Below are positions 1 to 64,000 of a stretch of DNA of 64,000 nt, in pieces. The notes beneath the pieces are model-generated. The model was not told the DNA's origin. It saw only the letters and a program-made list of their open reading frames with translations, and did not search any database. Location of the stretch: assembly GCF_011799805.1 (NCBI RefSeq), contig NZ_WXUB01000001.1, positions 186,001 to 250,000 on the forward strand, given 5' to 3'. A program made the translations under genes and the position numbers. The stretch is from Maribellus sediminis. GTDB lineage: Bacteria; Bacteroidota; Bacteroidia; Bacteroidales; Prolixibacteraceae. The first letter of the stretch is position 1. Each line of letters starts with the position of its first letter.

Positions 1-1
1 A

Positions 2-436
2 ATTCTGGCTATCGATAAATCTGCTGAAGGAGATTTAACATTGGCTGAAGATGAAACTTCTAATGAACATGTAAAATGGGCATTGTTGAGGGGAGGCGCT
101 TACATGGGAACCATGTTGCTTTACGGCGATTACCTGTACAATGCGCGTTGGAATGGCCGACTGAGCTGTTACAATGCCTTAACGGGTGAGGAGGTTTATT
201 CCGAGAAAGTGGGGCACGGAAATAGCTATACTTCGTCGCCGGTTGCTGCTGATGGTGTGATTTATATTGTAGACAACGACGGTGTGGTGTACAGTGTTAA
301 GGCCGGTCCGGAATATAAGCTGCTTAGCGAAAATAACCTCAATGAGGTGTGCATGTCGACCCCTGCCATTACCGATTCTTATTTGCTGTTTCGTACATCC
401 CGTCACCTTATTGCAGTTGCAGCAACTAAAAATTAG
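2..436 (+). CDS. PQQ-like beta-propeller protein, C-terminal fragment
   Basis: The reading frame is open to the left edge, so the 5' part of the gene lies outside the window; about 144 residues are visible. They show repeated propeller-blade features: a Gly-rich strand, then a strand pair such as YNARWNGRLSCYNALTGEEV and the blade VYSVKAGP, typical of PQQ-binding-like (BamB-type) propellers. The last blade ends the protein at residues HLIAVAATKN. A role in periplasmic or outer-membrane protein assembly, or a plain secreted propeller, cannot be separated from this fragment. It is followed by a 100-bp gap before the transporter gene. Confidence 0.75.
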   Translation: MLAIDKSAEGDLTLAEDETSNEHVKWALLRGGAYMGTMLLYGDYLYNARWNGRLSCYNALTGEEVYSEKVGHGNSYTSSPVAADGVIYIVDNDGVVYSVKAGPEYKLLSENNLNEVCMSTPAITDSYLLFRTSRHLIAVAATKN

Positions 437-536
437 GCTATCATAAAAAGACTTTAAATTGGCGGTTTCCCGGGGTCTTACTTTTCATTTATCGAAGAAT
501 TTGTGCTACTTTCGCCGGTGATTTAGATTTAAAAGC

Positions 537-2939
537 ATGTGGGTCAGGGTTTCCCGGATTATTCTTAGGAATAGAATTTTACTTCTTAGTATTTTAGCAG
601 TGATCACCATCTTTTTTGGCTACCATGCCCGAAAGGTGGAAATGTCGTACGAATATGCCTCCTTGCTACCCAAGAAAGACCAGGCCTACAAGGATTACCT
701 GAAATTCGTTGATGTTTTTGGAGAAGAGGGAAATCTCATCATTGTTGGAATAAAAGATACAGCATTTTTCACCCTCGATCATTTTAACCGTTGGGAACGT
801 TTAAGTAACGAATTATCGAAAATTGATGGAGTGGAAAACCTCCTTTCGGTTACCAATACTTATAACCTGGTTAAAGACACCGAAAAAAAACAGTTCAGAG
901 TGGTGAATACCTTTCCCGACACGATTGCGAGTCAGGAAGAACTGGATGAATACACCAAAGAATTCAAGCGGTTGCCTTTTTACCGCGACCTTGTTTACAA
1001 TCCCGAAACCGATGCCTATGTGCTGGCCATTACGGTGAACAAGGATAAAATGAAAAGCAAGGAACGCGAAGACGTGGTGGCCGATATCCAGAAAGTTTGC
1101 AAGGCTTTTGAACTGGATGAGAATGTGAAACTGCATTATTCCGGTCTGCCTTATATCCGGGTGGTGAATTCGGTGAAGATCAAAAAAGAACTGTACATGT
1201 TTAGCGCCCTGGCTTTGGCCATTTGTATTGTAGTCCTGTTCTTCTTTTTCAGGTCGTTTAAAGCTGTTTTTGTGCCTGTTCTCATCGTTATTGTTGGCGT
1301 GATCTGGGCCATGGGAATGCTTTCCCTGTTCGGTTATAAAATCACCCTGCTTTCAGGTATGATACCGCCGTTGCTGATCGTGATTGGAATTCCGAATAGT
1401 ATCTATATGCTCAACAAATTTCATCACGAATTTGTGAGCCACGGAAACAAGGTAAAGGCATTGCAACGGGTGATCATAAAAATCGGGAATGCTACTTTCC
1501 TAACCAACCTGACGACTGCATCAGGTTTTGCCACTTTTATGATTGTGAAGAGTGATATCCTGCGGCAGTTCGGTATTATTGCTTCGCTGAATATCCTTGG
1601 TCTGTTTGTGTTGTCGCTTTTGCTGATACCGATTATTTTTAGTTTAATCGGACCGCCATCGTCGAAACACGTTGGGCATCTCGACAATAAATTTGTATCA
1701 GTCATTATTCAAAAACTGATACACATCACGCGCTACCACCGGAAAAAAGTATACATAATTACCATCGTAATTTTGGTTATTGGCCTGTTTGGCATTACCC
1801 GTATGAAAAGTTCGGGTTACATGGTGGACGATATTCCCGAAAGCGACCCGGTGTATGTCGATCTGAAATTCTTCGAAAATAACTTTCACGGGCTGATGCC
1901 ACTTGAAATTATGGTGGATACCAAAAAACCACAGGGGGTAATGCAGCTCACTACATTCCGAAAAATTGAACAGCTGGAAAAACGGCTGGAAGCTTACCCC
2001 GAATTATCACGGCCAACATCGCTGCTCGATCTGCTGAAGTTTTCGAAACAAGCATTTTACAACGGCTTCGAACGATACTACAGCCTGCCCAACAACCGTG
2101 AAAAAAACTTTATTCTTCAATATGCTCAATCGGGGGAAGAAAATGCGCAACTTCTGCACTCCTTCCTCGACAGCACGCGGCAAACCACCCGAATAAGTAT
2201 ACGTGTAAAAGATGTGGGTACGAAGCGGATGAAGGAATTATACACCGATTTTTACAACGACATTGATTCCGTTTTTACTTCGGATAAATATGATATAACA
2301 GTCACCGGATCGAGCATTACGGCGTTTAAAGGTACGCAGTACCTGTTGAAGAACCTGTTTACCAGTTTAGGACTTGCCATATTACTGATCTCGTTGTTTA
2401 TGGCCTTTATGTTCTCATCCTGGCGAATGGTGATCATGAGTTTAACACCTAATGTTATTCCGCTTGTTATTACTGCGGCGGTAATGGGATATACGGGTAT
2501 TCCAATAAAGGCTTCCACTATTTTGGTATTCAGTATTGCCTTTGGTATTTCCGTGGATAATACTATCCATTTCCTGGCCAAATACCGGCAGGAACTCAAC
2601 CATACAAACTGGGATATCCGCGAATCGGTGGTACTGGCGCTAAAAGAAACCGGGGTAAGTATTTTATATACATCGGTGGTGCTGTTTTTTGGATTTGGAA
2701 TCTTTAGCATCTCCAATTTTGGCGGAACACAGGCTATGGGTATTCTGGTTTCGTTAACGCTGATGGTAGCGGTGACTTCCAACCTTATTTTGTTGCCATC
2801 CTTACTATCCGGACTTGAAAGACTGACCACTACCGAAGCATTCAAAGAGCCGTTGTTGCACATTTACGACGAAGAGGAAGACATTGAACTCGACGATCTG
2901 GAAATTGCAACCGATGACGAACACAAAAAAGAAAGTTGA
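537..2939 (+). CDS. MMPL/RND family transporter
   Basis: An 800-residue inner-membrane RND-type protein with internal duplication: TM1 at about 10-28, a periplasmic loop to about 212, TM2-6 at 216-370, TM7 at about 402-420, a second loop to about 600, and TM8-12 at 605-765. The sterol-sensing-like blocks IGIPNSIYMLNKFH and ISVDNTIHFLAKYR lie at matching places in the two halves. The tail after 770 is very acidic. MMPL and HpnN-like members export lipids or hydrophobic compounds by proton motive force. The stop overlaps the start of the next gene, a polyprenyl synthetase, as TGATG, so the two are translationally coupled; an isoprenoid-linked substrate is an inference from this. Confidence 0.88.
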   Translation: MWVRVSRIILRNRILLLSILAVITIFFGYHARKVEMSYEYASLLPKKDQAYKDYLKFVDVFGEEGNLIIVGIKDTAFFTLDHFNRWERLSNELSKIDGVENLLSVTNTYNLVKDTEKKQFRVVNTFPDTIASQEELDEYTKEFKRLPFYRDLVYNPETDAYVLAITVNKDKMKSKEREDVVADIQKVCKAFELDENVKLHYSGLPYIRVVNSVKIKKELYMFSALALAICIVVLFFFFRSFKAVFVPVLIVIVGVIWAMGMLSLFGYKITLLSGMIPPLLIVIGIPNSIYMLNKFHHEFVSHGNKVKALQRVIIKIGNATFLTNLTTASGFATFMIVKSDILRQFGIIASLNILGLFVLSLLLIPIIFSLIGPPSSKHVGHLDNKFVSVIIQKLIHITRYHRKKVYIITIVILVIGLFGITRMKSSGYMVDDIPESDPVYVDLKFFENNFHGLMPLEIMVDTKKPQGVMQLTTFRKIEQLEKRLEAYPELSRPTSLLDLLKFSKQAFYNGFERYYSLPNNREKNFILQYAQSGEENAQLLHSFLDSTRQTTRISIRVKDVGTKRMKELYTDFYNDIDSVFTSDKYDITVTGSSITAFKGTQYLLKNLFTSLGLAILLISLFMAFMFSSWRMVIMSLTPNVIPLVITAAVMGYTGIPIKASTILVFSIAFGISVDNTIHFLAKYRQELNHTNWDIRESVVLALKETGVSILYTSVVLFFGFGIFSISNFGGTQAMGILVSLTLMVAVTSNLILLPSLLSGLERLTTTEAFKEPLLHIYDEEEDIELDDLEIATDDEHKKES

Positions 2940-3922
2940 TGTATACAGTTGAAGAACTTCAAAATCTGGTTGAAAAAGAGGTAAGCAAACGGTCGGCTGA
3001 TTTGCTGAAGCAGTCGCCGGTGGAGTTGTATCAGCCCATAAAGTATTCGCTTGATATGGGTGGAAAACGTCTGCGGCCGGTATTGCTCTTGTTGGCTTAT
3101 AACCTGTTTTCAGAAGAAATAGGGAATGCAATGCCTGCTGCCCTGGCAATAGAAGTTTTTCACAACTTTACCTTGTTGCACGACGACATTATGGACAAGG
3201 CAGAAGTTCGCAGAAACGAGCCGACTGTTCATATCCGATTTGATGAGAACAGCGCCATCCTTTCTGGCGATGCCATGGCATTTCAGTCGTATAAATACCT
3301 TGTGGAATGTAAATCACCACGCTTGATCGAAACCATCGAATTGTTTACCAACACCGCAATTGAAGTTTGCGAAGGCCAGCAGTTCGATATGGATTTCGAA
3401 AAACGGCTGGATGTAAAAGAGGAGGAGTACCTCGAAATGATCAGGTTAAAAACTGCTGTTTTGCTGGCTTGTGCTTTAAAAGGCGGCGCTTTGCTGGCCG
3501 ATGCTGCCCCGGAAATGGCCGACGCACTGTACAGATTTGGCGAAAACCTGGGGCTCGCATTTCAGTTGCAGGACGATCTGCTGGACACATTTGGTGATCA
3601 GCAAACTTTCGGAAAAAAGATCGGCGGCGATATTCTGGCGAATAAAAAAACCTTCCTGTTGATTAACGCGCTTGAAAAAGCAAGTGCCGGTAAACGTGAA
3701 GAATTACTTGGCTGGATCGAAAAAACTGATTTTGTTCCTGCAGAAAAAATTGGGGCGGTTACGGCTATTTATATTGAAAGTGGTGCAAAAAAATTAGCCG
3801 AACAAAAAGTTGACAGTTATTTTAACGAGGCTATCTCAATTCTTGATGATTTGGCACTTCAAGATGTTGTGAAACAGCAGCTTCGGAAATTAGCGCTGAA
3901 AATGCTTACCAGAAAGCAATAG
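2939..3922 (+). CDS. Polyprenyl synthetase family protein
   Basis: A trans-type prenyl diphosphate synthase of 327 residues that elongates allylic diphosphates with IPP, probably giving the octaprenyl/heptaprenyl precursor of menaquinone or a shorter product. The first Asp-rich motif (LLHDDIMDKAE, about residue 78) and the second (LQDDLLDTFGD, about 207) are intact, as are GGKRLRP near the N-terminus and KT and Q further on. An in-frame TTG exists 3 bp upstream, but the ATG sharing its A with the upstream TGA is the better start. Chain length cannot be read from sequence alone; the residue positions before the first DDxxD motif would be the place to model it. Confidence 0.93.
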   Translation: MYTVEELQNLVEKEVSKRSADLLKQSPVELYQPIKYSLDMGGKRLRPVLLLLAYNLFSEEIGNAMPAALAIEVFHNFTLLHDDIMDKAEVRRNEPTVHIRFDENSAILSGDAMAFQSYKYLVECKSPRLIETIELFTNTAIEVCEGQQFDMDFEKRLDVKEEEYLEMIRLKTAVLLACALKGGALLADAAPEMADALYRFGENLGLAFQLQDDLLDTFGDQQTFGKKIGGDILANKKTFLLINALEKASAGKREELLGWIEKTDFVPAEKIGAVTAIYIESGAKKLAEQKVDSYFNEAISILDDLALQDVVKQQLRKLALKMLTRKQ

Positions 3923-3968
3923 CGCGCGAACCGGCCAAACAAATATTCTAATTTTAAAGAAAGCCCGG

Positions 3969-3998
3969 TTGCTTAAAACCAAAACAATGCTAAATTTG
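3969..3998 (+). promoter_or_regulatory. Bacteroidota-type promoter for atpDC
   Basis: TTG at 3969-3971, exactly 19 bases, then TAAATTTG at 3991-3998. This fits the Bacteroidota housekeeping promoter TTTG-N19-TAnnTTTG. The start codon of atpD is about 55 nt past the expected transcription start. Confidence 0.6.
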
Positions 3999-4052
3999 TT
4001 AGCTGTTTAAAATTTTAAAGAAATCCCGGAAAAAAACGGTATAAAAATCTAA

Positions 4053-5564
<1,512 letters not shown>

Positions 5565-5580
5565 TTCGGAAAGGAAGAAC

Positions 5581-5823
5581 ATGTACCTTGAAATTATTAC
5601 ACCCGATAAAAAGGTTTTTGAAGGAGAAGTAAAGTTGATACAGCTTCCCGGAAGTAAAGGAGCCTTCGAAATGCTGAAAAACCATGCCCCGATTATTTCT
5701 ACCCTTGGAAAAGGAGTAATTAAAATTGAGGATATGGACAGCAAAGAACAGCTGTTCGAGATTGATGGCGGTGTAGTTGAAAATAAGGCCAACAAAATAA
5801 TTGTACTTGTTGAATCTGTTTGA
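5581..5823 (+). CDS. atpC: F1F0 ATP synthase subunit epsilon (short form)
   Basis: The protein has 80 residues against about 130-140 in most bacteria. The N-terminal beta-sandwich that binds gamma and the c-ring is present (MYLEIITPDKKVFEGEV, then LPGSKGAFEMLKNHAPI with the conserved G and NHAP, and IDGGVVENKANKI). The C-terminal helical hairpin, which inhibits ATP hydrolysis in the extended state, is absent. The stop is genuine, followed by a terminator, so this is not a frameshift. Short epsilon subunits are common in Bacteroidota. It forms an operon with atpD. Confidence 0.95.
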   Translation: MYLEIITPDKKVFEGEVKLIQLPGSKGAFEMLKNHAPIISTLGKGVIKIEDMDSKEQLFEIDGGVVENKANKIIVLVESV

Positions 5824-5845
5824 GAATAAGAATATGCTTATATTT

Positions 5846-5876
5846 CCCCGTAGAGAATTCTGCGGGGATTTTTATT
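5846..5876 (+). terminator. Rho-independent terminator after atpC
   Basis: CCCCGTAGA pairs with TCTGCGGGG (one G-U pair) around a short loop and is followed by ATTTTTATTTTAT. It lies 22 bp after the atpC stop. Confidence 0.7.
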
Positions 5877-5931
5877 TTATTATATCCACTCAGCAGTCTG
5901 AAATGAAAGAGGCAGAGTTTTAACTAAATCA

Positions 5932-6915
5932 ATGAAGATTAAGTTTTTGGTCATACGTTTTAGTTCTATTGGCGATATTGTACTAACATCGCCGGTGGTA
6001 CGTGGTCTGAAACAGCAGGTTGAAAACGCCGAAGTTCATTTTCTTACCAAAAAGAAGCACGCTTCGCTGGTCAGCTCAAATCCATACATCGATAAGGTAC
6101 ATTTATTCGATGAAAATATAGCAGACCTGATCACCCAACTGGAAACCGAACACTTTGATTATGTGATAGATCTTCACCAAAACATCAGGAGTAACCGTGT
6201 ACGCAGACAACTAAAAGCGCCCGCTTTTGCTTTTCAGAAGTTGAATCTGGAGAAGTGGTTGATGGTGAAGTTTAAAGTAAACCGGCTTCCCGATCAGCAC
6301 ATTGTGGAACGCTACATTAAGTCGGTTTCTGTTTTTGATGTAAAAGATGATGGTCAGGGTCTCGATTTCTTTATTCCAGAAAATGAGGAGTTTAAGCAGG
6401 AAGAGCTTCCCGAGCTGTTTCAGAAAGGTTACGTTGCTTTTGTAATTGCCGGAACTTATTTCACCAAAAAACTACCGGCTGATAAAGTTTCCCAAATCTG
6501 CCAGCAAATTCCGTATCCTGTAATTCTGCTTGGCGGTAAAGCTGAGCAGGAGGAAGGCGAGAAAATACTGTCGGAATCAAAAGGAAATGTCCTGAATTAC
6601 GCGGGTAAAATTAGCCTGAACCAATCTGCGTCGCTTGTTCGCGATGCGCGCGTAGTGCTTACTAACGATACCGGATTAATGCACATTGCAGCGGCGTTTA
6701 AAAAGAAGATTCTCTCTTTCTGGGGAAATACTGTACCTCAATTCGGCATGACTCCGTTCCAGGCAGATCCCGCATCAACAGAGCTGGAAGAAAAGGATTT
6801 GAAATGTCGCCCGTGCTCAAAACTGGGCTACCAGAAATGCCCCAAAAAACATTTCCGTTGTATGAATGACATCAATTTAGCGCAGGTTGTTAATTGGATC
6901 AATGAAAACTACTAA
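5932..6915 (+). CDS. Glycosyltransferase family 9 (heptosyltransferase-like)
   Basis: A GT9-type enzyme of 327 residues, transferring a heptose or related sugar to lipopolysaccharide core on the cytoplasmic side. The N-terminal Rossmann half starts FLVIRFSSIGDIVLTSPVVR, the standard ADP-heptose transferase opening with the GD base region. The C-terminal half carries LGGKAEQEEGEKIL and TNDTGLMHIAAA, the sugar-nucleotide binding loop. A Cys-rich segment near the end (CRPCSKLGYQKCPKKHFRCM) matches the CxxC...CP...C pattern of many GT9 members. Its end overlaps the convergent aminotransferase gene by 4 bp. Confidence 0.88.
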   Translation: MKIKFLVIRFSSIGDIVLTSPVVRGLKQQVENAEVHFLTKKKHASLVSSNPYIDKVHLFDENIADLITQLETEHFDYVIDLHQNIRSNRVRRQLKAPAFAFQKLNLEKWLMVKFKVNRLPDQHIVERYIKSVSVFDVKDDGQGLDFFIPENEEFKQEELPELFQKGYVAFVIAGTYFTKKLPADKVSQICQQIPYPVILLGGKAEQEEGEKILSESKGNVLNYAGKISLNQSASLVRDARVVLTNDTGLMHIAAAFKKKILSFWGNTVPQFGMTPFQADPASTELEEKDLKCRPCSKLGYQKCPKKHFRCMNDINLAQVVNWINENY

Positions 6916-8084
6916 AGCGTAGCAAATGCTTTCTTCAGTCTTTCCAAAGCTTCTTCCAGAACACTTTTCGGGCAACCAACATTAACACGTAACCAACCCT
7001 CGCCGCCGGTTCCAAAGCGGCCGCCATCGTTTAGTGCCAGTTTTGCTTCTTCAATGGTGAATTTCATCAGTTCATCGTTTTTCATGCCATAGGCCGAAAA
7101 GTCGAGCCAAACCAGGTAAGTTGCCTCCGGTTTCATCACTTTTACCTTTGGCAGATGCTTATTAATGAAATCTTCCAGAGTTTTATAATTCTTCCATAAA
7201 TAGTCAAGCAGTTGTTCGAGCCATTCGTCGCCGTGTGTATAAGCGGCTTCCATGGCGATTGTTCCAAAAATATTGCCCATTCCCAGGTGTCCGACTCCCA
7301 TGGTTCGTTCGTATCGTGCAAACTTTGTTTTGTCGGGAATAATTACCAGCGACGAGGATAAGCCGGCTACATTAAAGGTTTTGCTTGGCGCCATCGAAAT
7401 CATGCAGTTATTGGCAACTTCCTCTGAAATACTGGCTAACGGAATATGCCGGTTGCCTTTGAAAATAAGGTCGGAATGAATTTCGTCCGATATGATCATG
7501 ATCTTATTTTCGAGACAAATGTCGGTGAGAGCAACCAGTTCCTCACGTGTCCAGGCCATTCCTCCCGGATTTTGAGGATTGCTCAGCAGCAGCAGTTTGG
7601 TGTTTTCGTCGATTTTCGATTTCAGATTCTCCAGGTCGAAAGTGTAGCGTCCGTTCTCCAGTTTCAGCGGATTTTCAATCATTTTTCGTTTCGTTCCCTT
7701 TACGCAGTCGAAAAACGGGAAATACACGGGCGGCATTACAACAACTCCGTCACCGGGTTTCGAAAACGTTTCAATTCCCAGGGTAAGTCCGGCAACTACT
7801 CCGGGGCTAAAACTTATCCATTCTTTTTTGATGTCCCAGTTGTGGCGACGCTTCATCCAGTTAATGATCGATTGAAAATACGAATCCGGGCGAAAAGTAT
7901 AGCCCAGCACTTCATGTTCGGCGCGTATACGAATGGCATTCATAATAAAATCGGGAGTGCGGAAATCCATATCGGCCACCCAGAGCGGCAACAGATCATC
8001 GGCTTTAAAGTACATTCCCATGCCGTCGTGCTTCAAACAGTTGGTTCCTGTCCGGTCTATTTTTTCGTCGAAGTTGTATTTCAT
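6912..8084 (-). CDS. MalY/PatB family PLP-dependent C-S lyase/aminotransferase
   Basis: A fold-type I PLP enzyme of 390 residues. The PLP lysine is K235 in SMAPSKTFNVAGL; NPQNPGG is at 169-175 and SDEIHSD at 199-205. The opening IDRTGTNCLKHDGM and PLWVADMDF is characteristic of MalY/PatB, which act as cystathionine beta-lyases and are often called aminotransferase class I/II. The likely reaction is beta-elimination of cystathionine or cysteine, giving homocysteine or H2S. It is convergent with the GT9 gene and transcribed alone. The exact substrate is inferred. Confidence 0.9.
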   Translation of the reverse strand: MKYNFDEKIDRTGTNCLKHDGMGMYFKADDLLPLWVADMDFRTPDFIMNAIRIRAEHEVLGYTFRPDSYFQSIINWMKRRHNWDIKKEWISFSPGVVAGLTLGIETFSKPGDGVVVMPPVYFPFFDCVKGTKRKMIENPLKLENGRYTFDLENLKSKIDENTKLLLLSNPQNPGGMAWTREELVALTDICLENKIMIISDEIHSDLIFKGNRHIPLASISEEVANNCMISMAPSKTFNVAGLSSSLVIIPDKTKFARYERTMGVGHLGMGNIFGTIAMEAAYTHGDEWLEQLLDYLWKNYKTLEDFINKHLPKVKVMKPEATYLVWLDFSAYGMKNDELMKFTIEEAKLALNDGGRFGTGGEGWLRVNVGCPKSVLEEALERLKKAFATL

Positions 8085-8140
8085 GACTGGTATTTGTTTC
8101 GAGGTTTCGAAGATAATCGAAATCTTTTCCTGTAAAAAAT

Positions 8141-9259
8141 TTATCCTGCGTTTTGCTTTTTTCCACTTATTCGATAGCCTACACCAAATAGCAAAGCTTC
8201 AGCCCGGAATAGTGGAATGGCGCGGATAAGAACGATTGCGAAGAAATCGTTGAAGTATATTTTCGATCCAACCTTATAGTAGGCGCGTGAGCTGTAATAA
8301 TCTGTATTGCCAAAATAGAATCCATAAGCCGCAAAAAAGTTTGTTCGGCCAAACAGAAATTCGGTTTGCAGGTTAGGGCCAAATCGATAACTAAGATCAT
8401 CGGTTCCGGTGTAATTAAAATTTTGTCTGGCATACTGCGTTGCAGCACCGTCGCGAATAAAATCCATACCCACCCCCAGTTTATTGATCATGCTAATTTG
8501 CCGCGAATAATTTAGCGACAGTGTGAAAAATGTAAAGCGCTGATCGTAATTGTTAACTTCCTTCGTTCCTAAAACAGTATACAGCCAGTATTCATTTGTT
8601 CTATAAGGTTCTCGTGGTTCTTTTGGCACCGTATACTTTTCAATGGGTTTTTCAAATTGTGTACCTATCGAAAATTGATGGTTTATGCTGTTAATGCCAA
8701 GATTTGGGGATTTTACAAGTCCGTTAGAGAAATGATTGAGGCCATATGAATATTCAATAAAAACAGGGTGCAAACGTATTTTTGAATAAAACTGTGTTTC
8801 AGCTGCGATATTCAAATGCGAGCTAACGGCTGTATTTAATGGATTCGTATCCTTGTCATATATTTTATTCAGATAAGCCAGGCCAATTTTGCCTCTGAAT
8901 CCCACATCGAAAACCCGACGCTGTTTTAAAAATGAGAATTGCATGAACGTGGTTAACGAATGAGCATGACCCAAAACTTCGGGATAGTTATATGATTTAT
9001 ACTTATAAGTAAATCCATAATTAGGGTAGTTGTAATATCTTTTCCATTGTGCTCCCAGTTTATTTTTCGTGGTGTATGTAAACGAGAAACCATCAACACG
9101 GTTGGCTGAAATGGGTTCGATTAGAGGTGAATGAACCAGGATTGAACCAAAGGAATAGGAGATGTCGATGCTTTCCTGTGCATGAGCAGCAAACTGGTTT
9201 GTCGAGAAAGCAATGATTGATAGTGGTAATAGCCTATATATAAATTCTTTAATCCTCAT
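8141..9259 (-). CDS. Lipid A 3-O-deacylase (PagL)-like outer membrane protein
   Basis: A signal peptide (MRIKEFIYRLLPLSIIAFST, cut near AAHA-QES) is followed by a beta-barrel-like sequence of alternating aromatic strands, 372 residues in total. The motif YGLNHFSNG (residues about 172-180) carries the His-x-Ser pair of PagL, in which His and Ser form the catalytic dyad that removes the 3-O acyl chain from lipid A. It is about twice the length of PagL, with an extra C-terminal barrel portion. The start at 9259 was chosen because it gives the better signal peptide; an in-frame ATG at 9283 would add 8 residues. Function is family-based; the length difference lowers certainty. Confidence 0.72.
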   Translation of the reverse strand: MRIKEFIYRLLPLSIIAFSTNQFAAHAQESIDISYSFGSILVHSPLIEPISANRVDGFSFTYTTKNKLGAQWKRYYNYPNYGFTYKYKSYNYPEVLGHAHSLTTFMQFSFLKQRRVFDVGFRGKIGLAYLNKIYDKDTNPLNTAVSSHLNIAAETQFYSKIRLHPVFIEYSYGLNHFSNGLVKSPNLGINSINHQFSIGTQFEKPIEKYTVPKEPREPYRTNEYWLYTVLGTKEVNNYDQRFTFFTLSLNYSRQISMINKLGVGMDFIRDGAATQYARQNFNYTGTDDLSYRFGPNLQTEFLFGRTNFFAAYGFYFGNTDYYSSRAYYKVGSKIYFNDFFAIVLIRAIPLFRAEALLFGVGYRISGKKQNAG

Positions 9260-9283
9260 TGAGGTCTTCTGTATGTGCAGCAA

Positions 9284-9737
9284 TAAGTTAAAGCTTTTTT
9301 GTTTTCGAAATACATTAATGCAAAAATGACCTTTAGTCTTTTTGTGTCGCGAACTTAAAAATAGAGTTTAGTGTCTTTGCATGTGCAAATAGGCGGAAAT
9401 AAGGTCTGGAAGATGAAGGTTAGCATTAAAACTGTTGTAATATTCAGACATACAGTATTTTAGGTGGAATTAGTGTTCGATGCTGTGTTATTTTGATGAA
9501 AGTATATAAAATTAATTTAATATACAGATGCGTATAATGGCATGATATTTGATGTTACATAATGTAAAAATAACAAAAAGCCTGTATATAAAGCGAATTA
9601 GAGTTCTTCTATCACCCATATACAAATCCTATGTTAAGCTTATATTTAATCTTTCAAAACAAAACACATGTTGTGCAGCATTTATGTTGAAAAACATATA
9701 TGTTTGTATCGTCATTCATGTTAAACACTAAAATTGA
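9284..9737. other. AT-rich intergenic region
   Basis: 454 bp between divergent genes. A 60-codon frame at 9549-9731 has no recognisable protein character. The only recognisable signal is TATGTTTG at 9699-9706, a -7 box without a clear TTG partner, well placed to transcribe the gene starting at 9738. Confidence 0.4.
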
Positions 9738-10328
9738 ATGGTTATGAAAACAATTAAATTTTTATCTACAGTATTGGCGGTATCAATTGTAGCAATTGCA
9801 ACCGCGGTTGAAAAACCCAAAATGAATGTGGTCCCCTTAAGTTCGGACAGAGCGGTGGTTTCGATCCAAAACGACAGACCTGCCGTGTTCGAATTGAGCA
9901 TTGTAGCTAACAACGGTGATTTGGTTTATTACAAGCAAAGCGCCAAGCCATTGAATACTTATCAGAAAGTTTACGATTTCAAAGAGTTGGAAAATGGCAA
10001 TTACACGCTTACGCTTAAAGTTAATGACACCAGGTTGTCGAAAGAGTTTGAAGTAGCATCTTCAGGAATTTATGTAGGCGAGTCAAAACTTCGTTTCGAT
10101 CCTTACTTCGCATTTGCTGATGATGTGTTGAAACTTTCTTTCCTGAACTTCGATGGTGAAAGTTATTCTTTAAACATTTACGACGAAAATGGTTTGGTTT
10201 ACAAATCAAGATTAGGAAAAGATTTCAACATGGTAAATGGTTACGACCTGTCAGCTTTGGCAAAAGGTAATTACGATGTTGTACTGAGCTCAGCGAATAA
10301 TGAATTTACTTATAGTATAGTAAAATAG
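9738..10328 (+). CDS. Secreted protein with two Ig-like/T9SS-tail-like modules
   Basis: A signal peptide (MKTIKFLSTVLAVSIVAIAT) precedes about 175 residues of two similar beta-sandwich modules. Each ends with a strand of the kind found in Bacteroidota secretion-tail and DUF3244-type domains: ELENGNYTLTLKVND and ALAKGNYDVVLSS. The C-terminal strand FTYSIVK resembles a type IX secretion sorting tail, but the protein is too small to carry a separate cargo domain. The start may be the second ATG, 9744. No enzyme motif is present. It is a single-gene unit with its own terminator. Confidence 0.7.
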   Translation: MVMKTIKFLSTVLAVSIVAIATAVEKPKMNVVPLSSDRAVVSIQNDRPAVFELSIVANNGDLVYYKQSAKPLNTYQKVYDFKELENGNYTLTLKVNDTRLSKEFEVASSGIYVGESKLRFDPYFAFADDVLKLSFLNFDGESYSLNIYDENGLVYKSRLGKDFNMVNGYDLSALAKGNYDVVLSSANNEFTYSIVK

Positions 10329-10355
10329 ATTAGAAAATGTTATTGGTTTAAACGG

Positions 10356-10388
10356 GCCGGAAATCAAATCGATTTTCGGCTTTTTTTT
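10356..10388 (+). terminator. Rho-independent terminator
   Basis: GCCGGAAATC pairs with GATTTTCGGC (one G-U pair) around AAATC and is followed by eight T. It ends the transcript of the gene at 9738. Confidence 0.85.
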
Positions 10389-10745
10389 GTCTGTATTTTT
10401 TGAATTGGAATTTCAGCTTTATGTTTCCTAAAGTTACGAGCCGATATGTTTTATCGGTTTTTCTTTTTTTCCACTTATCCCGGTAATTATCAATAGGATT
10501 AAAAAAGAAAAGGCTGCCCAACTGACAGCCTTTTTAACCTAAACCAACTAAACCTAATAAACCACAAGCACACCAGAAAGGCGTGCCCGGTTAATCTTAA
10601 ATATCTTTATAACCTATTTAACGCTTTCTTATGCGTCAAAGATAGGATTTTTTTTTGCGATAAGAAATTGGTACAGAAATTAAGCGCTTTACTTTAAATA
10701 AATGTTGTATTGATTAAATTTGTAATTCATATTACAAATTGATCT
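10389..10745. other. Intergenic region with a second hairpin and a promoter
   Basis: Contains a second terminator-like hairpin at 10508-10535 (AAAAGGCTG / CAGCCTTTT) that no visible gene needs, so a short RNA ending there is possible. A promoter candidate for the downstream gene is TTTA at 10693-10696, 18 bases, then TAAATTTG at 10715-10722. Confidence 0.4.
10508..10535 (+). terminator. Orphan terminator-like hairpin
   Basis: AAAAGGCTG at 10508-10516 pairs with CAGCCTTTT at 10526-10534, followed by TAACC. The A-tract before and T-tract after allow use on either strand. It lies 180 bp past the previous gene, which already has a terminator. Confidence 0.5.
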
Positions 10746-12248
10746 ATGAAAGCACAATTCTTATCAACGGTATTGTTTTTACTGATATTTTCAGCCTTAA
10801 ACGCTCAGCCCAAATACGAATTCAGAGGCACCTGGGTGGCCACTGTGGTAAACATCGACTGGCCAACAAAGCCAGGTTTAAACAGTGAAACACAGAAGAA
10901 GGAAGCCATTCAGATTATTGAGACACAAAAGGATCTGGGAATGAATGCCATTATTCTGCAGATCCGTCCGGCTGCCGATGCTTTTTATGCCTCGCATCTC
11001 GAGCCCTGGTCGCGTTACCTGAGTGGAAGTCAGGGAACAGCACCCGATCCCTATTACGATCCGTTGAATTTTTGGATTGAAGAATGCCACAAGCGGGGAA
11101 TGGAATTGCATGCCTGGCTAAATCCTTATCGTGTGGCTCAAAATGCTGAGGATCCGCTTGCTGCAACTCACATCGCTTTTCAACACCCCGAGTGGATATT
11201 AAAATATGGAAACAAATTGTATTTCGATCCGGGAATTCCGGAAGTGAGAACCTTTATCGCTAAAGTTGTAAGCGACATCGTTCGACGCTATGATCTGGAT
11301 GCCATTCATATGGATGATTATTTTTATCCTTATCCGCTGTCAGAACCATTTCCGGATACGACTTCGTTTTTCATGTATAACCGAGGTTTTAAGCCCGAGC
11401 ATCTGGCTGACTGGCGCCGCGAGAATGTCGACATAACCATCAAAATGCTGAATGATTCGATTAAGGCAACCAAGCCCTGGGTAAAATTCGGGATCAGTCC
11501 GTTTGGCGTGTGGCGCAACATTGCTGACGATCCGAATGGCTCTGAAACTACAGCCGGTGCAACCAACTACGATCATTTGTATGCCGACATTGTCAAATGG
11601 CAAAAAGAAGGCTGGATTGACTATTGCCTGCCGCAATTGTATTGGTTCATTGGTCATCCGGCGGCCGATTTTGAAGTGCTGGTCAACTGGTGGAAAAAAC
11701 ATACCTACGGACGTTCGATGTATATCGGTCTGGCTCCTTACCGCATTGATGCTGAATCGCAAACACCTGAATGGCGCGATCCGGCGCAAGTTCCAACCCA
11801 GATCAGGTTATTACGGTCGACACCGGGAATGGATGGCGAAGCCTTTTACAGCAGCAAACACTTTAACCGCGATTTGCTGGGTTTTCAGGACAGTCTGAAA
11901 ACCGATTTATTTAGAAAACCTGCACTGGTCCCGCCAATGCCCTGGCTCGACAATACTCCACCTCAGCCAATTTCGGAACTCAAAAAACGCGGACGTAAAT
12001 TTTCCTGGGATACTAAAGAGGCAAGCAAGGAGTTGGACAAGGCCTGGCAATATGTGATTTATTTGAATGAACTGGATGAAGCTTTCGATCCCGGAAGTGC
12101 GAAATTTATTTACGCTGTACAAAAGGGAAAAGAAATAAAGCTGGAGCGAATTAACAAAAAGCGAAAGGAATACGAAGTCAGAATATCGGTACTCGACCGT
12201 TTGAATAACGAAAGCAAAATAAGTATACCCGTACAAATTAAGCTGTAG
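10746..12248 (+). CDS. GHL10-family glycoside hydrolase-like protein (YngK-type)
   Basis: A signal peptide (MKAQFLSTVLFLLIFSALNA) and a TIM-barrel domain of the GHL10/DUF187 family, 500 residues. The opening EFRGTWVATVVNIDWPTK is the family signature. ILQIRPAADAFY, LHAWLNPYRV and LDAIHMDDYFYPYP (about 180-193) follow, with the Asp pair in the last block probably catalytic, then GISPFGVWRN and IDYCLPQLYW. The C-terminal 100 residues form a fibronectin-like module. Family members are secreted and some act on glycans of peptidoglycan or exopolysaccharide; the substrate here is not known. It converges with the DUF2752 gene, with a single base between them. Confidence 0.88.
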   Translation: MKAQFLSTVLFLLIFSALNAQPKYEFRGTWVATVVNIDWPTKPGLNSETQKKEAIQIIETQKDLGMNAIILQIRPAADAFYASHLEPWSRYLSGSQGTAPDPYYDPLNFWIEECHKRGMELHAWLNPYRVAQNAEDPLAATHIAFQHPEWILKYGNKLYFDPGIPEVRTFIAKVVSDIVRRYDLDAIHMDDYFYPYPLSEPFPDTTSFFMYNRGFKPEHLADWRRENVDITIKMLNDSIKATKPWVKFGISPFGVWRNIADDPNGSETTAGATNYDHLYADIVKWQKEGWIDYCLPQLYWFIGHPAADFEVLVNWWKKHTYGRSMYIGLAPYRIDAESQTPEWRDPAQVPTQIRLLRSTPGMDGEAFYSSKHFNRDLLGFQDSLKTDLFRKPALVPPMPWLDNTPPQPISELKKRGRKFSWDTKEASKELDKAWQYVIYLNELDEAFDPGSAKFIYAVQKGKEIKLERINKKRKEYEVRISVLDRLNNESKISIPVQIKL

Positions 12249-12249
12249 G

Positions 12250-12648
12250 CTAACCCGGAGCAAGAACAGAGAACGGGTACCAGGGAAGGATTCTGAAGAT
12301 CCAGAATACTATTACCACGGTGAAAATCACCCAGGGCGTGTATTTCATGTAAAACAGGTTGGGCAGTTTCCAGTTGAATACCTTGTTCAATATAGAATGC
12401 GCATAATGATAAACGATTAGCAGGGCAGCCGGTAAAAACAGGAAATTGTAGCTAATAACACCGGCAATGTCTAAATGTAAAAGGCTGTGTAAAGCCCGTT
12501 GCGAACCACAGCCCGGACAATAAGCTCCGGTGAGTGAATGGAACATGCATTTAGGGAAAATCTCGTGTTTATTCGGATCGAGTACAAAAAAAACAACTGC
12601 TACTCCCACAATCAGGAGTAGCAGTATAATGTTCAGAATTTTCTTCAT
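12250..12648 (-). CDS. DUF2752 domain membrane protein
   Basis: 132 residues with an N-terminal membrane helix, then the DUF2752 signature TGAYCPGCGSQRALHSLLH and two more helices. The CPGCGSQRA block with its CxxC is diagnostic of this family of unknown function. It lies 3 bp downstream of the CD225 gene and must be co-transcribed with it. DUF2752 and dispanin-like proteins occur side by side in many Bacteroidota. Confidence 0.88.
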   Translation of the reverse strand: MKKILNIILLLLIVGVAVVFFVLDPNKHEIFPKCMFHSLTGAYCPGCGSQRALHSLLHLDIAGVISYNFLFLPAALLIVYHYAHSILNKVFNWKLPNLFYMKYTPWVIFTVVIVFWIFRILPWYPFSVLAPG

Positions 12649-12651
12649 GTA

Positions 12652-12945
12652 TTAAAAATCGAGTGCATCGAGCGATAAGCCGGCAATAACACCAAATACT
12701 GAAAGCATGAACACAACAATCAGAATGGCAAATGCACTGGCAAATCCTATCCAGGCCCATAATTTAGCATTTTTACTTGCATTAATTGCGCCTTCGTAAT
12801 CGCCTGCATTCCATTTCGAATTTACCTGGGCAGCAAAAACAATGGAAACAATTCCCAAAATCTGGCAACAGAAAATGGTAACCAGTATGGCAAAAACAAG
12901 ATAATTTGGAGGCGGCGATTGAGGCTTTGTGATTTGTTCAGTCAT
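12652..12945 (-). CDS. CD225/dispanin family protein
   Basis: 97 residues with two membrane helices. The first is PPNYLVFAILVTIFCCQILG, followed by IVSIVFAAQVNSKWNAGDYE and ASKNAKLWAWIGFA, the conserved core of CD225 (interferon-induced transmembrane protein) domains, including the two Cys in helix 1. Eukaryotic members alter membrane fusion; the bacterial role is unknown. First gene of a pair with DUF2752. Confidence 0.85.
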   Translation of the reverse strand: MTEQITKPQSPPPNYLVFAILVTIFCCQILGIVSIVFAAQVNSKWNAGDYEGAINASKNAKLWAWIGFASAFAILIVVFMLSVFGVIAGLSLDALDF

Positions 12946-13158
12946 AATTTTTTGTTTTTAATAAAGAGGGAATAAAGATTGTATTCAAATTTAGGGTAAC
13001 ATTTCATAAAATAAAAGCATTTAGGATTTATGTTAACAGTAATCTGCCTGTTTTCGTATTAATGGTTTTTATATGCGCACTTTCGATATTTTTCGTCTAT
13101 TAACAACTCTTTAACAACTTCCGGATTAAACCCTTAAAAGACAAATTCGTCTTAATTG

Positions 13159-13166
13159 TATATTTG
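13159..13166 (+). promoter_or_regulatory. -7 box upstream of TonB receptor
   Basis: TATATTTG matches TAnnTTTG, 38 bp before the start codon. No TTG sits at the expected distance, so this is only half of a promoter. Confidence 0.4.
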
Positions 13167-13203
13167 CAGCGCTAAGAAAACAATTGAAACAAAGGTTTAG
13201 TAT

Positions 13204-15681
13204 ATGAAGAAAATAGTTCTATGGCTTCTTATTTTTAATTTTTCCGCCGTCCTGGCATCAAAAGCTAATGTTGAAAAAACAGGTCCGGAAAGTGACGACG
13301 GAAAAGGAAAAATAAAGGGCGTTATAATTGATAAGGCAAGCAGCACACCCATGGAGTTCGCTAACATTGCCATTTACGATAGCGAAGATTCCACGCTGAT
13401 TACAGGAGGAATTACCAATAGTAACGGCGAATTCGAAATTGGAGATGTTACTTATGGAGCTTATTATTTACAAGCCAATTTTATTGGATTCGATCCGCTC
13501 TACATAAATGATATTGTACTTAATCGCGAGAATAAAATCGAAGATCTCGGTGAAATAGACCTGAGTGTTTCAACGGTTGCGCTTGGTGAAGTGAATGTAG
13601 TTGCCGATCGTGCTGCGGTTGAGTACAAACTCGATAAAAAAGTGGTGAATGTGAGCCAGGTTATTAGTGCCGCTGGTGGTACTGCAGTTGAGGTTTTGGA
13701 AAATACACCTTCGGTTCAGGTTGATATCGACGGGAATGTATCACTTCGGGGATCATCGAACTTTACCGTGTTGATTGACGGGCGCCCAAGTGTACTTACC
13801 GGAAGTGACGCTCTTCAGCAAATTCCTGCATCGGCAATCGAAAATATCGAGATTATCACCAATCCTTCGGCAAAATACGAACCCGACGGAACCACTGGGA
13901 TCATTAACCTGGTAATGAAAAAGAATTCGATGAACGGACTCAGCGGAATTATAAACGCTTCGGTTGGAACACGCGATAAATACCGCGGCGATTTTACTTT
14001 GAGTTACCGGACTGAGAAATTCAACATTACAGCCGGTGCTGATTTTCAGGATGAAAATGGAAAGGGTGGAAGTTATTCGCGGTCGGAAACGTATGCAGGC
14101 GACAGTATCGATTACCTGAATATGGATGGTACCCGGTTGGATAACCGTAAGGGACACAACTTTAAAGCAGGGGTTGACTGGTTTGTTTCTGATAATACCA
14201 CTTTTGGAATTCAGGGACGCGCCGGAAGCCGTGAGCGCTTCAATACCGGAGGTGGAAAAACCCATGCTTTTACCAATTACGGAGGGCCCGAAGAATTCTC
14301 GATTTCCGAAGAGACTTCAACACGCTCGAACGACTTTTACAGCGGGACAATGAGTTTTCAGCATAAATTTAATGGCGAAGGCCACCAACTCGATGCCATG
14401 GCGTTTTACTCGCGCGACAAAGGCGACGACGAAGAAGTTGAAGGAGAGATCTGGTCGGATGCCGATTATGAATACGATGTTAATAATCCGGTTTACGCCG
14501 AACGGGTTTCAACGGTTGAAGGTGAAAACGAACACGATTTTCGTTTCCAGGTTGATTATGTGTATCCGTTCAGTAAAGACGGAAAGCTGGAGGCCGGAAT
14601 GATGAGCCGTATTGAAAAGGAGGAAGAAAGCCTCGATTTCAGAGACTATGATCAGGCCTCAGATACCTGGATTCCAAACGATCAGTATTCAAGTTTAACC
14701 GATTTTCGTCGCGATATTCACGCGGTGTACACCACTTTCAGCAATAAATTAGGAAACTTTAGTTACATGGCCGGTTTGCGTGGGGAATACACATTACGCA
14801 AAATCGACAATACCAACGCCGACGGAACTTCTGAATTGAACCGTTTCGATCTGTTTCCAACTGCGCACATTTCGTACCCGCTTGGCGAGAACAACGAATT
14901 TATGGCTAGTTTTAGCCGCCGTATAAACCGCCCGGGCGGATGGGACCTCGATCCGTCGCCGAATTATTTTAACCGTTACACGATTCGTTTTGGTAATCCC
15001 GACCTGAAACCGGAATATACCAATTCTTACGAGCTGGGTTACATGCGCCGTTTCGGGCGTTCATACGTATCGCTCGATGCATTTCACCGCGTGACCAATA
15101 ACAAGATCGACCGTTATTCGGTGCTGGGTGAAGACGATGTTTATTACCTCTACACCGATAATTTTGATAAGGATTATGCCACCGGACTTGAATTGACAGG
15201 AAACGTAAATTTCACGAAATGGCTGATTGTAAATGCCAGTACATCCATGTATCATTACCGCATTACCGGAACGTTGGAGGGCGAATCGATCGACCGTACC
15301 AGCACCAACTGGAGCGGACGGATCAATACTACTTTCCGTTTCTCGGATAATTCGAGGATGCAGATCCAGGGATTTTATAACGGCCCATCGGTTTCGGCAC
15401 AGGGAGAGCGCAAAGCCATGATTTTTAGTAACATCTCGTACCGTCACGATTTTATGAAGAAAAAGCTTACAGCTACGGTGAGTGTTCGCGATCCGTTCGG
15501 TACTGCAAGTTATGAAGGTGAATCGTACGGCGAAAATTTTAGTCGCTCATACAAATGGGAGCGCGAACCACGTGTAGTGATGCTTACGTTGAGCTACAAA
15601 CTCAACAATTTTAAAGAAGACAGAAATGGTAACCGCGGCGAAGGCGGCGGAATGGATATGGATGGAGGAGGGGAGTTCTAA
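13204..15681 (+). CDS. TonB-dependent receptor, outer membrane beta-barrel family
   Basis: 825 residues: signal peptide (1-19), a carboxypeptidase-regulatory-like domain at about 38-120 (KIKGVIIDKASSTPMEFANI), a plug at about 140-235 (VLENTPSVQVDIDGNVSLRG, VLIDGRPSVL, IEIITNPSAKYEPDG), then a 22-strand barrel with LKPEYTNSYELGY near residue 600. It belongs to the OMP_b-brl_3-type receptors of Bacteroidota. The barrel ends at LSYKLNN and is followed by a Gly/Asp/Met-rich tail. No SusD partner is adjacent, so the ligand is unlikely to be a polysaccharide; the ligand is unknown. It is a single-gene unit. Confidence 0.92.
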   Translation: MKKIVLWLLIFNFSAVLASKANVEKTGPESDDGKGKIKGVIIDKASSTPMEFANIAIYDSEDSTLITGGITNSNGEFEIGDVTYGAYYLQANFIGFDPLYINDIVLNRENKIEDLGEIDLSVSTVALGEVNVVADRAAVEYKLDKKVVNVSQVISAAGGTAVEVLENTPSVQVDIDGNVSLRGSSNFTVLIDGRPSVLTGSDALQQIPASAIENIEIITNPSAKYEPDGTTGIINLVMKKNSMNGLSGIINASVGTRDKYRGDFTLSYRTEKFNITAGADFQDENGKGGSYSRSETYAGDSIDYLNMDGTRLDNRKGHNFKAGVDWFVSDNTTFGIQGRAGSRERFNTGGGKTHAFTNYGGPEEFSISEETSTRSNDFYSGTMSFQHKFNGEGHQLDAMAFYSRDKGDDEEVEGEIWSDADYEYDVNNPVYAERVSTVEGENEHDFRFQVDYVYPFSKDGKLEAGMMSRIEKEEESLDFRDYDQASDTWIPNDQYSSLTDFRRDIHAVYTTFSNKLGNFSYMAGLRGEYTLRKIDNTNADGTSELNRFDLFPTAHISYPLGENNEFMASFSRRINRPGGWDLDPSPNYFNRYTIRFGNPDLKPEYTNSYELGYMRRFGRSYVSLDAFHRVTNNKIDRYSVLGEDDVYYLYTDNFDKDYATGLELTGNVNFTKWLIVNASTSMYHYRITGTLEGESIDRTSTNWSGRINTTFRFSDNSRMQIQGFYNGPSVSAQGERKAMIFSNISYRHDFMKKKLTATVSVRDPFGTASYEGESYGENFSRSYKWEREPRVVMLTLSYKLNNFKEDRNGNRGEGGGMDMDGGGEF

Positions 15682-15731
15682 ACCCTTTTCTCTGAAGGAA
15701 ATTGCAGATTAAAATACGCCACAAAAATACG

Positions 15732-15769
15732 AAATGCCGTTCATCGTTTGATGGATGGCATTTTTGTTT
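15732..15769 (+). terminator. Terminator after TonB receptor
   Basis: AAATGCC pairs with GGCATTT, with an inner CATC/GATG stem, followed by TTTTGTTTTTGG. It ends the receptor gene transcript. Confidence 0.65.
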
Positions 15770-16120
15770 TTGGGGTGAAGGGGAAAAACTTAGTCTACTT
15801 AACTATCCATGACAGAATTAAATTTTTATGTACACCACCCCCCGGCTGAAGCCGGACCCCTCCTCGGGGAGTAGGGGAAATGTTCGTGCCGGAAAATTTG
15901 TATGTATTTCAATAGTTGAATTGAAAAAAGAATTTCTCCTCCAGTGAGGAGGAGTACGCAGCCGGAGTTTACGGAGGCTGGGGGAGGTGGTGTTCTCGCT
16001 TCTATTCATTGCTATCCCGAGACTTCGCAAGAGCAATCTCTTTCTTAATTAAAATAATAATCTGATGTGTTTTTTAAATGCCAGAAAACCAGTGATGTAT
16101 GCAATGAGAATCTAAATTAT
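15770..16120. other. Intergenic region carrying a palindromic repeat
   Basis: No gene. Most of it is the repeat element at 15832-15993. A 72-codon frame on the minus strand (15818-16036) runs across the repeat and is an artefact of its composition. Confidence 0.6.
15832..15993. repeat. MITE/REP-like palindromic element
   Basis: A 162-bp element bounded by inverted ends: ACACCACC at 15832-15839 and GGTGGTGT at 15986-15993, both continuing into C- or G-rich tracts. Inside are two perfect hairpins, GGCT-GA-AGCC (15844-15853) and CTCCTCC-AGTGA-GGAGGAG (15936-15954), and a CCCCTCCTCGGGGAG block. The composition differs sharply from the AT-rich surroundings. Elements starting CACCACCCCCGGCT are known as dispersed intergenic repeats in Bacteroidota; only one copy is present here, so dispersal is inferred. 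Confidence 0.6.
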
Positions 16121-16176
16121 AACTGAAAAAACAGTTTACAAACTGAAAAAACAGTTGCAAAACTGAAAAATCCGTT
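16121..16176 (+). promoter_or_regulatory. Three tandem BlaI-type operators with a 20-bp period
   Basis: AACTGAAAAAACAGTT occurs at 16121-16136 and 16141-16156, and a variant AACTGAAAAATCCGTT at 16161-16176. Each is a dyad (AACTG/CAGTT around six bases). The starts are exactly 20 bp apart, close to two helical turns, so bound dimers would face the same side. The last two overlap the promoter of the blaI-like gene. Confidence 0.75.
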
Positions 16177-16185
16177 GTAAGTTTG
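16155..16185 (+). promoter_or_regulatory. Promoter of the BlaI/M56 operon
   Basis: TTG at 16155-16157, 20 bases, then TAAGTTTG at 16178-16185. The -33 element sits at the edge of operator 2 and operator 3 fills the spacer, a geometry suited to repression by occlusion. Confidence 0.65.
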
Positions 16186-16241
16186 TGATCAACTTGAAGA
16201 AAAGTCTCAATACTAAATACTCACGACTAAAAGTCTGAATC

Positions 16242-16601
16242 ATGAAACGACTCACCCGGAAAGAAGAGGAATTAATGAAAATCCTCTGGCAACTAAAAAA
16301 GGCCTTTGTAAAAGACATTGTGGAAGAATATCCCGATCCAAAACCGCATTACAACACTATTTCTTCGCTGGTTAGGCTCTTGCAGGACAAAGGAGTGATC
16401 GGCTACAAACAGTATGGCAATACCTACCAGTATTTTCCGCTGCTTACGAAAGAAGACTACCGGAAGTCGTTTATGACGCAGGTGGTGAGCGATTATTTCG
16501 ACAACTCGGTGAAAAGTGCTGTGGCCTTTTTTGTAAAAGAAAAAGGATTGTCGGAAGACGAATTGAACGAGTTGATTGAACTCATCAAAGGGAAAAAGTA
16601 A
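16242..16601 (+). CDS. BlaI/MecI/CopY family transcriptional repressor
   Basis: 119 residues. The winged helix is at 3-75 (LTRKEEELMKILWQLKKAFV, then HYNTISSLVRLLQDKGVIGY as recognition helix and wing) and the dimerisation helices are at 80-119. Family members repress their own operon and are cut when the partner M56 sensor is triggered. The stop overlaps the sensor start as TAATG. The three dyads upstream are the evident operators. It most likely controls envelope-stress or nutrient sensing rather than beta-lactam resistance, because no beta-lactamase is nearby. Confidence 0.93.
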   Translation: MKRLTRKEEELMKILWQLKKAFVKDIVEEYPDPKPHYNTISSLVRLLQDKGVIGYKQYGNTYQYFPLLTKEDYRKSFMTQVVSDYFDNSVKSAVAFFVKEKGLSEDELNELIELIKGKK

Positions 16602-19600
16602 TGGAAAGCTTCCTGATTTATATTGGCAAGTCGTCGCTTGCGGCCGGGGCATTTTACTTGCTTTACCTGGCGCTGTTCCAAAACCGGAAACAGTTTGTGT
16701 TTAACCGGATTTACCTGCCGGTATCGCTGGCTCTGAGTTTTTTGATACCGCTGATTACATTCACAAGTATTCGTTATATCGAAGCCAGACCGGTTGAATA
16801 CACCGGTTATGCTTACCTCGCCGAATCTACGGCAGTTTCTGTGGTTCCTGAATTTCAACTGCAGTGGTACCATTATTTAAGCGCTTTGTATGTACTCGGT
16901 ATGGCAGTATTTGTATTGTACCTTATTCTAGGTCATGTAAGGGCCCTGAACATTGTTAAAAACAGCCGCTTAACCTGTCTTTTCAACGTTAAGGTGAATG
17001 TAACTTTAAAAGATGTTCATCCTTTTTCGTTCTTTAATAAAATTGTGATTTCGGAAAACACGCTTGAACATCCCGGTCTGCCCTTGATTGTGCAGCACGA
17101 AGAGATCCATGTGCGCGAAAAACACACCCTCGATATTCTTTTTGCTGAACTGCTGTTCCTTTTGCAATGGTTTAATCCCTTTGCCTGGCTCATTAAAAGT
17201 GCCATAAAGGATAACCTGGAATATCTGACCGACCACGAAGTAGTAAAAACCAATAATCCGCAAGCCTACCAGCTGGCCATGCTCGAACTGTTACATAAAC
17301 AAAGTGTGGCGCCTTTTCTTACGGCACTGAATGGCTCGCAACTAAAAAACCGAATTGTTATGATGAAAAAGAAAACCGAAAACAAATATGCACTGCTTAA
17401 ACAACTTGTGGTGCTCCCGCTACTGGCCATTTTGGTTATGGGACTGTCGAACAAGGAAGTTAAAACTGAGATTGTTCAGCCCGAAAAGCAAATTGAAATT
17501 GTTGTTGATGGTAAAGCCATTCCAAAAGATGATCTTAGACTTCGGTCAGTTGATTTTTCCGTTGGAATAAATAGTGAGATTATTATTGATGCCTTAGATG
17601 TTGACAATGTGATAGCCACATCTTTAGACATAACTGACCAGATAAATGTATTGTACATCAGGACCTCAGATTATCTTCCCGGATCGGATGCTGAGTTTGA
17701 GTATCATACAACGAAAAATATCAATTTAGACGAGAGAAGGCTAAACGACGAATATTTCTACGCAATTGATGGTAAGATAGTAAGCAAACAAGAATTCACG
17801 GAAAAAGGAAAAAAGGGTTTTGAGAATGTCGTTTTTCTTACCGGGAAGGATGCTACAGGTAAATATGGTGAAAGCTATAATGGTGTATTAGCTGATGCTA
17901 CTTCCGGTGTTTCAAACTTTGTAATATCGTCAGAAGGAGAGCAGATCGATACCAAAATTAACGAACAAATACGCTTTCATGATAATGACGTCCCAGATCC
18001 AAGAACAGAACAGTTTAGTCGTTTTATGAACAATATGCACAAAGACGGTAATGTTGTTCTCGACCCGCACGATGCTGAACTTCCTTATATTACTGTTGAT
18101 GGGGAAAGATTAACCAATAAATTAATGATTAGCGAAGACGATATCGTTTCTATTCAGGCGAATCAGCCACCGTGGTCTGATAGCATGGGAGAAGATTATA
18201 AATATGGCGAAATTCGTATAACAACGATTAAGTCTTCTTTTCCCGGAAATAGAGATGATGAATCCTTAACAGAAAAACAAAAACCTGAATTCCCGGGTGG
18301 TGAGCCGGCACTCAGAAATTACATTCAGAGTAACTTGAATTATCCTCAAATAGCCATTTTTAACGGAATCAACGGAACTGTATATGTTTCGTTTCTAATC
18401 GACGAAAATGGGAAGGTTGTTAATCCTAAAGTTAAGGGAGGAGTAGATCCGGCATTGGATAAAGAAGCTTTGCGTGTGGTAAGTAGTTTACCTGCCTGGA
18501 AACCTGCAGAGGAAGATGGACAGCCTGTAAAGGCTGATTATACTGTACCGGTAAAATTTGAGTTGAGTGAGGACCTTATGCGCGAATACAAGAAAGTTGA
18601 CTGGAATGGTAAGTTGGTCATGAAATACGCTTATTCCGTGAGCGGGAAAGTGACCGATAAACAAGGTCAGCCAATTAGCGGCGCAGCAGTTACTATTAAA
18701 GGAAAAAGCATTGGTACCGTCACCGACACGGATGGTAATTATAAAATTGGTTTGAACGACGAAAACGAATCATTGATTTTTACCTCAATGGGTTATCAAG
18801 CCAGGGAAATTTCGGTTGCCGGAGCCGATAATTTAGATGTACGGCTTGAAACCGATAAAACTTCCGGATCAGCAGGATGGACATTATCTGGTGGAATTAA
18901 TGGAGTTGTAGCTGCAAATGGAGACGATGTTACCATAACTCCGTCTTCTTCAAATGGAATCAAAATATCCACCTACGGTCAGGAAGATAATCAACCGCTA
19001 TACGTTGTGGATGGAAAAATACAAGCATCTCTCGATTACCTAAATCCCGCCGATATTGAATCACTCTCGGTTTTGAAAGATCAGAGTTCAACTGCGCTTT
19101 TTGGCGAAAAAGGGAAAAACGGGGTATTTCTAATAACTACGAAAGGAGCAGAACAAAAAACTATTTCTCCATCAGAAAAAAGCCAGGCAAGTATTAGTAA
19201 TAAAGCGGCACCCGAGAGTGTTGTTAAAGAGACCATATACAAAGTCACAGGCAAAGTGACAGATGAAAACGGAGATCCGGTGCCGGGAACAAGTGTGCTG
19301 ATTAAAGGCACAACACTTGGAACTGTGACAGACTTCTTTGGTCTTTACGAGATTCGCTATGGAAAGCCAATTGAAACCTTGATCTTTAAGATGAATGGTC
19401 TTGAGACCATTGAAAGAAAAGTAGCGAATGAAACCACAATGGATGTTTGTCTCAAGCCCATGAAGAGTGAAGAAATGGAAAAGCTGGAGGATAATTCAGT
19501 TGAAAAAAATGACGCAGTTGATAATCCGGATATAGAATTAAAATATGGTAAGCCGGTTGGGAGGTCAGTCTTTTCTTCAGAGCCAACTCACCTTTTATCA

Positions 19601-20416
19601 TCGTTTCAGGTGATTTTAGAATTGAATGGTGATAGGGTTATCATGGAAGGTAGTGTGGGATGTACATTTAGAAGTGTAGAATTCATTGCCTCTGATGAAC
19701 AATTTGTAAAAATTGGTCCATCCGGAATGATTACTTCAAATGATGTTAAGAACGAAAATTTTTCGTTCGAGCTTACAAATAAAAATGGGGAAATACGGTT
19801 AAAGGGAGACAAAGGAACTTTCTGGACCAATTTGAGCTTTACTGCTGTTGAAGGGAAAAAATATCTGATTACTGATCATGAAGTTGTTGAAGTAAAGGTT
19901 GACCCATTAATTATTTTAAATGGGGAAAAAACGGATAAATCCATGAGTGAGATTACTGGGGCTAATGTTGGCTCGATGACAATATTAAAAGATGCTACAG
20001 CCAGTGAATTGTATAACGAGGAAGGTAGAAACGGTGTGGTTGTCATAAACACCAAAGATTACAAAATAAGCACTGAATTAGACCTGCGTAAATTCTTTGC
20101 CCGTAATATGAAGTATCCGTATATAGCTGTGGAAAATAATCAGGAGGGAGTAGCTAAAGTAGCTGTGAAAACTGATAGTAGAGGAGCAGTGCGGGAAATT
20201 CTTGATAACATACCCGAAAATGCAACCGCTGTTGGTGAAGTAGTTGTAGTGGCTTATAAAAGTGATTCTCCTGAAGGTAACGGTTTGGAGCATGCTGATC
20301 AGGTTTTTGAAAAGGAAGTTAAACGGGTAATCGGCAAGCTTCCGCTAATTGATATTCCTGAACTCAAAGGGAATTTGGTATTTACCGTAAAGTTCGTACT
20401 GCAAAAAAGAGAATGA
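16601..20416 (+). CDS. M56 (BlaR1-like) sensor fused to TonB, regulatory and plug-like modules
   Basis: 1271 residues. The N-terminal membrane part (TM helices at about 10-25, 36-55, 88-112 and 265-285) holds the zinc peptidase motif HEEIH at 166-170 and a downstream NLEYLTDHEV helix. After residue 290 the protein is exported: a TonB C-terminal-like domain (about 560-656, PEFPGGEPALRNYI to VPVKFEL), a carboxypeptidase-regulatory-like domain (678-750), a receptor-plug-like segment (796-845, QPLYVVDGK to NGVFLITTKG), a second regulatory-like domain (880-950), a second plug-like segment (about 1100-1155) and a TonB-like C-terminus (1158-1271). Bacteroidota BlaR1 proteins often end in a TonB domain; this order of repeated receptor-derived modules is unusual. 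The likely role is cleaving BlaI after an envelope signal. Confidence 0.85.
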   Translation: MESFLIYIGKSSLAAGAFYLLYLALFQNRKQFVFNRIYLPVSLALSFLIPLITFTSIRYIEARPVEYTGYAYLAESTAVSVVPEFQLQWYHYLSALYVLGMAVFVLYLILGHVRALNIVKNSRLTCLFNVKVNVTLKDVHPFSFFNKIVISENTLEHPGLPLIVQHEEIHVREKHTLDILFAELLFLLQWFNPFAWLIKSAIKDNLEYLTDHEVVKTNNPQAYQLAMLELLHKQSVAPFLTALNGSQLKNRIVMMKKKTENKYALLKQLVVLPLLAILVMGLSNKEVKTEIVQPEKQIEIVVDGKAIPKDDLRLRSVDFSVGINSEIIIDALDVDNVIATSLDITDQINVLYIRTSDYLPGSDAEFEYHTTKNINLDERRLNDEYFYAIDGKIVSKQEFTEKGKKGFENVVFLTGKDATGKYGESYNGVLADATSGVSNFVISSEGEQIDTKINEQIRFHDNDVPDPRTEQFSRFMNNMHKDGNVVLDPHDAELPYITVDGERLTNKLMISEDDIVSIQANQPPWSDSMGEDYKYGEIRITTIKSSFPGNRDDESLTEKQKPEFPGGEPALRNYIQSNLNYPQIAIFNGINGTVYVSFLIDENGKVVNPKVKGGVDPALDKEALRVVSSLPAWKPAEEDGQPVKADYTVPVKFELSEDLMREYKKVDWNGKLVMKYAYSVSGKVTDKQGQPISGAAVTIKGKSIGTVTDTDGNYKIGLNDENESLIFTSMGYQAREISVAGADNLDVRLETDKTSGSAGWTLSGGINGVVAANGDDVTITPSSSNGIKISTYGQEDNQPLYVVDGKIQASLDYLNPADIESLSVLKDQSSTALFGEKGKNGVFLITTKGAEQKTISPSEKSQASISNKAAPESVVKETIYKVTGKVTDENGDPVPGTSVLIKGTTLGTVTDFFGLYEIRYGKPIETLIFKMNGLETIERKVANETTMDVCLKPMKSEEMEKLEDNSVEKNDAVDNPDIELKYGKPVGRSVFSSEPTHLLSSFQVILELNGDRVIMEGSVGCTFRSVEFIASDEQFVKIGPSGMITSNDVKNENFSFELTNKNGEIRLKGDKGTFWTNLSFTAVEGKKYLITDHEVVEVKVDPLIILNGEKTDKSMSEITGANVGSMTILKDATASELYNEEGRNGVVVINTKDYKISTELDLRKFFARNMKYPYIAVENNQEGVAKVAVKTDSRGAVREILDNIPENATAVGEVVVVAYKSDSPEGNGLEHADQVFEKEVKRVIGKLPLIDIPELKGNLVFTVKFVLQKRE

Positions 20417-20433
20417 ATTTACTCCCGATTCTA

Positions 20434-20487
20434 AAAAAAAGGATGGCATCCGTTTCTGATTCGTATCAGACGGATGCCATCCTTTTT
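20434..20487. terminator. Bidirectional terminator
   Basis: AAAAAAGGATGGCATCCGT pairs perfectly with ACGGATGCCATCCTTTTTT, with an inner CTGAT-TCGT-ATCAG stem. It serves the M56 gene on the plus strand and the GH97 gene on the minus strand. Confidence 0.9.
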
Positions 20488-20516
20488 TCTTGAAGCTAAT
20501 TACTTGAAGCTTGCGA

Positions 20517-22466
20517 CTATTTTTTGCTAATAATAGCCACCCAGCCACCACCGGGAGCCATTTTAACTTTTACAGTAGAACCTGAAGTAACCTGCACTGT
20601 TTCCTGTGCAAAATCGGCTGCGTGTTTGTCGGCGTTTATGCCATCTTTCCACACTTTCATGGTATAAGTTCCGTTGCCCAGGAAATCGAGTTTCAGTTCC
20701 ATCTCTCGCGGATCCCAGTCGGTTAATGCCCCAACGTACCAGGTGTCGCCCGAGCGGCGTGCAATGGCAACATAATCGCTTACTTTGGCTTCCAGTACTT
20801 TGGTATCGTCCCAGGTTGAAGGAACTGCAGAAAGGAATTCCATACATTCCGGCTCGCGGTAGTAATTCGATGGATTATCGGCCAGCATCTGTAGCGGGCT
20901 TTCAAACACCACATACAAGCCCAACTGGTGACAGCGGGTACCCATGCTCATCGGTTCAGTGAAAACAGGATTGAAATTTAACTTGGTTTTATTGATCATT
21001 GCACCCGGTGTGTAATCCATCGGGCCGGCAACCATGCGGATAAATGGCAGGGTAAGGTTGTGCTCCGGATCGGGCAGTTCCGACCATTTGTTGTTCTCCA
21101 GCCCTCTTACTCCTTCGTATGAAATTACGTTGGGGTAGGCTCTGTCGAGACCAACCGGTTTATAGGCTCCGTGAAAATCGACCAGCAATTCGCGTTTGGC
21201 ACATTCCTTTGCAATTTTTTCGTAGAAGTTCACCATCCACTGATCGTCGCGCTGCATGAAATCGATTTTAATGCCTTTCACTCCCCAGGCTTTAAACTGG
21301 TCGAGTGCTTCAATAAGTTTATCGTCGAGCGTTTTCCATACCACCCAAAGTATGATATCTACGTTTTTGGATTTGCCGTAATCAACAAGTTCCCGGATGT
21401 CAATGTCATCAACCACATCCAGTACATCGCCAAGGTGGTACCAGCCTTCATCCAGAATAATGTAATCGAGGCCGTATTTCGAAGCAAAGTCGATGTAATA
21501 CTTATAGGTTTGATTGTTAATTCCCGATTCAAAATCAACTCCGTAAATGTTGTTGGCATTCCACCAGTCCCAGGCTACTTTCCCCGGTTTAATCCAGTCG
21601 GTGTTTTCAATAAGCTGTTCCGGTGCCAGTTGATAGATCAGGTCCGATTGAATCAGATCGGCATCATTTTCAGTGATCAGCATAACACGCCACGGGAAAT
21701 TACGCGGGCCGCTGCACTCGGCAATATAATCGGCATATTTCGTGGGTTTCATATCCCGGTCTCTGATCAGTTCTTCTTCCAAAACAACTCCGGGGAATTT
21801 ACCGACCAAAGCATTTGCATTTTCGTCGCTCCCCTGCAGCCACAAACCGGCATAGTCCAGCAATCCCGATTCCGAGATATAGGTTTTTACGTTGTTTCCG
21901 CAATCAACCAGCATTCCGGTAGAACAAAAACGATCGCTTCCAACGTTCGAAAGTTTGTCGCGCAGGTACACGCGTTCCTGGTGACTCATAAAACTTTCTT
22001 CTTCGGGGAACCAAATATTGTGATCGGCCGGAAAGTTGAAGTTTACTTCTTCGCTCATTACTTTATAATCGCCTTTTTTATTCGATACCCAGCGATAGGC
22101 AGCGCCTTTGTCGTAGGCACGAACCTCAAGCGAATGGTCTTTAAACGAAAGTGTAAGCTGATTGTATTCATCTTTTATTGTGGCAAATTTGCGCTGCACC
22201 ACCGGTTTCAATTCCTGGGAAACCGAAGCAGTTTTCGCTTTTTTTACCTTTTCGCCGATTCCCCACGAGGTAGCATCATCAAGTGTCATAGAAATGGTTG
22301 AAGGAGCAATAATTGCTTTCCCATTCAACAGAACCTCATAACTTATTTTTTCACCGACAGCGATTTTTACTGTAATTTTTCCGGTAGGAGACTCGAGTGT
22401 GTAATCCTTTGCTGCCAGGTTAAAGCCAAGTACCAGCAAAGCAAACAGAAAGATTAGTTGTTTCAT
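20517..22466 (-). CDS. Glycoside hydrolase family 97
   Basis: 649 residues: signal peptide 1-19, an N-terminal beta-supersandwich (about 21-275), a catalytic TIM barrel (about 290-545) and a C-terminal beta domain ending in GGGWVAIISKK. GH97 enzymes are Ca-dependent exo-alpha-glycosidases in the periplasm. D402 in VKGIKIDFMQRDD stands where retaining members have their Asp nucleophile, and E451 in ISYEGVRGLENN fits the acid/base position. The inverting SusB type lacks that Asp. An alpha-galactosidase-like specificity is therefore inferred. It is transcribed alone; TAATTTTG (22508-22501, minus strand) is a possible -7 box. Confidence 0.9.
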   Translation of the reverse strand: MKQLIFLFALLVLGFNLAAKDYTLESPTGKITVKIAVGEKISYEVLLNGKAIIAPSTISMTLDDATSWGIGEKVKKAKTASVSQELKPVVQRKFATIKDEYNQLTLSFKDHSLEVRAYDKGAAYRWVSNKKGDYKVMSEEVNFNFPADHNIWFPEEESFMSHQERVYLRDKLSNVGSDRFCSTGMLVDCGNNVKTYISESGLLDYAGLWLQGSDENANALVGKFPGVVLEEELIRDRDMKPTKYADYIAECSGPRNFPWRVMLITENDADLIQSDLIYQLAPEQLIENTDWIKPGKVAWDWWNANNIYGVDFESGINNQTYKYYIDFASKYGLDYIILDEGWYHLGDVLDVVDDIDIRELVDYGKSKNVDIILWVVWKTLDDKLIEALDQFKAWGVKGIKIDFMQRDDQWMVNFYEKIAKECAKRELLVDFHGAYKPVGLDRAYPNVISYEGVRGLENNKWSELPDPEHNLTLPFIRMVAGPMDYTPGAMINKTKLNFNPVFTEPMSMGTRCHQLGLYVVFESPLQMLADNPSNYYREPECMEFLSAVPSTWDDTKVLEAKVSDYVAIARRSGDTWYVGALTDWDPREMELKLDFLGNGTYTMKVWKDGINADKHAADFAQETVQVTSGSTVKVKMAPGGGWVAIISKK

Positions 22467-22595
22467 TTTTATCAGGTTTAATATTTAGTTTTCGAAAGTA
22501 CAAAATTATTCCCGTGCCGAACTGTCACATATGTTTACAATGCTGGTATAAATTATTTTTTATGCTTAAATTCAGATTTTAAATGCGAACAGATC

Positions 22596-23330
22596 ATGAA
22601 AAATACGACACTTTTACTGCTTCTTGTAATGATTTTTAGTCAGAGTAAGCTAATGGCAACCGAATTTGAAAAAGATGTATTTCAAACTTCGAAAGGCGAA
22701 TTAACCATCAGTTTTATTGGGCACGGAACGCTAATGATGAAGTTTAACGACAAAGTCATCCATATTGACCCGGTTTCGGGCTATGCCGATTATGCAAGCC
22801 TGCCAAAGGCCGACTTGATTTTAATTACCCATGAACATGGCGACCACCTGGATGCGAAAGCTATCGATGCCGTTAAAAAGGACAATACCAGTATTGTGTT
22901 AACTGCCAAATGCAACGAAAAATACAAGGGGACAGACGTCATGAAGAATGGCAACACCAAAATGTTTGATGGCATCGAGGTAACAGCGGTGCCGGCTTAT
23001 AACATCAAGCATGTGCGTGCCGAAGGGCAGCCTTTTCATCCAAAGGGTGTAGGAAATGGTTATGTCATTCGCTTTGGCAACAAAAAAGTATATGTGGCCG
23101 GCGATACCGAAAATATTCCTGAAATGGCCGATTTAAAGGCAATCGACATTGCGTTTCTTCCCATGAACCTACCCTATACCATGACACCTGAGATGTGTGC
23201 GGAAGCTGCGAAATCGTTTCAACCCAAAGTTTTGTATCCCTACCATTTCGGAGATACCGATACTAAAGAGTTGTTAAACCTCCTAAAATATCAGAATAAA
23301 ATAGAGGTGCGTATCCGCAAATTGAATTAA
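22596..23330 (+). CDS. Secreted MBL-fold metal-dependent hydrolase
   Basis: 244 residues with a signal peptide (1-21). The metallo-beta-lactamase-fold motif THEHGDH is at 78-84, followed by AVPAYN, GDTENIPEM with the bridging Asp, and LYPYHFGDTD with the last His. The pattern is that of UlaG-like lactonase or L-ascorbate-6-phosphate hydrolase relatives, which in Bacteroidota are often exported with unknown substrates. A glycan- or sulfur-linked role cannot be told from sequence. It stands just before the sulfur region but appears to be a separate unit. Confidence 0.85.
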   Translation: MKNTTLLLLLVMIFSQSKLMATEFEKDVFQTSKGELTISFIGHGTLMMKFNDKVIHIDPVSGYADYASLPKADLILITHEHGDHLDAKAIDAVKKDNTSIVLTAKCNEKYKGTDVMKNGNTKMFDGIEVTAVPAYNIKHVRAEGQPFHPKGVGNGYVIRFGNKKVYVAGDTENIPEMADLKAIDIAFLPMNLPYTMTPEMCAEAAKSFQPKVLYPYHFGDTDTKELLNLLKYQNKIEVRIRKLN

Positions 23331-23419
23331 AAAAACCGGGCAAATTAAGATCAACATACCTGGTTAGTGAGGTACAAACTTTCTCATTATTTCACCGTAA
23401 ACATGAGTTTAAGTTGTGT

Positions 23420-23626
23420 TTATTTTGCTGCTTTGTTGCAGCCTCTGTAAATGCAAATTGAAGTTGCTGTGAGACCGATTGCTGCGAACGCAATAAGAAA
23501 ACCGTAAAAAATATTTGCAGATAAATTGGCACAGCACGACAGGAAGCCAAGTAGCAGTGTCGCAAAGAAACCTAATATTCCCCAAAGTCCCAGGTTGTAG
23601 CAAATAAGCACTAAAATCTTTTTCAT
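23420..23626 (-). CDS. Small membrane protein
   Basis: 68 residues from MKKILVLICYNLGLWGILGF, with two hydrophobic helices around a SCCANLS turn and a short C-terminal tail carrying RGCNKAAK. The open frame extends upstream to 23779, but that part is unlike a protein N-terminus; the ATG at 23626 gives a normal opening. No family was recognised. It is divergent from the Crp/Fnr gene and near its regulatory site. Confidence 0.5.
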   Translation of the reverse strand: MKKILVLICYNLGLWGILGFFATLLLGFLSCCANLSANIFYGFLIAFAAIGLTATSICIYRGCNKAAK

Positions 23627-23764
23627 AGCCTTGTATTTAAATGAATAATTTCCTGGTATAAAAATAGATTTCAAAATGAACAAAAGATCAAAAAAGAATA
23701 TGGCAATCAGCAAATGTTCGGGTGATATTTTGTATTTTTGAAGTTGAGGAAAGTAACGACAGAG

Positions 23765-23780
23765 TGTGATATATTGCACA
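23765..23780. promoter_or_regulatory. Crp-like palindrome
   Basis: TGTGATATATTGCACA is one base from the Crp consensus TGTGA-N6-TCACA, within the longer dyad GTGTG-N8-CACAC. It lies about 63 bp before the Crp/Fnr gene, so autoregulation is a reasonable guess. Confidence 0.5.
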
Positions 23781-23842
23781 CATTATCAGTAAAACATCAC
23801 AATAGAAACTGCCATATTGCAGATTAACCGAAGCAAAAAATA

Positions 23843-24541
23843 ATGGCGATGGGATATAAAAAAGAAACTTGCCTGAACTGTACCATCAAATCAAATGTGG
23901 TGTCTTCGCTTACTGAAAAGGAACTGGCCCGCCTCGAGACCGGTTGTCTTCAAAATGTATTTGAGAAAGGTGAACTGATATTCAAGGAAGGTATGCCGGC
24001 CAACCATATCGTTTACATTCGCGAAGGTTTTGTGAAACTCAGTAAAAAAGGAATAGGAGGAAAAGATTATATACTGAGTATTGCCAAGAAAGGTGCCTAT
24101 CTCGGAATCAATAACTTGAATAAAAAAACACGTTTATATTACACTTCGGCCATTGCGTTAACCACTACCGAGCTGTGCTTCATCGATATTGAACTGTTTG
24201 GAATGTTATTAAAAGAGAACGGCAAATTTGCCACCGAGGTGATCTATTATATTTTCGATGACGAAATGAATTATTTCGACCGCTTGGTAAATAACGTACA
24301 ACAACAGGTGCCGGGAAGACTGGCTAACACCTTGTTTTATTTCAAAAACCAGGTTTATGGTTCTAATCCTTTCAAGATGAACATTACGAAAGTTGAGCTT
24401 GCTTCGTTAATCGGCACTTCACGCGAAAGTGTAACACGCCTGTTAAAAGAGTTTCAGGAAGAAGGGATAATCCGGGCAGATAAAAATGCCATTACCATTC
24501 TCGACGAGAAAAAACTAAAGGAAATACAACAGAAAGGCTAG
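23843..24541 (+). CDS. Crp/Fnr family transcriptional regulator (A)
   Basis: 232 residues: an N-terminal cyclic-nucleotide-binding-fold domain (about 25-145; FEKGELIFKEGMPANHIVYI), a dimerisation helix, and a helix-turn-helix at about 185-215 (KVELASLIGTSRESVTRLLK, the Crp_2 type with E and S-V-R contacts). C10 and C13 form an N-terminal CxxC that could bind iron or sense redox, but only two Cys are present in that region. The cAMP phosphate-binding motif is not evident. A Crp-like palindrome lies upstream. It is tail-to-tail with a second such regulator, the two stops sharing the palindrome CTAG. Confidence 0.9.
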   Translation: MAMGYKKETCLNCTIKSNVVSSLTEKELARLETGCLQNVFEKGELIFKEGMPANHIVYIREGFVKLSKKGIGGKDYILSIAKKGAYLGINNLNKKTRLYYTSAIALTTTELCFIDIELFGMLLKENGKFATEVIYYIFDDEMNYFDRLVNNVQQQVPGRLANTLFYFKNQVYGSNPFKMNITKVELASLIGTSRESVTRLLKEFQEEGIIRADKNAITILDEKKLKEIQQKG

Positions 24542-25230
24542 CCTACCATGCTGAGGTGGCGTATTTTTTCGTAGTTCAATATGGATATTTCACTGCCTTT
24601 CATCTCGATAATTTTATCGCCAACAAAATCTTTTATTACCCTTGAAAGGCTTTCCTGAGACATGTTGGTAACGGCCGCCATTTCCTTTTTTGAAATGGGT
24701 ACTTTGAATTTTTTGCGTCGATAGATACGCAGACTCAGGCACAATAAAAGGTCGGCAAATCGTCCGTGCAACTGTTTCAGTGTGAGACAAGCTGTGCGGT
24801 CGTACCAGAATAATGATTCATCGCTTAGCTGCTTCATCAGACTTGCTGCGAAACCTGCGTTCTGATTGATAAAATCCTGAATAGTGCTTTTGTCGTGCAA
24901 GCAAACTTTTGTTTCGGTGTAGGCCTGCACCGAATATGGGTACAGGTTTTTACCAAAAAGTGCCTGCAAACCGAGCAATTTTCCTTTTCCTTCAATGGAT
25001 AGGATCATTTCTTCATGACCATTTTCACGATACAGTTTAACCAAACCCGTTTTCAGGTAAACCAGATGGCTGGCCATCACTCCCTGTTTAAAAATGGTTT
25101 CACCCTTTTTAAAAGTAATTTCTGCCCTGTTTCGGTTTATCTCGATTAATTGCTCAACAGTGAGTTCTTTGAATGGAAGAGACATACAGGCGCATCCGGT
25201 GCACTTTTGAATTAGTTTTGAATTTGGCAT
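24538..25230 (-). CDS. Crp/Fnr family transcriptional regulator (B)
   Basis: 230 residues: a sensor domain at about 20-140 and a helix-turn-helix with EMAAVTNMSQESLSRVIKDF. The N-terminus has three close Cys in KCTGCACM (10, 13, 15), as in redox-sensing members of the family. The ATG at 25230 was chosen over an in-frame TTG at 25263, which would add 11 residues of unlikely sequence. A perfect Fnr-type box lies 70 bp upstream, between this gene and the divergent rhodanese operon; control of both by this or a related regulator is inferred. Confidence 0.9.
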   Translation of the reverse strand: MPNSKLIQKCTGCACMSLPFKELTVEQLIEINRNRAEITFKKGETIFKQGVMASHLVYLKTGLVKLYRENGHEEMILSIEGKGKLLGLQALFGKNLYPYSVQAYTETKVCLHDKSTIQDFINQNAGFAASLMKQLSDESLFWYDRTACLTLKQLHGRFADLLLCLSLRIYRRKKFKVPISKKEMAAVTNMSQESLSRVIKDFVGDKIIEMKGSEISILNYEKIRHLSMVG

Positions 25231-25263
25231 TTTTAGCTCACTTAAGGGCACGAAGATAATCAA

Positions 25264-25591
25264 TTAGCACTTATAATTTTTATAACATCAATCATATTCT
25301 TGATATAGATCAAAAATAGTAATGAGTACGAAGGTAATTCACCTTGAGGCGCTTGAACCGGTTTTTGTCGTCTCAAATTGTCATGCATTCTATTTTTGAA
25401 ACGTCGGTTATGCGACTCAAATTTTACTTAAAGCAGGACATGAGAGAGGCAATTTTTTTATTGTTTTTGGTGCAAGTTATATGCTTGCCGAAAAAGAACT
25501 TCCCCTTAAATTTTAATACCCTTTTAATAAAACCGGGATCGCCTTTCCGGTTCACTGCAGAACTATTCAATAACCTATAATTCTATTAAAA
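25264..25591. other. Divergent regulatory region
   Basis: Holds the Fnr-type box (25300-25313), an additional half site ATCAA at 25287-25291, and a -7-like TATTTTTG at 25391-25398 towards the rhodanese operon. A 78-codon frame at 25344-25580 has no protein features and was not called. The leader to the rhodanese gene is long, about 190 bp. Confidence 0.5.
25300..25313. promoter_or_regulatory. Perfect Fnr-type box
   Basis: TTGATATAGATCAA, a perfect TTGAT-N4-ATCAA dyad. If TATCTTCG (minus strand, 25258-25251) is the -7 box of regulator B, the dyad is centred near -61. Confidence 0.65.
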
Positions 25592-26575
25592 ATGAAAAAG
25601 TACATTTTTTACACGCTTTTTTTAGCCCTCGTGGCTTCGATTTCTTTCACCGGATGTAAGTACGACGATCAGTGCGATTGTCCAGAAAATGGAGCAGATC
25701 CGTATGAAACATTAACATCGTATTTGGTTGAAAATGACATGGACCTCCCCGCTGTTTTAAGCTCGTGGATCACAGCACGTCCGGCAAGTGCCGATGAGGT
25801 TTCAACCTTTATTGCTACGTATGATATTTTCGATTTACGTGGTGAAACGGATTATGCCAACGGACATATTGAAGGTGCGGTAAACGTAACACTTGGTAAT
25901 TTGTTGGAAAAAGCAGCCAGTACAACAAAACCTATTCTTGCGGTTTGTTATACAGGGCAAACTGCTTCGCTTGCCGTTGTTGCACTTCGCTTAAGCGGAT
26001 ATGCTGATGCCAAGGTTTTAATGTGGGGAATGAGTGGATGGACTTCAACACTTAGCGGTCCGTGGTTAGCCAACTCTGGTAACGAAAACGGTGTAATTGG
26101 TGTTGGTAATGCCAACTGGACAAGTGATGCAGTTTCTTCCGATACATCTCACGATACTCCTGAACTTCTTGTTTCTGCGACCGACGGTGCCGGAATTCTT
26201 GAAGAACGCGTTGCAGCCTTACTTGAAAATGGCTTTAAAGGAGTTGCTTCATCAGCTGTTCTTGATGCTCCTGCCAGCTACATGATCAACAATTACTGGG
26301 CACTGGCTGATGTAGAACATTACGGACACATTACCGGAGCACACCGTATCAATCCGCTTTCAATTCAAAATGGTGAAATCGATTTATTAGATCCTGATAA
26401 ACAAATTTGTACTTACTGCTGGACAGGTCAGACTTCATCAATGATTACTGCTTATTTGAATGTATTGGGCTTTAACGCTGTTAGTTTGAAATTCGGAGCA
26501 AACAGCATGATTTATTCTGAATTAGAGAGCCACAAATTTGTTGCGCCAACAGTTGATTATCCTGTTGTAAAGTAA
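25592..26575 (+). CDS. Two-domain rhodanese lipoprotein (A)
   Basis: 327 residues. Lipobox SFTGC with the lipidated Cys at 22, so the protein is membrane-anchored outside the cytoplasm. Rhodanese domain 1 (about 70-160) has DLRGETDYANGHIEGA and the active loop CYTGQT (C119); domain 2 (about 225-310) has the loop CWTGQT (C286). Both loops keep the catalytic Cys, so both could carry persulfide, which is unusual because one domain is normally inactive. It is the paralogue of the lipoprotein at 34522. First gene of an operon with a porin (57-bp gap) and a secreted sulfurtransferase. Confidence 0.9.
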   Translation: MKKYIFYTLFLALVASISFTGCKYDDQCDCPENGADPYETLTSYLVENDMDLPAVLSSWITARPASADEVSTFIATYDIFDLRGETDYANGHIEGAVNVTLGNLLEKAASTTKPILAVCYTGQTASLAVVALRLSGYADAKVLMWGMSGWTSTLSGPWLANSGNENGVIGVGNANWTSDAVSSDTSHDTPELLVSATDGAGILEERVAALLENGFKGVASSAVLDAPASYMINNYWALADVEHYGHITGAHRINPLSIQNGEIDLLDPDKQICTYCWTGQTSSMITAYLNVLGFNAVSLKFGANSMIYSELESHKFVAPTVDYPVVK

Positions 26576-26632
26576 GCTGGCTCAATTGAGATCAACTTAT
26601 GAATCATTTTTCATTCATCTAAAAAGAAAATC

Positions 26633-27676
26633 ATGCGAAAGATATTATTTATAATTACCGCCGTTCTTTTTATTGGCTATACTGCCAATGCCCAGGGATG
26701 TGCAGAACCGGCATCGGAAGACGGTGTAAATGTGTTTGGATATTTACAGACTCAATACGATTACGGGTTTACGGAAGGTGATAACACTTCATCCTTTGGT
26801 TTTAACCGTGCACGAGTGGGTGTAATGGGCAATATCCCATACGATTTTAGTTACTATGTTTTACTCGAAACCAGTCCGTTTAAAAAAGACGGTCCAAAAG
26901 CTTATTTGCTCGATGCGTTTGTTACTTACTCGCGTTTCCCTTTTCTGAAGGTTAGTATGGGTTCGTTCAAATCGCCTTTCGGACAGGAATTGAGTACTCC
27001 GTGTAATGCGCTCTATACGATCAATCGATCAAAATTTGTGAACGAACTTACTGCTCCCGACCGCGATATGGGACTGATGTTACTGGGTGGAGCTGATACC
27101 ACTCTGTTTCAGTATTCGGTGGCATATATGAACGGAACCGGGTTACTGGTTGCCGATAAGGACAAATACAAAGACCTTGTTGGACGTTTGATCGTTCATC
27201 CGATCGACTGGTTTCAGTTTGCGGGTAGTTTCCGTTTAGGCAAATCCGTAAGCAGCGATGAAACTGTTGAAGATGCTGATGAAAGAAAACGTTTTGGAGC
27301 CGATTTCCAGATTGAAAAATTTGGATTCCTGGTTCAGGGCGAATACATCTGGGCCGAAGACAAAGGTTCGTACCTGGTTGGTGGCGGCTGTGGCGGCGAT
27401 CCTGAATTGGTTCAGGGTAGCGTTAAACGTCAGGGCCTTTCTATCATGGCACTTTATAATACACCCTGGAATCTGCAGCCCGTAATTAAATACGAAAATT
27501 ACGATGACGATATCGATTTTGACGGATACAACAACTACGAGCACGTTACCACAATTGGTTTCAACTATTTCTTCAACGAGTGGACTCGTCTGCAGGTGAA
27601 CTACGAATACAAGGCTGAGTGGGCAGGTGAGGTTGATAACGACATGTTAATGGTACAATTACAGGTGAAATTCTAA
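26633..27676 (+). CDS. OprP/OprO-like porin
   Basis: 347 residues with a signal peptide cut at ANA-QGC. The barrel opens with VFGYLQTQYDYGF and has FGFNRARVGVMGNIPYDFSY, LKVSMGSFKSPFGQEL and a closing aromatic strand LMVQLQVKF, typical of the phosphate-selective porin O/P family. Such porins pass anions. Placed between two periplasmic sulfurtransferases, it may admit thiosulfate or another sulfur oxyanion; this is inferred only. A Cys pair in the mature N-terminus and a GGGCGGD loop are atypical for porins. Confidence 0.85.
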   Translation: MRKILFIITAVLFIGYTANAQGCAEPASEDGVNVFGYLQTQYDYGFTEGDNTSSFGFNRARVGVMGNIPYDFSYYVLLETSPFKKDGPKAYLLDAFVTYSRFPFLKVSMGSFKSPFGQELSTPCNALYTINRSKFVNELTAPDRDMGLMLLGGADTTLFQYSVAYMNGTGLLVADKDKYKDLVGRLIVHPIDWFQFAGSFRLGKSVSSDETVEDADERKRFGADFQIEKFGFLVQGEYIWAEDKGSYLVGGGCGGDPELVQGSVKRQGLSIMALYNTPWNLQPVIKYENYDDDIDFDGYNNYEHVTTIGFNYFFNEWTRLQVNYEYKAEWAGEVDNDMLMVQLQVKF

Positions 27677-27696
27677 TTCTTCAAAAAATTTATACA

Positions 27697-28548
27697 ATGA
27701 AAACAAATAAGTTTTTTCTACTTGGATTCTTAATGCTGCTTGTTGCAGCAGTTTCAGCCCAGGATTTGATTTCAGAAAAAGATCTGGCAAAGATCTACAA
27801 AAATAACGACGTTGTTGTGGTTTGGGCCGGTGCAGCTGATGGTTACAAAGTACACATTACCGGATCGATAAGCCTTCCACATTCAACATTGTGCACCGAT
27901 CAGCCTGTTCGCAACCTGATCAAGTCGCCGCAGGAAATGGCGAAGATTTTGGGAGAACATGGTATATCGCCTGATAAAACGATCGTAGTTTACGATGAAG
28001 GATCGACAAAATATGCAGGCCGCATGTACTGGATGTTAAAGTATCTGGGAGCGCCTAATGTTAAAATGCTGGATGGTAACATGAAAGCATGGAAAGCCGG
28101 TCGCAAACCCATTACCGGTGCTCCGGGTAAAGCTGCTGCCACAACATTTACAGCAAAAGTTGATGCTACTCAACTGGCCAAAATGGATGAGGTTAAAAAA
28201 GCTGTTGATAATGCTTCTTATGTTATTGTTGATGCGCGTACTCCGGAAGAATATGCGGGAACAGCCGAAACCGAATTGGAACGGCCCGGTCATATTCCGA
28301 GCGCGGTAAATGTTAATTACGAAACTTTATCGGATGCCAAAGGCCTGTTAAAATCGAGCGATGAATTAACAGCAATGTTCAAATCAAAAGGTATTACAAA
28401 GGATAAAACCGTTATTGTATACTGCGAGACCAGTGTACGTGCCGGCGTAATTTACCTGGCATTAAAAGGACTTGGATACGAAAACGTAAAAGTATACGAT
28501 GGAGCTTATTTAGAATGGCAGTCAACTGCAGCTAACACTGTAGTTTAA
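27697..28548 (+). CDS. Secreted two-domain sulfurtransferase (SseA/TST-like)
   Basis: 283 residues with signal peptide 1-21. The N-terminal domain (about 25-135) is inactive, with YDEGST in place of the Cys loop at about 99. The C-terminal domain (about 165-275) has DARTPEEYAGTAETE and the active loop CETSVRAG (C243). This is the classical thiosulfate/3-mercaptopyruvate sulfurtransferase plan, one structural and one catalytic domain, here sent to the periplasm. It transfers sulfane sulfur from thiosulfate or mercaptopyruvate to a thiol or cyanide acceptor. Last gene of the operon, followed by a strong terminator. Confidence 0.9.
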   Translation: MKTNKFFLLGFLMLLVAAVSAQDLISEKDLAKIYKNNDVVVVWAGAADGYKVHITGSISLPHSTLCTDQPVRNLIKSPQEMAKILGEHGISPDKTIVVYDEGSTKYAGRMYWMLKYLGAPNVKMLDGNMKAWKAGRKPITGAPGKAAATTFTAKVDATQLAKMDEVKKAVDNASYVIVDARTPEEYAGTAETELERPGHIPSAVNVNYETLSDAKGLLKSSDELTAMFKSKGITKDKTVIVYCETSVRAGVIYLALKGLGYENVKVYDGAYLEWQSTAANTVV

Positions 28549-28567
28549 GCCTTTCACATGTCCTGAA

Positions 28568-28594
28568 CGCCCGGTATTTACCGGGCGTTTTTTT
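28568..28594 (+). terminator. Terminator of the rhodanese-porin operon
   Basis: CGCCCGGT pairs with ACCGGGCG around ATTT and is followed by seven T. It closes the three-gene operon. Confidence 0.9.
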
Positions 28595-28612
28595 ATGCTT
28601 TTATTTTGACAA

Positions 28613-28645
28613 TAAAAAAGCCACCCGCGATAATTGGATGGCTTT
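28613..28645 (-). terminator. Terminator for the minus-strand lipoprotein
   Basis: AAAGCCA (28617-28623) pairs with TGGCTTT (28639-28645); read on the minus strand the stem is followed by TTTTTATT. It sits 16 bp past the stop of the gene at 28661. Confidence 0.6.
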
Positions 28646-28660
28646 GGTGGTATTTACTTC

Positions 28661-29254
28661 TTACTTTTCAATCTGTATGCTGGTATCTAAATCAATTCCA
28701 GATCCCAGCTCAATTTTGTCCAATGTCTTCATTTGGATATTCGACGAATTCAATATTGAATTCAAATTATTTTCATCCACATCTGCCAGACTTAGGAAAT
28801 CAGATGGAACAACTACTACTCTGAAGGTTTGATTCAGTGTATAATCGTTTGGTAAGGTTGAAAAATCAACATCTCCGTCCAGAAAAACCGACATATCAAC
28901 AACGCGATCGTTAGAGATATCTCCGGTAAAATCGAAATTGTATACCAAAATAGCACCGGAATCAAAATAGGTGGTTTGCGGAAGTGGACGCCAGTAATCC
29001 AAACCATCTTCATTTTTCCACAAAATATAGGTTAAGATCACATCCGACTCGTAAGGATCGAATCCATTATCCTGAAAATTAAATAGGAGTTGATATCCAT
29101 TTGCATTGGTAAAATTACCGGTAAATTCAAAAGTAGTTCCAACAAAGTTGTAACCATCTTCTCCGGGAGGGCCAACCGGACCAACAGGCCCTTCGCATGC
29201 GCCCAGAATTAAGGCTGCTGCTGCGATTAGTAAAATGCTTGTAAGTTTTTTCAT
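28661..29254 (-). CDS. Lipoprotein with short collagen-like stretch
   Basis: 197 residues. Lipobox LILGAC, then a brief Gly-Pro run, EGPVGPVGPPGEDGYNFVG, and a beta-rich domain of about 165 residues with EFTGNFTNANGYQ and ILWKNEDGLDYWRPLP. The collagen-like run is only four repeats and acts as a spacer rather than a triple helix. Proteins of this make-up are common surface lipoproteins of unknown role in Bacteroidota. The gene lies between the sulfur operon and the oxidoreductase and has its own terminator. Confidence 0.75.
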   Translation of the reverse strand: MKKLTSILLIAAAALILGACEGPVGPVGPPGEDGYNFVGTTFEFTGNFTNANGYQLLFNFQDNGFDPYESDVILTYILWKNEDGLDYWRPLPQTTYFDSGAILVYNFDFTGDISNDRVVDMSVFLDGDVDFSTLPNDYTLNQTFRVVVVPSDFLSLADVDENNLNSILNSSNIQMKTLDKIELGSGIDLDTSIQIEK

Positions 29255-29314
29255 GACTCTGAATTTTTTGGTTATTGAATTGTTTTCAAATCGGTTTTAA
29301 ACAAGTATGGTGCC

Positions 29315-29343
29315 AAAAAAACCTTCGGCAATCGCCGAAGGTT
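29315..29343 (-). terminator. Terminator after the oxidoreductase gene
   Basis: AACCTTCGGC pairs perfectly with GCCGAAGGTT around AATC, with a U tract when read on the minus strand. Confidence 0.85.
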
Positions 29344-29367
29344 CAATTTATATCTGATTATTTTTGT

Positions 29368-30726
29368 TTAGTCAGCTGATCCCGGTACCGGAACTGTGGC
29401 TGTTTTTATATAACCAACATCACCCATAATATAGGTGTCAGGGCCAAGTTTCATATCCGAGTTCATCATTTCTTCCCAGGTAACTTCTTTACCTGTGTAA
29501 GCCGATACCCTACCCATAATTGCAGTAAGAACCGAATTGGCGGTAGCTTCAGCTTCATTGAAAGGAATATTCTGACGGATACAGGTAATCAGGTCTTTGT
29601 GCTCCTGAACGTATGGACTGGTTTCGTGATCTTCGTACGAGAACAGTTCGTTACCCTCCAAATCTACAATTTTCGATGTTCCCCCTTGTGAAGTAAAGGC
29701 TTTACCTTTGGTTCCGTGCATTACCTCGTTTACAGCATTTGTACAGCCATTAATCTGACGACAGGTACTTAAAACTTGTCTTCCGTCATCCAAATCGAAA
29801 CGAACTGCAAAGTTATCGTACTGGTCACCGGTGGGTCGACGCTGACGCGATCCAAATCCCAGGGCTTTTATCGGATGCTTGCCAAAAAACCAGTTGGCTA
29901 CATCGATATTGTGAACGTGTTGTTCAACAATGTGGTCGCCCGAAAGCCAGCACCAGTTTACCCAGTCACGGATCATCCACTCCATTTCGCTCCAGGCCGG
30001 ATTACTGTTACGGTACCATAACTGACCGCCATTCCAGTATACTTCGGCTGTTGTAAGCTTGCCAATGGCATTATTCGAGAGTTCTTTGTAAACGTTTATG
30101 TATTTATGCTGGTGACGGCGTTGTGTTCCGGTAACTACTTTCAGTCCCAGGTTATCAGCCATTTTTGCAGCAGCCAAAACTTGACGAACGCCTGCAGTAT
30201 CTACTGCCACAGGTTTTTCCATGAAAACGTGTTTTCTGGCTTTTACTGCAGCCTCGAATTGTTCTGGGCGAAATTTAGGCGGTGTGGCAAGAATAACGAT
30301 GTCTACACCCGAATCGATCACTTTTTCAAAAGCATCGAAACCAATGAAACAGTTTTCGTCCGGAATTTCCAATCCGTGTTCTTTTTTAATTCTATCGCGG
30401 CAACCGTCGATTCGGTCTTGAAAAACATCACCAAGAGCAGTTATGGTAACTGTTGATCCGCCAGCCTCGAGAAAGTTGTTGGCAGCACCTGTTCCACGTC
30501 CACCACAACCGATAACACCGGCTTTTAATACTGTTCCTTCCGGAACCTGATCGAGCAATGGCGGGAAGTTGTAATCTCTTTGTTTCCAGTCGTAAATAGC
30601 ACTGCTTCCGGCAGAGCTATCGCCTGAAGTACACGATGTTAACGGGCCAAATCCAATGGCTCCGGCGGCTCCTATTGCAGCAGCTCCGCCTAAAAATTTT
30701 CTTCTTGAAAATTGACTTTCACTCAT
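29368..30726 (-). CDS. Tat-exported Gfo/Idh/MocA family oxidoreductase
   Basis: 452 residues. The signal SRRKFLGGAAAIGAAGAIGF is a twin-arginine type, so the protein is exported folded, with its NAD(P) cofactor. The Rossmann domain starts LKAGVIGCGGRGTGAANNFL; the catalytic region has MEKPVAVDTAGV with the conserved EKP. The C-terminal alpha/beta domain holds VEQHVHNIDVANWF. Family members oxidise sugars, inositols or glycosides. It is 39 bp downstream of the NapC-SUMF1 gene on the same strand, so the two are probably co-transcribed; a functional link is only suggested by this. Confidence 0.9.
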   Translation of the reverse strand: MSESQFSRRKFLGGAAAIGAAGAIGFGPLTSCTSGDSSAGSSAIYDWKQRDYNFPPLLDQVPEGTVLKAGVIGCGGRGTGAANNFLEAGGSTVTITALGDVFQDRIDGCRDRIKKEHGLEIPDENCFIGFDAFEKVIDSGVDIVILATPPKFRPEQFEAAVKARKHVFMEKPVAVDTAGVRQVLAAAKMADNLGLKVVTGTQRRHQHKYINVYKELSNNAIGKLTTAEVYWNGGQLWYRNSNPAWSEMEWMIRDWVNWCWLSGDHIVEQHVHNIDVANWFFGKHPIKALGFGSRQRRPTGDQYDNFAVRFDLDDGRQVLSTCRQINGCTNAVNEVMHGTKGKAFTSQGGTSKIVDLEGNELFSYEDHETSPYVQEHKDLITCIRQNIPFNEAEATANSVLTAIMGRVSAYTGKEVTWEEMMNSDMKLGPDTYIMGDVGYIKTATVPVPGSAD

Positions 30727-30765
30727 AATGTTTATGTTTTAGTTGAATTAGGATTTTAAATGTAC

Positions 30766-32298
30766 CTATTTTTTCCCTGTTTTCTCATCGAATTCGCAAA
30801 CTACTCTAAAACTCATGTAGTTGCAGTCGGATAACCACCAGATACTTTTAGGAATCTGCGGGTCGGTTTTCATCCAGGCTTCCGATTGAGTGTGATCACG
30901 TGCGGCTGATCGAACCTCGCCGGCTGCACTTTTAAAGGTACCACCGCGAATAACTCTTTCAGTTCCCATTGCCGGTCCCTTAGGATCGGTAGCTCCGTCG
31001 CTTAATTGTGTGTAGGCGTCTTCGGCGTACCAGTCAAGGCAATATTCGGCGGCGTTACCCAGCATATTTTTCAAACCAAACGGATTGGCTTCCACATCTT
31101 CGGGTACACCTGTTTTTAATCCGCTGTTTTTTTCATAGATCACGTAGCTGTTGATCAGCTCGTTGCTCTTACCGAAAAGATTTCCTAAAAATCCTTTTTC
31201 GGCGAAATCTTTTGGATCTCCTTCAAAGAAATAAGGTGTTTCGGTGCCGCCTCGCGCTGCATATTCCCATTCGGCCTCGGTGGGTAATCGATAGGTTTTA
31301 CCGGTTACCTGCGATAACCACTTGCAGTAAGTTTCAGCCGAATGATAACTCATCGTTATTGCAGGGCGGTCTCCCATACCCCAGTTCTGATCGGGTTGTC
31401 CGTAAGGTGGCGTAGGTCCTGTAATGGCATCAACTTCACCTTGCAAGCGGGAGCCTTCTGTATCGGTTGAACGGCCTTCGGCAGCTGTGGCTCCGTAGAA
31501 AGCAAGGTATTCATTCCAGCTAACTTCTATTTCAGCCATAAAGAACGGACTCAAATTCACCGTTTTTTGCGGACCTTCATCAGCTTCGCGATATTGTTCT
31601 TTTTCAGGGCTTCCTATTTTAAAACTTCCTCCCGGAATGGCTTTCATATTAAATGAAATGGTGGTTCCCGGAATCTGCTCAGTAAAATCTTCCAGTGCAC
31701 TTACTGCAGTCGGTTCAGTAAATTTCTCTAAGTTCTCGTTTCCGGTACTTCCAAATTCAACATTTTTGGCGTGAAGTGCATTCGGATCGTAATGTCCCAC
31801 ATTCAGGTGACAGTTAATACAACGCAACTCATCTTCGTGCTGCGTATAGTATAAGTGAGCATCCTGTCCTTTACGGTTAAGCGTGATCGGGAACAGGTTT
31901 GAATGGCATTTTACGCACGACGCTTTAAACACATGGTGTTGTGCCTGGTCTAGACTTGATTTGGCCTCCCAGTTAAAATCAGCCGAATCTTTGAAAAAGA
32001 AACCATAGGCATCGCGTGCCGAAGCCTTTATTTTTTCTTTTAAATAACCTTCTCCTTTGGGGGGAAGATGACAGTCAACACAGCCAATTTTAATACCGAC
32101 ACGGGTATCGTAGTGAACGGATAACTTCCAGGAATCGGTAACGTGCGGATGAACATGGCACATTTCGCATGATTCAGGAGTTGATGTGGCTTCAATTGCT
32201 TTATTCGAATAAATGGCTGCAAGCAGCCCAATGACAAAGCCAATAAATAATACTAGTAATAGTTTTTCGCGTAGAAATTTTACAAAACGGCGTAGCAT
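30766..32298 (-). CDS. Four-haem NapC/NirT-type cytochrome fused to SUMF1 domain
   Basis: 510 residues. One N-terminal anchor helix (about 12-30), then four CxxCH haem sites: CEMCH 44-48, CVDCH 73-77, CVKCH 128-132, CINCH 160-164, as in NapC/NirT quinol dehydrogenases. From about 215 a SUMF1/FGE-like domain begins (MKAIPGGSFKIGSPEKEQYR, PTEAEWEYAARGG, NMLGNAAEYCLDWY, RVIRGGTFKS). The Cys pair that formylglycine-generating enzymes use is absent: the region after RGGTF reads KSAAGEVRSAARD. So it is not a sulfatase activator by that mechanism. A periplasmic electron-transfer or binding role is inferred. Confidence 0.88.
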   Translation of the reverse strand: MLRRFVKFLREKLLLVLFIGFVIGLLAAIYSNKAIEATSTPESCEMCHVHPHVTDSWKLSVHYDTRVGIKIGCVDCHLPPKGEGYLKEKIKASARDAYGFFFKDSADFNWEAKSSLDQAQHHVFKASCVKCHSNLFPITLNRKGQDAHLYYTQHEDELRCINCHLNVGHYDPNALHAKNVEFGSTGNENLEKFTEPTAVSALEDFTEQIPGTTISFNMKAIPGGSFKIGSPEKEQYREADEGPQKTVNLSPFFMAEIEVSWNEYLAFYGATAAEGRSTDTEGSRLQGEVDAITGPTPPYGQPDQNWGMGDRPAITMSYHSAETYCKWLSQVTGKTYRLPTEAEWEYAARGGTETPYFFEGDPKDFAEKGFLGNLFGKSNELINSYVIYEKNSGLKTGVPEDVEANPFGLKNMLGNAAEYCLDWYAEDAYTQLSDGATDPKGPAMGTERVIRGGTFKSAAGEVRSAARDHTQSEAWMKTDPQIPKSIWWLSDCNYMSFRVVCEFDEKTGKK

Positions 32299-32615
32299 AC
32301 ACGTGGTCGTTTATTAGGTTCATGAATGATTTAGGTCTCAAATTTAATAATTTTCTTAAGTGATTTTAGTGTTTTATAACTATTTAAATTCGAAAAATAA
32401 AGCCAAAAGGTTGCCCGGATACGACAACCTTGGGAGAGTTTTAAAATTACAGGAATACAAGAGAGATAAGGGAAATATCTCGATATGCAAGATAGCTTGA
32501 TTGCTTTTATAACGGATTATGTCAAGATTATGAGTGCATTAAACGTTTGTTAATGCATTAAGCATAAGTTAATTAATCCTTAAGTCTGTCTCGGTAATTT
32601 GTTGTAAATTACGGT
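32299..32615. other. Divergent intergenic region
   Basis: 317 bp with no gene. On the minus strand TAAATTTG (32346-32339) is a good -7 box for the cytochrome gene, 41 bp before its start. A short dyad AAGGTTG/CAACCTT lies at 32408-32432 without a T tract. Confidence 0.45.
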
Positions 32616-33317
32616 ATGATTAACCTGCACCAAAACATTACCGATATTCTGGAACTTGTGTTTCCAACTCTTTGCATTACCTGCGGTGAACGGCTTATAA
32701 CCCAGGAAAAACTGGTGTGTTTTAATTGCTGGAACGATCTTCCGGTAACTCATTTTCATTTAGAGCCCGAAAATAAGGTCGCTCAACTTTTCTGGGGCCG
32801 CGTAACTATTGAAAATGCAGCTTCTTATTTTTCATACCGAAAAGGGAGTAAGTACCAGCAGCTCATTCATTTTACAAAATACAAAGGCTTAAAAGAGCTT
32901 GGTTATGAAACAGGAAGAAAATATGGATTCGTTCTTCGGGAATCGTCTGCTTTTTGTGCTGCTGATTTTGTTGTGCCGGTGCCGCTACATCCTAAAAAAG
33001 AGAAGAAGCGTGGATACAATCAATGCAAATGGATAGCAGAAGGTATTGCTGCATCGATGGATAAGAAAGTTGTTGCGGATAATTTGTTCAGAAAAACTTA
33101 CACAAGCACTCAAACACGAAAAAACCGCTACGAGCGCTGGCAAAATGTGGAAGGTATTTTTGGAATCCACCGGCCCGAAGAATTTGAAAATAAACACCTG
33201 CTTTTGGTTGACGATGTGGTAACCACGGGCTCAACATTGGAAGCCTGCGCTTTCGAGATTCTTAAAATAAAGAATACAAAAGTGAGTATCGCTACTCTTG
33301 CTTTTGCCGATTTCTGA
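32616..33317 (+). CDS. ComF family protein
   Basis: 233 residues. An N-terminal zinc-ribbon (C20, C23, C35, C38) is followed by a phosphoribosyltransferase-fold domain with FVVPVPLHPKKEKKRGYNQC and the PRPP-binding loop LLLVDDVVTTGSTLEAC (about 190-206). ComF proteins are associated with DNA uptake in competent bacteria; many non-competent species keep them for unknown reasons. The gene sits by itself between two sulfur-linked units and has no evident link to them. Confidence 0.92.
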   Translation: MINLHQNITDILELVFPTLCITCGERLITQEKLVCFNCWNDLPVTHFHLEPENKVAQLFWGRVTIENAASYFSYRKGSKYQQLIHFTKYKGLKELGYETGRKYGFVLRESSAFCAADFVVPVPLHPKKEKKRGYNQCKWIAEGIAASMDKKVVADNLFRKTYTSTQTRKNRYERWQNVEGIFGIHRPEEFENKHLLLVDDVVTTGSTLEACAFEILKIKNTKVSIATLAFADF

Positions 33318-33454
33318 TCCGGATTTTCACATTGGCAGAAAAGCATTGTATTTATTGACATAACTTCTCCGAAAATCCCTAAACAATGTCTTGCTTCAAT
33401 CTGTTAAAGCAACAGTATGAACGCGATTTAATCATCAAAAAAAAGTATAGAATA

Positions 33455-34507
33455 ATGAACATTAAAAATTTACTATTGATTATGCTGGTTGTGATTGGTT
33501 TTACGGCCTGTAACCAAAAACCGGCAGGCAATGAAGACTCAAACGTGAAGTATTACAGGCAGTTGTTATTTAGTGAAACTCCATGGGATTTGGAACGCGG
33601 TTCTCATGAAATTTCGGCTGACGAAGCTCAAAAAGTGAATAATTATAAATTCACCTGGAACGACAACGGAACCCTGGCTTCAGTGGAATATAACCGTAAC
33701 GGCGTGTTGCTTGGATATTCGAATCTGCGTGCTGCTAAAATAACTTACACATACGAAGGAGACAAACAAGTTAAAAAATTCTTTAATGAGGATGGTGAGC
33801 AAATAGAAAGCGGTGGTACTTATACCCAGGAATATACACTCGATGATTCGGGAATGCGTGTTGCCTTGCGTTTTCTTGATAAAGATGGAAACCCGGTTGA
33901 AAACAGAAACAACATTCACAATTATGTGTGGTCGAAACTTGACAACGGAATGATTCGCGAACTACGTTACAACCTGGCAAAAGAAGAAACCATTATGAAT
34001 CCGTTTTGCCCGTTTTACGAGTTGCGCTTTAGTTACAACGACAAGGGTTATGTAACCCGAATGGCAAATTACGAAGCCGACACTTTATACGATTGCACAG
34101 CCGAGAATTGTGGCGATGTGGGCGTTTCTTACTTTCTGTTCGAAAATAATGACAAAGGCGATTTGCTAACGTTTTCGGTACACAGCACCACCGGCCAGTT
34201 ATCGAATTTGTACTGGGGCTGGGCAAAACGAAGCAATACAGTTGATGAAAACGGAAACCTTGTAAAAATGGTGATTTACGACCAGGATGATGAATTGCTT
34301 GGTGGTAAAGGAATACCTGTTACCGAAAACGAATACAACGAGCACGGAGCTTTGGTGAAAAGTATTTCGAAAGATGGCGACGGAAATGTAGTTAACAACC
34401 CGAACAGCGGAGTTGCCATTGTTGAATACAAGTACGACGATGAGGGACGACGTGTTGAAACCCTTCGTTACGACAAAGAAATGAACCCTGTAGAAAGTAA
34501 TAGTTAA
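33455..34507 (+). CDS. Lipoprotein with YD/RHS-like repeats
   Basis: 350 residues from the ATG at 33455, which gives a clean lipoprotein signal (lipobox VIGFTAC); the frame extends 23 codons upstream without one. The mature part repeats a short YD-like unit: FSYNDKGYVTRMANYEADTL, VTENEYNEHGALVKSIS, YKYDDEGRRVETLRYDKE. Such repeats form beta-sheets in RHS and wall-associated proteins. The enzyme function, if any, is not recognisable. It ends 14 bp before the second rhodanese lipoprotein and is likely in one transcript with it. Confidence 0.75.
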   Translation: MNIKNLLLIMLVVIGFTACNQKPAGNEDSNVKYYRQLLFSETPWDLERGSHEISADEAQKVNNYKFTWNDNGTLASVEYNRNGVLLGYSNLRAAKITYTYEGDKQVKKFFNEDGEQIESGGTYTQEYTLDDSGMRVALRFLDKDGNPVENRNNIHNYVWSKLDNGMIRELRYNLAKEETIMNPFCPFYELRFSYNDKGYVTRMANYEADTLYDCTAENCGDVGVSYFLFENNDKGDLLTFSVHSTTGQLSNLYWGWAKRSNTVDENGNLVKMVIYDQDDELLGGKGIPVTENEYNEHGALVKSISKDGDGNVVNNPNSGVAIVEYKYDDEGRRVETLRYDKEMNPVESNS

Positions 34508-34521
34508 GTATTTACGATATT

Positions 34522-35565
34522 ATGATTCACTTTAAACCGATTTTGAACTTTTTTACGCTCTCATTAGTTGTTCTGCTGCTATCCTGTTCAGGAGGGCAAA
34601 AAAAGGTGGAACAGGCAGATTCCGGCGTTGAAGCGTCGACCCCAAAAGTTGAGATAAACAGCGAAGCCAAATTATTGCTGAAAACTTTAAGTGAAATGGG
34701 CGATTATGCCAACAGCCGTAATTTTCCTTCGCTTATAAAGCCTTCCGCAGTATTTGAAGAGCTGGATGGCAATATACAGATCATCGATTTGCGAAGTGAA
34801 GATGCCTATGACGACGGACACATAAAAGGCGCTGTCCAGGTTAGTTTTTCTGATCTTCCCGCTTATTTTTCCAACGATATCAAACCATTTGAATACGACA
34901 AGATTGTGATGGTTTGTTACAGTGGGCAAATAGCCAGCTATGCTACCTCGTTATTGCGCCTGGCAGGTTACGGGAACGTTTATGCCATGCGCTGGGGAAT
35001 GAGCGCCTGGAATAAATATTTTGCTGAAGATTCTTGGCTCGATAATGTTTCATCGGAATTTCAGGAACAACTGGAAACTGCGGAACATGATAAAGCAGCT
35101 GTTACCGATTTGCCAAAACTGAATACCGGAAAAACAAGCGGCGATGAGATTTTGCAGGTTCGCATCGATTCACTGTTTGCTGCAGGATACTCCGAAGCGC
35201 TCATCCATGCCGACGATGTTTTTGAAGATCCGGCGCATTATTACACCATAAATTACGACCGGAAAGACAAGTACGAATCGGGGCATATTCCCGGAGCAGT
35301 TCGTTATAAACCGGGTGGCACGCTCGGTATTGTTTCCGAAATGCAGACCATCCCAACCGATAAAGAGGTAGTGGTTTACTGTAATACCGGGCATAATTCA
35401 GGTTTTGCTACGGCATATTTGCGCTTGTTTGGTTACGATGCCAAAACCCTCACTTTTGGGAACAATGCATTTATGTACGATAAAATGAAGGAGGAAGAAA
35501 GTGCGCTTTCCTGGCTTCCGTTTACCGAAGCCGAAATACACGATTATCCATACGTTAGCAACTAA
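34522..35565 (+). CDS. Two-domain rhodanese lipoprotein (B)
   Basis: 347 residues, lipobox LLLSC with Cys at 22. Domain 1 (about 70-165) has IIDLRSEDAYDDGHIKGA and the loop CYSGQI (C132); domain 2 (about 220-320) has ESGHIPGAVR and the loop CNTGHN (C287). It is a clear paralogue of the lipoprotein at 25592: domain 1 shares the GMSAW/GMSGW block after the loop and domain 2 ends with the same FGNNAFMY/FGANSMIY block. Both catalytic Cys remain. It converges with the YeeE operon. Confidence 0.9.
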   Translation: MIHFKPILNFFTLSLVVLLLSCSGGQKKVEQADSGVEASTPKVEINSEAKLLLKTLSEMGDYANSRNFPSLIKPSAVFEELDGNIQIIDLRSEDAYDDGHIKGAVQVSFSDLPAYFSNDIKPFEYDKIVMVCYSGQIASYATSLLRLAGYGNVYAMRWGMSAWNKYFAEDSWLDNVSSEFQEQLETAEHDKAAVTDLPKLNTGKTSGDEILQVRIDSLFAAGYSEALIHADDVFEDPAHYYTINYDRKDKYESGHIPGAVRYKPGGTLGIVSEMQTIPTDKEVVVYCNTGHNSGFATAYLRLFGYDAKTLTFGNNAFMYDKMKEEESALSWLPFTEAEIHDYPYVSN

Positions 35566-35586
35566 GAAAAGTAGTTCGAAGATATT

Positions 35587-36024
35587 TTATTCCGGCCTGA
35601 TCGTTGGATCGGGCCGGAATTTATAATTTAGGACTTCCGGATTTTCTTCTTCCGAAAGGATAAAAACCGAATCGAAACCAAGCTGATTTAAAATCACCCA
35701 AGCCTTCGAACTTGTTGAAATATCTTTTGAATAAAGCAAAACAGCTCCTTTCAATTCCGCCAGTTTTTCCTTGTTCTCCTTTTGAGTTAGTTCGTTGAAC
35801 GGGATGTAAACTGAATTATTGAAGCGCCGGTCTTCGTCAAATTCAATTATGGTATAATCACCATTTATATTACTAAGTTCCTGCACCGAAACTGTATTTT
35901 GTTGCGCCGCTTTCAATGCATCATTTACGTTTCTTTTAAACAGGTTCGGATTAAAAGTTTGCACTAAAACCAGTACAACTATTAGTAGCAGAAATGCTAT
36001 TATCCAACTTAATTTTCTAATCAT
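35587..36024 (-). CDS. Membrane-anchored rhodanese-fold protein without catalytic Cys
   Basis: 145 residues: one N-terminal membrane helix (about 5-22), then a reduced rhodanese-like domain with EFDEDRRFNNSVYIPFNELT and the loop position LLYSKDISTSS, where the catalytic Cys is Ser (S99). It is the last gene of the YeeE operon. The sequence is more divergent than the other rhodaneses here; the fold assignment rests on the D-R-x-x-N-N-S-x-Y-I-P pattern and the helix after the loop. It could bind rather than transfer sulfur, or help the transporter. The last codons form a GC-rich hairpin. Confidence 0.6.
   Translation of the reverse strand: MIRKLSWIIAFLLLIVVLVLVQTFNPNLFKRNVNDALKAAQQNTVSVQELSNINGDYTIIEFDEDRRFNNSVYIPFNELTQKENKEKLAELKGAVLLYSKDISTSSKAWVILNQLGFDSVFILSEEENPEVLNYKFRPDPTIRPE
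35590..35620. terminator. Hairpin between convergent genes, possible terminator
   Basis: TTCCGGCCTGATC pairs with GATCGGGCCGGAA (one G-U) around GTTG. It overlaps the last codons of the minus-strand gene. The A/T tracts beside it are short, so termination efficiency is doubtful. Confidence 0.45.
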
Positions 36025-36035
36025 CTTTTTCGATT

Positions 36036-36647
36036 TTATTCACAACCGCCATCCAGCTGCGATTCTTCCAGTCGCCTGGCTTCAAGGTATTGCATTTTTA
36101 AACTATCTGGCAAACTGTTAATCTCAGTGAAGGTTCTGCGTGCCTTGTACCGGTTCTCAAACAGCGCATTCTCGCGTGGCGTAATGCGTTCGCCTTCAAA
36201 TTTACTGAGCATAACGAGTTTGTACCATTCATTCAAACCACCTTTCATAACAAACGAATTTTTATATCCCAGCCCGGTGGCGATTGTCCAGGCTAAGTTG
36301 GCTGTTTCGTTGCCATTACTGTAATAAATGTTGCGTACTTTTTTTTGATTAAGGTAACCTTCCCAGTTCGGATTCAGCAGGTCATCAAAAGGAATATTTA
36401 TCGATCCGGGAATGTTGCTTTTCATGTATTCTACTTCGCTTCTCAGATCGATCAATTGAACGGTGGTATCTTCATTATTCATAAAACGGGCCACTTCATC
36501 CACTGTAAAATACATGTCGCTGGCAGCTGCTAACTCAACAAGTTCGCCTGGTTTAACCTTGAAGGTTTTTGCGGCATTAAAAGGCAGAAATGCGAGGATA
36601 AAACCAACTCCCACCAGTAAAACCGATATTTTTATTCGTGCATTCAT
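36036..36647 (-). CDS. Membrane-anchored rhodanese-like protein with C-terminal GGC tail
   Basis: 203 residues from the ATG at 36647; a longer frame to 36710 overlaps the upstream gene. One signal anchor (about 7-22), a rhodanese domain at about 45-150 (VQLIDLRSEVEYMKSNIPGS, ATGLGYKNSFVMKGG), then a charged helical tail. The active loop is YYSNGNETA: the catalytic Cys is Ser (S110). The only Cys is C202, in the last residues DGGCE. This recalls the GGCGG swinging arm of SoxY, which carries sulfur. The tail as a sulfur carrier is an inference. It belongs to the YeeE operon, 7 bp after the second YeeE gene. Confidence 0.78.
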   Translation of the reverse strand: MNARIKISVLLVGVGFILAFLPFNAAKTFKVKPGELVELAAASDMYFTVDEVARFMNNEDTTVQLIDLRSEVEYMKSNIPGSINIPFDDLLNPNWEGYLNQKKVRNIYYSNGNETANLAWTIATGLGYKNSFVMKGGLNEWYKLVMLSKFEGERITPRENALFENRYKARRTFTEINSLPDSLKMQYLEARRLEESQLDGGCE

Positions 36648-36654
36648 TTTCAAA

Positions 36655-37257
36655 TTAAATTTCGGAAGTGATGTCGGGACGTGCATATTTTTTCTCGGCC
36701 ATTTCTGCAAGCCAGAACATGATTATCGCTGCAACAATCAGCAGAAAAGTAAAAACACCCGGAGACACACCCATCCACTCATCAATTCGTACCGGACCTT
36801 TGTAATTGGCGCCTGCCAGTGTTTGTATCATCGGGTAAGTTTCGGCAAAAACAAAAGCGCCTGCCAGCCCGCCAAAAAGAAAAAGCAAGGCATCAATCTT
36901 TCCAATCGACAGGGCGCTGATACCTGTTCCGGGGCAAAATCCGCCCATTATAAATCCGGCTCCCATAATTACTCCGCCAACCAGTGTTGCAGTTATGTAA
37001 TACGGATTTACGTACACCATATTCAGGTTAAGCAAGCCAAAATAGCTGAGCAACTGCGAACCTGCCAGCGCTACGATGGCAGCTGTAAAGAATACTTTTA
37101 AAACAGTAGTGTCGTAGCCGTAAAACATACCGGCAAGTTTTCGGCTCGAAGAAAAACCAGCCTGTTCCAGGGCAAAGCCAAAGCCAATGCCAATTAGAAA
37201 GCCAATGCCCAGATTCAGCCATTGAGGAAGTTCGTTAAGTACAGTAATCGGTCCCAT
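36655..37257 (-). CDS. YeeE/YedE family sulfur transporter, half 1
   Basis: 200 residues of membrane protein from the ATG at 37257. Conserved YeeE blocks: GFGFALEQAGFSSSRKLAGM and VGGVIMGAGFIMGGFCPGTG with C108. In YeeE, such GxxCxG Cys residues line the path and pass thiosulfate by transient bonds. In Bacteroidota the transporter is usually two half-size genes; this one pairs with the gene at 37298. The substrate is probably thiosulfate or a related sulfur species. The inner-membrane partner YeeD/TusA is missing here; two rhodanese-like proteins follow instead. Confidence 0.88.
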   Translation of the reverse strand: MGPITVLNELPQWLNLGIGFLIGIGFGFALEQAGFSSSRKLAGMFYGYDTTVLKVFFTAAIVALAGSQLLSYFGLLNLNMVYVNPYYITATLVGGVIMGAGFIMGGFCPGTGISALSIGKIDALLFLFGGLAGAFVFAETYPMIQTLAGANYKGPVRIDEWMGVSPGVFTFLLIVAAIIMFWLAEMAEKKYARPDITSEI

Positions 37258-37297
37258 AATTAAAGATTGATTTATTGAAGGATTGATGGACTGAAGA

Positions 37298-37807
37298 TTA
37301 GATCCAAAGCTTTCTGAAAAACCACGCAAAAATGTAGGCCGAACCAAAAATGCCGATCATGGTCATAAATCCGGCTACTGAAAGGACGGCCATTCCTGAA
37401 AGTGCTGCTCCGCTTGTACAGCCGCGTGCCAGTTGTGCTCCGTAAACAAAAAACAAGCCGCCTAAAAAAGCGAAAAACAATCGCTTCCCGTTTGTTATGT
37501 TGGGCGATTTTTCAATTTTGAATTTTAGGCGACCGGACAAGGCCCCCGAAATAAATCCACCGAGAAACATTCCCAGCACCTCAAGTGCCAGCCAGTTTTT
37601 CAAGGGATTCTCCCCGTTTTCGAAATATTTCCGGTAATACGACGATTCCATTGCATGTTCGTGGTCGACTGCTTCAACGGCAGCAACAACAGCATATTTC
37701 AATCCGCCACTTGCTCCCAGTCCGCGCCCCGAAAAAAACATGGCGCTCAATAGTACCATTCCGAGCAACACACCGGCAAGGTATGGGTTCATGTATTTTC
37801 TTTTCAT
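37298..37807 (-). CDS. YeeE/YedE family sulfur transporter, half 2
   Basis: 169 residues. TM-rich, with GVLLGMVLLSAMFFSGRGLG near the N-terminus, LGMFLGGFISGALSG in the middle and the conserved YGAQLARGCTSGAALSG (C130). It has the second conserved Cys block of the split YeeE/YedE pair. First gene of the operon; the next gene starts 40 bp later. An extracytoplasmic loop of about 35 charged residues lies between helices 1 and 2. Confidence 0.88.
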   Translation of the reverse strand: MKRKYMNPYLAGVLLGMVLLSAMFFSGRGLGASGGLKYAVVAAVEAVDHEHAMESSYYRKYFENGENPLKNWLALEVLGMFLGGFISGALSGRLKFKIEKSPNITNGKRLFFAFLGGLFFVYGAQLARGCTSGAALSGMAVLSVAGFMTMIGIFGSAYIFAWFFRKLWI

Positions 37808-37903
37808 AGTAGTAGAAGGTTTTGGTTAACAAATAACCATCGAACACTAAGACAAATCAAGCGAGTTTATTGTTTTGAATAATGCCGAAGAAACTTTAAA
37901 AAA

Positions 37904-37916
37904 TAACGAATCGTTA
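37904..37916. promoter_or_regulatory. Perfect dyad in the divergent YeeE promoter region
   Basis: TAACGAATCGTTA, arms TAACGA/TCGTTA with one central base. It lies between the YeeE operon and the gene at 37996; it could be an operator for either. Confidence 0.35.
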
Positions 37917-37942
37917 CTGTGTTAGGTAAACATTTAATATGA

Positions 37943-37950
37943 TAACTTTG
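37943..37950 (+). promoter_or_regulatory. -7 box for the gene at 37996
   Basis: TAACTTTG fits TAnnTTTG, 45 bp before the start codon; no clear TTG at the right distance. Confidence 0.4.
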
Positions 37951-37995
37951 TGGCAAGGTATTTGAAATGCATTCTGAAAATCAAAAACGTACACC

Positions 37996-38817
37996 ATGAA
38001 AACGCTAACCTTCTTTCTATTGTTGATTTTAACCCTGACAGCTACCGCACAAGATAAGATCATCAAAAAAAATGCTGAGATATTGAATTGCAAAGTCACG
38101 GAAATTGGTGCCGATGAGGTTAAATATTATTATGCCGAAAGCCCAAAGTTGATTTTTGGAATTGATAAAGCACTGGTTGACCGGATTGAATTTGGTACCG
38201 GAGAAGTTCTCGAGATCGAAGAAAACACCTTTAGAAATCCGGAATATTACGTGAATCAGTCGAAAAATGCATTAAAGGTGAATTTCCTGTCGCCACTATT
38301 CGGGACTACCGAATTGGTTTATGAACGTAGTCTCAAACCAAGCCAGTCGTGGGAAGTAGCTTTGGGAATTATCGGTCTTGGAAATGATATTGACGACATC
38401 GATCCGTTCGGATTTTATGGAAAGTTTGCGTGGAAATTTATGCGCGATCCCGATTTTTACATGACCCGAATGCACTATTCCCACCTTTTGAAAGGCGGAT
38501 ATTTTGCGCCTGAAATTGCAATCCGACATATGGCGTATGATCAGTATTACTATGATTCGTATTACGATTCGTATGGAAATTACCATTATAAAACAGGTGA
38601 GAAAAGAGAAAATCGTACAACTTTAGCCCTGATGTTGAAGCTTGGAAAACAATGGGTGTTCGATGATTCATTTTTGATAGATACCTATGTAGGCGTTGGA
38701 TATGGATTTGGTGCCGATGAATACGATGGCCTGCCTTACGGTTTCATTGTAGCTCCTGATGATTTTCCGATTGCATTAACCTCCGGTATAAGAGTTGGTT
38801 GGGTGTTTGGTAAGTAG
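37996..38817 (+). CDS. Outer-membrane beta-barrel-like protein
   Basis: 273 residues with a signal peptide (cut at TATA-QDK). The first 65 mature residues form a small beta module (ILNCKVTEIGADEVKYYYAE), also seen before barrels in Bacteroidota. The rest alternates aromatic strands and has a Tyr/Asp-rich loop at about 175-200 (YDQYYYDSYYDSYGNYHYK). No enzyme motif. Likely an eight- or ten-strand barrel or a periplasmic beta protein of unknown function. Confidence 0.7.
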   Translation: MKTLTFFLLLILTLTATAQDKIIKKNAEILNCKVTEIGADEVKYYYAESPKLIFGIDKALVDRIEFGTGEVLEIEENTFRNPEYYVNQSKNALKVNFLSPLFGTTELVYERSLKPSQSWEVALGIIGLGNDIDDIDPFGFYGKFAWKFMRDPDFYMTRMHYSHLLKGGYFAPEIAIRHMAYDQYYYDSYYDSYGNYHYKTGEKRENRTTLALMLKLGKQWVFDDSFLIDTYVGVGYGFGADEYDGLPYGFIVAPDDFPIALTSGIRVGWVFGK

Positions 38818-38881
38818 TTTCCTCGCGAAAGTTTCAACTTCTTGCCGCTTTCTTTGTTTGGGGTAAAAACAGAAAGTCGGA

Positions 38882-39340
38882 ATGGAACTAACAATAAGTC
38901 AATATTTCCCGGGCGTGCGGCCCAATGTAACGTTGCCAACAAAGCAAATGTTTGAGCTGTTGGGTGAACAAGGTATTCGCAAAATGGTAAGCGATCATTA
39001 CGATCTTATCGTGCAAAGTCCTATTAAAGAGCTGTTCCCAAAAAATCCGATTGCCCTGGAAAAAGCCAAGGAACATTCAGCTGATTTCTTTATACAAATT
39101 TGTGGCGGGCCTGATTATTTTAACCAGAATCGTGGAATGCCGCAGCTAAACCGACGTCACCGGCCTTTTAAAATTACTGCTGAAGCTCGTATTGAATGGT
39201 TGAAATGTTACCAGCAGGTTTTGTCAAAACTTGAATTACCTGAAGATGTTTTGCAATCGTTTTGGAACTATCTCGATGTTTTCTCGAAATGGATGGTGAA
39301 CAGTTACGATGTTGGTCTAAAGTCGGTAATAAACCGCTAG
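38882..39340 (+). CDS. Truncated haemoglobin
   Basis: 152 residues of globin fold. H93 in RRHRPFKIT is the proximal haem ligand and W106 in ARIEWLKCY matches the G8 Trp of group II truncated haemoglobins; Y40 is a candidate distal Tyr. These proteins bind O2 or NO and often protect against nitrosative stress or scavenge oxygen in microaerophiles. Its stop overlaps the convergent barrel gene by 24 bp. It is near the redox-related sulfur region, but shares no transcript with it. Confidence 0.85.
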   Translation: MELTISQYFPGVRPNVTLPTKQMFELLGEQGIRKMVSDHYDLIVQSPIKELFPKNPIALEKAKEHSADFFIQICGGPDYFNQNRGMPQLNRRHRPFKITAEARIEWLKCYQQVLSKLELPEDVLQSFWNYLDVFSKWMVNSYDVGLKSVINR

Positions 39341-39922
39341 CGAAATTACATTGTTAAACTGGTTGTTGTGCCAGTAATAGTTGGTTCCTGAAGGCTGATT
39401 TCGGATAGGTACTACCGATAAAGCCAGGCGAAGATCGATGGAGGCACGTTCCAGAAAATCAAACTGAAATCCTAGAAATGGCTGAAGGTCGAAAGTGTTG
39501 AACGGATGCTGATCTTCTTTTGGGAATTCCCCGTAATTATCCAATTCTTTTGAATGAATAAGCACTCCGGGAGCGATGCCGGCAATGATCATACTTCTTT
39601 CGTTGGTTCTGAAACCCATAAAAATAGGAATGTCGATATAACCCAAACGCATCACGTATTTTTCTACTTCCGGCTGTTTAGGATCGTACTTTTTTCGCGA
39701 GCCTTTTTGCGAATATTTAATTTCCATGCCGGCAACAATCGCCGGTGCAACATCGGTTTGTACAAAAATACCGGCCAGGATTCCGGCTTTGTTATAGCCT
39801 TTAAAATAGTCGCCTTCAACCTGCGAACCGTTAAAGCCAGCTATCAATCCGGCATCGAAACGCTGGGCAAACAGTACATTTGCAGCCAGCAATAAAACTA
39901 TCGTGATCAGAAACTTATTCAT
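39317..39922 (-). CDS. PorT-family-like outer membrane beta-barrel protein
   Basis: 201 residues. Signal peptide ending NVLFA-QRFD, then an eight-strand barrel of the OMP_b-brl_2 type: AGLIAGFNGSQVEGDYFKGY opens the barrel, KAGILAGIFVQTDV, MEIKYSQKGSRKKYD and the closing strand VISLAVYYRL follow. PorT-like proteins are common in Bacteroidota and some act in type IX secretion, but most of the family has other or unknown roles. It overlaps the truncated haemoglobin at its 3' end. Confidence 0.82.
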   Translation of the reverse strand: MNKFLITIVLLLAANVLFAQRFDAGLIAGFNGSQVEGDYFKGYNKAGILAGIFVQTDVAPAIVAGMEIKYSQKGSRKKYDPKQPEVEKYVMRLGYIDIPIFMGFRTNERSMIIAGIAPGVLIHSKELDNYGEFPKEDQHPFNTFDLQPFLGFQFDFLERASIDLRLALSVVPIRNQPSGTNYYWHNNQFNNVISLAVYYRL

Positions 39923-39931
39923 AAAACCAAT

Positions 39932-40627
39932 TTACATATATTTTTTCAGTTCTGCTTTTAACTGCTCAACTCCTTTTCCTGCTTTTTCAACAATATAAGT
40001 TACATTCTTCTGAAACACTTCCGGTTTTCCAGGATCGACTACGAAAATGGGTGTTCCTCTGCGAACATAATTTACCAGGCTCGCGGCCGGGTAAACAGCC
40101 AGAGATGTTCCGATTACTACCAAAATATCGGCACTTTCCACAATGCCTATTGCTTTTGGAATATTTGGAACAGGCTCTCCGAACCAGACAATATGCGGGC
40201 GAAGCTGACTGCCTTTCTCGCAACGGTCGCCAATATCCAGCGCCCAGTGATCGAGTTCATACACCAAAAACGGATCGATGGTACTGCGGGCTTTCATCAA
40301 CTCGCCATGCAGGTGAAGTACTTTTGTGCTGCCTGACTGCTCGTGAAGGTTATCCACGTTTTGGGTCACCACTTCAACATCAAAATGATTTTCGAGTTCG
40401 GCAATGGCCTGGTGTCCTGCGTTCGGTTCCGCCTGTAAAAGCTGTTTTCGCCGCTCGTTGTAAAAGCGCAAAACAAGTGCCGGATCACGCTCCCAGGCTT
40501 CCGGAGTGGCCACTTCGGTTACATCGTAACTCTCCCAAAGTCCGCCCATATCGCAGAAGGTTTTTAGTCCGCTTTCCTGGCTCATGCCCGCACCCGAAAG
40601 TACCACCAGCTTTTTCTTCATTGACAT
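39932..40627 (-). CDS. cobB: NAD-dependent deacylase (Sir2 family, class III-like)
   Basis: 231 residues with the NAD-binding GAGMSQESGLKTF (12-24), TQNVDNLHE (88-96), the catalytic H107 and PHIVWFGEPVP. Y56 and R59 in FYNERR form the YxxR pair that marks class III enzymes able to remove succinyl or malonyl groups. The four zinc Cys of typical sirtuins are missing: only one Cys (in GDRCEKG) lies in the zinc domain. Zinc-less small sirtuins occur in Bacteroidota. The catalytic core is intact, so it is probably active. It is divergent from dnaG. Confidence 0.9.
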   Translation of the reverse strand: MSMKKKLVVLSGAGMSQESGLKTFCDMGGLWESYDVTEVATPEAWERDPALVLRFYNERRKQLLQAEPNAGHQAIAELENHFDVEVVTQNVDNLHEQSGSTKVLHLHGELMKARSTIDPFLVYELDHWALDIGDRCEKGSQLRPHIVWFGEPVPNIPKAIGIVESADILVVIGTSLAVYPAASLVNYVRRGTPIFVVDPGKPEVFQKNVTYIVEKAGKGVEQLKAELKKYM

Positions 40628-40706
40628 AAGATTTGTTTAAAAATACAATTTCTGAAGTATTGTTTCAAAAAAAACCTTTTGATCACCTGTTTCAGTCTAT
40701 TTCTGA

Positions 40707-40714
40707 TATTTTTG
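40707..40714 (+). promoter_or_regulatory. -7 box immediately before dnaG
   Basis: TATTTTTG fits TAnnTTTG and ends 4 bp before the GTG start, so a transcript from here would have almost no leader. No clear -33 box was found. Confidence 0.35.
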
Positions 40715-40718
40715 TACA

Positions 40719-42662
40719 GTGATTGATCCGGCTACCATAGAACGCATTTTAGATGCAGCAGAAATCTCAGATGTGGTTTCTGATTTTGTAACACTTCGAA
40801 AACGTGGTGTTAACATGTTGGGACTATGTCCTTTTCATAACGAAAAAACTCCTTCGTTTACAGTTTCGCCGGCAAAAGGCATTTTTAAATGCTTTGGTTG
40901 CGGGAAAGGCGGTAACTCCGTGAACTTCATCATGGAGCACGAAAATCTGAGTTATCCCGAAGCCCTGAAGTGGCTGGCAAGCAAATACAAAATTGCTGTT
41001 GTTGAAGAGGAAGAATCAGAGGAACAGAAACATCTGAAAGACGAGCGCGAAAGTTTGATGATTGTGACGGCTTTTGCCCAGAAATTTTTTACGCGGTATT
41101 TGTGGGAAGAAAACGAGGGACGAACGATCGGACTGAGTTATTTTCGTGAACGCAGTTTTCGCGACGATATCCTGAAAAAGTTTGAAGTAGGTTTTGCACC
41201 CGACGGAAAAACACCTTTTACTGATGCCGCCCAAAAGCAAGGTTACCGCATTGAGTACCTTGAGAAAACAGGACTCACAATTAAACGCGACGACTGGATG
41301 CGTGACCGCTTTGCGGGCCGTGTGATTTTCCCGATTCATAATCTCGCCGGCCGGGTTATCGCTTTTGGCGGACGTATTCTGAAAGACGACAAAAAAACAG
41401 CCAAATACCTTAATTCTCCGGAGTCGGATATTTATCACAAAAGCCGGGTTCTGTATGGGATTTACCAGGCGAAACGCGAAATTACACAACTCGATAAATG
41501 CTACCTGGTTGAAGGCTACACCGATGTGCTTTCGATGCACCAGGCGGGTATTACAAATGTTGTAGCATCTTCCGGAACGGCATTAACACCCGACCAGATT
41601 CGTATGGTCCGCCGGTTTTCGCAAAACATTACCATCATTTACGATGGCGATGCAGCGGGAATAAAAGCTTCACTGCGTGGAATCGACCTTGTGCTTGAAG
41701 AAGGAATGAACGTAAAGGTGTTGTTGCTTCCTGATGGCAAAGACCCCGATTCTTTTGCCAAGCAGAAAGGAGCCAGTGCGTTTCTGGAGTACATTAAGAA
41801 TAATGAAACCGACTTTATTCGTTTCAAAACGCAGTTGCTGTTAAAGGAAACCGAAAACGATCCGATTGCAAAAGCAAAACTGATCACCGAGGTAATTCGC
41901 TCAGTTGCTGTTATTCCCGAAGCGATTACACGTTCAGTTTATATTAAGGATTGCAGCCGTTTGCTTGATGTGGATGAGGAAGTGCTGTACACCGAAGTGC
42001 GCCGCCAAAAATACAAGCAGGACGAAGATTTCAGGAAAAAGGAAGAACGAAAAATGGTAAGTGCTCCCAAAGTTCAGCAGGAGGAGAGAACAATTTCTCT
42101 GCCGTCGGATATGCTGACCGAGGATTTGCAATTTTTGCGTTTTCTGCTGAAACATGCCAATGCCGTTATCCAACTTAAAATAAAAGGCAGTAAAGAAGCC
42201 TTTGAAACCACGGTAAAGGAGTTTATGGTGACCGAAATTGAAGCTGATGAGCTGGTTTCTGAAAATCCCCTTTTCCAGAAGGTCTTTTACGAGGTAGCCG
42301 ATCATATTGAAGAAGCGGGTTTTGATCCATGGCGCTATTTTATTTACCACGCCGATGGCGAAGTAAGTAAGTTGGCTACTGATCTTCTTTCGGATAAATA
42401 CATTGAAAGTAAACGCTGGAAAAAGGCGGGTGCTTACACCGAAGCTGAAGAAGATATCCTGGATATTTTGATTCCCAGAATAGTAAACGAATATAAGCTC
42501 AGCAAGGTAAAACTGATACTCGACGAAATTGAAAAGGCCATCGACGCGGCATCGGCGGCTAACGATTTTGATAAGGTAATTGAAGAACAGTCGATGTATA
42601 TGAACCTGAAAAGGGTACAAAAGGAACTTTCTGACGCACTTGGAAGAAGAGCCATAAATTAA
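40719..42662 (+). CDS. dnaG: DNA primase
   Basis: 647 residues, starting at GTG. Makes RNA primers for replication. The CHC2 zinc-binding domain has C37, H40, C58 and C61; the TOPRIM domain has LVEGYTDVLSMH (about 263-274) and YDGDAAG (about 307-313) with the acidic metal ligands. The C-terminal part from about 430 should bind the helicase and is variable in length. It is followed by a Nim-like gene with a gap of 6 bp. Confidence 0.96.
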   Translation: MIDPATIERILDAAEISDVVSDFVTLRKRGVNMLGLCPFHNEKTPSFTVSPAKGIFKCFGCGKGGNSVNFIMEHENLSYPEALKWLASKYKIAVVEEEESEEQKHLKDERESLMIVTAFAQKFFTRYLWEENEGRTIGLSYFRERSFRDDILKKFEVGFAPDGKTPFTDAAQKQGYRIEYLEKTGLTIKRDDWMRDRFAGRVIFPIHNLAGRVIAFGGRILKDDKKTAKYLNSPESDIYHKSRVLYGIYQAKREITQLDKCYLVEGYTDVLSMHQAGITNVVASSGTALTPDQIRMVRRFSQNITIIYDGDAAGIKASLRGIDLVLEEGMNVKVLLLPDGKDPDSFAKQKGASAFLEYIKNNETDFIRFKTQLLLKETENDPIAKAKLITEVIRSVAVIPEAITRSVYIKDCSRLLDVDEEVLYTEVRRQKYKQDEDFRKKEERKMVSAPKVQQEERTISLPSDMLTEDLQFLRFLLKHANAVIQLKIKGSKEAFETTVKEFMVTEIEADELVSENPLFQKVFYEVADHIEEAGFDPWRYFIYHADGEVSKLATDLLSDKYIESKRWKKAGAYTEAEEDILDILIPRIVNEYKLSKVKLILDEIEKAIDAASAANDFDKVIEEQSMYMNLKRVQKELSDALGRRAIN

Positions 42663-42668
42663 TTGCTT

Positions 42669-43151
42669 ATGCGAACTAATTTTATCGAAGACAGGAATGA
42701 AATTGATGCGGTGATCAGGGCTTGTAAAACCTGTTACCTGGCCATGTCGGTAGGAGATAAACCTTATATTTTGCCAATGAACTTTGCGCTCGAAGGAGAT
42801 GTCGTTATCCTGCATTCAGCGCAAGAGGGCCGCATGTGGGAAAGTATTTTGAAGAATCCAAAGGTGTGTATCAACTGGACTTTGGGAGAAGAACTTGCCT
42901 GGCAGGATGTTCGGGTTGGATGCAGTTACAGGGTTAAATCAAAGTCGGTGGTACTCGAAGGAACGGTGGAAATTGTTGACGATTACGACGAAAAATACCG
43001 CTGCCTTGAGTTATTAATGAAACAATACAGCGACAGGGAGTTTAAATTTGGCGAACCGGCTGTAAAGAATGTGGGCGTTTTTAAAGTTCACATCGATGAA
43101 CTGGGAGCAAAGGAATTTGGCGCAAAGGCAACAACTCCATGGAACAGCTAG
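42669..43151 (+). CDS. Pyridoxamine 5'-phosphate oxidase family protein (Nim-like)
   Basis: 160 residues from the ATG at 42669 (a TTG two codons upstream is unlikely). A split-barrel flavin-binding fold with CKTCYLAMSVGDKPYILPMN and VVILHSAQEGRMWE, the pattern of nitroimidazole-resistance (Nim) type FMN proteins. Nim enzymes reduce nitro groups to amines in anaerobes. Most genomic relatives have no tested role. The gene lies 6 bp after dnaG and 10 bp before an SDR gene, so it is probably in one transcript. Confidence 0.88.
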   Translation: MRTNFIEDRNEIDAVIRACKTCYLAMSVGDKPYILPMNFALEGDVVILHSAQEGRMWESILKNPKVCINWTLGEELAWQDVRVGCSYRVKSKSVVLEGTVEIVDDYDEKYRCLELLMKQYSDREFKFGEPAVKNVGVFKVHIDELGAKEFGAKATTPWNS

Positions 43152-43161
43152 ATTATAAATT

Positions 43162-44184
43162 ATGATATTCGTTACCGGAGGAACAGGATTAGTTGGATCG
43201 CATCTGCTTTTTGAACTTACAAAAGGCGGTGAAAAAGTAAGGGCATTAAAACGCCCCACCAGTAATCTCAGTCAGGTTGTCAAAACCTTCTCTTATTATA
43301 CCAACGACGCGCAGAAACTCTTCGACTCGATTGAATGGGTGGATGGCGATATTCTTGATTATTTTGCGCTGGAAGAATTGCTGAGAGGTGTTGACGTGAT
43401 CTACCATTGTGCTGCCATTGTTTCTTTTGATGGAAGGGACCGGAGTAGAATGATCGGTAACAACGTAGAAGGAACTTCAAACCTGATAAATGCAGCCCTT
43501 GAAAACCAGGTGAAACGAATTTGCCACGTAAGTTCGATTGCAGCCCTGGGAAAGCGTGAGAACGGCGAAATGGTAAATGAGGAAACCAACTGGATTCCCG
43601 CAAAAAAGCACTCGGCCTATTCCGAAAGCAAGTTTTTTTCTGAGGCCGAAATCTGGAGAGGAGTGGAAGAAGGAATCGATGCGGTGATTGTAAATCCGTC
43701 TATTATTTTAGGGCCGGGAAACTGGGAGAACAGCAGTGCTAAATTTTTCAAAACGGTTTGGGATGGCATGAAATACTATACCCGGGGAGTTACCGGTTAT
43801 GTTGATGTTCGTGATGTGGTTAGTGTTATGCTGCAATTGATGAACGAAGCACATTTTGAACGGTGTAAAAATCAGCGTTACCTTTTAAATGCTGAAAATC
43901 TAACCTACGAGGAAGTATTTAACCAGATTGCGGATGCAATAGGCAAACCACGTCCTTCGGTTTTTGCCTCCGATTTTATGACAGCAATAGCATGGCGCCT
44001 GGCGAAAGTTGGAAGCTGGTTCACACGAAAACAACCGGTACTAACGAAAGAGGTTGCGACCGGACGGAATGATATTAATAACTACGATGGATCGAAAATC
44101 ATTACTGCCATCAATTTTCAATACACCCCTGTTTCAGCATCAATAAAAAATACCGCAAAACTGTTTTTGGCTGACGTAAAATAA
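43162..44184 (+). CDS. NAD-dependent epimerase/dehydratase (extended SDR)
   Basis: 340 residues. MIFVTGGTGLVGSHLLFELT carries the TGGxGxxG cofactor loop; VDGDILD is the adenine loop; catalytic residues are in HVSSIAALGKRENG and SAYSESKF (YxxxK). The family includes dihydroflavonol reductase-like and sugar-nucleotide epimerases; the substrate is not evident. Last gene of the dnaG transcript. The terminator-like stem downstream has its U tract on the other strand. Confidence 0.9.
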   Translation: MIFVTGGTGLVGSHLLFELTKGGEKVRALKRPTSNLSQVVKTFSYYTNDAQKLFDSIEWVDGDILDYFALEELLRGVDVIYHCAAIVSFDGRDRSRMIGNNVEGTSNLINAALENQVKRICHVSSIAALGKRENGEMVNEETNWIPAKKHSAYSESKFFSEAEIWRGVEEGIDAVIVNPSIILGPGNWENSSAKFFKTVWDGMKYYTRGVTGYVDVRDVVSVMLQLMNEAHFERCKNQRYLLNAENLTYEEVFNQIADAIGKPRPSVFASDFMTAIAWRLAKVGSWFTRKQPVLTKEVATGRNDINNYDGSKIITAINFQYTPVSASIKNTAKLFLADVK

Positions 44185-44511
44185 AAAAGGGCAGAAAATT
44201 CTGCCCTTGTAATAAATAACGTCCTAACTTTTTTATCATCCGAGATGAAATGCCCGTTAAAGCACCGGACCTTAAACTGTCCGAATTATTTCAATGAATA
44301 TGGTATGGTTACAATCAATAAGTAGCCAATTTTGTTAACCTGCTGTGTGCGAACACTTTCGCGCACGGGAAAGGGGGCAACTCTTGTTCAAAAAGCTGCC
44401 CATAAAAAAACAAAAAGATAAAAAATAAGGGTTTGTGGGTCTAAAGTAAAAACACCTAGAGGAGAAATCCAAATTTTTCTATAAGAAAATTATGTAGCGT
44501 TCGCAAATATA
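44182..44511 (-). ncRNA. Candidate structured RNA of about 310 nt
   Basis: A minus-strand transcript with promoter and terminator but no ORF. A -7 box TATATTTG (44511-44504) starts it; the stem AAGGGCAG/CTGCCCTT (44208-44187) followed by TTTTTATTTT ends it. Between are at least four stems: GGGCAGC/GTTGCCC (44400-44374), GTGCG/CGCAC (44366-44346), GGCTAC/GTAACC (44327-44307) and CGGAC/GTCCG (44283-44266). It does not match tmRNA, RNase P or SRP RNA by sequence landmarks. A 6S-like or cis-acting RNA is possible; the family is unassigned. Confidence 0.45.
44187..44208 (-). terminator. Terminator of the candidate RNA
   Basis: AAGGGCAG pairs with CTGCCCTT around AAAATT; on the minus strand the stem is followed by TTTTTATTTTA. 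It lies just after the SDR stop codon on the other strand and may act on both. Confidence 0.8.
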
Positions 44512-44684
44512 CATAGACATTAACCAGCTGCGGGCCATTAATTTAGGTCGTATTTTGCTTTTTGGGGAATGATGAGATTTAACGATTTGAACAGTTTTGA
44601 ATCATGTAAATTTCTTATTTAACTTAATTTTTACAGACTTGCTGATTTCTTAAAATACCTATCTTCACCAAAAATATAATTTGG
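44512..44684. other. Leader before the HAD gene
   Basis: 173 bp with no gene. TATCTTCA at about 44660 resembles a -7 box for the HAD gene but lacks a -33 partner. Confidence 0.3.
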
Positions 44685-45305
44685 ATGCCGGACCTTTCAA
44701 ATATCAAAAATATCATCTTCGATTTGGGGAATGTTTTGTTGAATCTTGATTTTGATGCTTCGATAAAAGCTTTTCAAAAACTGGGATTGAATAAAGCTGC
44801 GATCAATCCTTCAGTGGCTTTTTCCGATTCGGTATTCTATAACCTGGAAACGGGGCGGATTACACCGGCAGAATTCAGATCCAGAGTTCGGGAACTGCTT
44901 AATAATCCAAATGCTACCGATCAACAAATCGATGATGCCTGGTATGCCATGATCCTCGATATTCCCGAAAAGCGGGTTAAAACCTTGCAGGATCTTCGAA
45001 GTAAATACAGAATTTACCTGTTCAGCAATACCAATGAGATTCATATTGGCAGGTTGCTTGAGGAATTTAAGGCTATTTACGGATTTGAATTTTCGAGCCT
45101 GGTTGATGAGGTCTTTTATTCGCACGAAATAAAGGCCCGAAAGCCGGAAATAGAGGCCTTTGAGAAAGTAATTAAATTATCGGGAGTTGAACCGGTAGAA
45201 ACACTTTTTATCGACGACCTTGAAAATAATATTCTTGCTGCTGATAAAGCTGGACTAAAAACATTATGGTTGAAAGCCGGAATGGAAATGGCGGATTTAT
45301 TTTAG
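44685..45305 (+). CDS. HAD-superfamily hydrolase (subfamily IA)
   Basis: 206 residues. Motif I IIFDLGNVLLNLDFD has the nucleophile Asp but Gly-Asn in place of the usual D-G-T (DxDGT), as in haloacid dehalogenase- and epoxide hydrolase-like members. Motif II is FSNTNEIH, motif III KARKPEIEAF and motif IV FIDDLENNI. A small-molecule phosphatase role is likely; the substrate is unknown. The 3' end overlaps the PPIase gene (convergent) by 9 bp. Confidence 0.9.
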   Translation: MPDLSNIKNIIFDLGNVLLNLDFDASIKAFQKLGLNKAAINPSVAFSDSVFYNLETGRITPAEFRSRVRELLNNPNATDQQIDDAWYAMILDIPEKRVKTLQDLRSKYRIYLFSNTNEIHIGRLLEEFKAIYGFEFSSLVDEVFYSHEIKARKPEIEAFEKVIKLSGVEPVETLFIDDLENNILAADKAGLKTLWLKAGMEMADLF

Positions 45306-46628
45306 AATGCGGATCCGCAGGATTCGAATATCTTCCTCTGGTCGCCAGTTTTTATCCGTTTTCATTTTTACGATTTTGTCTACCACATCCATCCCCGAAG
45401 TTACCTGCCCGAAAATAGTGTAAGCGCCATCGAGGTGAGGGGCACCGCCAACCGTTTTATAGGCCTGACGCTGTGCTGCGGAAAATTTGATGCCGTTTTG
45501 TTCTTCCAGATCGTTAAGTTCTTCGTCGAAATATTTTCTTCCCGAAACAATGTAGAATTGTGAGCCGTCAGAGCGACGTCGCAGGTTTTTGGTATCCGGT
45601 ATTCGTGGTGAGCCTATCATTCCACGTTTGTGGTATAATCCCGGAACAATGTGTGCCGGAATGGTGTAACCCGGTCCTTTCCATCCTACATTCTCACCCG
45701 GTTCGGCATAACGTGTATCGGCAGCTCCGCTCTGAATCCCGAAATCGGCAATTACCCGGTGGATTAAAAGGCTGTCAAAATAATGTTCTTTAGCCAATCG
45801 AATAAAATTATCGCGGTATTCGGGGGTTTCATTAAAAAGCTTTATGGTTATGTTGCCGGCATCAGTTTCAATAACCATTCCTTTTATTTTAGCATTTTCG
45901 GCTGCTGTTTCTTTATTCGCTCCCAATTTAAGTGATTCCAGGTTCTCCGGATCGTGTTTTTTTCGAAGTAATTCAGCAATATAAATCGAAGGAATTGCAA
46001 AGCTCTGATGTTCGTAGCTTACGGTGGCGGAATAACCAATTCCCATGGCTTTCTTATTTGAAACAAAAACCGGTGCACCGAATTGCGATCGACGAATTCG
46101 ATTGGTTATACGGTACAATTTTGTGCCTTTTACCGTTGCCATGTTTAGCATTTTTCCGGTAAAAAGCTGGATGGTTCCTCCTGGAGAAGGCGATACCACC
46201 ATGGTTTTGGCAGAATTGGGAAGTTTGCCTTCAACAAGTTTTATCGGTGTTCGTTTAATGCCGTCGACCTGAAGAATGATGAGGTCGTTAATTCGGTCGA
46301 AAGCAACAAATTTATCAGCATTGTAGGTTTTATCCTCATTGATGGGTTTCACATTAACTTTGGTAGCCTGGTTCACCAGCGAGTATTTGGTTACAAGCAG
46401 GTTCTCACCCACAAAAAATCCTTGTCCGCTTTCGAGAATGCGAGTACCATCGTATGAATCAATATTTGCAACAGCATCCGAAATTTCCTTCCAATCTTCG
46501 TTGGAGTTATCGGGAGTAGTGTTTTGGCTTTTTTCTGCCGGTTTTTCTGCCGGAGTTTGTTCCTTTTTCCCTCCGCCACACGAAGCAAAAATCAGTGCAA
46601 AAATCAATATGACAGTAAAGCGGATCAT
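45297..46628 (-). CDS. Degenerate trypsin-like domain fused to cyclophilin-type PPIase
   Basis: 443 residues with lipobox LIFASC. Residues about 45-220 resemble an HtrA-type protease fold (GQGFFVGENLLVTKYSLV, VAFDRINDLIILQVDG, RRSQFGAPVF), but the His of the triad is replaced (KYS) and the Ser motif GNSGGP reads SQFGAP, so it is a non-catalytic version. Residues about 245-443 are a cyclophilin domain (LIHRVIADFGIQSG, DGSQFYIVSG). It is the third of three tandem PPIase genes; its start overlaps the stop of the previous one (TGATG). A periplasmic chaperone complex is the likely context. Confidence 0.85.
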   Translation of the reverse strand: MIRFTVILIFALIFASCGGGKKEQTPAEKPAEKSQNTTPDNSNEDWKEISDAVANIDSYDGTRILESGQGFFVGENLLVTKYSLVNQATKVNVKPINEDKTYNADKFVAFDRINDLIILQVDGIKRTPIKLVEGKLPNSAKTMVVSPSPGGTIQLFTGKMLNMATVKGTKLYRITNRIRRSQFGAPVFVSNKKAMGIGYSATVSYEHQSFAIPSIYIAELLRKKHDPENLESLKLGANKETAAENAKIKGMVIETDAGNITIKLFNETPEYRDNFIRLAKEHYFDSLLIHRVIADFGIQSGAADTRYAEPGENVGWKGPGYTIPAHIVPGLYHKRGMIGSPRIPDTKNLRRRSDGSQFYIVSGRKYFDEELNDLEEQNGIKFSAAQRQAYKTVGGAPHLDGAYTIFGQVTSGMDVVDKIVKMKTDKNWRPEEDIRILRIRILK

Positions 46629-47437
46629 CAGTTCAAGACTTTAACGGTAATTTTTACATCGGTATACGGCCGGTTATTCTCGTCGGTTTTTAGCGATGCT
46701 ATTTTATCAATCACATCGAATCCCGAAATACATTCGCCAAAAATGGTATATTTTCCATCCAGTTCCGGGTAGCCACCAACTGTTGTATAAGCTTTGCGTT
46801 GAGTCTCGGTAAATTCCAGCAGACCTGGATTCAGGTTGTATTCTGTTTCAATTTTATTCTTGATTTCTCCTGCCAGTTTTCTGAAATCTTCCACCTTGTT
46901 TTCTTCCTTTAGCTTTTTAAGTTCGTCTCTGGCTTCGGGAGTCATGTATTTCTGAACGATCTTATTTCTGATGGGACGGTTAACAGCCAATTCCATGGTA
47001 TCGAGCGCACCTTCGGTATAAACACTGCCTTCGATAATAAAAAACTGCGAAATGTCGGATTGCTTAAAAGGATTCACTTCGTCGGGTTGCCGGGGGGCAC
47101 ATAAAGCTCCCTTTTTATGACAATAGTGCGACAGAATTTCGTCGTCTACCGTTTTGTCGGGATCGCCATATCCAATCCGTTTACCGGGAGGTGCATTCCG
47201 GCTGCTTTTCGATCCGCCCTGGATCAGAAAATCGTGGATAACACGGTAGAAAAGTGTGCCGTCGTAATAGCCCTCATTGGCCAGTTGTATAAAGGCATCA
47301 CGGTGTTTTGGTGTATCGTCGTAAAGCCTGAATTTCATGCTGCCCATGTTGGTAGAGATTTCTATTTCTCTGGACTGGGCATGGCCTGAAAAAGTAATTA
47401 AAACGGTTAAAAGAAATACATATACGAATCGAACCAT
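46628..47437 (-). CDS. Cyclophilin-type peptidyl-prolyl isomerase with insert
   Basis: 269 residues. Signal peptide ending FSGHA-QSR, then a cyclophilin domain (LFYRVIHDFLIQGG, ISQFFIIEG) interrupted by about 65 charged residues (MELAVNRPIRNKIV to RKLAGEIKNKIE) before TTVGGYPELDGKYTIFGECI. The insert is also present in the upstream paralogue, and it is a feature of Bacteroidota periplasmic cyclophilins. It catalyses proline isomerisation during folding of exported proteins. Middle gene of the three. Confidence 0.92.
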   Translation of the reverse strand: MVRFVYVFLLTVLITFSGHAQSREIEISTNMGSMKFRLYDDTPKHRDAFIQLANEGYYDGTLFYRVIHDFLIQGGSKSSRNAPPGKRIGYGDPDKTVDDEILSHYCHKKGALCAPRQPDEVNPFKQSDISQFFIIEGSVYTEGALDTMELAVNRPIRNKIVQKYMTPEARDELKKLKEENKVEDFRKLAGEIKNKIETEYNLNPGLLEFTETQRKAYTTVGGYPELDGKYTIFGECISGFDVIDKIASLKTDENNRPYTDVKITVKVLN

Positions 47438-47440
47438 AAG

Positions 47441-48262
47441 CTATTTTACTATCTCAATTGTCATTTTAACATCGCTGAGTGGGCGGTCGGATTGATCGGT
47501 TTCTACAGCGGCAATTTTATCCAGCACATCAAATCCTTCCACCAATTCACCAAAAATGGTGTACTCGCCATCCAGCGAAGGGTAACCTCCGATGGTTGTA
47601 TATATTTCACGCTGCTCGGCAGTTAATTTTTTCAATGGTTGCTGTTCCCATAAACTATCGGCTTCAGCTCTTATTTCAGCAACGCGGACATTAAAACCTT
47701 CGCGGTCGTTGTTTTGTCTGAACGTATTTAACTCGTTGTTGGCTTTGGAGAAACACTCCTGGTAAAATTCATTTTTTGCCCGGCTATTCATCATCATCTC
47801 CATCGAGTCGAGTGCCCCGTTAGTCATTACTTCTCCCTGAACGATATAGAATTGCGAGCCGCTTGATCTTTTTTCAGGATTCGATGGGCCTCCTCTTCTA
47901 GCCGCTGCCAGTGCACCTTTTTTATGAAAATGATTCGGTCGTAATTCTGCCGGGATTGTATAACCGGGATTTCCGCCCCCCAGGCGTTGACCGGGTTGGG
48001 CATTTTTCGAATCGGGATCGCCACCCTGAATCATAAAATTCTGCATCACCCGATGAAAAAGCAGGCCGTCGTAATAACCTTCGTTCACCAATTTCACAAA
48101 GTTTTTTTTGTGTTCGGGTGTGTCGTTGTATAGCTTTAATTTCATGTTCCCAAAGTCGGTTTTAATCAGCACCATGGTTTCTGTTTCCGCCGGTTTGGCG
48201 CCACACGCTGCCATTTCAACTCCCACGAATGCGATCAACAGAAAAATAAGAAACTTCTTCAT
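47441..48262 (-). CDS. Cyclophilin-type PPIase lipoprotein
   Basis: 273 residues; lipobox EMAAC gives a membrane-anchored protein. The cyclophilin domain has LLFHRVMQNFMIQGGDP and SGSQFYIVQGEV with an insert of about 60 residues as in the next gene (3 bp downstream), and ends YTIFGELVEGFDVLDKIAAV. First gene of the three-gene set. The three paralogues have diverged in anchoring: one lipoprotein, one soluble secreted, one lipoprotein with an extra domain. Confidence 0.93.
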   Translation of the reverse strand: MKKFLIFLLIAFVGVEMAACGAKPAETETMVLIKTDFGNMKLKLYNDTPEHKKNFVKLVNEGYYDGLLFHRVMQNFMIQGGDPDSKNAQPGQRLGGGNPGYTIPAELRPNHFHKKGALAAARRGGPSNPEKRSSGSQFYIVQGEVMTNGALDSMEMMMNSRAKNEFYQECFSKANNELNTFRQNNDREGFNVRVAEIRAEADSLWEQQPLKKLTAEQREIYTTIGGYPSLDGEYTIFGELVEGFDVLDKIAAVETDQSDRPLSDVKMTIEIVK

Positions 48263-48316
48263 CGGAATAATAAATTGTTTAATATTGAATTTTAAAATTC
48301 CCGTAAAGATATAAAG

Positions 48317-49249
48317 ATGACCAAGATTGTCCCAATCCTATTTTTATTGAGCCTATTTTATGCCTGTTCTTCACCTTCTAATAAAGCAGAAAATACGACA
48401 ACTAAGTCAGTGGAAAAAATCGTGGAAGCTTATGCCGAACCTTATATCCCTGAACTCCCGAAGCAACTTCACGAAATTTCTGGGCTGTTGATTTACGACC
48501 AGCTTTTTTGGGGATTTAACGACAGCGGGGGTGAAGCGAAACTGTTTGCGTTCAATAAAAAGGGAGCTATAAAAAGAGAAATTGAAGTTGAAGGCGTCGA
48601 GAATATCGATTGGGAATCGATTACCCAGGATGCTGATAATATTTACATCGGAGACTTTGGAAATAACAACGGATATCGTAAAAATCTGAGAATACTTAAA
48701 TTAAATAAGGCGAACTTCAGCCAAGAAGCGGAACAAACTATAGAAGCCGAAAAGATTGGTTTTGAATATGATAAACAGGACACATTTGGGTATGCACCAA
48801 TTAGCACACCTTTTGATTGTGAAGCGACGACTTCGTTTGGCGATGCTTTGTATATCTTCAGTAAAGACTGGCAAAGGGGAACAACCGTAAGTTATAAAAT
48901 TCCGAAAGAGGCGGGAAGGTACCGGCTGACCGCACTTGATACTTTTAATGTTAGAGGATTGATTACCGGGGCCGACATCAACTCCGATAAAAATAAGCTG
49001 GCTTTACTGGGATATGCCGATTACCATACTTTCATTTGGTTGTTTACCGATTTTGAAAATGATGATTTTTTTGGCGGTGAACGATTGCGGATAGAAATCC
49101 CAAATCTGGATGACGCACAATCGGAAGGAATAAGTTTTTGGGGCAACGATTCCTTGCTGGTTTCATGCGAAAATTCGCGAGGTATAAAACAACAGGTTTT
49201 TGTTGTAGATTTGTTGAAACTGAACCATGGAACATATCAGGATAAATGA
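48317..49249 (+). CDS. Lipoprotein, SdiA-regulated/phytase-like propeller
   Basis: 310 residues with lipobox LFYAC. The mature part reads as a beta-propeller: LHEISGLLIYDQLFWGFNDS, NIDWESITQDADNIYIGDFG, then strand repeats to SEGISFWGNDSLLVSCENSR. The first block, with E-I-S-G-L and N-D-S-G, is shared with esterase-like phytase and SdiA-regulated propellers. Catalytic residues cannot be assigned. The end overlaps the next gene by 23 bp. Confidence 0.65.
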   Translation: MTKIVPILFLLSLFYACSSPSNKAENTTTKSVEKIVEAYAEPYIPELPKQLHEISGLLIYDQLFWGFNDSGGEAKLFAFNKKGAIKREIEVEGVENIDWESITQDADNIYIGDFGNNNGYRKNLRILKLNKANFSQEAEQTIEAEKIGFEYDKQDTFGYAPISTPFDCEATTSFGDALYIFSKDWQRGTTVSYKIPKEAGRYRLTALDTFNVRGLITGADINSDKNKLALLGYADYHTFIWLFTDFENDDFFGGERLRIEIPNLDDAQSEGISFWGNDSLLVSCENSRGIKQQVFVVDLLKLNHGTYQDK

Positions 49250-49763
49250 TAAACTTCGACTTGAACGCGTAAAAACGGACATGGCGCCGGTGATATTCGA
49301 GACCATCAATCGTGATCGGGAATACCTGAAAAAATGGTTGCCGTTTGTGAATTATACACTTGAAATGTCAGACACCGAGCGTTTTTTGGAAAGTGTTAAC
49401 AACAACGGGAAGGACGAGATATTCAGCATTTGGTATAACGAAGAATTTGCCGGACTGATCGGGTTTAAAGATATTGATCGGGTAAATCGAAAAACGGAAA
49501 TCGGTTATTGGCTGGCTCAAAAAATGCAAGGAAAAGGAATCATTACAGATTGTGTGAAAAAGTTATGTCGTTATGCCTTTCAAAAATTGAAAATGAACCG
49601 CGTTCAGATTAAAGTGGCCGAGCAAAATGCAAAAAGCGAAGCTATTCCTTTAAAGTTAAATTTTAGTTTTGAAGGTATTGAACGGGCAGGCGAACTTCAC
49701 GAGGACAAATTTGTGAACCTGAAAGTATACAGTTTGCTGGCAAACGAACGTTTTGAAGACTAA
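49227..49763 (+). CDS. GNAT family N-acetyltransferase (RimJ/RimL-like)
   Basis: 178 residues. The acetyl-CoA loop is AQKMQGKGIITDCVKKLCRY, and the EIGYWL strand and MNRVQIKVAEQNAKSEAIP are typical of RimL-type acetyltransferases that modify ribosomal proteins or other N-terminal amines. It overlaps the propeller gene and so may be coupled to it. The substrate is not known. Confidence 0.9.
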   Translation: MEHIRINDKLRLERVKTDMAPVIFETINRDREYLKKWLPFVNYTLEMSDTERFLESVNNNGKDEIFSIWYNEEFAGLIGFKDIDRVNRKTEIGYWLAQKMQGKGIITDCVKKLCRYAFQKLKMNRVQIKVAEQNAKSEAIPLKLNFSFEGIERAGELHEDKFVNLKVYSLLANERFED

Positions 49764-49854
49764 CAGCAGCTTTTGTCCGCTCAAAATCTGTTGTGGAGTA
49801 GATTGATCAGGTTCATTTATTGGGTAAAATCCTATGTAATCTCCTGATTATTCC

Positions 49855-49862
49855 TATATTTG
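49855..49862 (+). promoter_or_regulatory. -7 box for the ACP-like gene
   Basis: TATATTTG fits TAnnTTTG, 39 bp before the start codon; no TTG at the expected distance. Confidence 0.4.
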
Positions 49863-49900
49863 ACCCGAAAATTCATTTGTTCGAATTTTAAACAGTAAGC

Positions 49901-50167
49901 ATGAAAACAGAAATAGTAGAAGAGAAGTCAATCAGAAGAAATCTCTACAGGGTATTGCGCAAAACTGGTGTAACCAAAGAGAATATCTGCCTGAGCGCTT
50001 CTTTTATTGAGGATCTGCACTTCGACAAAATCGACTGGACCATTTTTACTTATTACCTTGAACGGATATTCAACATATCAATTCAGGATGAAGAGATAAG
50101 TAAATTTGGTAAGGTGAACGATACGTTGCATTATTTGCGTGGCGAACTGCACTACCTGAGTAATTAA
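49901..50167 (+). CDS. Acyl carrier protein-like protein lacking the carrier Ser
   Basis: 88 residues with a helical pattern like acyl carrier proteins: helix 1 RRNLYRVLRKTG, helix 2 start DLHFDKIDWTIFTYYLERIF and helix 3/4 DEEISKFGKVNDTLHYLRG. In ACPs the helix 2 start is DSLD/DSVE; here it is D-K-I-D, so the Ser that receives phosphopantetheine is Lys. It cannot be an acyl carrier by the usual chemistry and may be a protein-interaction module. It is a single gene with its own terminator. Confidence 0.65.
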   Translation: MKTEIVEEKSIRRNLYRVLRKTGVTKENICLSASFIEDLHFDKIDWTIFTYYLERIFNISIQDEEISKFGKVNDTLHYLRGELHYLSN

Positions 50168-50188
50168 GAAAAAAGCATCAAATTTTAT

Positions 50189-50218
50189 AAAGGGCCTTGG
50201 TATCAGGGCCCTTTTTTT
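50189..50218 (+). terminator. Rho-independent terminator
   Basis: AAAGGGCC pairs with GGCCCTTT, followed by a T run. It ends the ACP-like transcript. Confidence 0.88.
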
Positions 50219-50278
50219 GTGAACTTTTCCAATGATTAATTGTAATTTCGATAGAAGTTAATCTTAATTCAAAATAAT

Positions 50279-51085
50279 ATGGAAAACCTTTCAGAACAAC
50301 TTTATGGGATTGTAACGGTATACGGCCCAAAATTAATTGGAGCAATTATTACGCTGGTAATTGGTATGTGGATCATATCGATTCTCCGGAAAGCGTTAAG
50401 CAGAAATTTCGAGAAAAGAAACGTCGATCCTTCGCTTCGTGGCTTTCTTAACAGTATGATCGGCATTGGCCTGAAACTGATGTTATGGATTGCTGTGATT
50501 GGGATGATGGGAGTGCAAATGACCTCGTTTATTGCAATTCTTGGTGCTGTTGGTCTGGCAGTAGGAATGGCGCTATCAGGCACATTACAGAACTTTGCAG
50601 GGGGTGTGATGATCCTGCTTTTCAAACCTTTCAAGATTGGCGATTTTGTCGATGCCCAGGGACATGCCGGAATTGTTAGTGAGATTCAGATCTTTAATAC
50701 CATCCTGAAAACTCCCGATAATAAAACGATAATTATCCCGAATGGTGGTTTATCTACCGGATCGATGACCAACTTTTCAACTGAGATGAAACGTCGTGTT
50801 GATTTTACCTTCGGAATTGCTTATGGCGACGACGTGGATAAAGCAAAGGAAGTTTTATTGAAATTGATAAAAGCTGATGCACGTATCATTAATGATCCTG
50901 CAGAACCGTTTATTGCCGTGAGCGAACTGGCCGATAGTTCGGTAAACCTTGTGGTTCGTGTATGGGCAGAAGCTGCCAATTATTGGGGAATTTATTTCGA
51001 TTTACACGAAAATGTGTACAAAACATTTGCGAAGGAAGGCCTTAACATTCCATTCCCACAAATGGATGTACATCTTCAGAAATAG
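50279..51085 (+). CDS. Small-conductance mechanosensitive channel (MscS family)
   Basis: 268 residues. Three membrane helices (about 13-33, 55-75, 80-110), with the pore-lining TM3 rich in Gly/Ala (GAVGLAVGMALSGTLQNFAG), then the beta domain (PFKIGDFVDAQGHAGIVSEI) and the cytoplasmic alpha/beta domain with VDFTFGIAYGDDVDKAKEVL. It is the minimal MscS form. It protects cells against hypo-osmotic shock by opening under membrane tension. Single gene; upstream TAATTTCG (50243-50250) is a weak -7 box. Confidence 0.96.
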   Translation: MENLSEQLYGIVTVYGPKLIGAIITLVIGMWIISILRKALSRNFEKRNVDPSLRGFLNSMIGIGLKLMLWIAVIGMMGVQMTSFIAILGAVGLAVGMALSGTLQNFAGGVMILLFKPFKIGDFVDAQGHAGIVSEIQIFNTILKTPDNKTIIIPNGGLSTGSMTNFSTEMKRRVDFTFGIAYGDDVDKAKEVLLKLIKADARIINDPAEPFIAVSELADSSVNLVVRVWAEAANYWGIYFDLHENVYKTFAKEGLNIPFPQMDVHLQK

Positions 51086-51101
51086 TTTTAAAAACTACAA
51101 T

Positions 51102-51141
51102 AAAAAAGGCTGCCGGTTGATTTTCCGGCAGCCTTTTCTTT
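51102..51141. terminator. Bidirectional terminator
   Basis: AAAAGGCTGCCGG pairs perfectly with CCGGCAGCCTTTT around TTGATTTT. Confidence 0.9.
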
Positions 51142-51204
51142 TACATTTATTTCAATAGATACTGAACAAAACAGTAACATTATCAGGCAAATAGCCGCTT
51201 GGTA

Positions 51205-51234
51205 TTGCTTCGTTTAAAATTTCCGTTACATTTG
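51205..51234 (+). promoter_or_regulatory. Canonical Bacteroidota promoter
   Basis: TTG at 51205-51207, 19 bases, then TACATTTG at 51227-51234; the start codon of the gene at 51311 is about 70 nt past the expected start of transcription. Confidence 0.65.
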
Positions 51235-51310
51235 TGCGCCCGAAAATCGAAGAGCCGTGATCAAAAACATTTTTCGATTGTTGAGGAGATAGAAAAACGA
51301 CAGAAAGACC

Positions 51311-51718
51311 ATGAAAGTTATACTCTTAATTCTTTTAGCATTTGGAGCGGTGGTTGCACTTGCCACCTGGATCAGCAATAAATTTTCAGGAAAAAGCAAA
51401 GAAGCGGAACAAGAGGAAGAGGATAAAATTGAAATCCCTACCGATTGCTGTGGTGCGCACGAGGTTTGCGAATTTGAAGAGATGTTGAAGAATCCGGAAG
51501 AGATTGTTTATTACGAAGATGAAGAACTGGACCGCTTTCGTGGAATTGCTGCCGATGCCTACACCGACGAACAAATCGACGAATTCCGCGAAGTTCTCTA
51601 TACACTCAAAGACGATGAAATTAGAATGTGGCTCTTGAGTATCGAGCGTCGACAGTTGCAGTTGCCACAAATCCTTCGCCAGGAAGCCATGTTACTTTTT
51701 GCTGAAGTTTCCCAGTAA
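51311..51718 (+). CDS. Membrane-anchored conserved protein of unknown function
   Basis: 135 residues. One membrane helix (about 3-20), an acidic/basic linker, then a domain starting EIPTDCCGAHEVCEFEEMLK with three Cys, followed by ELDRFRGIAADAYTDEQIDE and a helical end. It resembles a conserved family seen in Bacteroidota near DNA repair or envelope genes, but I cannot name a function. The DCCGAHEVC pattern could bind a metal. Promoter is good. Confidence 0.65.
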   Translation: MKVILLILLAFGAVVALATWISNKFSGKSKEAEQEEEDKIEIPTDCCGAHEVCEFEEMLKNPEEIVYYEDEELDRFRGIAADAYTDEQIDEFREVLYTLKDDEIRMWLLSIERRQLQLPQILRQEAMLLFAEVSQ

Positions 51719-51722
51719 CAGG

Positions 51723-51929
51723 TCAAACCAGTTTGATGGTTTTGCCCATCACTTCAATCACATCTCCTTTTACCAGTTTTGCCCGTTTTCGGTATTCGGT
51801 TTCGCCATTGCGGATAACTTCACCATCTTCCACAATTATTTTTGCGTGCCCGCCGGTTTGAGCTATTCTTAAAAGCTTCAGGAGTTTTACCAGTTCGATA
51901 TAATCATCGGTAAGATTAAATTCGCGCAT
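51723..51929 (-). CDS. S4-domain RNA-binding protein (YbcJ-like)
   Basis: 68 residues, all S4 fold: IELVKLLKLLRIAQTGGHAK and RAKLVKGDVIEVMGKTIKL. Small S4 proteins of the YbcJ type bind RNA and may act in ribosome assembly. Its ATG shares a base with the stop of the upstream C1 peptidase gene (TAATG), so it is coupled to it. Confidence 0.9.
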   Translation of the reverse strand: MREFNLTDDYIELVKLLKLLRIAQTGGHAKIIVEDGEVIRNGETEYRKRAKLVKGDVIEVMGKTIKLV

Positions 51930-53014
51930 TACAATCCAAGTTTAGTTTTTATTGCATCCGGAATCGCATCTTTATGAACCAGGATGGCAATGGTTTTCAG
52001 GCGCACATAATCATCAGTAAGGTGGAGGTAGCCTTCGTAGTCGTTGCTGTCGACACCCCACGAGTTTTTAGTGTAAAAGCAATCTCTGCCACCGGCTTCT
52101 TTCGATAATCCAACAAAATGCATCAGGTGATCATCGGTTGTTGTTCGCCTGTAGAACGTTTCCTGACGCATTTCCTGGTCAACCTTACCAATTTGTTTTT
52201 GAGGCAAATCAGCTTTTCCATTTTTATGCCTGAACGTTTTTTCGCTGGTGTCGCCATCCCAGCAAACGGTGTAGCCTTGGTTCAATGAATAATACATTAC
52301 TTCCATCAACTCATCGATTGGTAAGTTGTAATACAGGTCGTGCGACCAGTTGTCGGGCACTTCCAAAACAAAAGGCTGGTAATACGCATGGTGGCTAAAA
52401 GAAGTCAACTCCACGTAATCATCAGGATTTATACCCAGCTTATCACGCAATTCAAGTGGTGTGTATTTCGAGTCTTCGTATTTGATCTGTTTAGGCAATT
52501 TCCCGAGTTGTTTTTTTAGAATAGGTTCCAGCGAAGACAGGTCGGAAGCATCAAAATTCTCGCGCTTTTTGTTCAGTTCTTTTACTTCTTGTTGTAATTG
52601 GGCGACCAACTCGCGGTGTTTGTATTCATCGTCAACCATGTTACCGGGAAAGGCTTCGTAGGTTGAAACGCCATGTTCGCGAACCACGTTCATTACATCG
52701 TGTGCCTGACCACCCTGACCAAAGTTGTTATTGCCTTGAAAAAGCAGGTAGTCGGAAGCCTTGTTTAGATAAGCATAATAAACAGAGTACATCATCGACA
52801 AACGAGTTTCAGGAAATCCTTTACGTAGAATTTCAGACTCCAGGAAACTGGTAGTTGCAAAACTCCAGCAGGTACCGGTACTACCCTGATCGATAACAGC
52901 GGTATGTGGCAATTCCTTGACGATGGTAAATTGTTCTTTTTCAGCTGCATCCTGGGCGTAGTTCACGCCTGAGAAAATTATTAAAATGGCCGACAGCAAT
53001 AATAACTTCTTCAT
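51929..53014 (-). CDS. C1 family peptidase (bleomycin hydrolase-like)
   Basis: 361 residues with signal peptide 1-20, so it is periplasmic or secreted. The papain-type active site QGSTGTCWSFATTSFLE has the nucleophile C49; the His block HLMHFVGLSKEAGG (about 303) and the Asn block YTKNSWGVDSN (about 322) are intact. The arrangement with a long insertion between Cys and His is that of PepC/bleomycin hydrolase, an aminopeptidase family. It may degrade peptides in the periplasm. It is coupled to the S4 gene. Confidence 0.92.
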   Translation of the reverse strand: MKKLLLLSAILIIFSGVNYAQDAAEKEQFTIVKELPHTAVIDQGSTGTCWSFATTSFLESEILRKGFPETRLSMMYSVYYAYLNKASDYLLFQGNNNFGQGGQAHDVMNVVREHGVSTYEAFPGNMVDDEYKHRELVAQLQQEVKELNKKRENFDASDLSSLEPILKKQLGKLPKQIKYEDSKYTPLELRDKLGINPDDYVELTSFSHHAYYQPFVLEVPDNWSHDLYYNLPIDELMEVMYYSLNQGYTVCWDGDTSEKTFRHKNGKADLPQKQIGKVDQEMRQETFYRRTTTDDHLMHFVGLSKEAGGRDCFYTKNSWGVDSNDYEGYLHLTDDYVRLKTIAILVHKDAIPDAIKTKLGL

Positions 53015-53016
53015 TT

Positions 53017-53367
53017 TTATAGATTTTTATATTCTTCCTGGACCTTTCGCGGCAGACTTTTTACGATCATTTCGTATGATTCGTCGATCATTTTGCCAAG
53101 AAGGGCAGGAGGTACCGTTCCATCTAAAATAATGGTATTCCAGTGTTGTTTGTTCAAATGGTAACCTTGTGTTATGGCGGGATAATGTGCCCGGAGTTCA
53201 ATGTTTTTCTCCGGATCGTTTTTTAAACTTATCTTCGATTCGTCGAGACTAAGCAGGCAAAACATTTTATTCATAACCTTGAAAACCAGTGTGGTTTCAT
53301 CGAATGGAAAACCTTCGGTTACGGCTTTTTTTGCAATGCAATATTCTCTTAGTTCTTCAACGTTCAT
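53017..53367 (-). CDS. MmcQ/YjbR family protein
   Basis: 116 residues from the ATG at 53367; a longer frame would add 23 residues of non-coding character. The family features VEELREYCIAKKAVTEGFPF, KMFCLLSLDE and LNKQHWNTIILDGTVPPALL are all present. MmcQ/YjbR proteins have a CyaY-like DNA-binding fold; their role is unknown. It is 2 bp before the C1 peptidase gene, in the same operon. Confidence 0.92.
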   Translation of the reverse strand: MNVEELREYCIAKKAVTEGFPFDETTLVFKVMNKMFCLLSLDESKISLKNDPEKNIELRAHYPAITQGYHLNKQHWNTIILDGTVPPALLGKMIDESYEMIVKSLPRKVQEEYKNL

Positions 53368-53532
53368 TTCGATAATTCTGAAAAGATAAAAGTAACAGAT
53401 TCGGCGTGAAAACAAAAGGAGAAACGAAATATACAACAGAATTGTTCTTTACCCCGCTACCTCATTTTGTACGGCATCTCCGCTTGTGGGAAGAGCTGAA
53501 GAAGGGCGATTGCGTTGATATAATCCGGGGAT

Positions 53533-53895
53533 TTACATGGTTGGGTAAAATGCATCCTTGAAATGTTCGAGCTCGTGTCCTTGTTTAAAAAAAATGACAG
53601 TAATTATGTCGAAACGGGTGTCAATATCCAGATCGTTTTCGATGATGTAGGCATCGGCAGCTTCAACAATGCGTTTTATTTTGGTGTTGGTAACCGCCTC
53701 CGAAGGATGTTCGTAACGAAGTCCGGACCGGGCTTTTACCTCAACAATTACCAGTTCTTCGCCGTCCATGGCAAGAATATCGAGTTCGAGGTGTCCGTAG
53801 TACCAGTTGGTAGCAACAATTTCGTAACCCAGTTTTACAAGGTGCTGTTGTGCCAGTCCTTCTGCTATTTCTCCAAGTTCGCGGGTGCTAACCAT
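53533..53895 (-). CDS. YraN family (UPF0102) endonuclease-like protein
   Basis: 120 residues, one restriction-endonuclease-like domain. GEIAEGLAQQHLVKLGYEIV, then YGHLELDILAMDGEELVIVE with the acidic pair and VKARSG, giving the E...D...ExK pattern. YraN proteins are widespread and linked with DNA repair/uptake but lack a fixed role. Confidence 0.92.
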   Translation of the reverse strand: MVSTRELGEIAEGLAQQHLVKLGYEIVATNWYYGHLELDILAMDGEELVIVEVKARSGLRYEHPSEAVTNTKIKRIVEAADAYIIENDLDIDTRFDIITVIFFKQGHELEHFKDAFYPTM

Positions 53896-54039
53896 GCTAT
53901 TAGTTTAGAGTTTAAAGTTCAGTGTTCAAAACCCAACTAAACGAATTCATTTGGGCAGGTTCAAGGTAGAAGTAAATGGTGTAAAGGCAAAGTTCGAACG
54001 CAGTCAATCTTACTCAATCTTCTTTCAATCTGCATTAAT

Positions 54040-54945
54040 CTACATCAATCTCAAAATTGTTCCTTTCTCATGAACCTCCATTTCCCATTCGCGACCAAAC
54101 ATCAGCGCCAGGTTCAGCTTGTCGTGACCGGCGGGTAATCCGAAGCAAACAGGGTAAGTTAAATCACTTACTGCATCAGCAATAATTTCATGGACCGACT
54201 GTCCGAATGGAGATTCATTGTCTTTCATGTCGGTGAAATCGCCGATGATCAGTCCGGCCAGGTTATCCAGTTTCCCGCTTAGTTTTAATTGATGGATCAT
54301 CCGGTCGGTGTGGTACAGAAACTCATCAATATCTTCCAGAAACAGGATCTTACCTTCGGTATCGAGATCGTAAAATGTACCTTGCAAACTGCTCACAATC
54401 GACAGGTTTCCGCCAATTAGTTCGGCTTTTACTTTACCTTGTCTGTTGAATTCGTTGCTTGTTATTTCGTAGGATGCCGTGTTTTCGGTAAGCACTTGCA
54501 TCAGCGAAGTCAGGTTCTCATTTGGTGCTCCTTCGTCGTTGAAAAAATAGCGGGGCATGGCACCGTGAATGCTGGGAATTTGATAATTATTAAGGCAGCA
54601 ATGCAAAATGGTGATGTCGCTAAAACCCACCAACCATTTCGGGTATTCAATGAAATTTGAAAAGTTCAGCTCGTCAATAATCCGAACTGTGCCGTAGCCA
54701 CCACGCGAACAAATAATTGCGGCACAATCGGGATCGTCGAGTGCTTCCTGCAGGTCTTCCAAACGTTGCTCGTCGGTACCGGCAAACTGATAATGTTCGG
54801 CAAAAACGTGTTTCCCTAATTCAACAGTGTATCCGGCATTTTCAAGCCATTCTACTGCGGGGATCACATGTTCACGGGCAATTTTGCCAGCCGGTGAAAC
54901 TATACGGATTTTCAGCCCGGGTTGTAATGGTGACGGTGTGATCAT
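54040..54945 (-). CDS. LD-carboxypeptidase (S66 family)
   Basis: 301 residues, cytoplasmic. It cuts the terminal D-Ala from tetrapeptide in murein recycling, or acts like MccF on microcin-type substrates. The Ser nucleophile is in WLVGFSDITILH (about 108-111); the Glu is in LFLEDIDEFLYHTDR and the His in GLPAGHDKLNLAL, completing the S-E-H triad of family S66. No signal peptide. It lies 9 bp after the lipoprotein hydrolase gene and may be co-transcribed. Confidence 0.93.
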   Translation of the reverse strand: MITPSPLQPGLKIRIVSPAGKIAREHVIPAVEWLENAGYTVELGKHVFAEHYQFAGTDEQRLEDLQEALDDPDCAAIICSRGGYGTVRIIDELNFSNFIEYPKWLVGFSDITILHCCLNNYQIPSIHGAMPRYFFNDEGAPNENLTSLMQVLTENTASYEITSNEFNRQGKVKAELIGGNLSIVSSLQGTFYDLDTEGKILFLEDIDEFLYHTDRMIHQLKLSGKLDNLAGLIIGDFTDMKDNESPFGQSVHEIIADAVSDLTYPVCFGLPAGHDKLNLALMFGREWEMEVHEKGTILRLM

Positions 54946-54954
54946 GGCATTCGT

Positions 54955-56172
54955 TTAATTTAAAGTTAATGCTATTTCGGCAGAAAAGTACTGGTTCAGA
55001 TCGTTGCGCTGGTCGAGCGATTTCCAAATACTGGCTATGTTACGTGTAGGAACTGCATCGTAAAGAACTTTGTCTTTGTAGAGCACCTTGACATTTTGGT
55101 CCGGATCAAGCATTTTATCGTTGAGCAAAATAAGGAGTTCATGAATTTGATCAGCTTTTTCAATGGTAATCGTTTGTCCATCAATACTGGCAATGATTTC
55201 GGCATCTTTCACAGCTTCTTCCTTCGGAACTTCCAGCCAGTAGAAACGCGAGTGCGTAACACCACTTTGTTTCCAAACCACTTTATCGGGGTAAGCAACC
55301 CGCTCGAACTGCGCCATCCATTCAATGGCAACGGTATCTTTTTTTTCCATCCAGTGCCCCATGCCTTCGTGAATCTGCACATCGTGCACATAACCGTGCG
55401 GATCGTTTTCCTGCAAACTATCCAGCATTTCGCCCCACTGTGCAGCAATATTATTTCTGTTGTAGGCGGCATCTTCGGCACCCATTTGAATATCGAAAGG
55501 AAGGTTTCGCAATCCCAGCGGTGATGCGTCGTTCGGGTGCCCGGCCATCATGGCGGCTGCGGCAAACCAGTCGGCCATACGTGGTGCAAGCTGGTAGGTA
55601 CCGTCGCCACCTGCCGAATATCCGGTGAGATAAACCCGGTTAGTATTGATGTCTTCAAAAACATTGGACAGCTGAATGAATAGGGCAAAAAAAGCATCGA
55701 TATGTTCCTGGTGCCAGAGGTTCCAGGTGTTGGTAGGTGCGCGCGGAGCCATATAGATTCCCTCTTCGGGTTCGTATAATTTTTGCTGATTCCCCCACTG
55801 CTGGTCGTTTACTTCAGCCGGCGCATTACCGCCTCCATGCATCGAAATGTACAAACTCCAGCCTTCGGGCGGTTTTTCGCCAAACTTTTTATACTTGAAT
55901 TTAAGTTGATGGTCGCCTAGAATCAAGGTTTCATTTTGCCACTCGCTTTCATATTCCTTTTTGAATTCGGCTTTGAGATGTTCATTGATCAACTGTGCTG
56001 CCAACTTACTTTCGTCTTCCGAAATATGCTTGCCCAGCTCCGAAATTCTGCCCGGATCTTCAGCCAGAAAGGTTTTCAGATTCCGAATGTTCTTTGAATT
56101 TTCTGGATTCTTGTTAATACAGGCAGCTAGCGCAATTGTGGTGATTCCAAGTATAAAAAATCGCTTTAACAT
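54955..56172 (-). CDS. Lipoprotein alpha/beta hydrolase (PHB depolymerase-like)
   Basis: 405 residues with lipobox ALAAC. The catalytic domain has LTGYSAGGDGTYQLAPRM with the nucleophile Ser, GAEDAAYNRNN and HEGMGHWMEKKD with the His. These are the features of esterase family 1-type (poly-3-hydroxybutyrate depolymerase-like) hydrolases, which often cut feruloyl or acetyl esters. The C-terminal part (about 310-405) is a beta-sheet add-on. The substrate is not known. It is in the same orientation as, and next to, the LD-carboxypeptidase gene. Confidence 0.85.
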   Translation of the reverse strand: MLKRFFILGITTIALAACINKNPENSKNIRNLKTFLAEDPGRISELGKHISEDESKLAAQLINEHLKAEFKKEYESEWQNETLILGDHQLKFKYKKFGEKPPEGWSLYISMHGGGNAPAEVNDQQWGNQQKLYEPEEGIYMAPRAPTNTWNLWHQEHIDAFFALFIQLSNVFEDINTNRVYLTGYSAGGDGTYQLAPRMADWFAAAAMMAGHPNDASPLGLRNLPFDIQMGAEDAAYNRNNIAAQWGEMLDSLQENDPHGYVHDVQIHEGMGHWMEKKDTVAIEWMAQFERVAYPDKVVWKQSGVTHSRFYWLEVPKEEAVKDAEIIASIDGQTITIEKADQIHELLILLNDKMLDPDQNVKVLYKDKVLYDAVPTRNIASIWKSLDQRNDLNQYFSAEIALTLN

Positions 56173-56197
56173 ATTTCTTTCCTTTGTGTTTCTGTTT

Positions 56198-56851
56198 TTA
56201 TGCCGATAAAATCTCGTACAGTTCTTCTATATCTTCTGCAAAAAAATCAGGTGACGCATTACGCAATTCTTCGGGTTTTCCAAAACCGTAAGATACGGCA
56301 ATGGTGGAAAGATTGTTTGCTTTTCCTCCTTCAATATCGAAAACAGTATCGCCAATCATAACGATCTCCGGAGAAGGTGAAAGTTGTTGCATTGTCATTA
56401 AGTCGGTAATAATCTGAGTTTTTGTGGCTTTTTCCCCTCCGTAATCGGCGCCTTTCAATTGAATAATGTATTTATCCATTTCGAAATATTCCATAATCTG
56501 AACGGCATATTTCTCGAGTTTCGATGTGGCGATGTACATTTTTTTACCCAGCCGGTCGAGTTCGGCAATCATTTCAAGAACACCGTCGTAGGGAACATTT
56601 TGGTGCCAGCCATTCTCGCCATAAAATTCCCTGAAATACTCCACTGCTATTTTAGTGTCTCTTACGTTCAGACCAAAAAGTTGGCTAAAACCCCATTGCA
56701 GCGGCGGCCCTATGAATCCATCGAGCAGGTTTTCAGGATAATCATCGATGTGCATTTTGTTTAGCGAATATTTCAGCGAGTTGATGATTCCCTGAGTGTT
56801 GTCGGTCAGGGTTCCGTCGAGGTCGAAAATTATATGCGTGAATTGTGTCAT
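56198..56851 (-). CDS. HAD hydrolase (phosphoglycolate phosphatase-like)
   Basis: 217 residues: motif I IIFDLDGTLTDNTQGI, motif II IATSKLEKYA, motif III GGEKATKTQI, motif IV MIGDTVFDIEGG. These and the helical cap at 15-85 are those of subfamily IA phosphatases such as Gph. It is likely a small-molecule phosphatase with housekeeping role. It is divergent from the glycine-rich gene with a short 99-bp interval. Confidence 0.92.
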   Translation of the reverse strand: MTQFTHIIFDLDGTLTDNTQGIINSLKYSLNKMHIDDYPENLLDGFIGPPLQWGFSQLFGLNVRDTKIAVEYFREFYGENGWHQNVPYDGVLEMIAELDRLGKKMYIATSKLEKYAVQIMEYFEMDKYIIQLKGADYGGEKATKTQIITDLMTMQQLSPSPEIVMIGDTVFDIEGGKANNLSTIAVSYGFGKPEELRNASPDFFAEDIEELYEILSA

Positions 56852-56950
56852 AATCTGAAAAACGCGAAGTTAAAGCATCCGCAACATAATTACAATTTCG
56901 GAACAGTTTTTGATTTTATGTTAATATCGAAAACCAGTAAACATGTAGCC

Positions 56951-58549
56951 ATGAAAAAACATTACTTAAATCTTTCGATAATATTTTTGCTGGTCACTGG
57001 ATTTTACTCAGAAAAGGCATCTGCCGGAATATTTTCTGGAAAAATCGATTCCATTCAAATTGTGTTTGATAAAAATCAACTGGTGTTACCTGGCGAGTCG
57101 TTTAAAATCGGGATCATCTCGTTTCATAAAAAGGGAAAAACAAAATCAACTTTTGGATTGCCGGGAGGATCCGTGTTTTGGTGGAAATACAATACCGAAA
57201 TAATTGGTGGTGATATTTCCGGCGCGAAAATAACTGTAAATCCGCAACTTGCTCCGGCAATGGGCAAATATATAAGTATCAAAGTCTGGCCGAAACGCGA
57301 ACCCGAAAAAGCGCAAAAAATACTTATTCCGCTCAATTACGAGACTAATATTGATTTTGTTGCCGATTACGGTTTCGATAAAGCCCCGGGTTGTTTTTTT
57401 ACGGGAGAGGTAGTAAGTACTTTCAACAACGGAATTCAGGTATCCGAACGAGTTCATCGTTACAATTCGAAGAATTTTGAAGCACGTTTTGTCTTTGACG
57501 GAGTTAAACTTGAAAAAGGGAAATTTCAGATTGAACCCGATTTTGAGCAGATTTCCGGACACCGTGTTGGAATAGCCATTAATGCCGAACAAGATAAAAG
57601 TTTGTGGGGAAGTTCATTTTTTGAGCTCGATTACAAACACAACTATTCTCTTGATTTTTTCGGGAATTCGGGAGGTAGTGGTTTTAGCGGAAGCGATGGC
57701 CGCGATGGTTTTATGGGAGGAAATGGTTCTTCGGGCGGAAACGGACAAAACGGTGCTCCGGGATACGATGGCCCGGATGTAGGCGTTTGGGCGGATATGT
57801 ATTACGATTCGTTGCTGGAATGCCAACTGCTGTATGTGTATGCCGAAAATTTCAATACTGGCGAAGCATTCAAATACCTGATTAATGTTGATGGCGGAAA
57901 GTTTTCTGTAAGTTCGAAAGGTGGCAGCGGCGGCAGTGGAGGGAATGGCGGCGACGGTGGTAATGGTGGGCGTGGTGCCGACGGAGAAGTTTGGTACAAA
58001 ACTGTCACAAAAACCAGGACTGTACGCAAACCTTTCTCCGAAACAGTTACCCGAAAAGTAAAAAAGAGAAGACCAACACGGACAGGACAGGAGGAAGAAT
58101 ATGAAGAAACCGTTACGGAAACCATAACCGTTTATCGCGATGTGAAGGAAACTTATCAGGTTCAGGAAAGACATCAGAAGCCGGGTGAAAAAGGAGGACA
58201 CGGTGGTGACGGTGGTGCAGGCGGTTTAGGAGGACCCGGAGGTTGGGGCGGTAACATTTTCCTGTATTTCACCAACGATGCAATGATTTATAAAAACCTG
58301 ATCGTTGCCAATAGTAAAGGCGGTAGTGGCGGCTCCAACGGAAGTGGAGGTGATGGCGGCCGCGGTGGCAATGGTGGATATGGTGAGCCGAATGGTAAAA
58401 ACGGGTACTCCGGATACGATGGCCCGTACGCAATGGGATGGGCACCCGACGGTAGAAGCGGTGATATTATTATAGGAAATACGGAGGAATTCTTCTTTTA
58501 CGGAAATACACCGGTTGACCAGGAAACCACTCAAAATAGGTCCTTTTAA
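56951..58549 (+). CDS. Secreted glycine-rich protein with a basic insert
   Basis: 532 residues from the ATG at 56951 (signal peptide MKKHYLNLSIIFLLVTGFYS; a longer frame starts at 56834 without one). An N-terminal beta-rich domain (about 30-235) is followed by four Gly-rich blocks (about 238-277, 323-346, 412-434, 455-500) such as GGSGGSGGNGGDGGNGGRGA. Between blocks 2 and 3 lies a charged insert (347-411) of TVTKTRTVRKPF and VTETITVYRDVKETY, a pattern of short amphipathic repeats. Gly-Pro-X regularity is absent, so it is not collagen. A surface or adhesive role is possible, function unknown. Confidence 0.7.
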   Translation: MKKHYLNLSIIFLLVTGFYSEKASAGIFSGKIDSIQIVFDKNQLVLPGESFKIGIISFHKKGKTKSTFGLPGGSVFWWKYNTEIIGGDISGAKITVNPQLAPAMGKYISIKVWPKREPEKAQKILIPLNYETNIDFVADYGFDKAPGCFFTGEVVSTFNNGIQVSERVHRYNSKNFEARFVFDGVKLEKGKFQIEPDFEQISGHRVGIAINAEQDKSLWGSSFFELDYKHNYSLDFFGNSGGSGFSGSDGRDGFMGGNGSSGGNGQNGAPGYDGPDVGVWADMYYDSLLECQLLYVYAENFNTGEAFKYLINVDGGKFSVSSKGGSGGSGGNGGDGGNGGRGADGEVWYKTVTKTRTVRKPFSETVTRKVKKRRPTRTGQEEEYEETVTETITVYRDVKETYQVQERHQKPGEKGGHGGDGGAGGLGGPGGWGGNIFLYFTNDAMIYKNLIVANSKGGSGGSNGSGGDGGRGGNGGYGEPNGKNGYSGYDGPYAMGWAPDGRSGDIIIGNTEEFFFYGNTPVDQETTQNRSF

Positions 58550-58565
58550 CTCTCTGTAAATTGTC

Positions 58566-58597
58566 TTTGTTAGCATTCTGAAAAACAACTATCTTTG
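58566..58597 (+). promoter_or_regulatory. Canonical Bacteroidota promoter for metG
   Basis: TTTG at 58566-58569, 20 bases, then TATCTTTG at 58590-58597. The start codon follows 43 bp later. Confidence 0.7.
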
Positions 58598-58639
58598 CAG
58601 CCCTGATTTCAAGAGTAAGAAAATTTCAAATATTTCAGA

Positions 58640-60673
58640 ATGAGTAAGTTCAAACGTACATTGATTACCACGGCATTGCCTTATGCAAATGGCCCGATTC
58701 ATATTGGTCACCTGGCCGGAGTTTATGTTCCTGCCGATATTTATGCCCGTTATTTGCGGCTAAAAAATGAAGACGTAATCATGATTGGTGGCTCTGACGA
58801 GCACGGTGTGCCAATTACGCTGAAAGCCAAAAACGAAGGTGTAACGCCACAGGATATTGTTGATCGTTACCACGGTATCATCAAAGACTCATTCGAGAAA
58901 TTTGGTATTTCGTTCGATGTTTACTCGCGTACAAGTGCGCCGATTCATCACGAAACTGCGAGTGAATTTTTCAAAAAACTCTACGACGAAGGCAAATTTA
59001 TTGAACAGACTTCAGAACAATATTTCGACGAAGAAAATAAACAATTTCTCGCCGATCGCTACATTATCGGTACCTGTCCGAAATGTGGTTTCGAAAAAGC
59101 ATACGGCGACCAGTGTGAAAGTTGCGGAACTTCACTCAGCCCAACTGAGTTGATCAATCCAACCTCAACCATCAGCGGAAACCAGCCGGTTTTAAAGGAA
59201 ACAAAACACTGGTACCTGCCGCTCGATCAGTACGAACCATGGCTGCGCGAGTGGATTCTGGAAGGACACCAGGAATGGAAGCCGAATGTGTACGGTCAGG
59301 TGAAATCGTGGATCGACGGCGGTTTGCAACCGCGTGCAGTTACACGCGACCTGGATTGGGGTGTGCCGGTTCCGGTGGAAGGAACCGACGGAAAAGTGCT
59401 TTACGTTTGGTTCGATGCCCCAATTGGTTACATTTCGGCTACCAAAGAACTAACTGAAGATTGGGAAACCTACTGGAAAGATCCTGAAACACGTATGTTG
59501 CATTTTATCGGCAAGGACAACATCGTTTTCCACTGTATTATTTTCCCGAGTATGCTGAAAGCTGAAGGTACCTTCAACCTGCCGGAGAATGTACCTGCCA
59601 ACGAGTTTCTGAACCTGGAGAGCGATAAAATTTCTACTTCGCGGAACTGGGCAGTTTGGTTACACGAATACCTCGAAGAATTCCCCGGCAAAGAAGACGT
59701 ATTGAAATATGTACTTACTGCGAATGCTCCGGAAACCAAGGATAACGATTTTACCTGGAAGGATTTTCAGGCCAGAAATAATAACGAGTTGGTTGCCATA
59801 CTCGGTAATTTTGTAAACCGCGCACTGGTGCTTACCAACAAATACTACGATGGTGCAGTGCCTGCTCTTGGCGAGTTAAGCGATTATGACAAGGAGGCGC
59901 TGGCTGAGATCGGAAAAATCAAAGCTGAGGTTGAAAAAAGTATCGATAATTTCAGGATTCGCGAATCGCTGAAAAATGCAATGGACCTGGCTCGTTTGGG
60001 TAATAAGTACCTGGCTGACGAAGAGCCCTGGAAGGTGGTAAAAACAGATCCGGAGCGCGTGAATACCATCATGAACATCTGTTTGCAGATTACCGCGAAC
60101 CTGACGATTTGTTTGGAACCATTCCTGCCTTTCAGTATGGATAAACTGCGTGGATTCCTGAACCTCGGGAAAATGGATTGGGAGCATTTTGGAAGCACCG
60201 AATTGTTGCCGGTTGGTCATCAGGTTAACAAGCCCGAACTGCTATTCGAAAAAATTGAAGATGCTACCATCGATGCTCAGATACAGAAACTGCTGGATAC
60301 TAAAAAAGCCAACGATGCTGCAAATGCTGTGGCAAAACCGGCCAAAGAAAATTGTTCGTTCGACGATTTCATGAAAATGGATATCCGCACCGGAACTATT
60401 CTTGAAGCCGAGTTGGTGCCAAAAACCAAGAAGCTGCTGAAACTGAAAATCGATACAGGAATCGACCAACGAACTGTAGTTTCGGGAATTGCAGAATATT
60501 ATCAACCCGAAAATATTATTGGGAAACAAGTGTCGATTCTTGTGAACCTGGAGCCACGCAAAATTCGTGGAATTGAATCTCAGGGAATGATCCTGATGGC
60601 TGAAGATGCCGACGGATCGTTGAAATTTGTTTCGCCTGTTGACAAGGTGAAAAACGGATCAGAAGTTCGATAG
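58640..60673 (+). CDS. metG: Methionyl-tRNA synthetase
   Basis: 677 residues, charges tRNA-Met. The HIGH motif is at 21-24 (PIHIGHLAG); zinc Cys are in CPKC (about 146) and CESC; the KMSKS loop reads [12 protein letters not shown] (about 329), as in other Bacteroidota MetG. The C-terminal tRNA-binding (EMAP-like) domain starts at about 575 ([20 protein letters not shown]) and supports dimerisation. The gene has a good promoter of its own and is followed by a GNAT gene 18 bp later. Confidence 0.97.
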
Positions 60674-60691
60674 GTTTAAGCGGAATTCGTT

Positions 60692-61150
60692 ATGGTAAGC
60701 ATCAAAAGAACAAATTCGAAGGATAAAGATTTTGTGAGTTTGGTGGCAGAACTAAATGCTTTTCTGGCCATTATGGATGGTCGCGAACATGAATTTTACA
60801 ACCAGTTCAACCAGATCGAAGACATCCGGCATGTTGTGGTTGCTTATGTTGACGAAAAACCGGTTTCCTGCGGTGCCATTAAAGCTTTTGATGCTGATTC
60901 GATGGAGGTGAAACGAATGTTTACCCTGGAAGCTTACCGCGGAAAAGGAATAGCGGGCAGGGTATTAACAGAGCTCGAAACCTGGACACAGGAATTGGCC
61001 TTGTCGAAATGTGTTCTCGAAACCGGCAAACGTCTTCCGGATGCCATTCGTTTGTACACGAAAAACGGATATCAGCAGATCCCGAATTACGGGCAATATG
61101 TGGGGATGGAGAATAGCGTTTGTTTCGAAAAATTATTGAACAAAAAATAA
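60692..61150 (+). CDS. GNAT family N-acetyltransferase
   Basis: 152 residues. MEVKRMFTLEAYRGKGIAGR is the acetyl-CoA loop; VLETGKRLPDAIRLYTKNGY follows, a standard GNAT C-terminal part. The gene follows metG and shares its promoter. Substrate unknown. Confidence 0.9.
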   Translation: MVSIKRTNSKDKDFVSLVAELNAFLAIMDGREHEFYNQFNQIEDIRHVVVAYVDEKPVSCGAIKAFDADSMEVKRMFTLEAYRGKGIAGRVLTELETWTQELALSKCVLETGKRLPDAIRLYTKNGYQQIPNYGQYVGMENSVCFEKLLNKK

Positions 61151-61175
61151 GCGCCAACATAGCGTTGGTGCTTTT
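61150..61175 (+). terminator. Terminator after the metG operon
   Basis: GCGCCAAC pairs with GTTGGTGC (one G-U), followed by TTTT. Confidence 0.6.
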
Positions 61176-61227
61176 CCACAGGTTCTCTTGCCGTGTTAAA
61201 ACGGGTAGGTGCCTGTATTACTATATT

Positions 61228-61257
61228 AAACCGTTTCTGTACGCAGAAGCGGTTTTT
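61228..61257. terminator. Bidirectional terminator
   Basis: AAACCGTTTCTG pairs with CAGAAGCGGTTT (one G-U) around TACG, followed by TT on the plus strand and flanked by A/T on the minus strand. It ends the gene at 61262 from the right. Confidence 0.6.
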
Positions 61258-61261
61258 AGTT

Positions 61262-61762
61262 TTAGATTACCACCACCAGAACAACCAGCAGCGCAAGCAA
61301 CATCAGTAAAATAAACTGGTTACGCACAAATAGTCCGAGCAGGATGAGTATCTCCACCTCGTCGGTAATTGGCGTGGCCAAATCGATGGTGCCTTTGTCT
61401 TTGGTAATGAATTCGTGCGACGTGTAGGTAATAATGTCGATTCCATCAAATTTCCACGACCACTTCGACTGCCAGAAGTTTTTAATCTCAAGTTCAAACC
61501 GTTTTCCGTTGATAAGGATATCGCTGCGGGGATTTAAAAAATTGATCATAATGGTGCCCAGCAGAGACTGGCCGTTGGAGTCGTAGATCTCGAGTTTCGA
61601 AAGAAAAAACTCACGGTTCAGCGTAAACAAACGGCCGTTAATAATTGCCTGTGCTTTCGAGCTTACCATACTTTCCCAGTTGATGCTCCCGATTTTTTCA
61701 TTGCCCTGCGAAATTTCGAGTTTCGACCCAAATATTTCTTTCGTCCAACTAAGTTTTTCCAT
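61262..61762 (-). CDS. Tail-anchored protein of unknown function
   Basis: 166 residues. A beta-rich cytoplasmic part of about 135 residues (WTKEIFGSKLEISQGNEKIG, FLNPRSDILINGKRFELEIK) is followed by a very hydrophobic C-terminal helix (FILLMLLALLVVLVVVI), as in tail-anchored membrane proteins. It has no recognised domain and no catalytic motif. It is transcribed alone, on the minus strand. Confidence 0.6.
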   Translation of the reverse strand: MEKLSWTKEIFGSKLEISQGNEKIGSINWESMVSSKAQAIINGRLFTLNREFFLSKLEIYDSNGQSLLGTIMINFLNPRSDILINGKRFELEIKNFWQSKWSWKFDGIDIITYTSHEFITKDKGTIDLATPITDEVEILILLGLFVRNQFILLMLLALLVVLVVVI

Positions 61763-61934
61763 CTTCCTTTTTCGCTTTCGAGATGCAATTTATGAATTTT
61801 AGAAAGAATAAATAAGGGGGTAATGCATCATCAATGTCTTTTGACATTTATTAACATATTGTGTTGTGTGGTTTTTACACGAAATGGTGTGCTCGTGTTG
61901 AAAAAGCTGGTTTTTGTTGCTGTTAAGGCATTTA

Positions 61935-62822
61935 TTAATAGGTGGTTCCAAGGAATTTTTGAAACTCGCGGAAGTCTTTAACCGATTTTACATTGCGCGG
62001 CAGAGCAGGAGAGTGAATTTGAATCTGGCGGCCTGTTACAAAGATTTTTTGTTTCGGAAAACAATCTTTGAGTTGTACAAGGTAGTTTTCGAGCTCTTCT
62101 TTTGGAATGGAATTGGTGAATGCGGTAAACGCAAAATCGATGGTTTTCAACTCACTTATTTTTTGAAGATCGTCGAAGGGAACTGACTGACCAAGGTAAA
62201 AAATATCGAAACCACGTTTTTTTGCCAGATAAGAATAAAACAAAAGACCCATTTCGTGCAATTCTTCTTCGTGGGTAAAAAAGAGCATGGTAGAGCCTCT
62301 TTTTCGATCTACTTTAAGCTGATCGATAGCTGTAATCAGCTTCTGCCGGAACAGGTTGGTAACAAAGTGTTCCTGTGCAGGGAAAATCGAACCCACCTGC
62401 CAGTAGGTTCCAACCCGCTCAAAGAGGGCAAAAAAGACGTCGAAAAAAGCTTCCTCGATATCGTTCTTTTGAAGGATCTCATCTATAAGATCTTCAAAAC
62501 CCTGGGTGTTCATGTCCACCATGAGCAACATAAAGCGCTCGAGGTAATCCGAATCAGAACTTTTGTCTTCCGATATTTTTAGTACTTTATCTCTTAATTC
62601 AGCATCATCCCAGCCGGCAATTTTTGAAATCTTAAAGCCATTTTTTGTCAGCATTGAGATATTAAGCAGGCGTTTCAGGTCGCTGTCGTCGTACCAGCGG
62701 ATGTTAGTATCCGTTCGATGCGGATTCAGCAGGCTGTAACGCTTTTCCCAAATGCGTATTGTATGCATTTTTATGCCCGATAGAACCTCAAGGTCTTTTA
62801 TTGAATATCCTGACTCTTTCAT
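61935..62822 (-). CDS. MerR-family regulator with B12-binding domain (CarH/LitR-like)
   Basis: 295 residues. N-terminal MerR helix-turn-helix (5-75; YSIKDLEVLSGIKMHTIRIW), then a four-helix domain (about 80-170) and a cobalamin-binding domain (178-290). The Wx9EH motif that covers the upper axial face in CarH is present: W141, E151, H152. The lower-axial His is H189 in ELHEMG, the ExHxxG form. Both motifs are needed for the adenosylcobalamin photoreceptors CarH and LitR, which repress carotenoid or stress genes until light breaks the Co-C bond. No carotenoid gene is nearby, so the targets are elsewhere. Confidence 0.9.
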   Translation of the reverse strand: MKESGYSIKDLEVLSGIKMHTIRIWEKRYSLLNPHRTDTNIRWYDDSDLKRLLNISMLTKNGFKISKIAGWDDAELRDKVLKISEDKSSDSDYLERFMLLMVDMNTQGFEDLIDEILQKNDIEEAFFDVFFALFERVGTYWQVGSIFPAQEHFVTNLFRQKLITAIDQLKVDRKRGSTMLFFTHEEELHEMGLLFYSYLAKKRGFDIFYLGQSVPFDDLQKISELKTIDFAFTAFTNSIPKEELENYLVQLKDCFPKQKIFVTGRQIQIHSPALPRNVKSVKDFREFQKFLGTTY

Positions 62823-62974
62823 TTGTTTAAACTTATCTGTTTTTAACAGTATATCATAGGTTAGAATACTTAAATGCGGAAATCGATAAATTGTTCAATC
62901 ATATTACGTGTAAAATTAAACAGAAATTTATTAAGTGTAACTAATAAATTGATTTAATGAGTGATGTGTAATTG

Positions 62975-63004
62975 AAAAAAGGATTCTAGGAGGAATCCTT
63001 TTTT
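62975..63004. terminator. Bidirectional terminator after the fasciclin gene
   Basis: AAAAAAGGATTC (62975-62986) pairs perfectly with GAATCCTTTTTT (62993-63004) around TAGGAG. Confidence 0.85.
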
Positions 63005-63029
63005 CTAAAAAAGTCATGACGTGTTTTTA

Positions 63030-63527
63030 TTACTCCGGAATTAATACTTTGTCGATTACATGAATAACTCCGTTCTTTCCCTTAATATCTGCTTTAATTA
63101 CTTCGCTGTCGTTGATGTGAACTCCATTCGACAAATCAATTTTAATTTTCTTCCCGTTTAATGTAGCTACTGAAGTGTTTGTTAAATCACTCGACATTAC
63201 TTCTCCGCTTACCACATGATAGGTTAAAATTGGAGTCAGTTGTTCGGCACTCAAATCTTCAATCCCCTTAACTCCGAGCTGTTTAAATAGCTTGCTGAAT
63301 GCTTCGTTGGTCGGCGCGAAAACCGTGAATGGCCCGTCTGCACTCAATGCACCTGCAAGATCAGCTTTTGTTACAGCCTCAACCAGTGTCGAGAAATCGG
63401 GATTCGAAACAGCAATCTCAACTACAGTTGATGAATTGTTTCCGTCTTTGGCAATACTATGGAGCGAAACTCCGGTTACTAAAATTACTGCCAGCACGGT
63501 GGCTAAAATACTTTTCATTGTTTTCAT
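63030..63527 (-). CDS. Fasciclin domain protein
   Basis: 165 residues: signal peptide (about 1-27), then one FAS1 domain (about 32-165). TLVEAVTKADLAGALSADGP, FTVFAPTNEAFSKLFKQLG, ILTYHVVSGEVMSSDL and GVIHVIDKVLIP are the standard FAS1 blocks. FAS1 proteins act in cell-surface adhesion; in bacteria roles are vague. It is a close paralogue of the next gene to the right, sharing most of each block. A second ATG at 63518 could also be the start. Confidence 0.92.
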   Translation of the reverse strand: MKTMKSILATVLAVILVTGVSLHSIAKDGNNSSTVVEIAVSNPDFSTLVEAVTKADLAGALSADGPFTVFAPTNEAFSKLFKQLGVKGIEDLSAEQLTPILTYHVVSGEVMSSDLTNTSVATLNGKKIKIDLSNGVHINDSEVIKADIKGKNGVIHVIDKVLIPE

Positions 63528-63575
63528 TGTTCAATTTTTTTATGGATTTATTATTATTTAAAGTGTTTTCCAGAA

Positions 63576-63607
63576 ACCACAGCATTACAAATTTGCAATG
63601 CCGTGGT
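63576..63607. repeat. Hairpin between the two fasciclin genes
   Basis: ACCACAGCATT pairs with AATGCCGTGGT (one mismatch), with the palindrome CAAATTTG in the loop. No T tract follows, so it may be an mRNA-stabilising or attenuating stem between co-transcribed genes. Confidence 0.45.
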
Positions 63608-63616
63608 TGTGCATTA

Positions 63617-64000
63617 TTATTGTGGTAGGAGAACCTTGTCGATTACGTGTATAACTCCGTTTGCTCCCTGTATGTCTGCCGCTATAACATTGCTGTCGTT
63701 AATTTTTACACCTGATGATAAATCAACGGAAACCGTTTTTGATCCGCTAAGTGTACCAACTTCTCCATTTGAAAGATCGGTTGATAATACATTTCCCTGA
63801 ACCACGTGATACAGTAGAATAGGCGTAAGCTGTTCTGCCGTAAGGTCAGCAATTCCGGAAACTCCAAGTTCCTGAAAAAGAGCTTCGAAGGCATCGTTGG
63901 TTGGCGCAAATACAGTAAATGGTCCAGCGGCACTCAGGGCATCAGCCAGACCGGCTTTTACCACAGCACTAACCAAAATGCTGAAGTTCGGATTGTCTAT
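63617..64000 (-). CDS. Fasciclin domain protein, truncated by window end
   Basis: The frame runs past the right edge, so the N-terminus is missing; 127 residues of one FAS1 domain are visible, opening DNPNFSILVSAVVKAGLADA and ending GVIHVIDKVLLPQ. An in-frame TTG at 63976 is inside the domain and is not the start. It is the upstream paralogue of the gene at 63030, from which it is separated by 89 bp; the pair arose by tandem duplication. Confidence 0.9.
   Translation of the reverse strand: MDNPNFSILVSAVVKAGLADALSAAGPFTVFAPTNDAFEALFQELGVSGIADLTAEQLTPILLYHVVQGNVLSTDLSNGEVGTLSGSKTVSVDLSSGVKINDSNVIAADIQGANGVIHVIDKVLLPQ

Follow-up and report, generated by a model that had tools for sequence, protein, structure and literature searches.

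The window analysed here, 64,000 nucleotides of the Maribellus sediminis genome, contains between positions 23843 and 37807 an island of two conserved gene modules. The first, M1 (25592-28548), consists of a tandem-rhodanese lipoprotein, an OprP-like porin, and an SseA-like rhodanese, with a Crp/Fnr gene divergent from it; the second, M2 (37807-34522), comprises a split YeeE, two rhodanese-fold proteins, and a second tandem-rhodanese lipoprotein. The initial annotation had described this region as a sulfur-handling island, and every gene that it named is open and in place. Of the five rhodanese-fold proteins it counted, four exceed the Pfam Rhodanese cut-off of 22.2 bits (25592-26575 with 79.4 bits in two stretches, 27697-28548 with 119.4, 34522-35565 with 101, and 36036-36710 with 58.5), while the fifth, 35587-36024, is a weak match at 18.1 bits. 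Export and anchor signals, which had been ascribed to all five, were judged by eye, the sole tool match being the lipobox of 25592-26575 at a sub-threshold 14.8 of 20 bits.

The lipoprotein of M1, RhdLP1 (25592..26575, + strand), carries a loop cysteine in each domain (C119 in CYTGQT and C276 in CWTGQT) and a lipobox cysteine, C22, followed by KYDDQ. Among its homologues in the best-matching cassette loci, the lipobox Cys is kept in 79/79 and the catalytic Cys in 78/79 and 79/79. In 66/79 RhdLP1 proteins, the residues at places 2-5 past the lipobox Cys include at least two acidic ones, as against 4/17 for the second lipoprotein, RhdLP2, and 5/67 for Rhd1, a rhodanese lipoprotein that lies upstream of RhdLP1 in relatives; this acidic, surface-export-like N-terminus suggests that RhdLP1 may be placed on the cell surface. 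The strict motif C-x-K-(D/E)2, taken from the lipoprotein export signal (LES) as given in the accessible part of PMC5080379, is found in 12/79 RhdLP1, 3/17 RhdLP2, and 0/67 Rhd1 proteins and is absent from the window, where RhdLP1 (C-KYDDQ) has the acidic pair with the Lys one place early; its rarity in RhdLP1 weakens both the surface step and the cross-membrane relay considered below. Downstream on the same strand lie the porin (26633..27676), an OprP-like member of Porin_O_P (41.1 bits against a Pfam cut-off of 20.9), and the SseA-like tandem rhodanese (27697..28548; Pfam, signal peptide by eye), whose first domain is devoid of the loop Cys and whose second bears C243, kept in 71/72 homologues. 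A terminator-like hairpin (28565..28590, + strand) stands 3' of the module.

In M2, the postulated split of YeeE/YedE is borne out by two genes on the - strand that match opposite halves of PF04143: YeeN (37298..37807; positions 170-309 of the family, the C-terminal half, PmpA-like) and YeeC (36655..37257; positions 10-176, the N-terminal half, PmpB-like). Each half has a single invariant Cys, in RGCTSG (25/25) for YeeN and in GGFCPG (22/22) for YeeC. These are followed on the same strand by RhdA (36036..36647; Pfam, 58.5 bits) and by pRhdB (35587..36024), a pseudo-rhodanese with no Cys anywhere, both with an N-terminal hydrophobic stretch; the likely starts of RhdA and YeeC, ATG 36647 and ATG 37257, are corrections to the initial annotation. 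RhdLP2 (34522..35565, + strand; Pfam), with C132 and C287, is paralogous to RhdLP1, as proposed (36% identity over residues 75-314); it is convergent to M2 in the window and is counted with it, being co-directional after RhdA in many relatives. Between the modules, the multihaem protein (30766-32298), the only one of the island, proves to join a NapC/NirT domain to an FGE domain in one chain (Pfam), with 4 CXXCH motifs, and no ext cytochrome cluster is linked to the porin.

Both Crp/Fnr-type regulators are likewise present: regulator A (23843..24541, + strand; Pfam cNMP_binding and HTH_Crp_2 above cut-off) and regulator B (24538..25263, - strand; Pfam), which is divergent from M1. Between the latter and M1 lies a perfect FNR-type box, TTGAT-N4-ATCAA (25300..25313, + strand; motif count), one of 2 in the 64 kb of the window, where 0.23 are expected. 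Such boxes occur in 10/48 of the regions between a Crp gene and the cassette (15 kb in all, that of the window among them), compared with 21 in the whole 1.279 Mb; Fnr-type control of the cassette may be envisaged, and the restriction of the box to 10 of 48 regions counts against it.

That these genes are associated in relatives was examined in 80 named loci, the best RhdLP1-type matches kept out of 532 relatives (at least 587 stretches), which necessarily all contain RhdLP1 because they were chosen by it; six are from Marinifilum, and many stop at contig ends. A further 40 stretches (L066-L105), namely 38 hand-picked from search matches and two of the genome itself, were added, and each protein was counted once because some of their contigs are identical to named loci; genes were labelled with our own profiles at E<=1e-5. 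Among the best 80 of the 532, 73 have the porin no more than three ORFs after RhdLP1, 63 have the SseA-like gene no more than five ORFs after it, and 49 contain a Crp gene. In relatives, M1 adjoins octahaem tetrathionate-reductase-like, PsrABC-like, or YedE/TusA/Hdr genes: the same 80 loci include YedE-404 in 22, the octahaem cytochrome in 16, HdrA in 15, and MoA with NrfD in 14, while 28 have no sulfur partner, some owing to contig ends. The only PDB sequence match of the octahaem cytochrome at E<=1e-5 is 1sp3 (2.2e-125), and the best match of MoA is 2vpw (6.8e-189), labelled thiosulfate reductase. For M2, the usual companions in a stretch are PsrABC-like genes: MoA and NrfD are present in 19/25 loci with both YeeN and YeeC, and a Yee gene lies within three genes of RhdA in 25/28 RhdA loci (two of the three misses are at the locus edge). 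Genes of M1, a reductase, and M2 stand together in L117, L132, L172, and L179, and partly in L130; the two modules are within 20 kb of one another in L075 and L082, and the order of labelled genes in the Draconibacterium loci L163 and L166 is identical to that of the window. The association in relatives, whose absence would have refuted the initial annotation by its own criterion, therefore holds for each module separately, both being coupled to sulfur-redox genes, and, as both layouts recur, the arrangement is more than chance. In the window, no reductase lies beside either module; the statement that Phs is missing is correct for the island, but the genome carries on contig C7 a PsrABC-like set adjoining a second YeeE/rhodanese operon.

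RhdA and pRhdB had been taken for sulfurtransferases, a claim that finds no support: both are devoid of the catalytic Cys and so cannot be ordinary rhodaneses. The loop of RhdA reads YYSNGNET, with Ser in place of the catalytic Cys, even though the protein scores above the Rhodanese cut-off, and its tail ends in DGGCE (Cys202, codon 36042..36044, - strand). In the 67 of 72 distinct RhdA-labelled proteins kept for counting (170-280 aa), the tail Cys is present in 64, GGC in 58, and the catalytic Cys in 3, so that 61 have a tail Cys and no catalytic one. Across all 72, the tail Cys occurs in 65; the five set aside by length are four short, pRhdB-like proteins with no tail Cys, that of the window included, and one of 282 aa with GGC. 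The family has thus mostly lost its catalytic Cys and keeps a carrier-like one, for which reason its annotation as sulfurtransferase is probably wrong. The tail reaches about 60 residues beyond the domain (linker lengths come from the 19 sequences where the domain-end pattern matched). Rhodanese is the only Pfam family matched by RhdA at E<=0.1, and its C-terminal GGC Cys is nonetheless SoxY-like, from which a carrier role may be proposed. The RhdA profile matches 6mxv, 1yt8, and other rhodaneses, as well as 1qxn (E 4.2e-4), which we take to be Wolinella Sud, a periplasmic rhodanese supplying polysulfide reductase (PsrABC) with sulfur by way of its rhodanese loop Cys; it is this Cys that RhdA has lost.

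In the loci examined, such tails are confined to two families. Among the 1200 unique ORFs of L106-L185, a terminal GGC or GSC followed by at most three residues is found in 57, each of them an Rhd1 or an RhdA; Rhd1, of which M1 of the window has no tailed copy, bears the tail Cys in 62/70. The tail is not a general trait of rhodaneses in this genome (0/3 of those outside YeeE/cassette loci carry one). Within a locus, the tails of paralogues are 58% identical (28 pairs from 13 loci, and hence not independent) and their bodies 27%, as against 35% for tails between loci; the within-locus pairs range from 0.15 to 1.0, some being no closer than chance. Recent gene conversion was considered as the source of matching tails, and synonymous differences argue against it: in L179 an identical tail is encoded with different codons at 7/14 places.

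The porin likewise carries conserved cysteines. Cys23 (AQGC, codon 26699..26701, + strand) comes right after the presumed signal peptide; Cys124 (STPCN, codon 27002..27004, + strand) falls at a constriction-loop position in the OprP alignment; and Cys253 (GGGCGG, codon 27389..27391, + strand) lies in a probable extracellular loop of a topology assigned by hand. C124 aligns with OprP S125 and R132 with OprP R133, and the porin alignment profile (A2) finds 2o4v at 8.9e-13; S125 is a phosphate-site residue, according to the accessible text of PMC5877670. OprP Asp94 was dropped as a conserved site residue, as the conserved Asp of the porin aligns with Glu95. All three cysteines are present in 78/81 cassette porins, the others being those of L137 and L158, which lack Cys253, and an additional porin, L113_6, which has no Cys and lies upstream of the Crp gene. 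The three positions are empty in 30/30 Porin_O_P control porins from other genomes, and all three cysteines are missing from 20 non-cassette homologues (out-of-sample set tested: 21); the controls average 0.93 Cys after residue 25, with none in 14/30 and three in 4/30. These controls, together with the 21 out-of-sample homologues, rule out that such cysteine-bearing barrels are ordinary, and the three residues track with the cassette.

The linkage of both modules to sulfur-redox genes supports a role in sulfur metabolism, beyond which we infer the substrate, the direction of flow, and any Cys-to-Cys relay. Judged from sequence, it is somewhat more probable than not (about 0.55) that the two modules of the island form a system for acquiring sulfane sulfur under anaerobic conditions, the tailed rhodaneses serving as carriers. 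At the outer membrane, the OprP-like porin of M1 would admit a sulfur anion, be it thiosulfate, tetrathionate, or polysulfide, and RhdLP1, perhaps surface-exposed, would transfer or trim sulfane sulfur outside, as the SseA-like rhodanese would inside. At the inner membrane, RhdA of M2 would act as a tethered sulfur carrier, a rhodanese fold without catalytic Cys, whose SoxY-like GGC tail may be charged by RhdLP2 and would present sulfane sulfur to the split, PmpAB-like YeeE pair; in relatives, the recipient might instead be a PsrABC-like reductase. The earlier proposal of an anion that enters and is processed outside fits the porin and rhodaneses; the sulfurtransferase role that it gave RhdA and pRhdB is unsupported. 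Several observations weigh against the acquisition system: the absence of a reductase next to either module in the window, the lack of a tailed Rhd1 in its M1 and of a tail Cys in pRhdB and its short relatives, the 28 of 80 loci with no sulfur partner, the rarity of the strict export motif and of the FNR-type box, and the within-locus tail pairs that are no closer than chance. Two reports, as far as their accessible text goes, likewise count against it: direct Cys-to-Cys transfer in TsuA is doubted, its cysteines being ~7 A apart (Li et al.), and Caldithrix abyssi did not respire sulfur compounds despite having psr/phs near sulfurtransferase genes (PMC5317091). The cassette thereby offers candidates for each step of a sulfane-sulfur path from outside a Gram-negative cell to its reductases or YeeE, down to single residues (RhdA C202 and porin C23, C124, and C253), and may help to explain the passage of sulfur across the bacterial outer membrane; the second sulfur of thiosulfate enters the cytoplasm by unknown means, as the accessible part of Li et al. 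2024 has it.

A more ambitious version, which we regard as doubtful, would have sulfur relayed covalently across both membranes: RhdLP1 at the surface would charge porin Cys253, from which sulfur might pass to Cys124 in the anion constriction and Cys23 on the periplasmic side, rhodaneses would then pick it up, and GGC-tailed pseudo-rhodaneses would shuttle it to YeeE cysteines or Psr/Otr-type reductases. If true, this would give the outer membrane its own equivalent of YeeE and add a class of carriers convergent with SoxY.

The cysteines might instead be structural, a disulfide pinning the constriction loop of the porin and the GGC tails docking or anchoring to a partner or metal without carrying sulfur. 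The invariance of a Cys is by itself no proof of redox chemistry, and many tails are Lys-rich and alike within an operon, as expected of a docking tag; yet the porin has an odd number of cysteines (three), one of them in the Gly-rich GGGCGG and one near the N-terminus, and the tail is confined to rhodaneses in the examined loci, amid sulfur genes. SoxY, moreover, ends in GGCGG (PMC6067878, in the part available), and we consider the structural explanation unlikely.

Porins are bidirectional and persulfides are toxic, and both would be compatible with the cassette working outwards, ridding the periplasm of sulfane sulfur or polysulfide formed there, in detoxification or sulfur deposition; the coupling to YeeE-type uptake proteins and periplasmic reductases better fits an inflow of electron acceptors and makes export improbable. 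Still less probable is selenite or tellurite handling by a counterpart, in Bacteroidota, of the Geobacter ExtH-ExtI pair, in which a rhodanese gene likewise adjoins that of a phosphate-porin relative (PMC5877670, accessible text). The NCBIfam ExtI and ExtH models do match the porin and the SseA-like protein, but their scores, 56.7 and 69.9 bits, fall far under the respective family cut-offs of 150 and 200; ExtI has one Cys, in the available account of PMC5877670, where the cassette porin has three, and the PsrABC-like, octahaem tetrathionate-reductase-like, and YedE/TusA/Hdr neighbours in relatives differ from those of a system with a selenite phenotype, so that identity with ExtHI is ruled out by scores, Cys count, and neighbours. 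Least credible of all is a plain porin with ordinary rhodaneses for thiosulfate or cyanide housekeeping and no carrier mechanism, which accords with the catalytic Cys kept in RhdLP1, RhdLP2, and the SseA-like protein and leaves unexplained both why 61/67 RhdA proteins combine the tail with loss of the catalytic Cys and why the three porin cysteines track with the cassette.

The acquisition system proposed here shares parts with several known ones. As in SoxYZ, a proposed feeder of the YeeE family, a periplasmic carrier Cys would stand in GGC at the very C-terminus (PMC6067878, PMC11582611; accessible parts), whereas the fold of RhdA is that of a rhodanese, the protein appears to be anchored in a membrane, and its gene neighbours YeeE/reductase genes instead of sox; identity with the Sox system is rejected. 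Searches of the genome for SoxY and for the octahaem cytochrome were empty, as were their control searches, and so do not demonstrate absence. PmpA and PmpB likewise divide YeeE between two proteins, each with one conserved Cys (PMC11582611, as available); the pair described here has tailed pseudo-rhodaneses for neighbours and, in many loci, PsrABC-like genes as well. In Deferribacter, it was suggested that polysulfide could be brought into the periplasm by a porin and a rhodanese encoded near Ttr, and the accessible text mentions no conserved cassette, porin Cys, or tailed rhodanese (PMC6896113). In the searched part of the open literature, no tailed rhodanese or cysteine porin was noticed. 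Lastly, the M1 of some relatives lies inside YedE/TusA/DsrE/Hdr clusters reminiscent of the YTD cluster (YedE, TusA, DsrE); of the phyla that PMC12998232 covers, Desulfobacterota and Nitrospirota alone have a complete version, according to its accessible part. All three genes are present in 7 of the 80 named loci. The window's genome differs in having no TusA at E<=0.001 (control search positive in 11/14), which upholds the initial annotation on this gene and counts against acquisition, which would have to do without TusA as its cytoplasmic acceptor; its single DsrE-family gene lies on contig C5, distant from the island.

The island is most simply accounted for by anoxic uptake of sulfane sulfur, in which a porin would admit an anion or transfer sulfur, rhodanese chemistry would take place on both faces, sulfur would be carried on tethered tails, and the carried sulfur would be handed to YeeE or to periplasmic reductases. 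All of the island genes named in the initial annotation were found in the window, where they form two modules. The first (M1, 25592-28548) comprises a tandem rhodanese lipoprotein (RhdLP1), an OprP-like porin, and an SseA-like rhodanese; a terminator-like hairpin lies 3' of it (28565-28590), and a perfect FNR-type box (25300-25313) sits between it and the divergent Crp/Fnr gene CrpB. Such boxes occur in 10 of 48 Crp/cassette intergenic regions (15 kb, window included) and 21 times over 1.279 Mb (all of the Crp/cassette loci plus the window). Another perfect box is present in the window at 57066-57079. The second module (M2) consists of a split YeeE (YeeN, YeeC), RhdA, and the pseudo-rhodanese pRhdB on the minus strand (37807-35587), together with a second tandem rhodanese lipoprotein, RhdLP2 (34522-35565).

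The initial annotation was to fall if these genes lacked a conserved association in relatives; the M1 and M2 layouts recur with reductase genes, and the grouping therefore stands. The 80 named loci were collected by RhdLP1 match (the best 80 of at least 532 relatives), so RhdLP1 is present by construction; among these best loci, a porin gene follows it within three ORFs in 73 and an SseA-like gene within five in 63. Partners outside this core vary: YedE-404 in 22/80 (HdrA also in 14 of those 22), an octahaem cytochrome in 16/80, the PsrABC-like reductase genes MoA and NrfD in 14/80, and none of these four in 28/80. In a same-genus genome (L078), the octahaem cytochrome lies upstream of M1 together with a cytochrome b561; the octahaem protein has 1sp3 (2.2e-125), the Shewanella octahaem tetrathionate reductase, as its sole PDB match at E<=1e-5. 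MoA and NrfD share the stretch in 19 of 25 loci holding YeeN and YeeC, the window and five others being without them. A second YeeE/rhodanese operon in the genome of the window, on contig C7, does have the reductase set, and its MoA has as top PDB match 2vpw (6.8e-189), labelled thiosulfate reductase and also known as Thermus polysulfide reductase. M1, reductase, and M2 genes are grouped in L117, L132, L172, and L179; the L130 stretch stops inside YeeN. YedE with TusA and/or DsrE, FlpD, HdrA, and HdrC was also seen around M1 (L119, L123, L125, L126, L127, L151, L156, L169, L180), under record titles of Bacteroidales, Marinilabiliales, Neomarinimicrobiota, and KSB1. YedE, TusA, and DsrE are all present in 7 of the 80 best loci; the complete YTD is restricted to Desulfobacterota and Nitrospirota among the phyla studied in PMC12998232, as extracted.

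The RhdA active-site loop in the window reads YYSNGNET, with Ser at the place of the catalytic Cys, a place occupied in 67 distinct homologues by Ser (41), Gly (12), Ala (6), His (3), Cys (3), or others (2). A Cys lies within the final five residues in 64/67 (GGC in 58/67), 60-83 residues past the domain in the 19 measured; length limits left out five further RhdA-labelled proteins, four of which, the window's included, are short, pRhdB-like, and devoid of a tail Cys. Rhd1, the rhodanese lipoprotein of relatives' M1, bears a tail Cys in 62/70 and a catalytic Cys in 52/70, several ending in the exact GGCGG with which SoxY terminates (PMC6067878, extract). Among the 1200 unique ORFs of the 80 best loci, 57 have GGC or GSC at the C-terminus, followed by no more than three residues, and every one of these is Rhd1 or RhdA; in an earlier set of 40 stretches, 7/591 other ORFs end thus (six RhdLP2, one YeeC). 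The YeeC frame (L082, 2921-4147) runs on into an RhdA-like part with the GGC tail at its end. Tails of within-locus paralogues are 58% identical (28 pairs; some dissimilar), their bodies 27%, and tails between loci 35% (1100 pairs); in L179, a 14-residue tail is identical in two paralogues with codons differing at 7/14. This likeness despite differing codons suggests shared selection on the tails, which docking of both paralogues to a common partner would explain. The split-YeeE operon on C7 (L086) encodes two tailed rhodaneses with almost identical tails beside its PsrABC-like genes.

The porin cysteines C23, C124, and C253 are retained in 80/81, 80/81, and 78/81 porins, respectively (full trio 78/81). 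Thirty Porin_O_P barrels of other genomes average 0.93 Cys beyond residue 25, and 0/30 have one at any of the three places. A porin-profile search over a phylum-wide draw (E<=1e-30) matched 22/296 genomes, giving 21 porins besides the window's; the only one adjoining RhdLP1 (L227) has all three cysteines, and the remaining 20 have none of them and no RhdLP1 within ~1.5 kb on either side. With 16 strands counted by hand backwards from the C-terminal Phe, C23 would lie near the N-terminus on the periplasmic side, C124 would belong to the constriction loop, and C253 (GGGCGG) to a loop facing the cell exterior. Aligned to OprP (2o4v), C124 is opposite Ser125 and the invariant R132 opposite Arg133, both among the residues of OprP's two central phosphate sites, and ExtI has one cysteine only, versus three here (PMC5877670, extract). 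As to sidedness, 66/79 RhdLP1 proteins carry two or more acidic residues among places 2-5 past the lipobox Cys, and 60/79 have Lys/Arg first after it; two acidic residues follow in 4/17 RhdLP2 and 5/67 Rhd1. The optimal Capnocytophaga export signal is C-X-K-(D/E)2-X, and the signals of Bacteroides and Flavobacterium are acidic but different (Lauber et al., PMC5080379, extract). Although the strict C-X-K-(D/E)2 form is scarce (RhdLP1 12/79, RhdLP2 3/17, Rhd1 0/67), the commonly acidic N-terminus makes an external RhdLP1 the likelier reading.

Each YeeE half has one invariant Cys (25/25 and 22/22), as do PmpA/PmpB, for which transfer from the SoxY cysteine along transporter cysteines was called conceivable and direct transfer over 7 A was doubted (PMC11582611, extract). 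A covalent sulfur relay through the outer membrane is unlikely, at about one chance in five. The uptake account has its own weak points: the window copy has no adjoining reductase, its M1 lacks a tailed Rhd1, and a whole-genome search found no TusA. The protein families of the island are already known, and porin plus rhodanese had been suggested for polysulfide entry in Deferribacter (PMC6896113, extract); in the literature searched, in extract, neither tailed pseudo-rhodaneses nor a cysteine porin were found described.

Within the order, an RhdLP-type protein of either kind (E<=1e-20) occurs in 57/198 genomes and an RhdA-type protein (E<=1e-12) in 76/198; in the phylum-wide draw of 296, the three-cysteine porin turned up only in the window's genome (5.6 Mb, completeness 99.96%) and one other. 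Scattered non-Bacteroidota members, by record title among the matches listed, include Neomarinimicrobiota, Krumholzibacteriota, Calditrichaeota, Cloacimonadota, KSB1, Delongbacteria, and others. Draconibacterium is close kin, with porins 77-79% identical to the window's in three loci (L152, L163, L166), and the labelled order Crp, Crp, RhdLP1, porin, SseA-like, h373, RhdLP2, RhdA is the same in D. mangrovi (L163), an uncultured Draconibacterium (L166), and the window. The h373 protein (33386-34507, plus strand) is lipoprotein-like with repeats by eye, and lies directly or one ORF ahead of RhdLP2 in the window, L088, L089, L090, L163, and L166. A protein at 30766-32298 (minus strand) joins a NapC/NirT domain with four CXXCH to an FGE/sulfatase-modifying-factor-like domain, an unusual-looking fusion, and a small protein at 28661-29254 (minus strand), lipoprotein-like and containing the collagen-like sequence GPVGPVGPP, has a homologue at the same post-cassette position in L078. 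Shortly past the window end lie two NrfD-type genes (G000:C5:252241 and 256852), perhaps of an alternative complex III.
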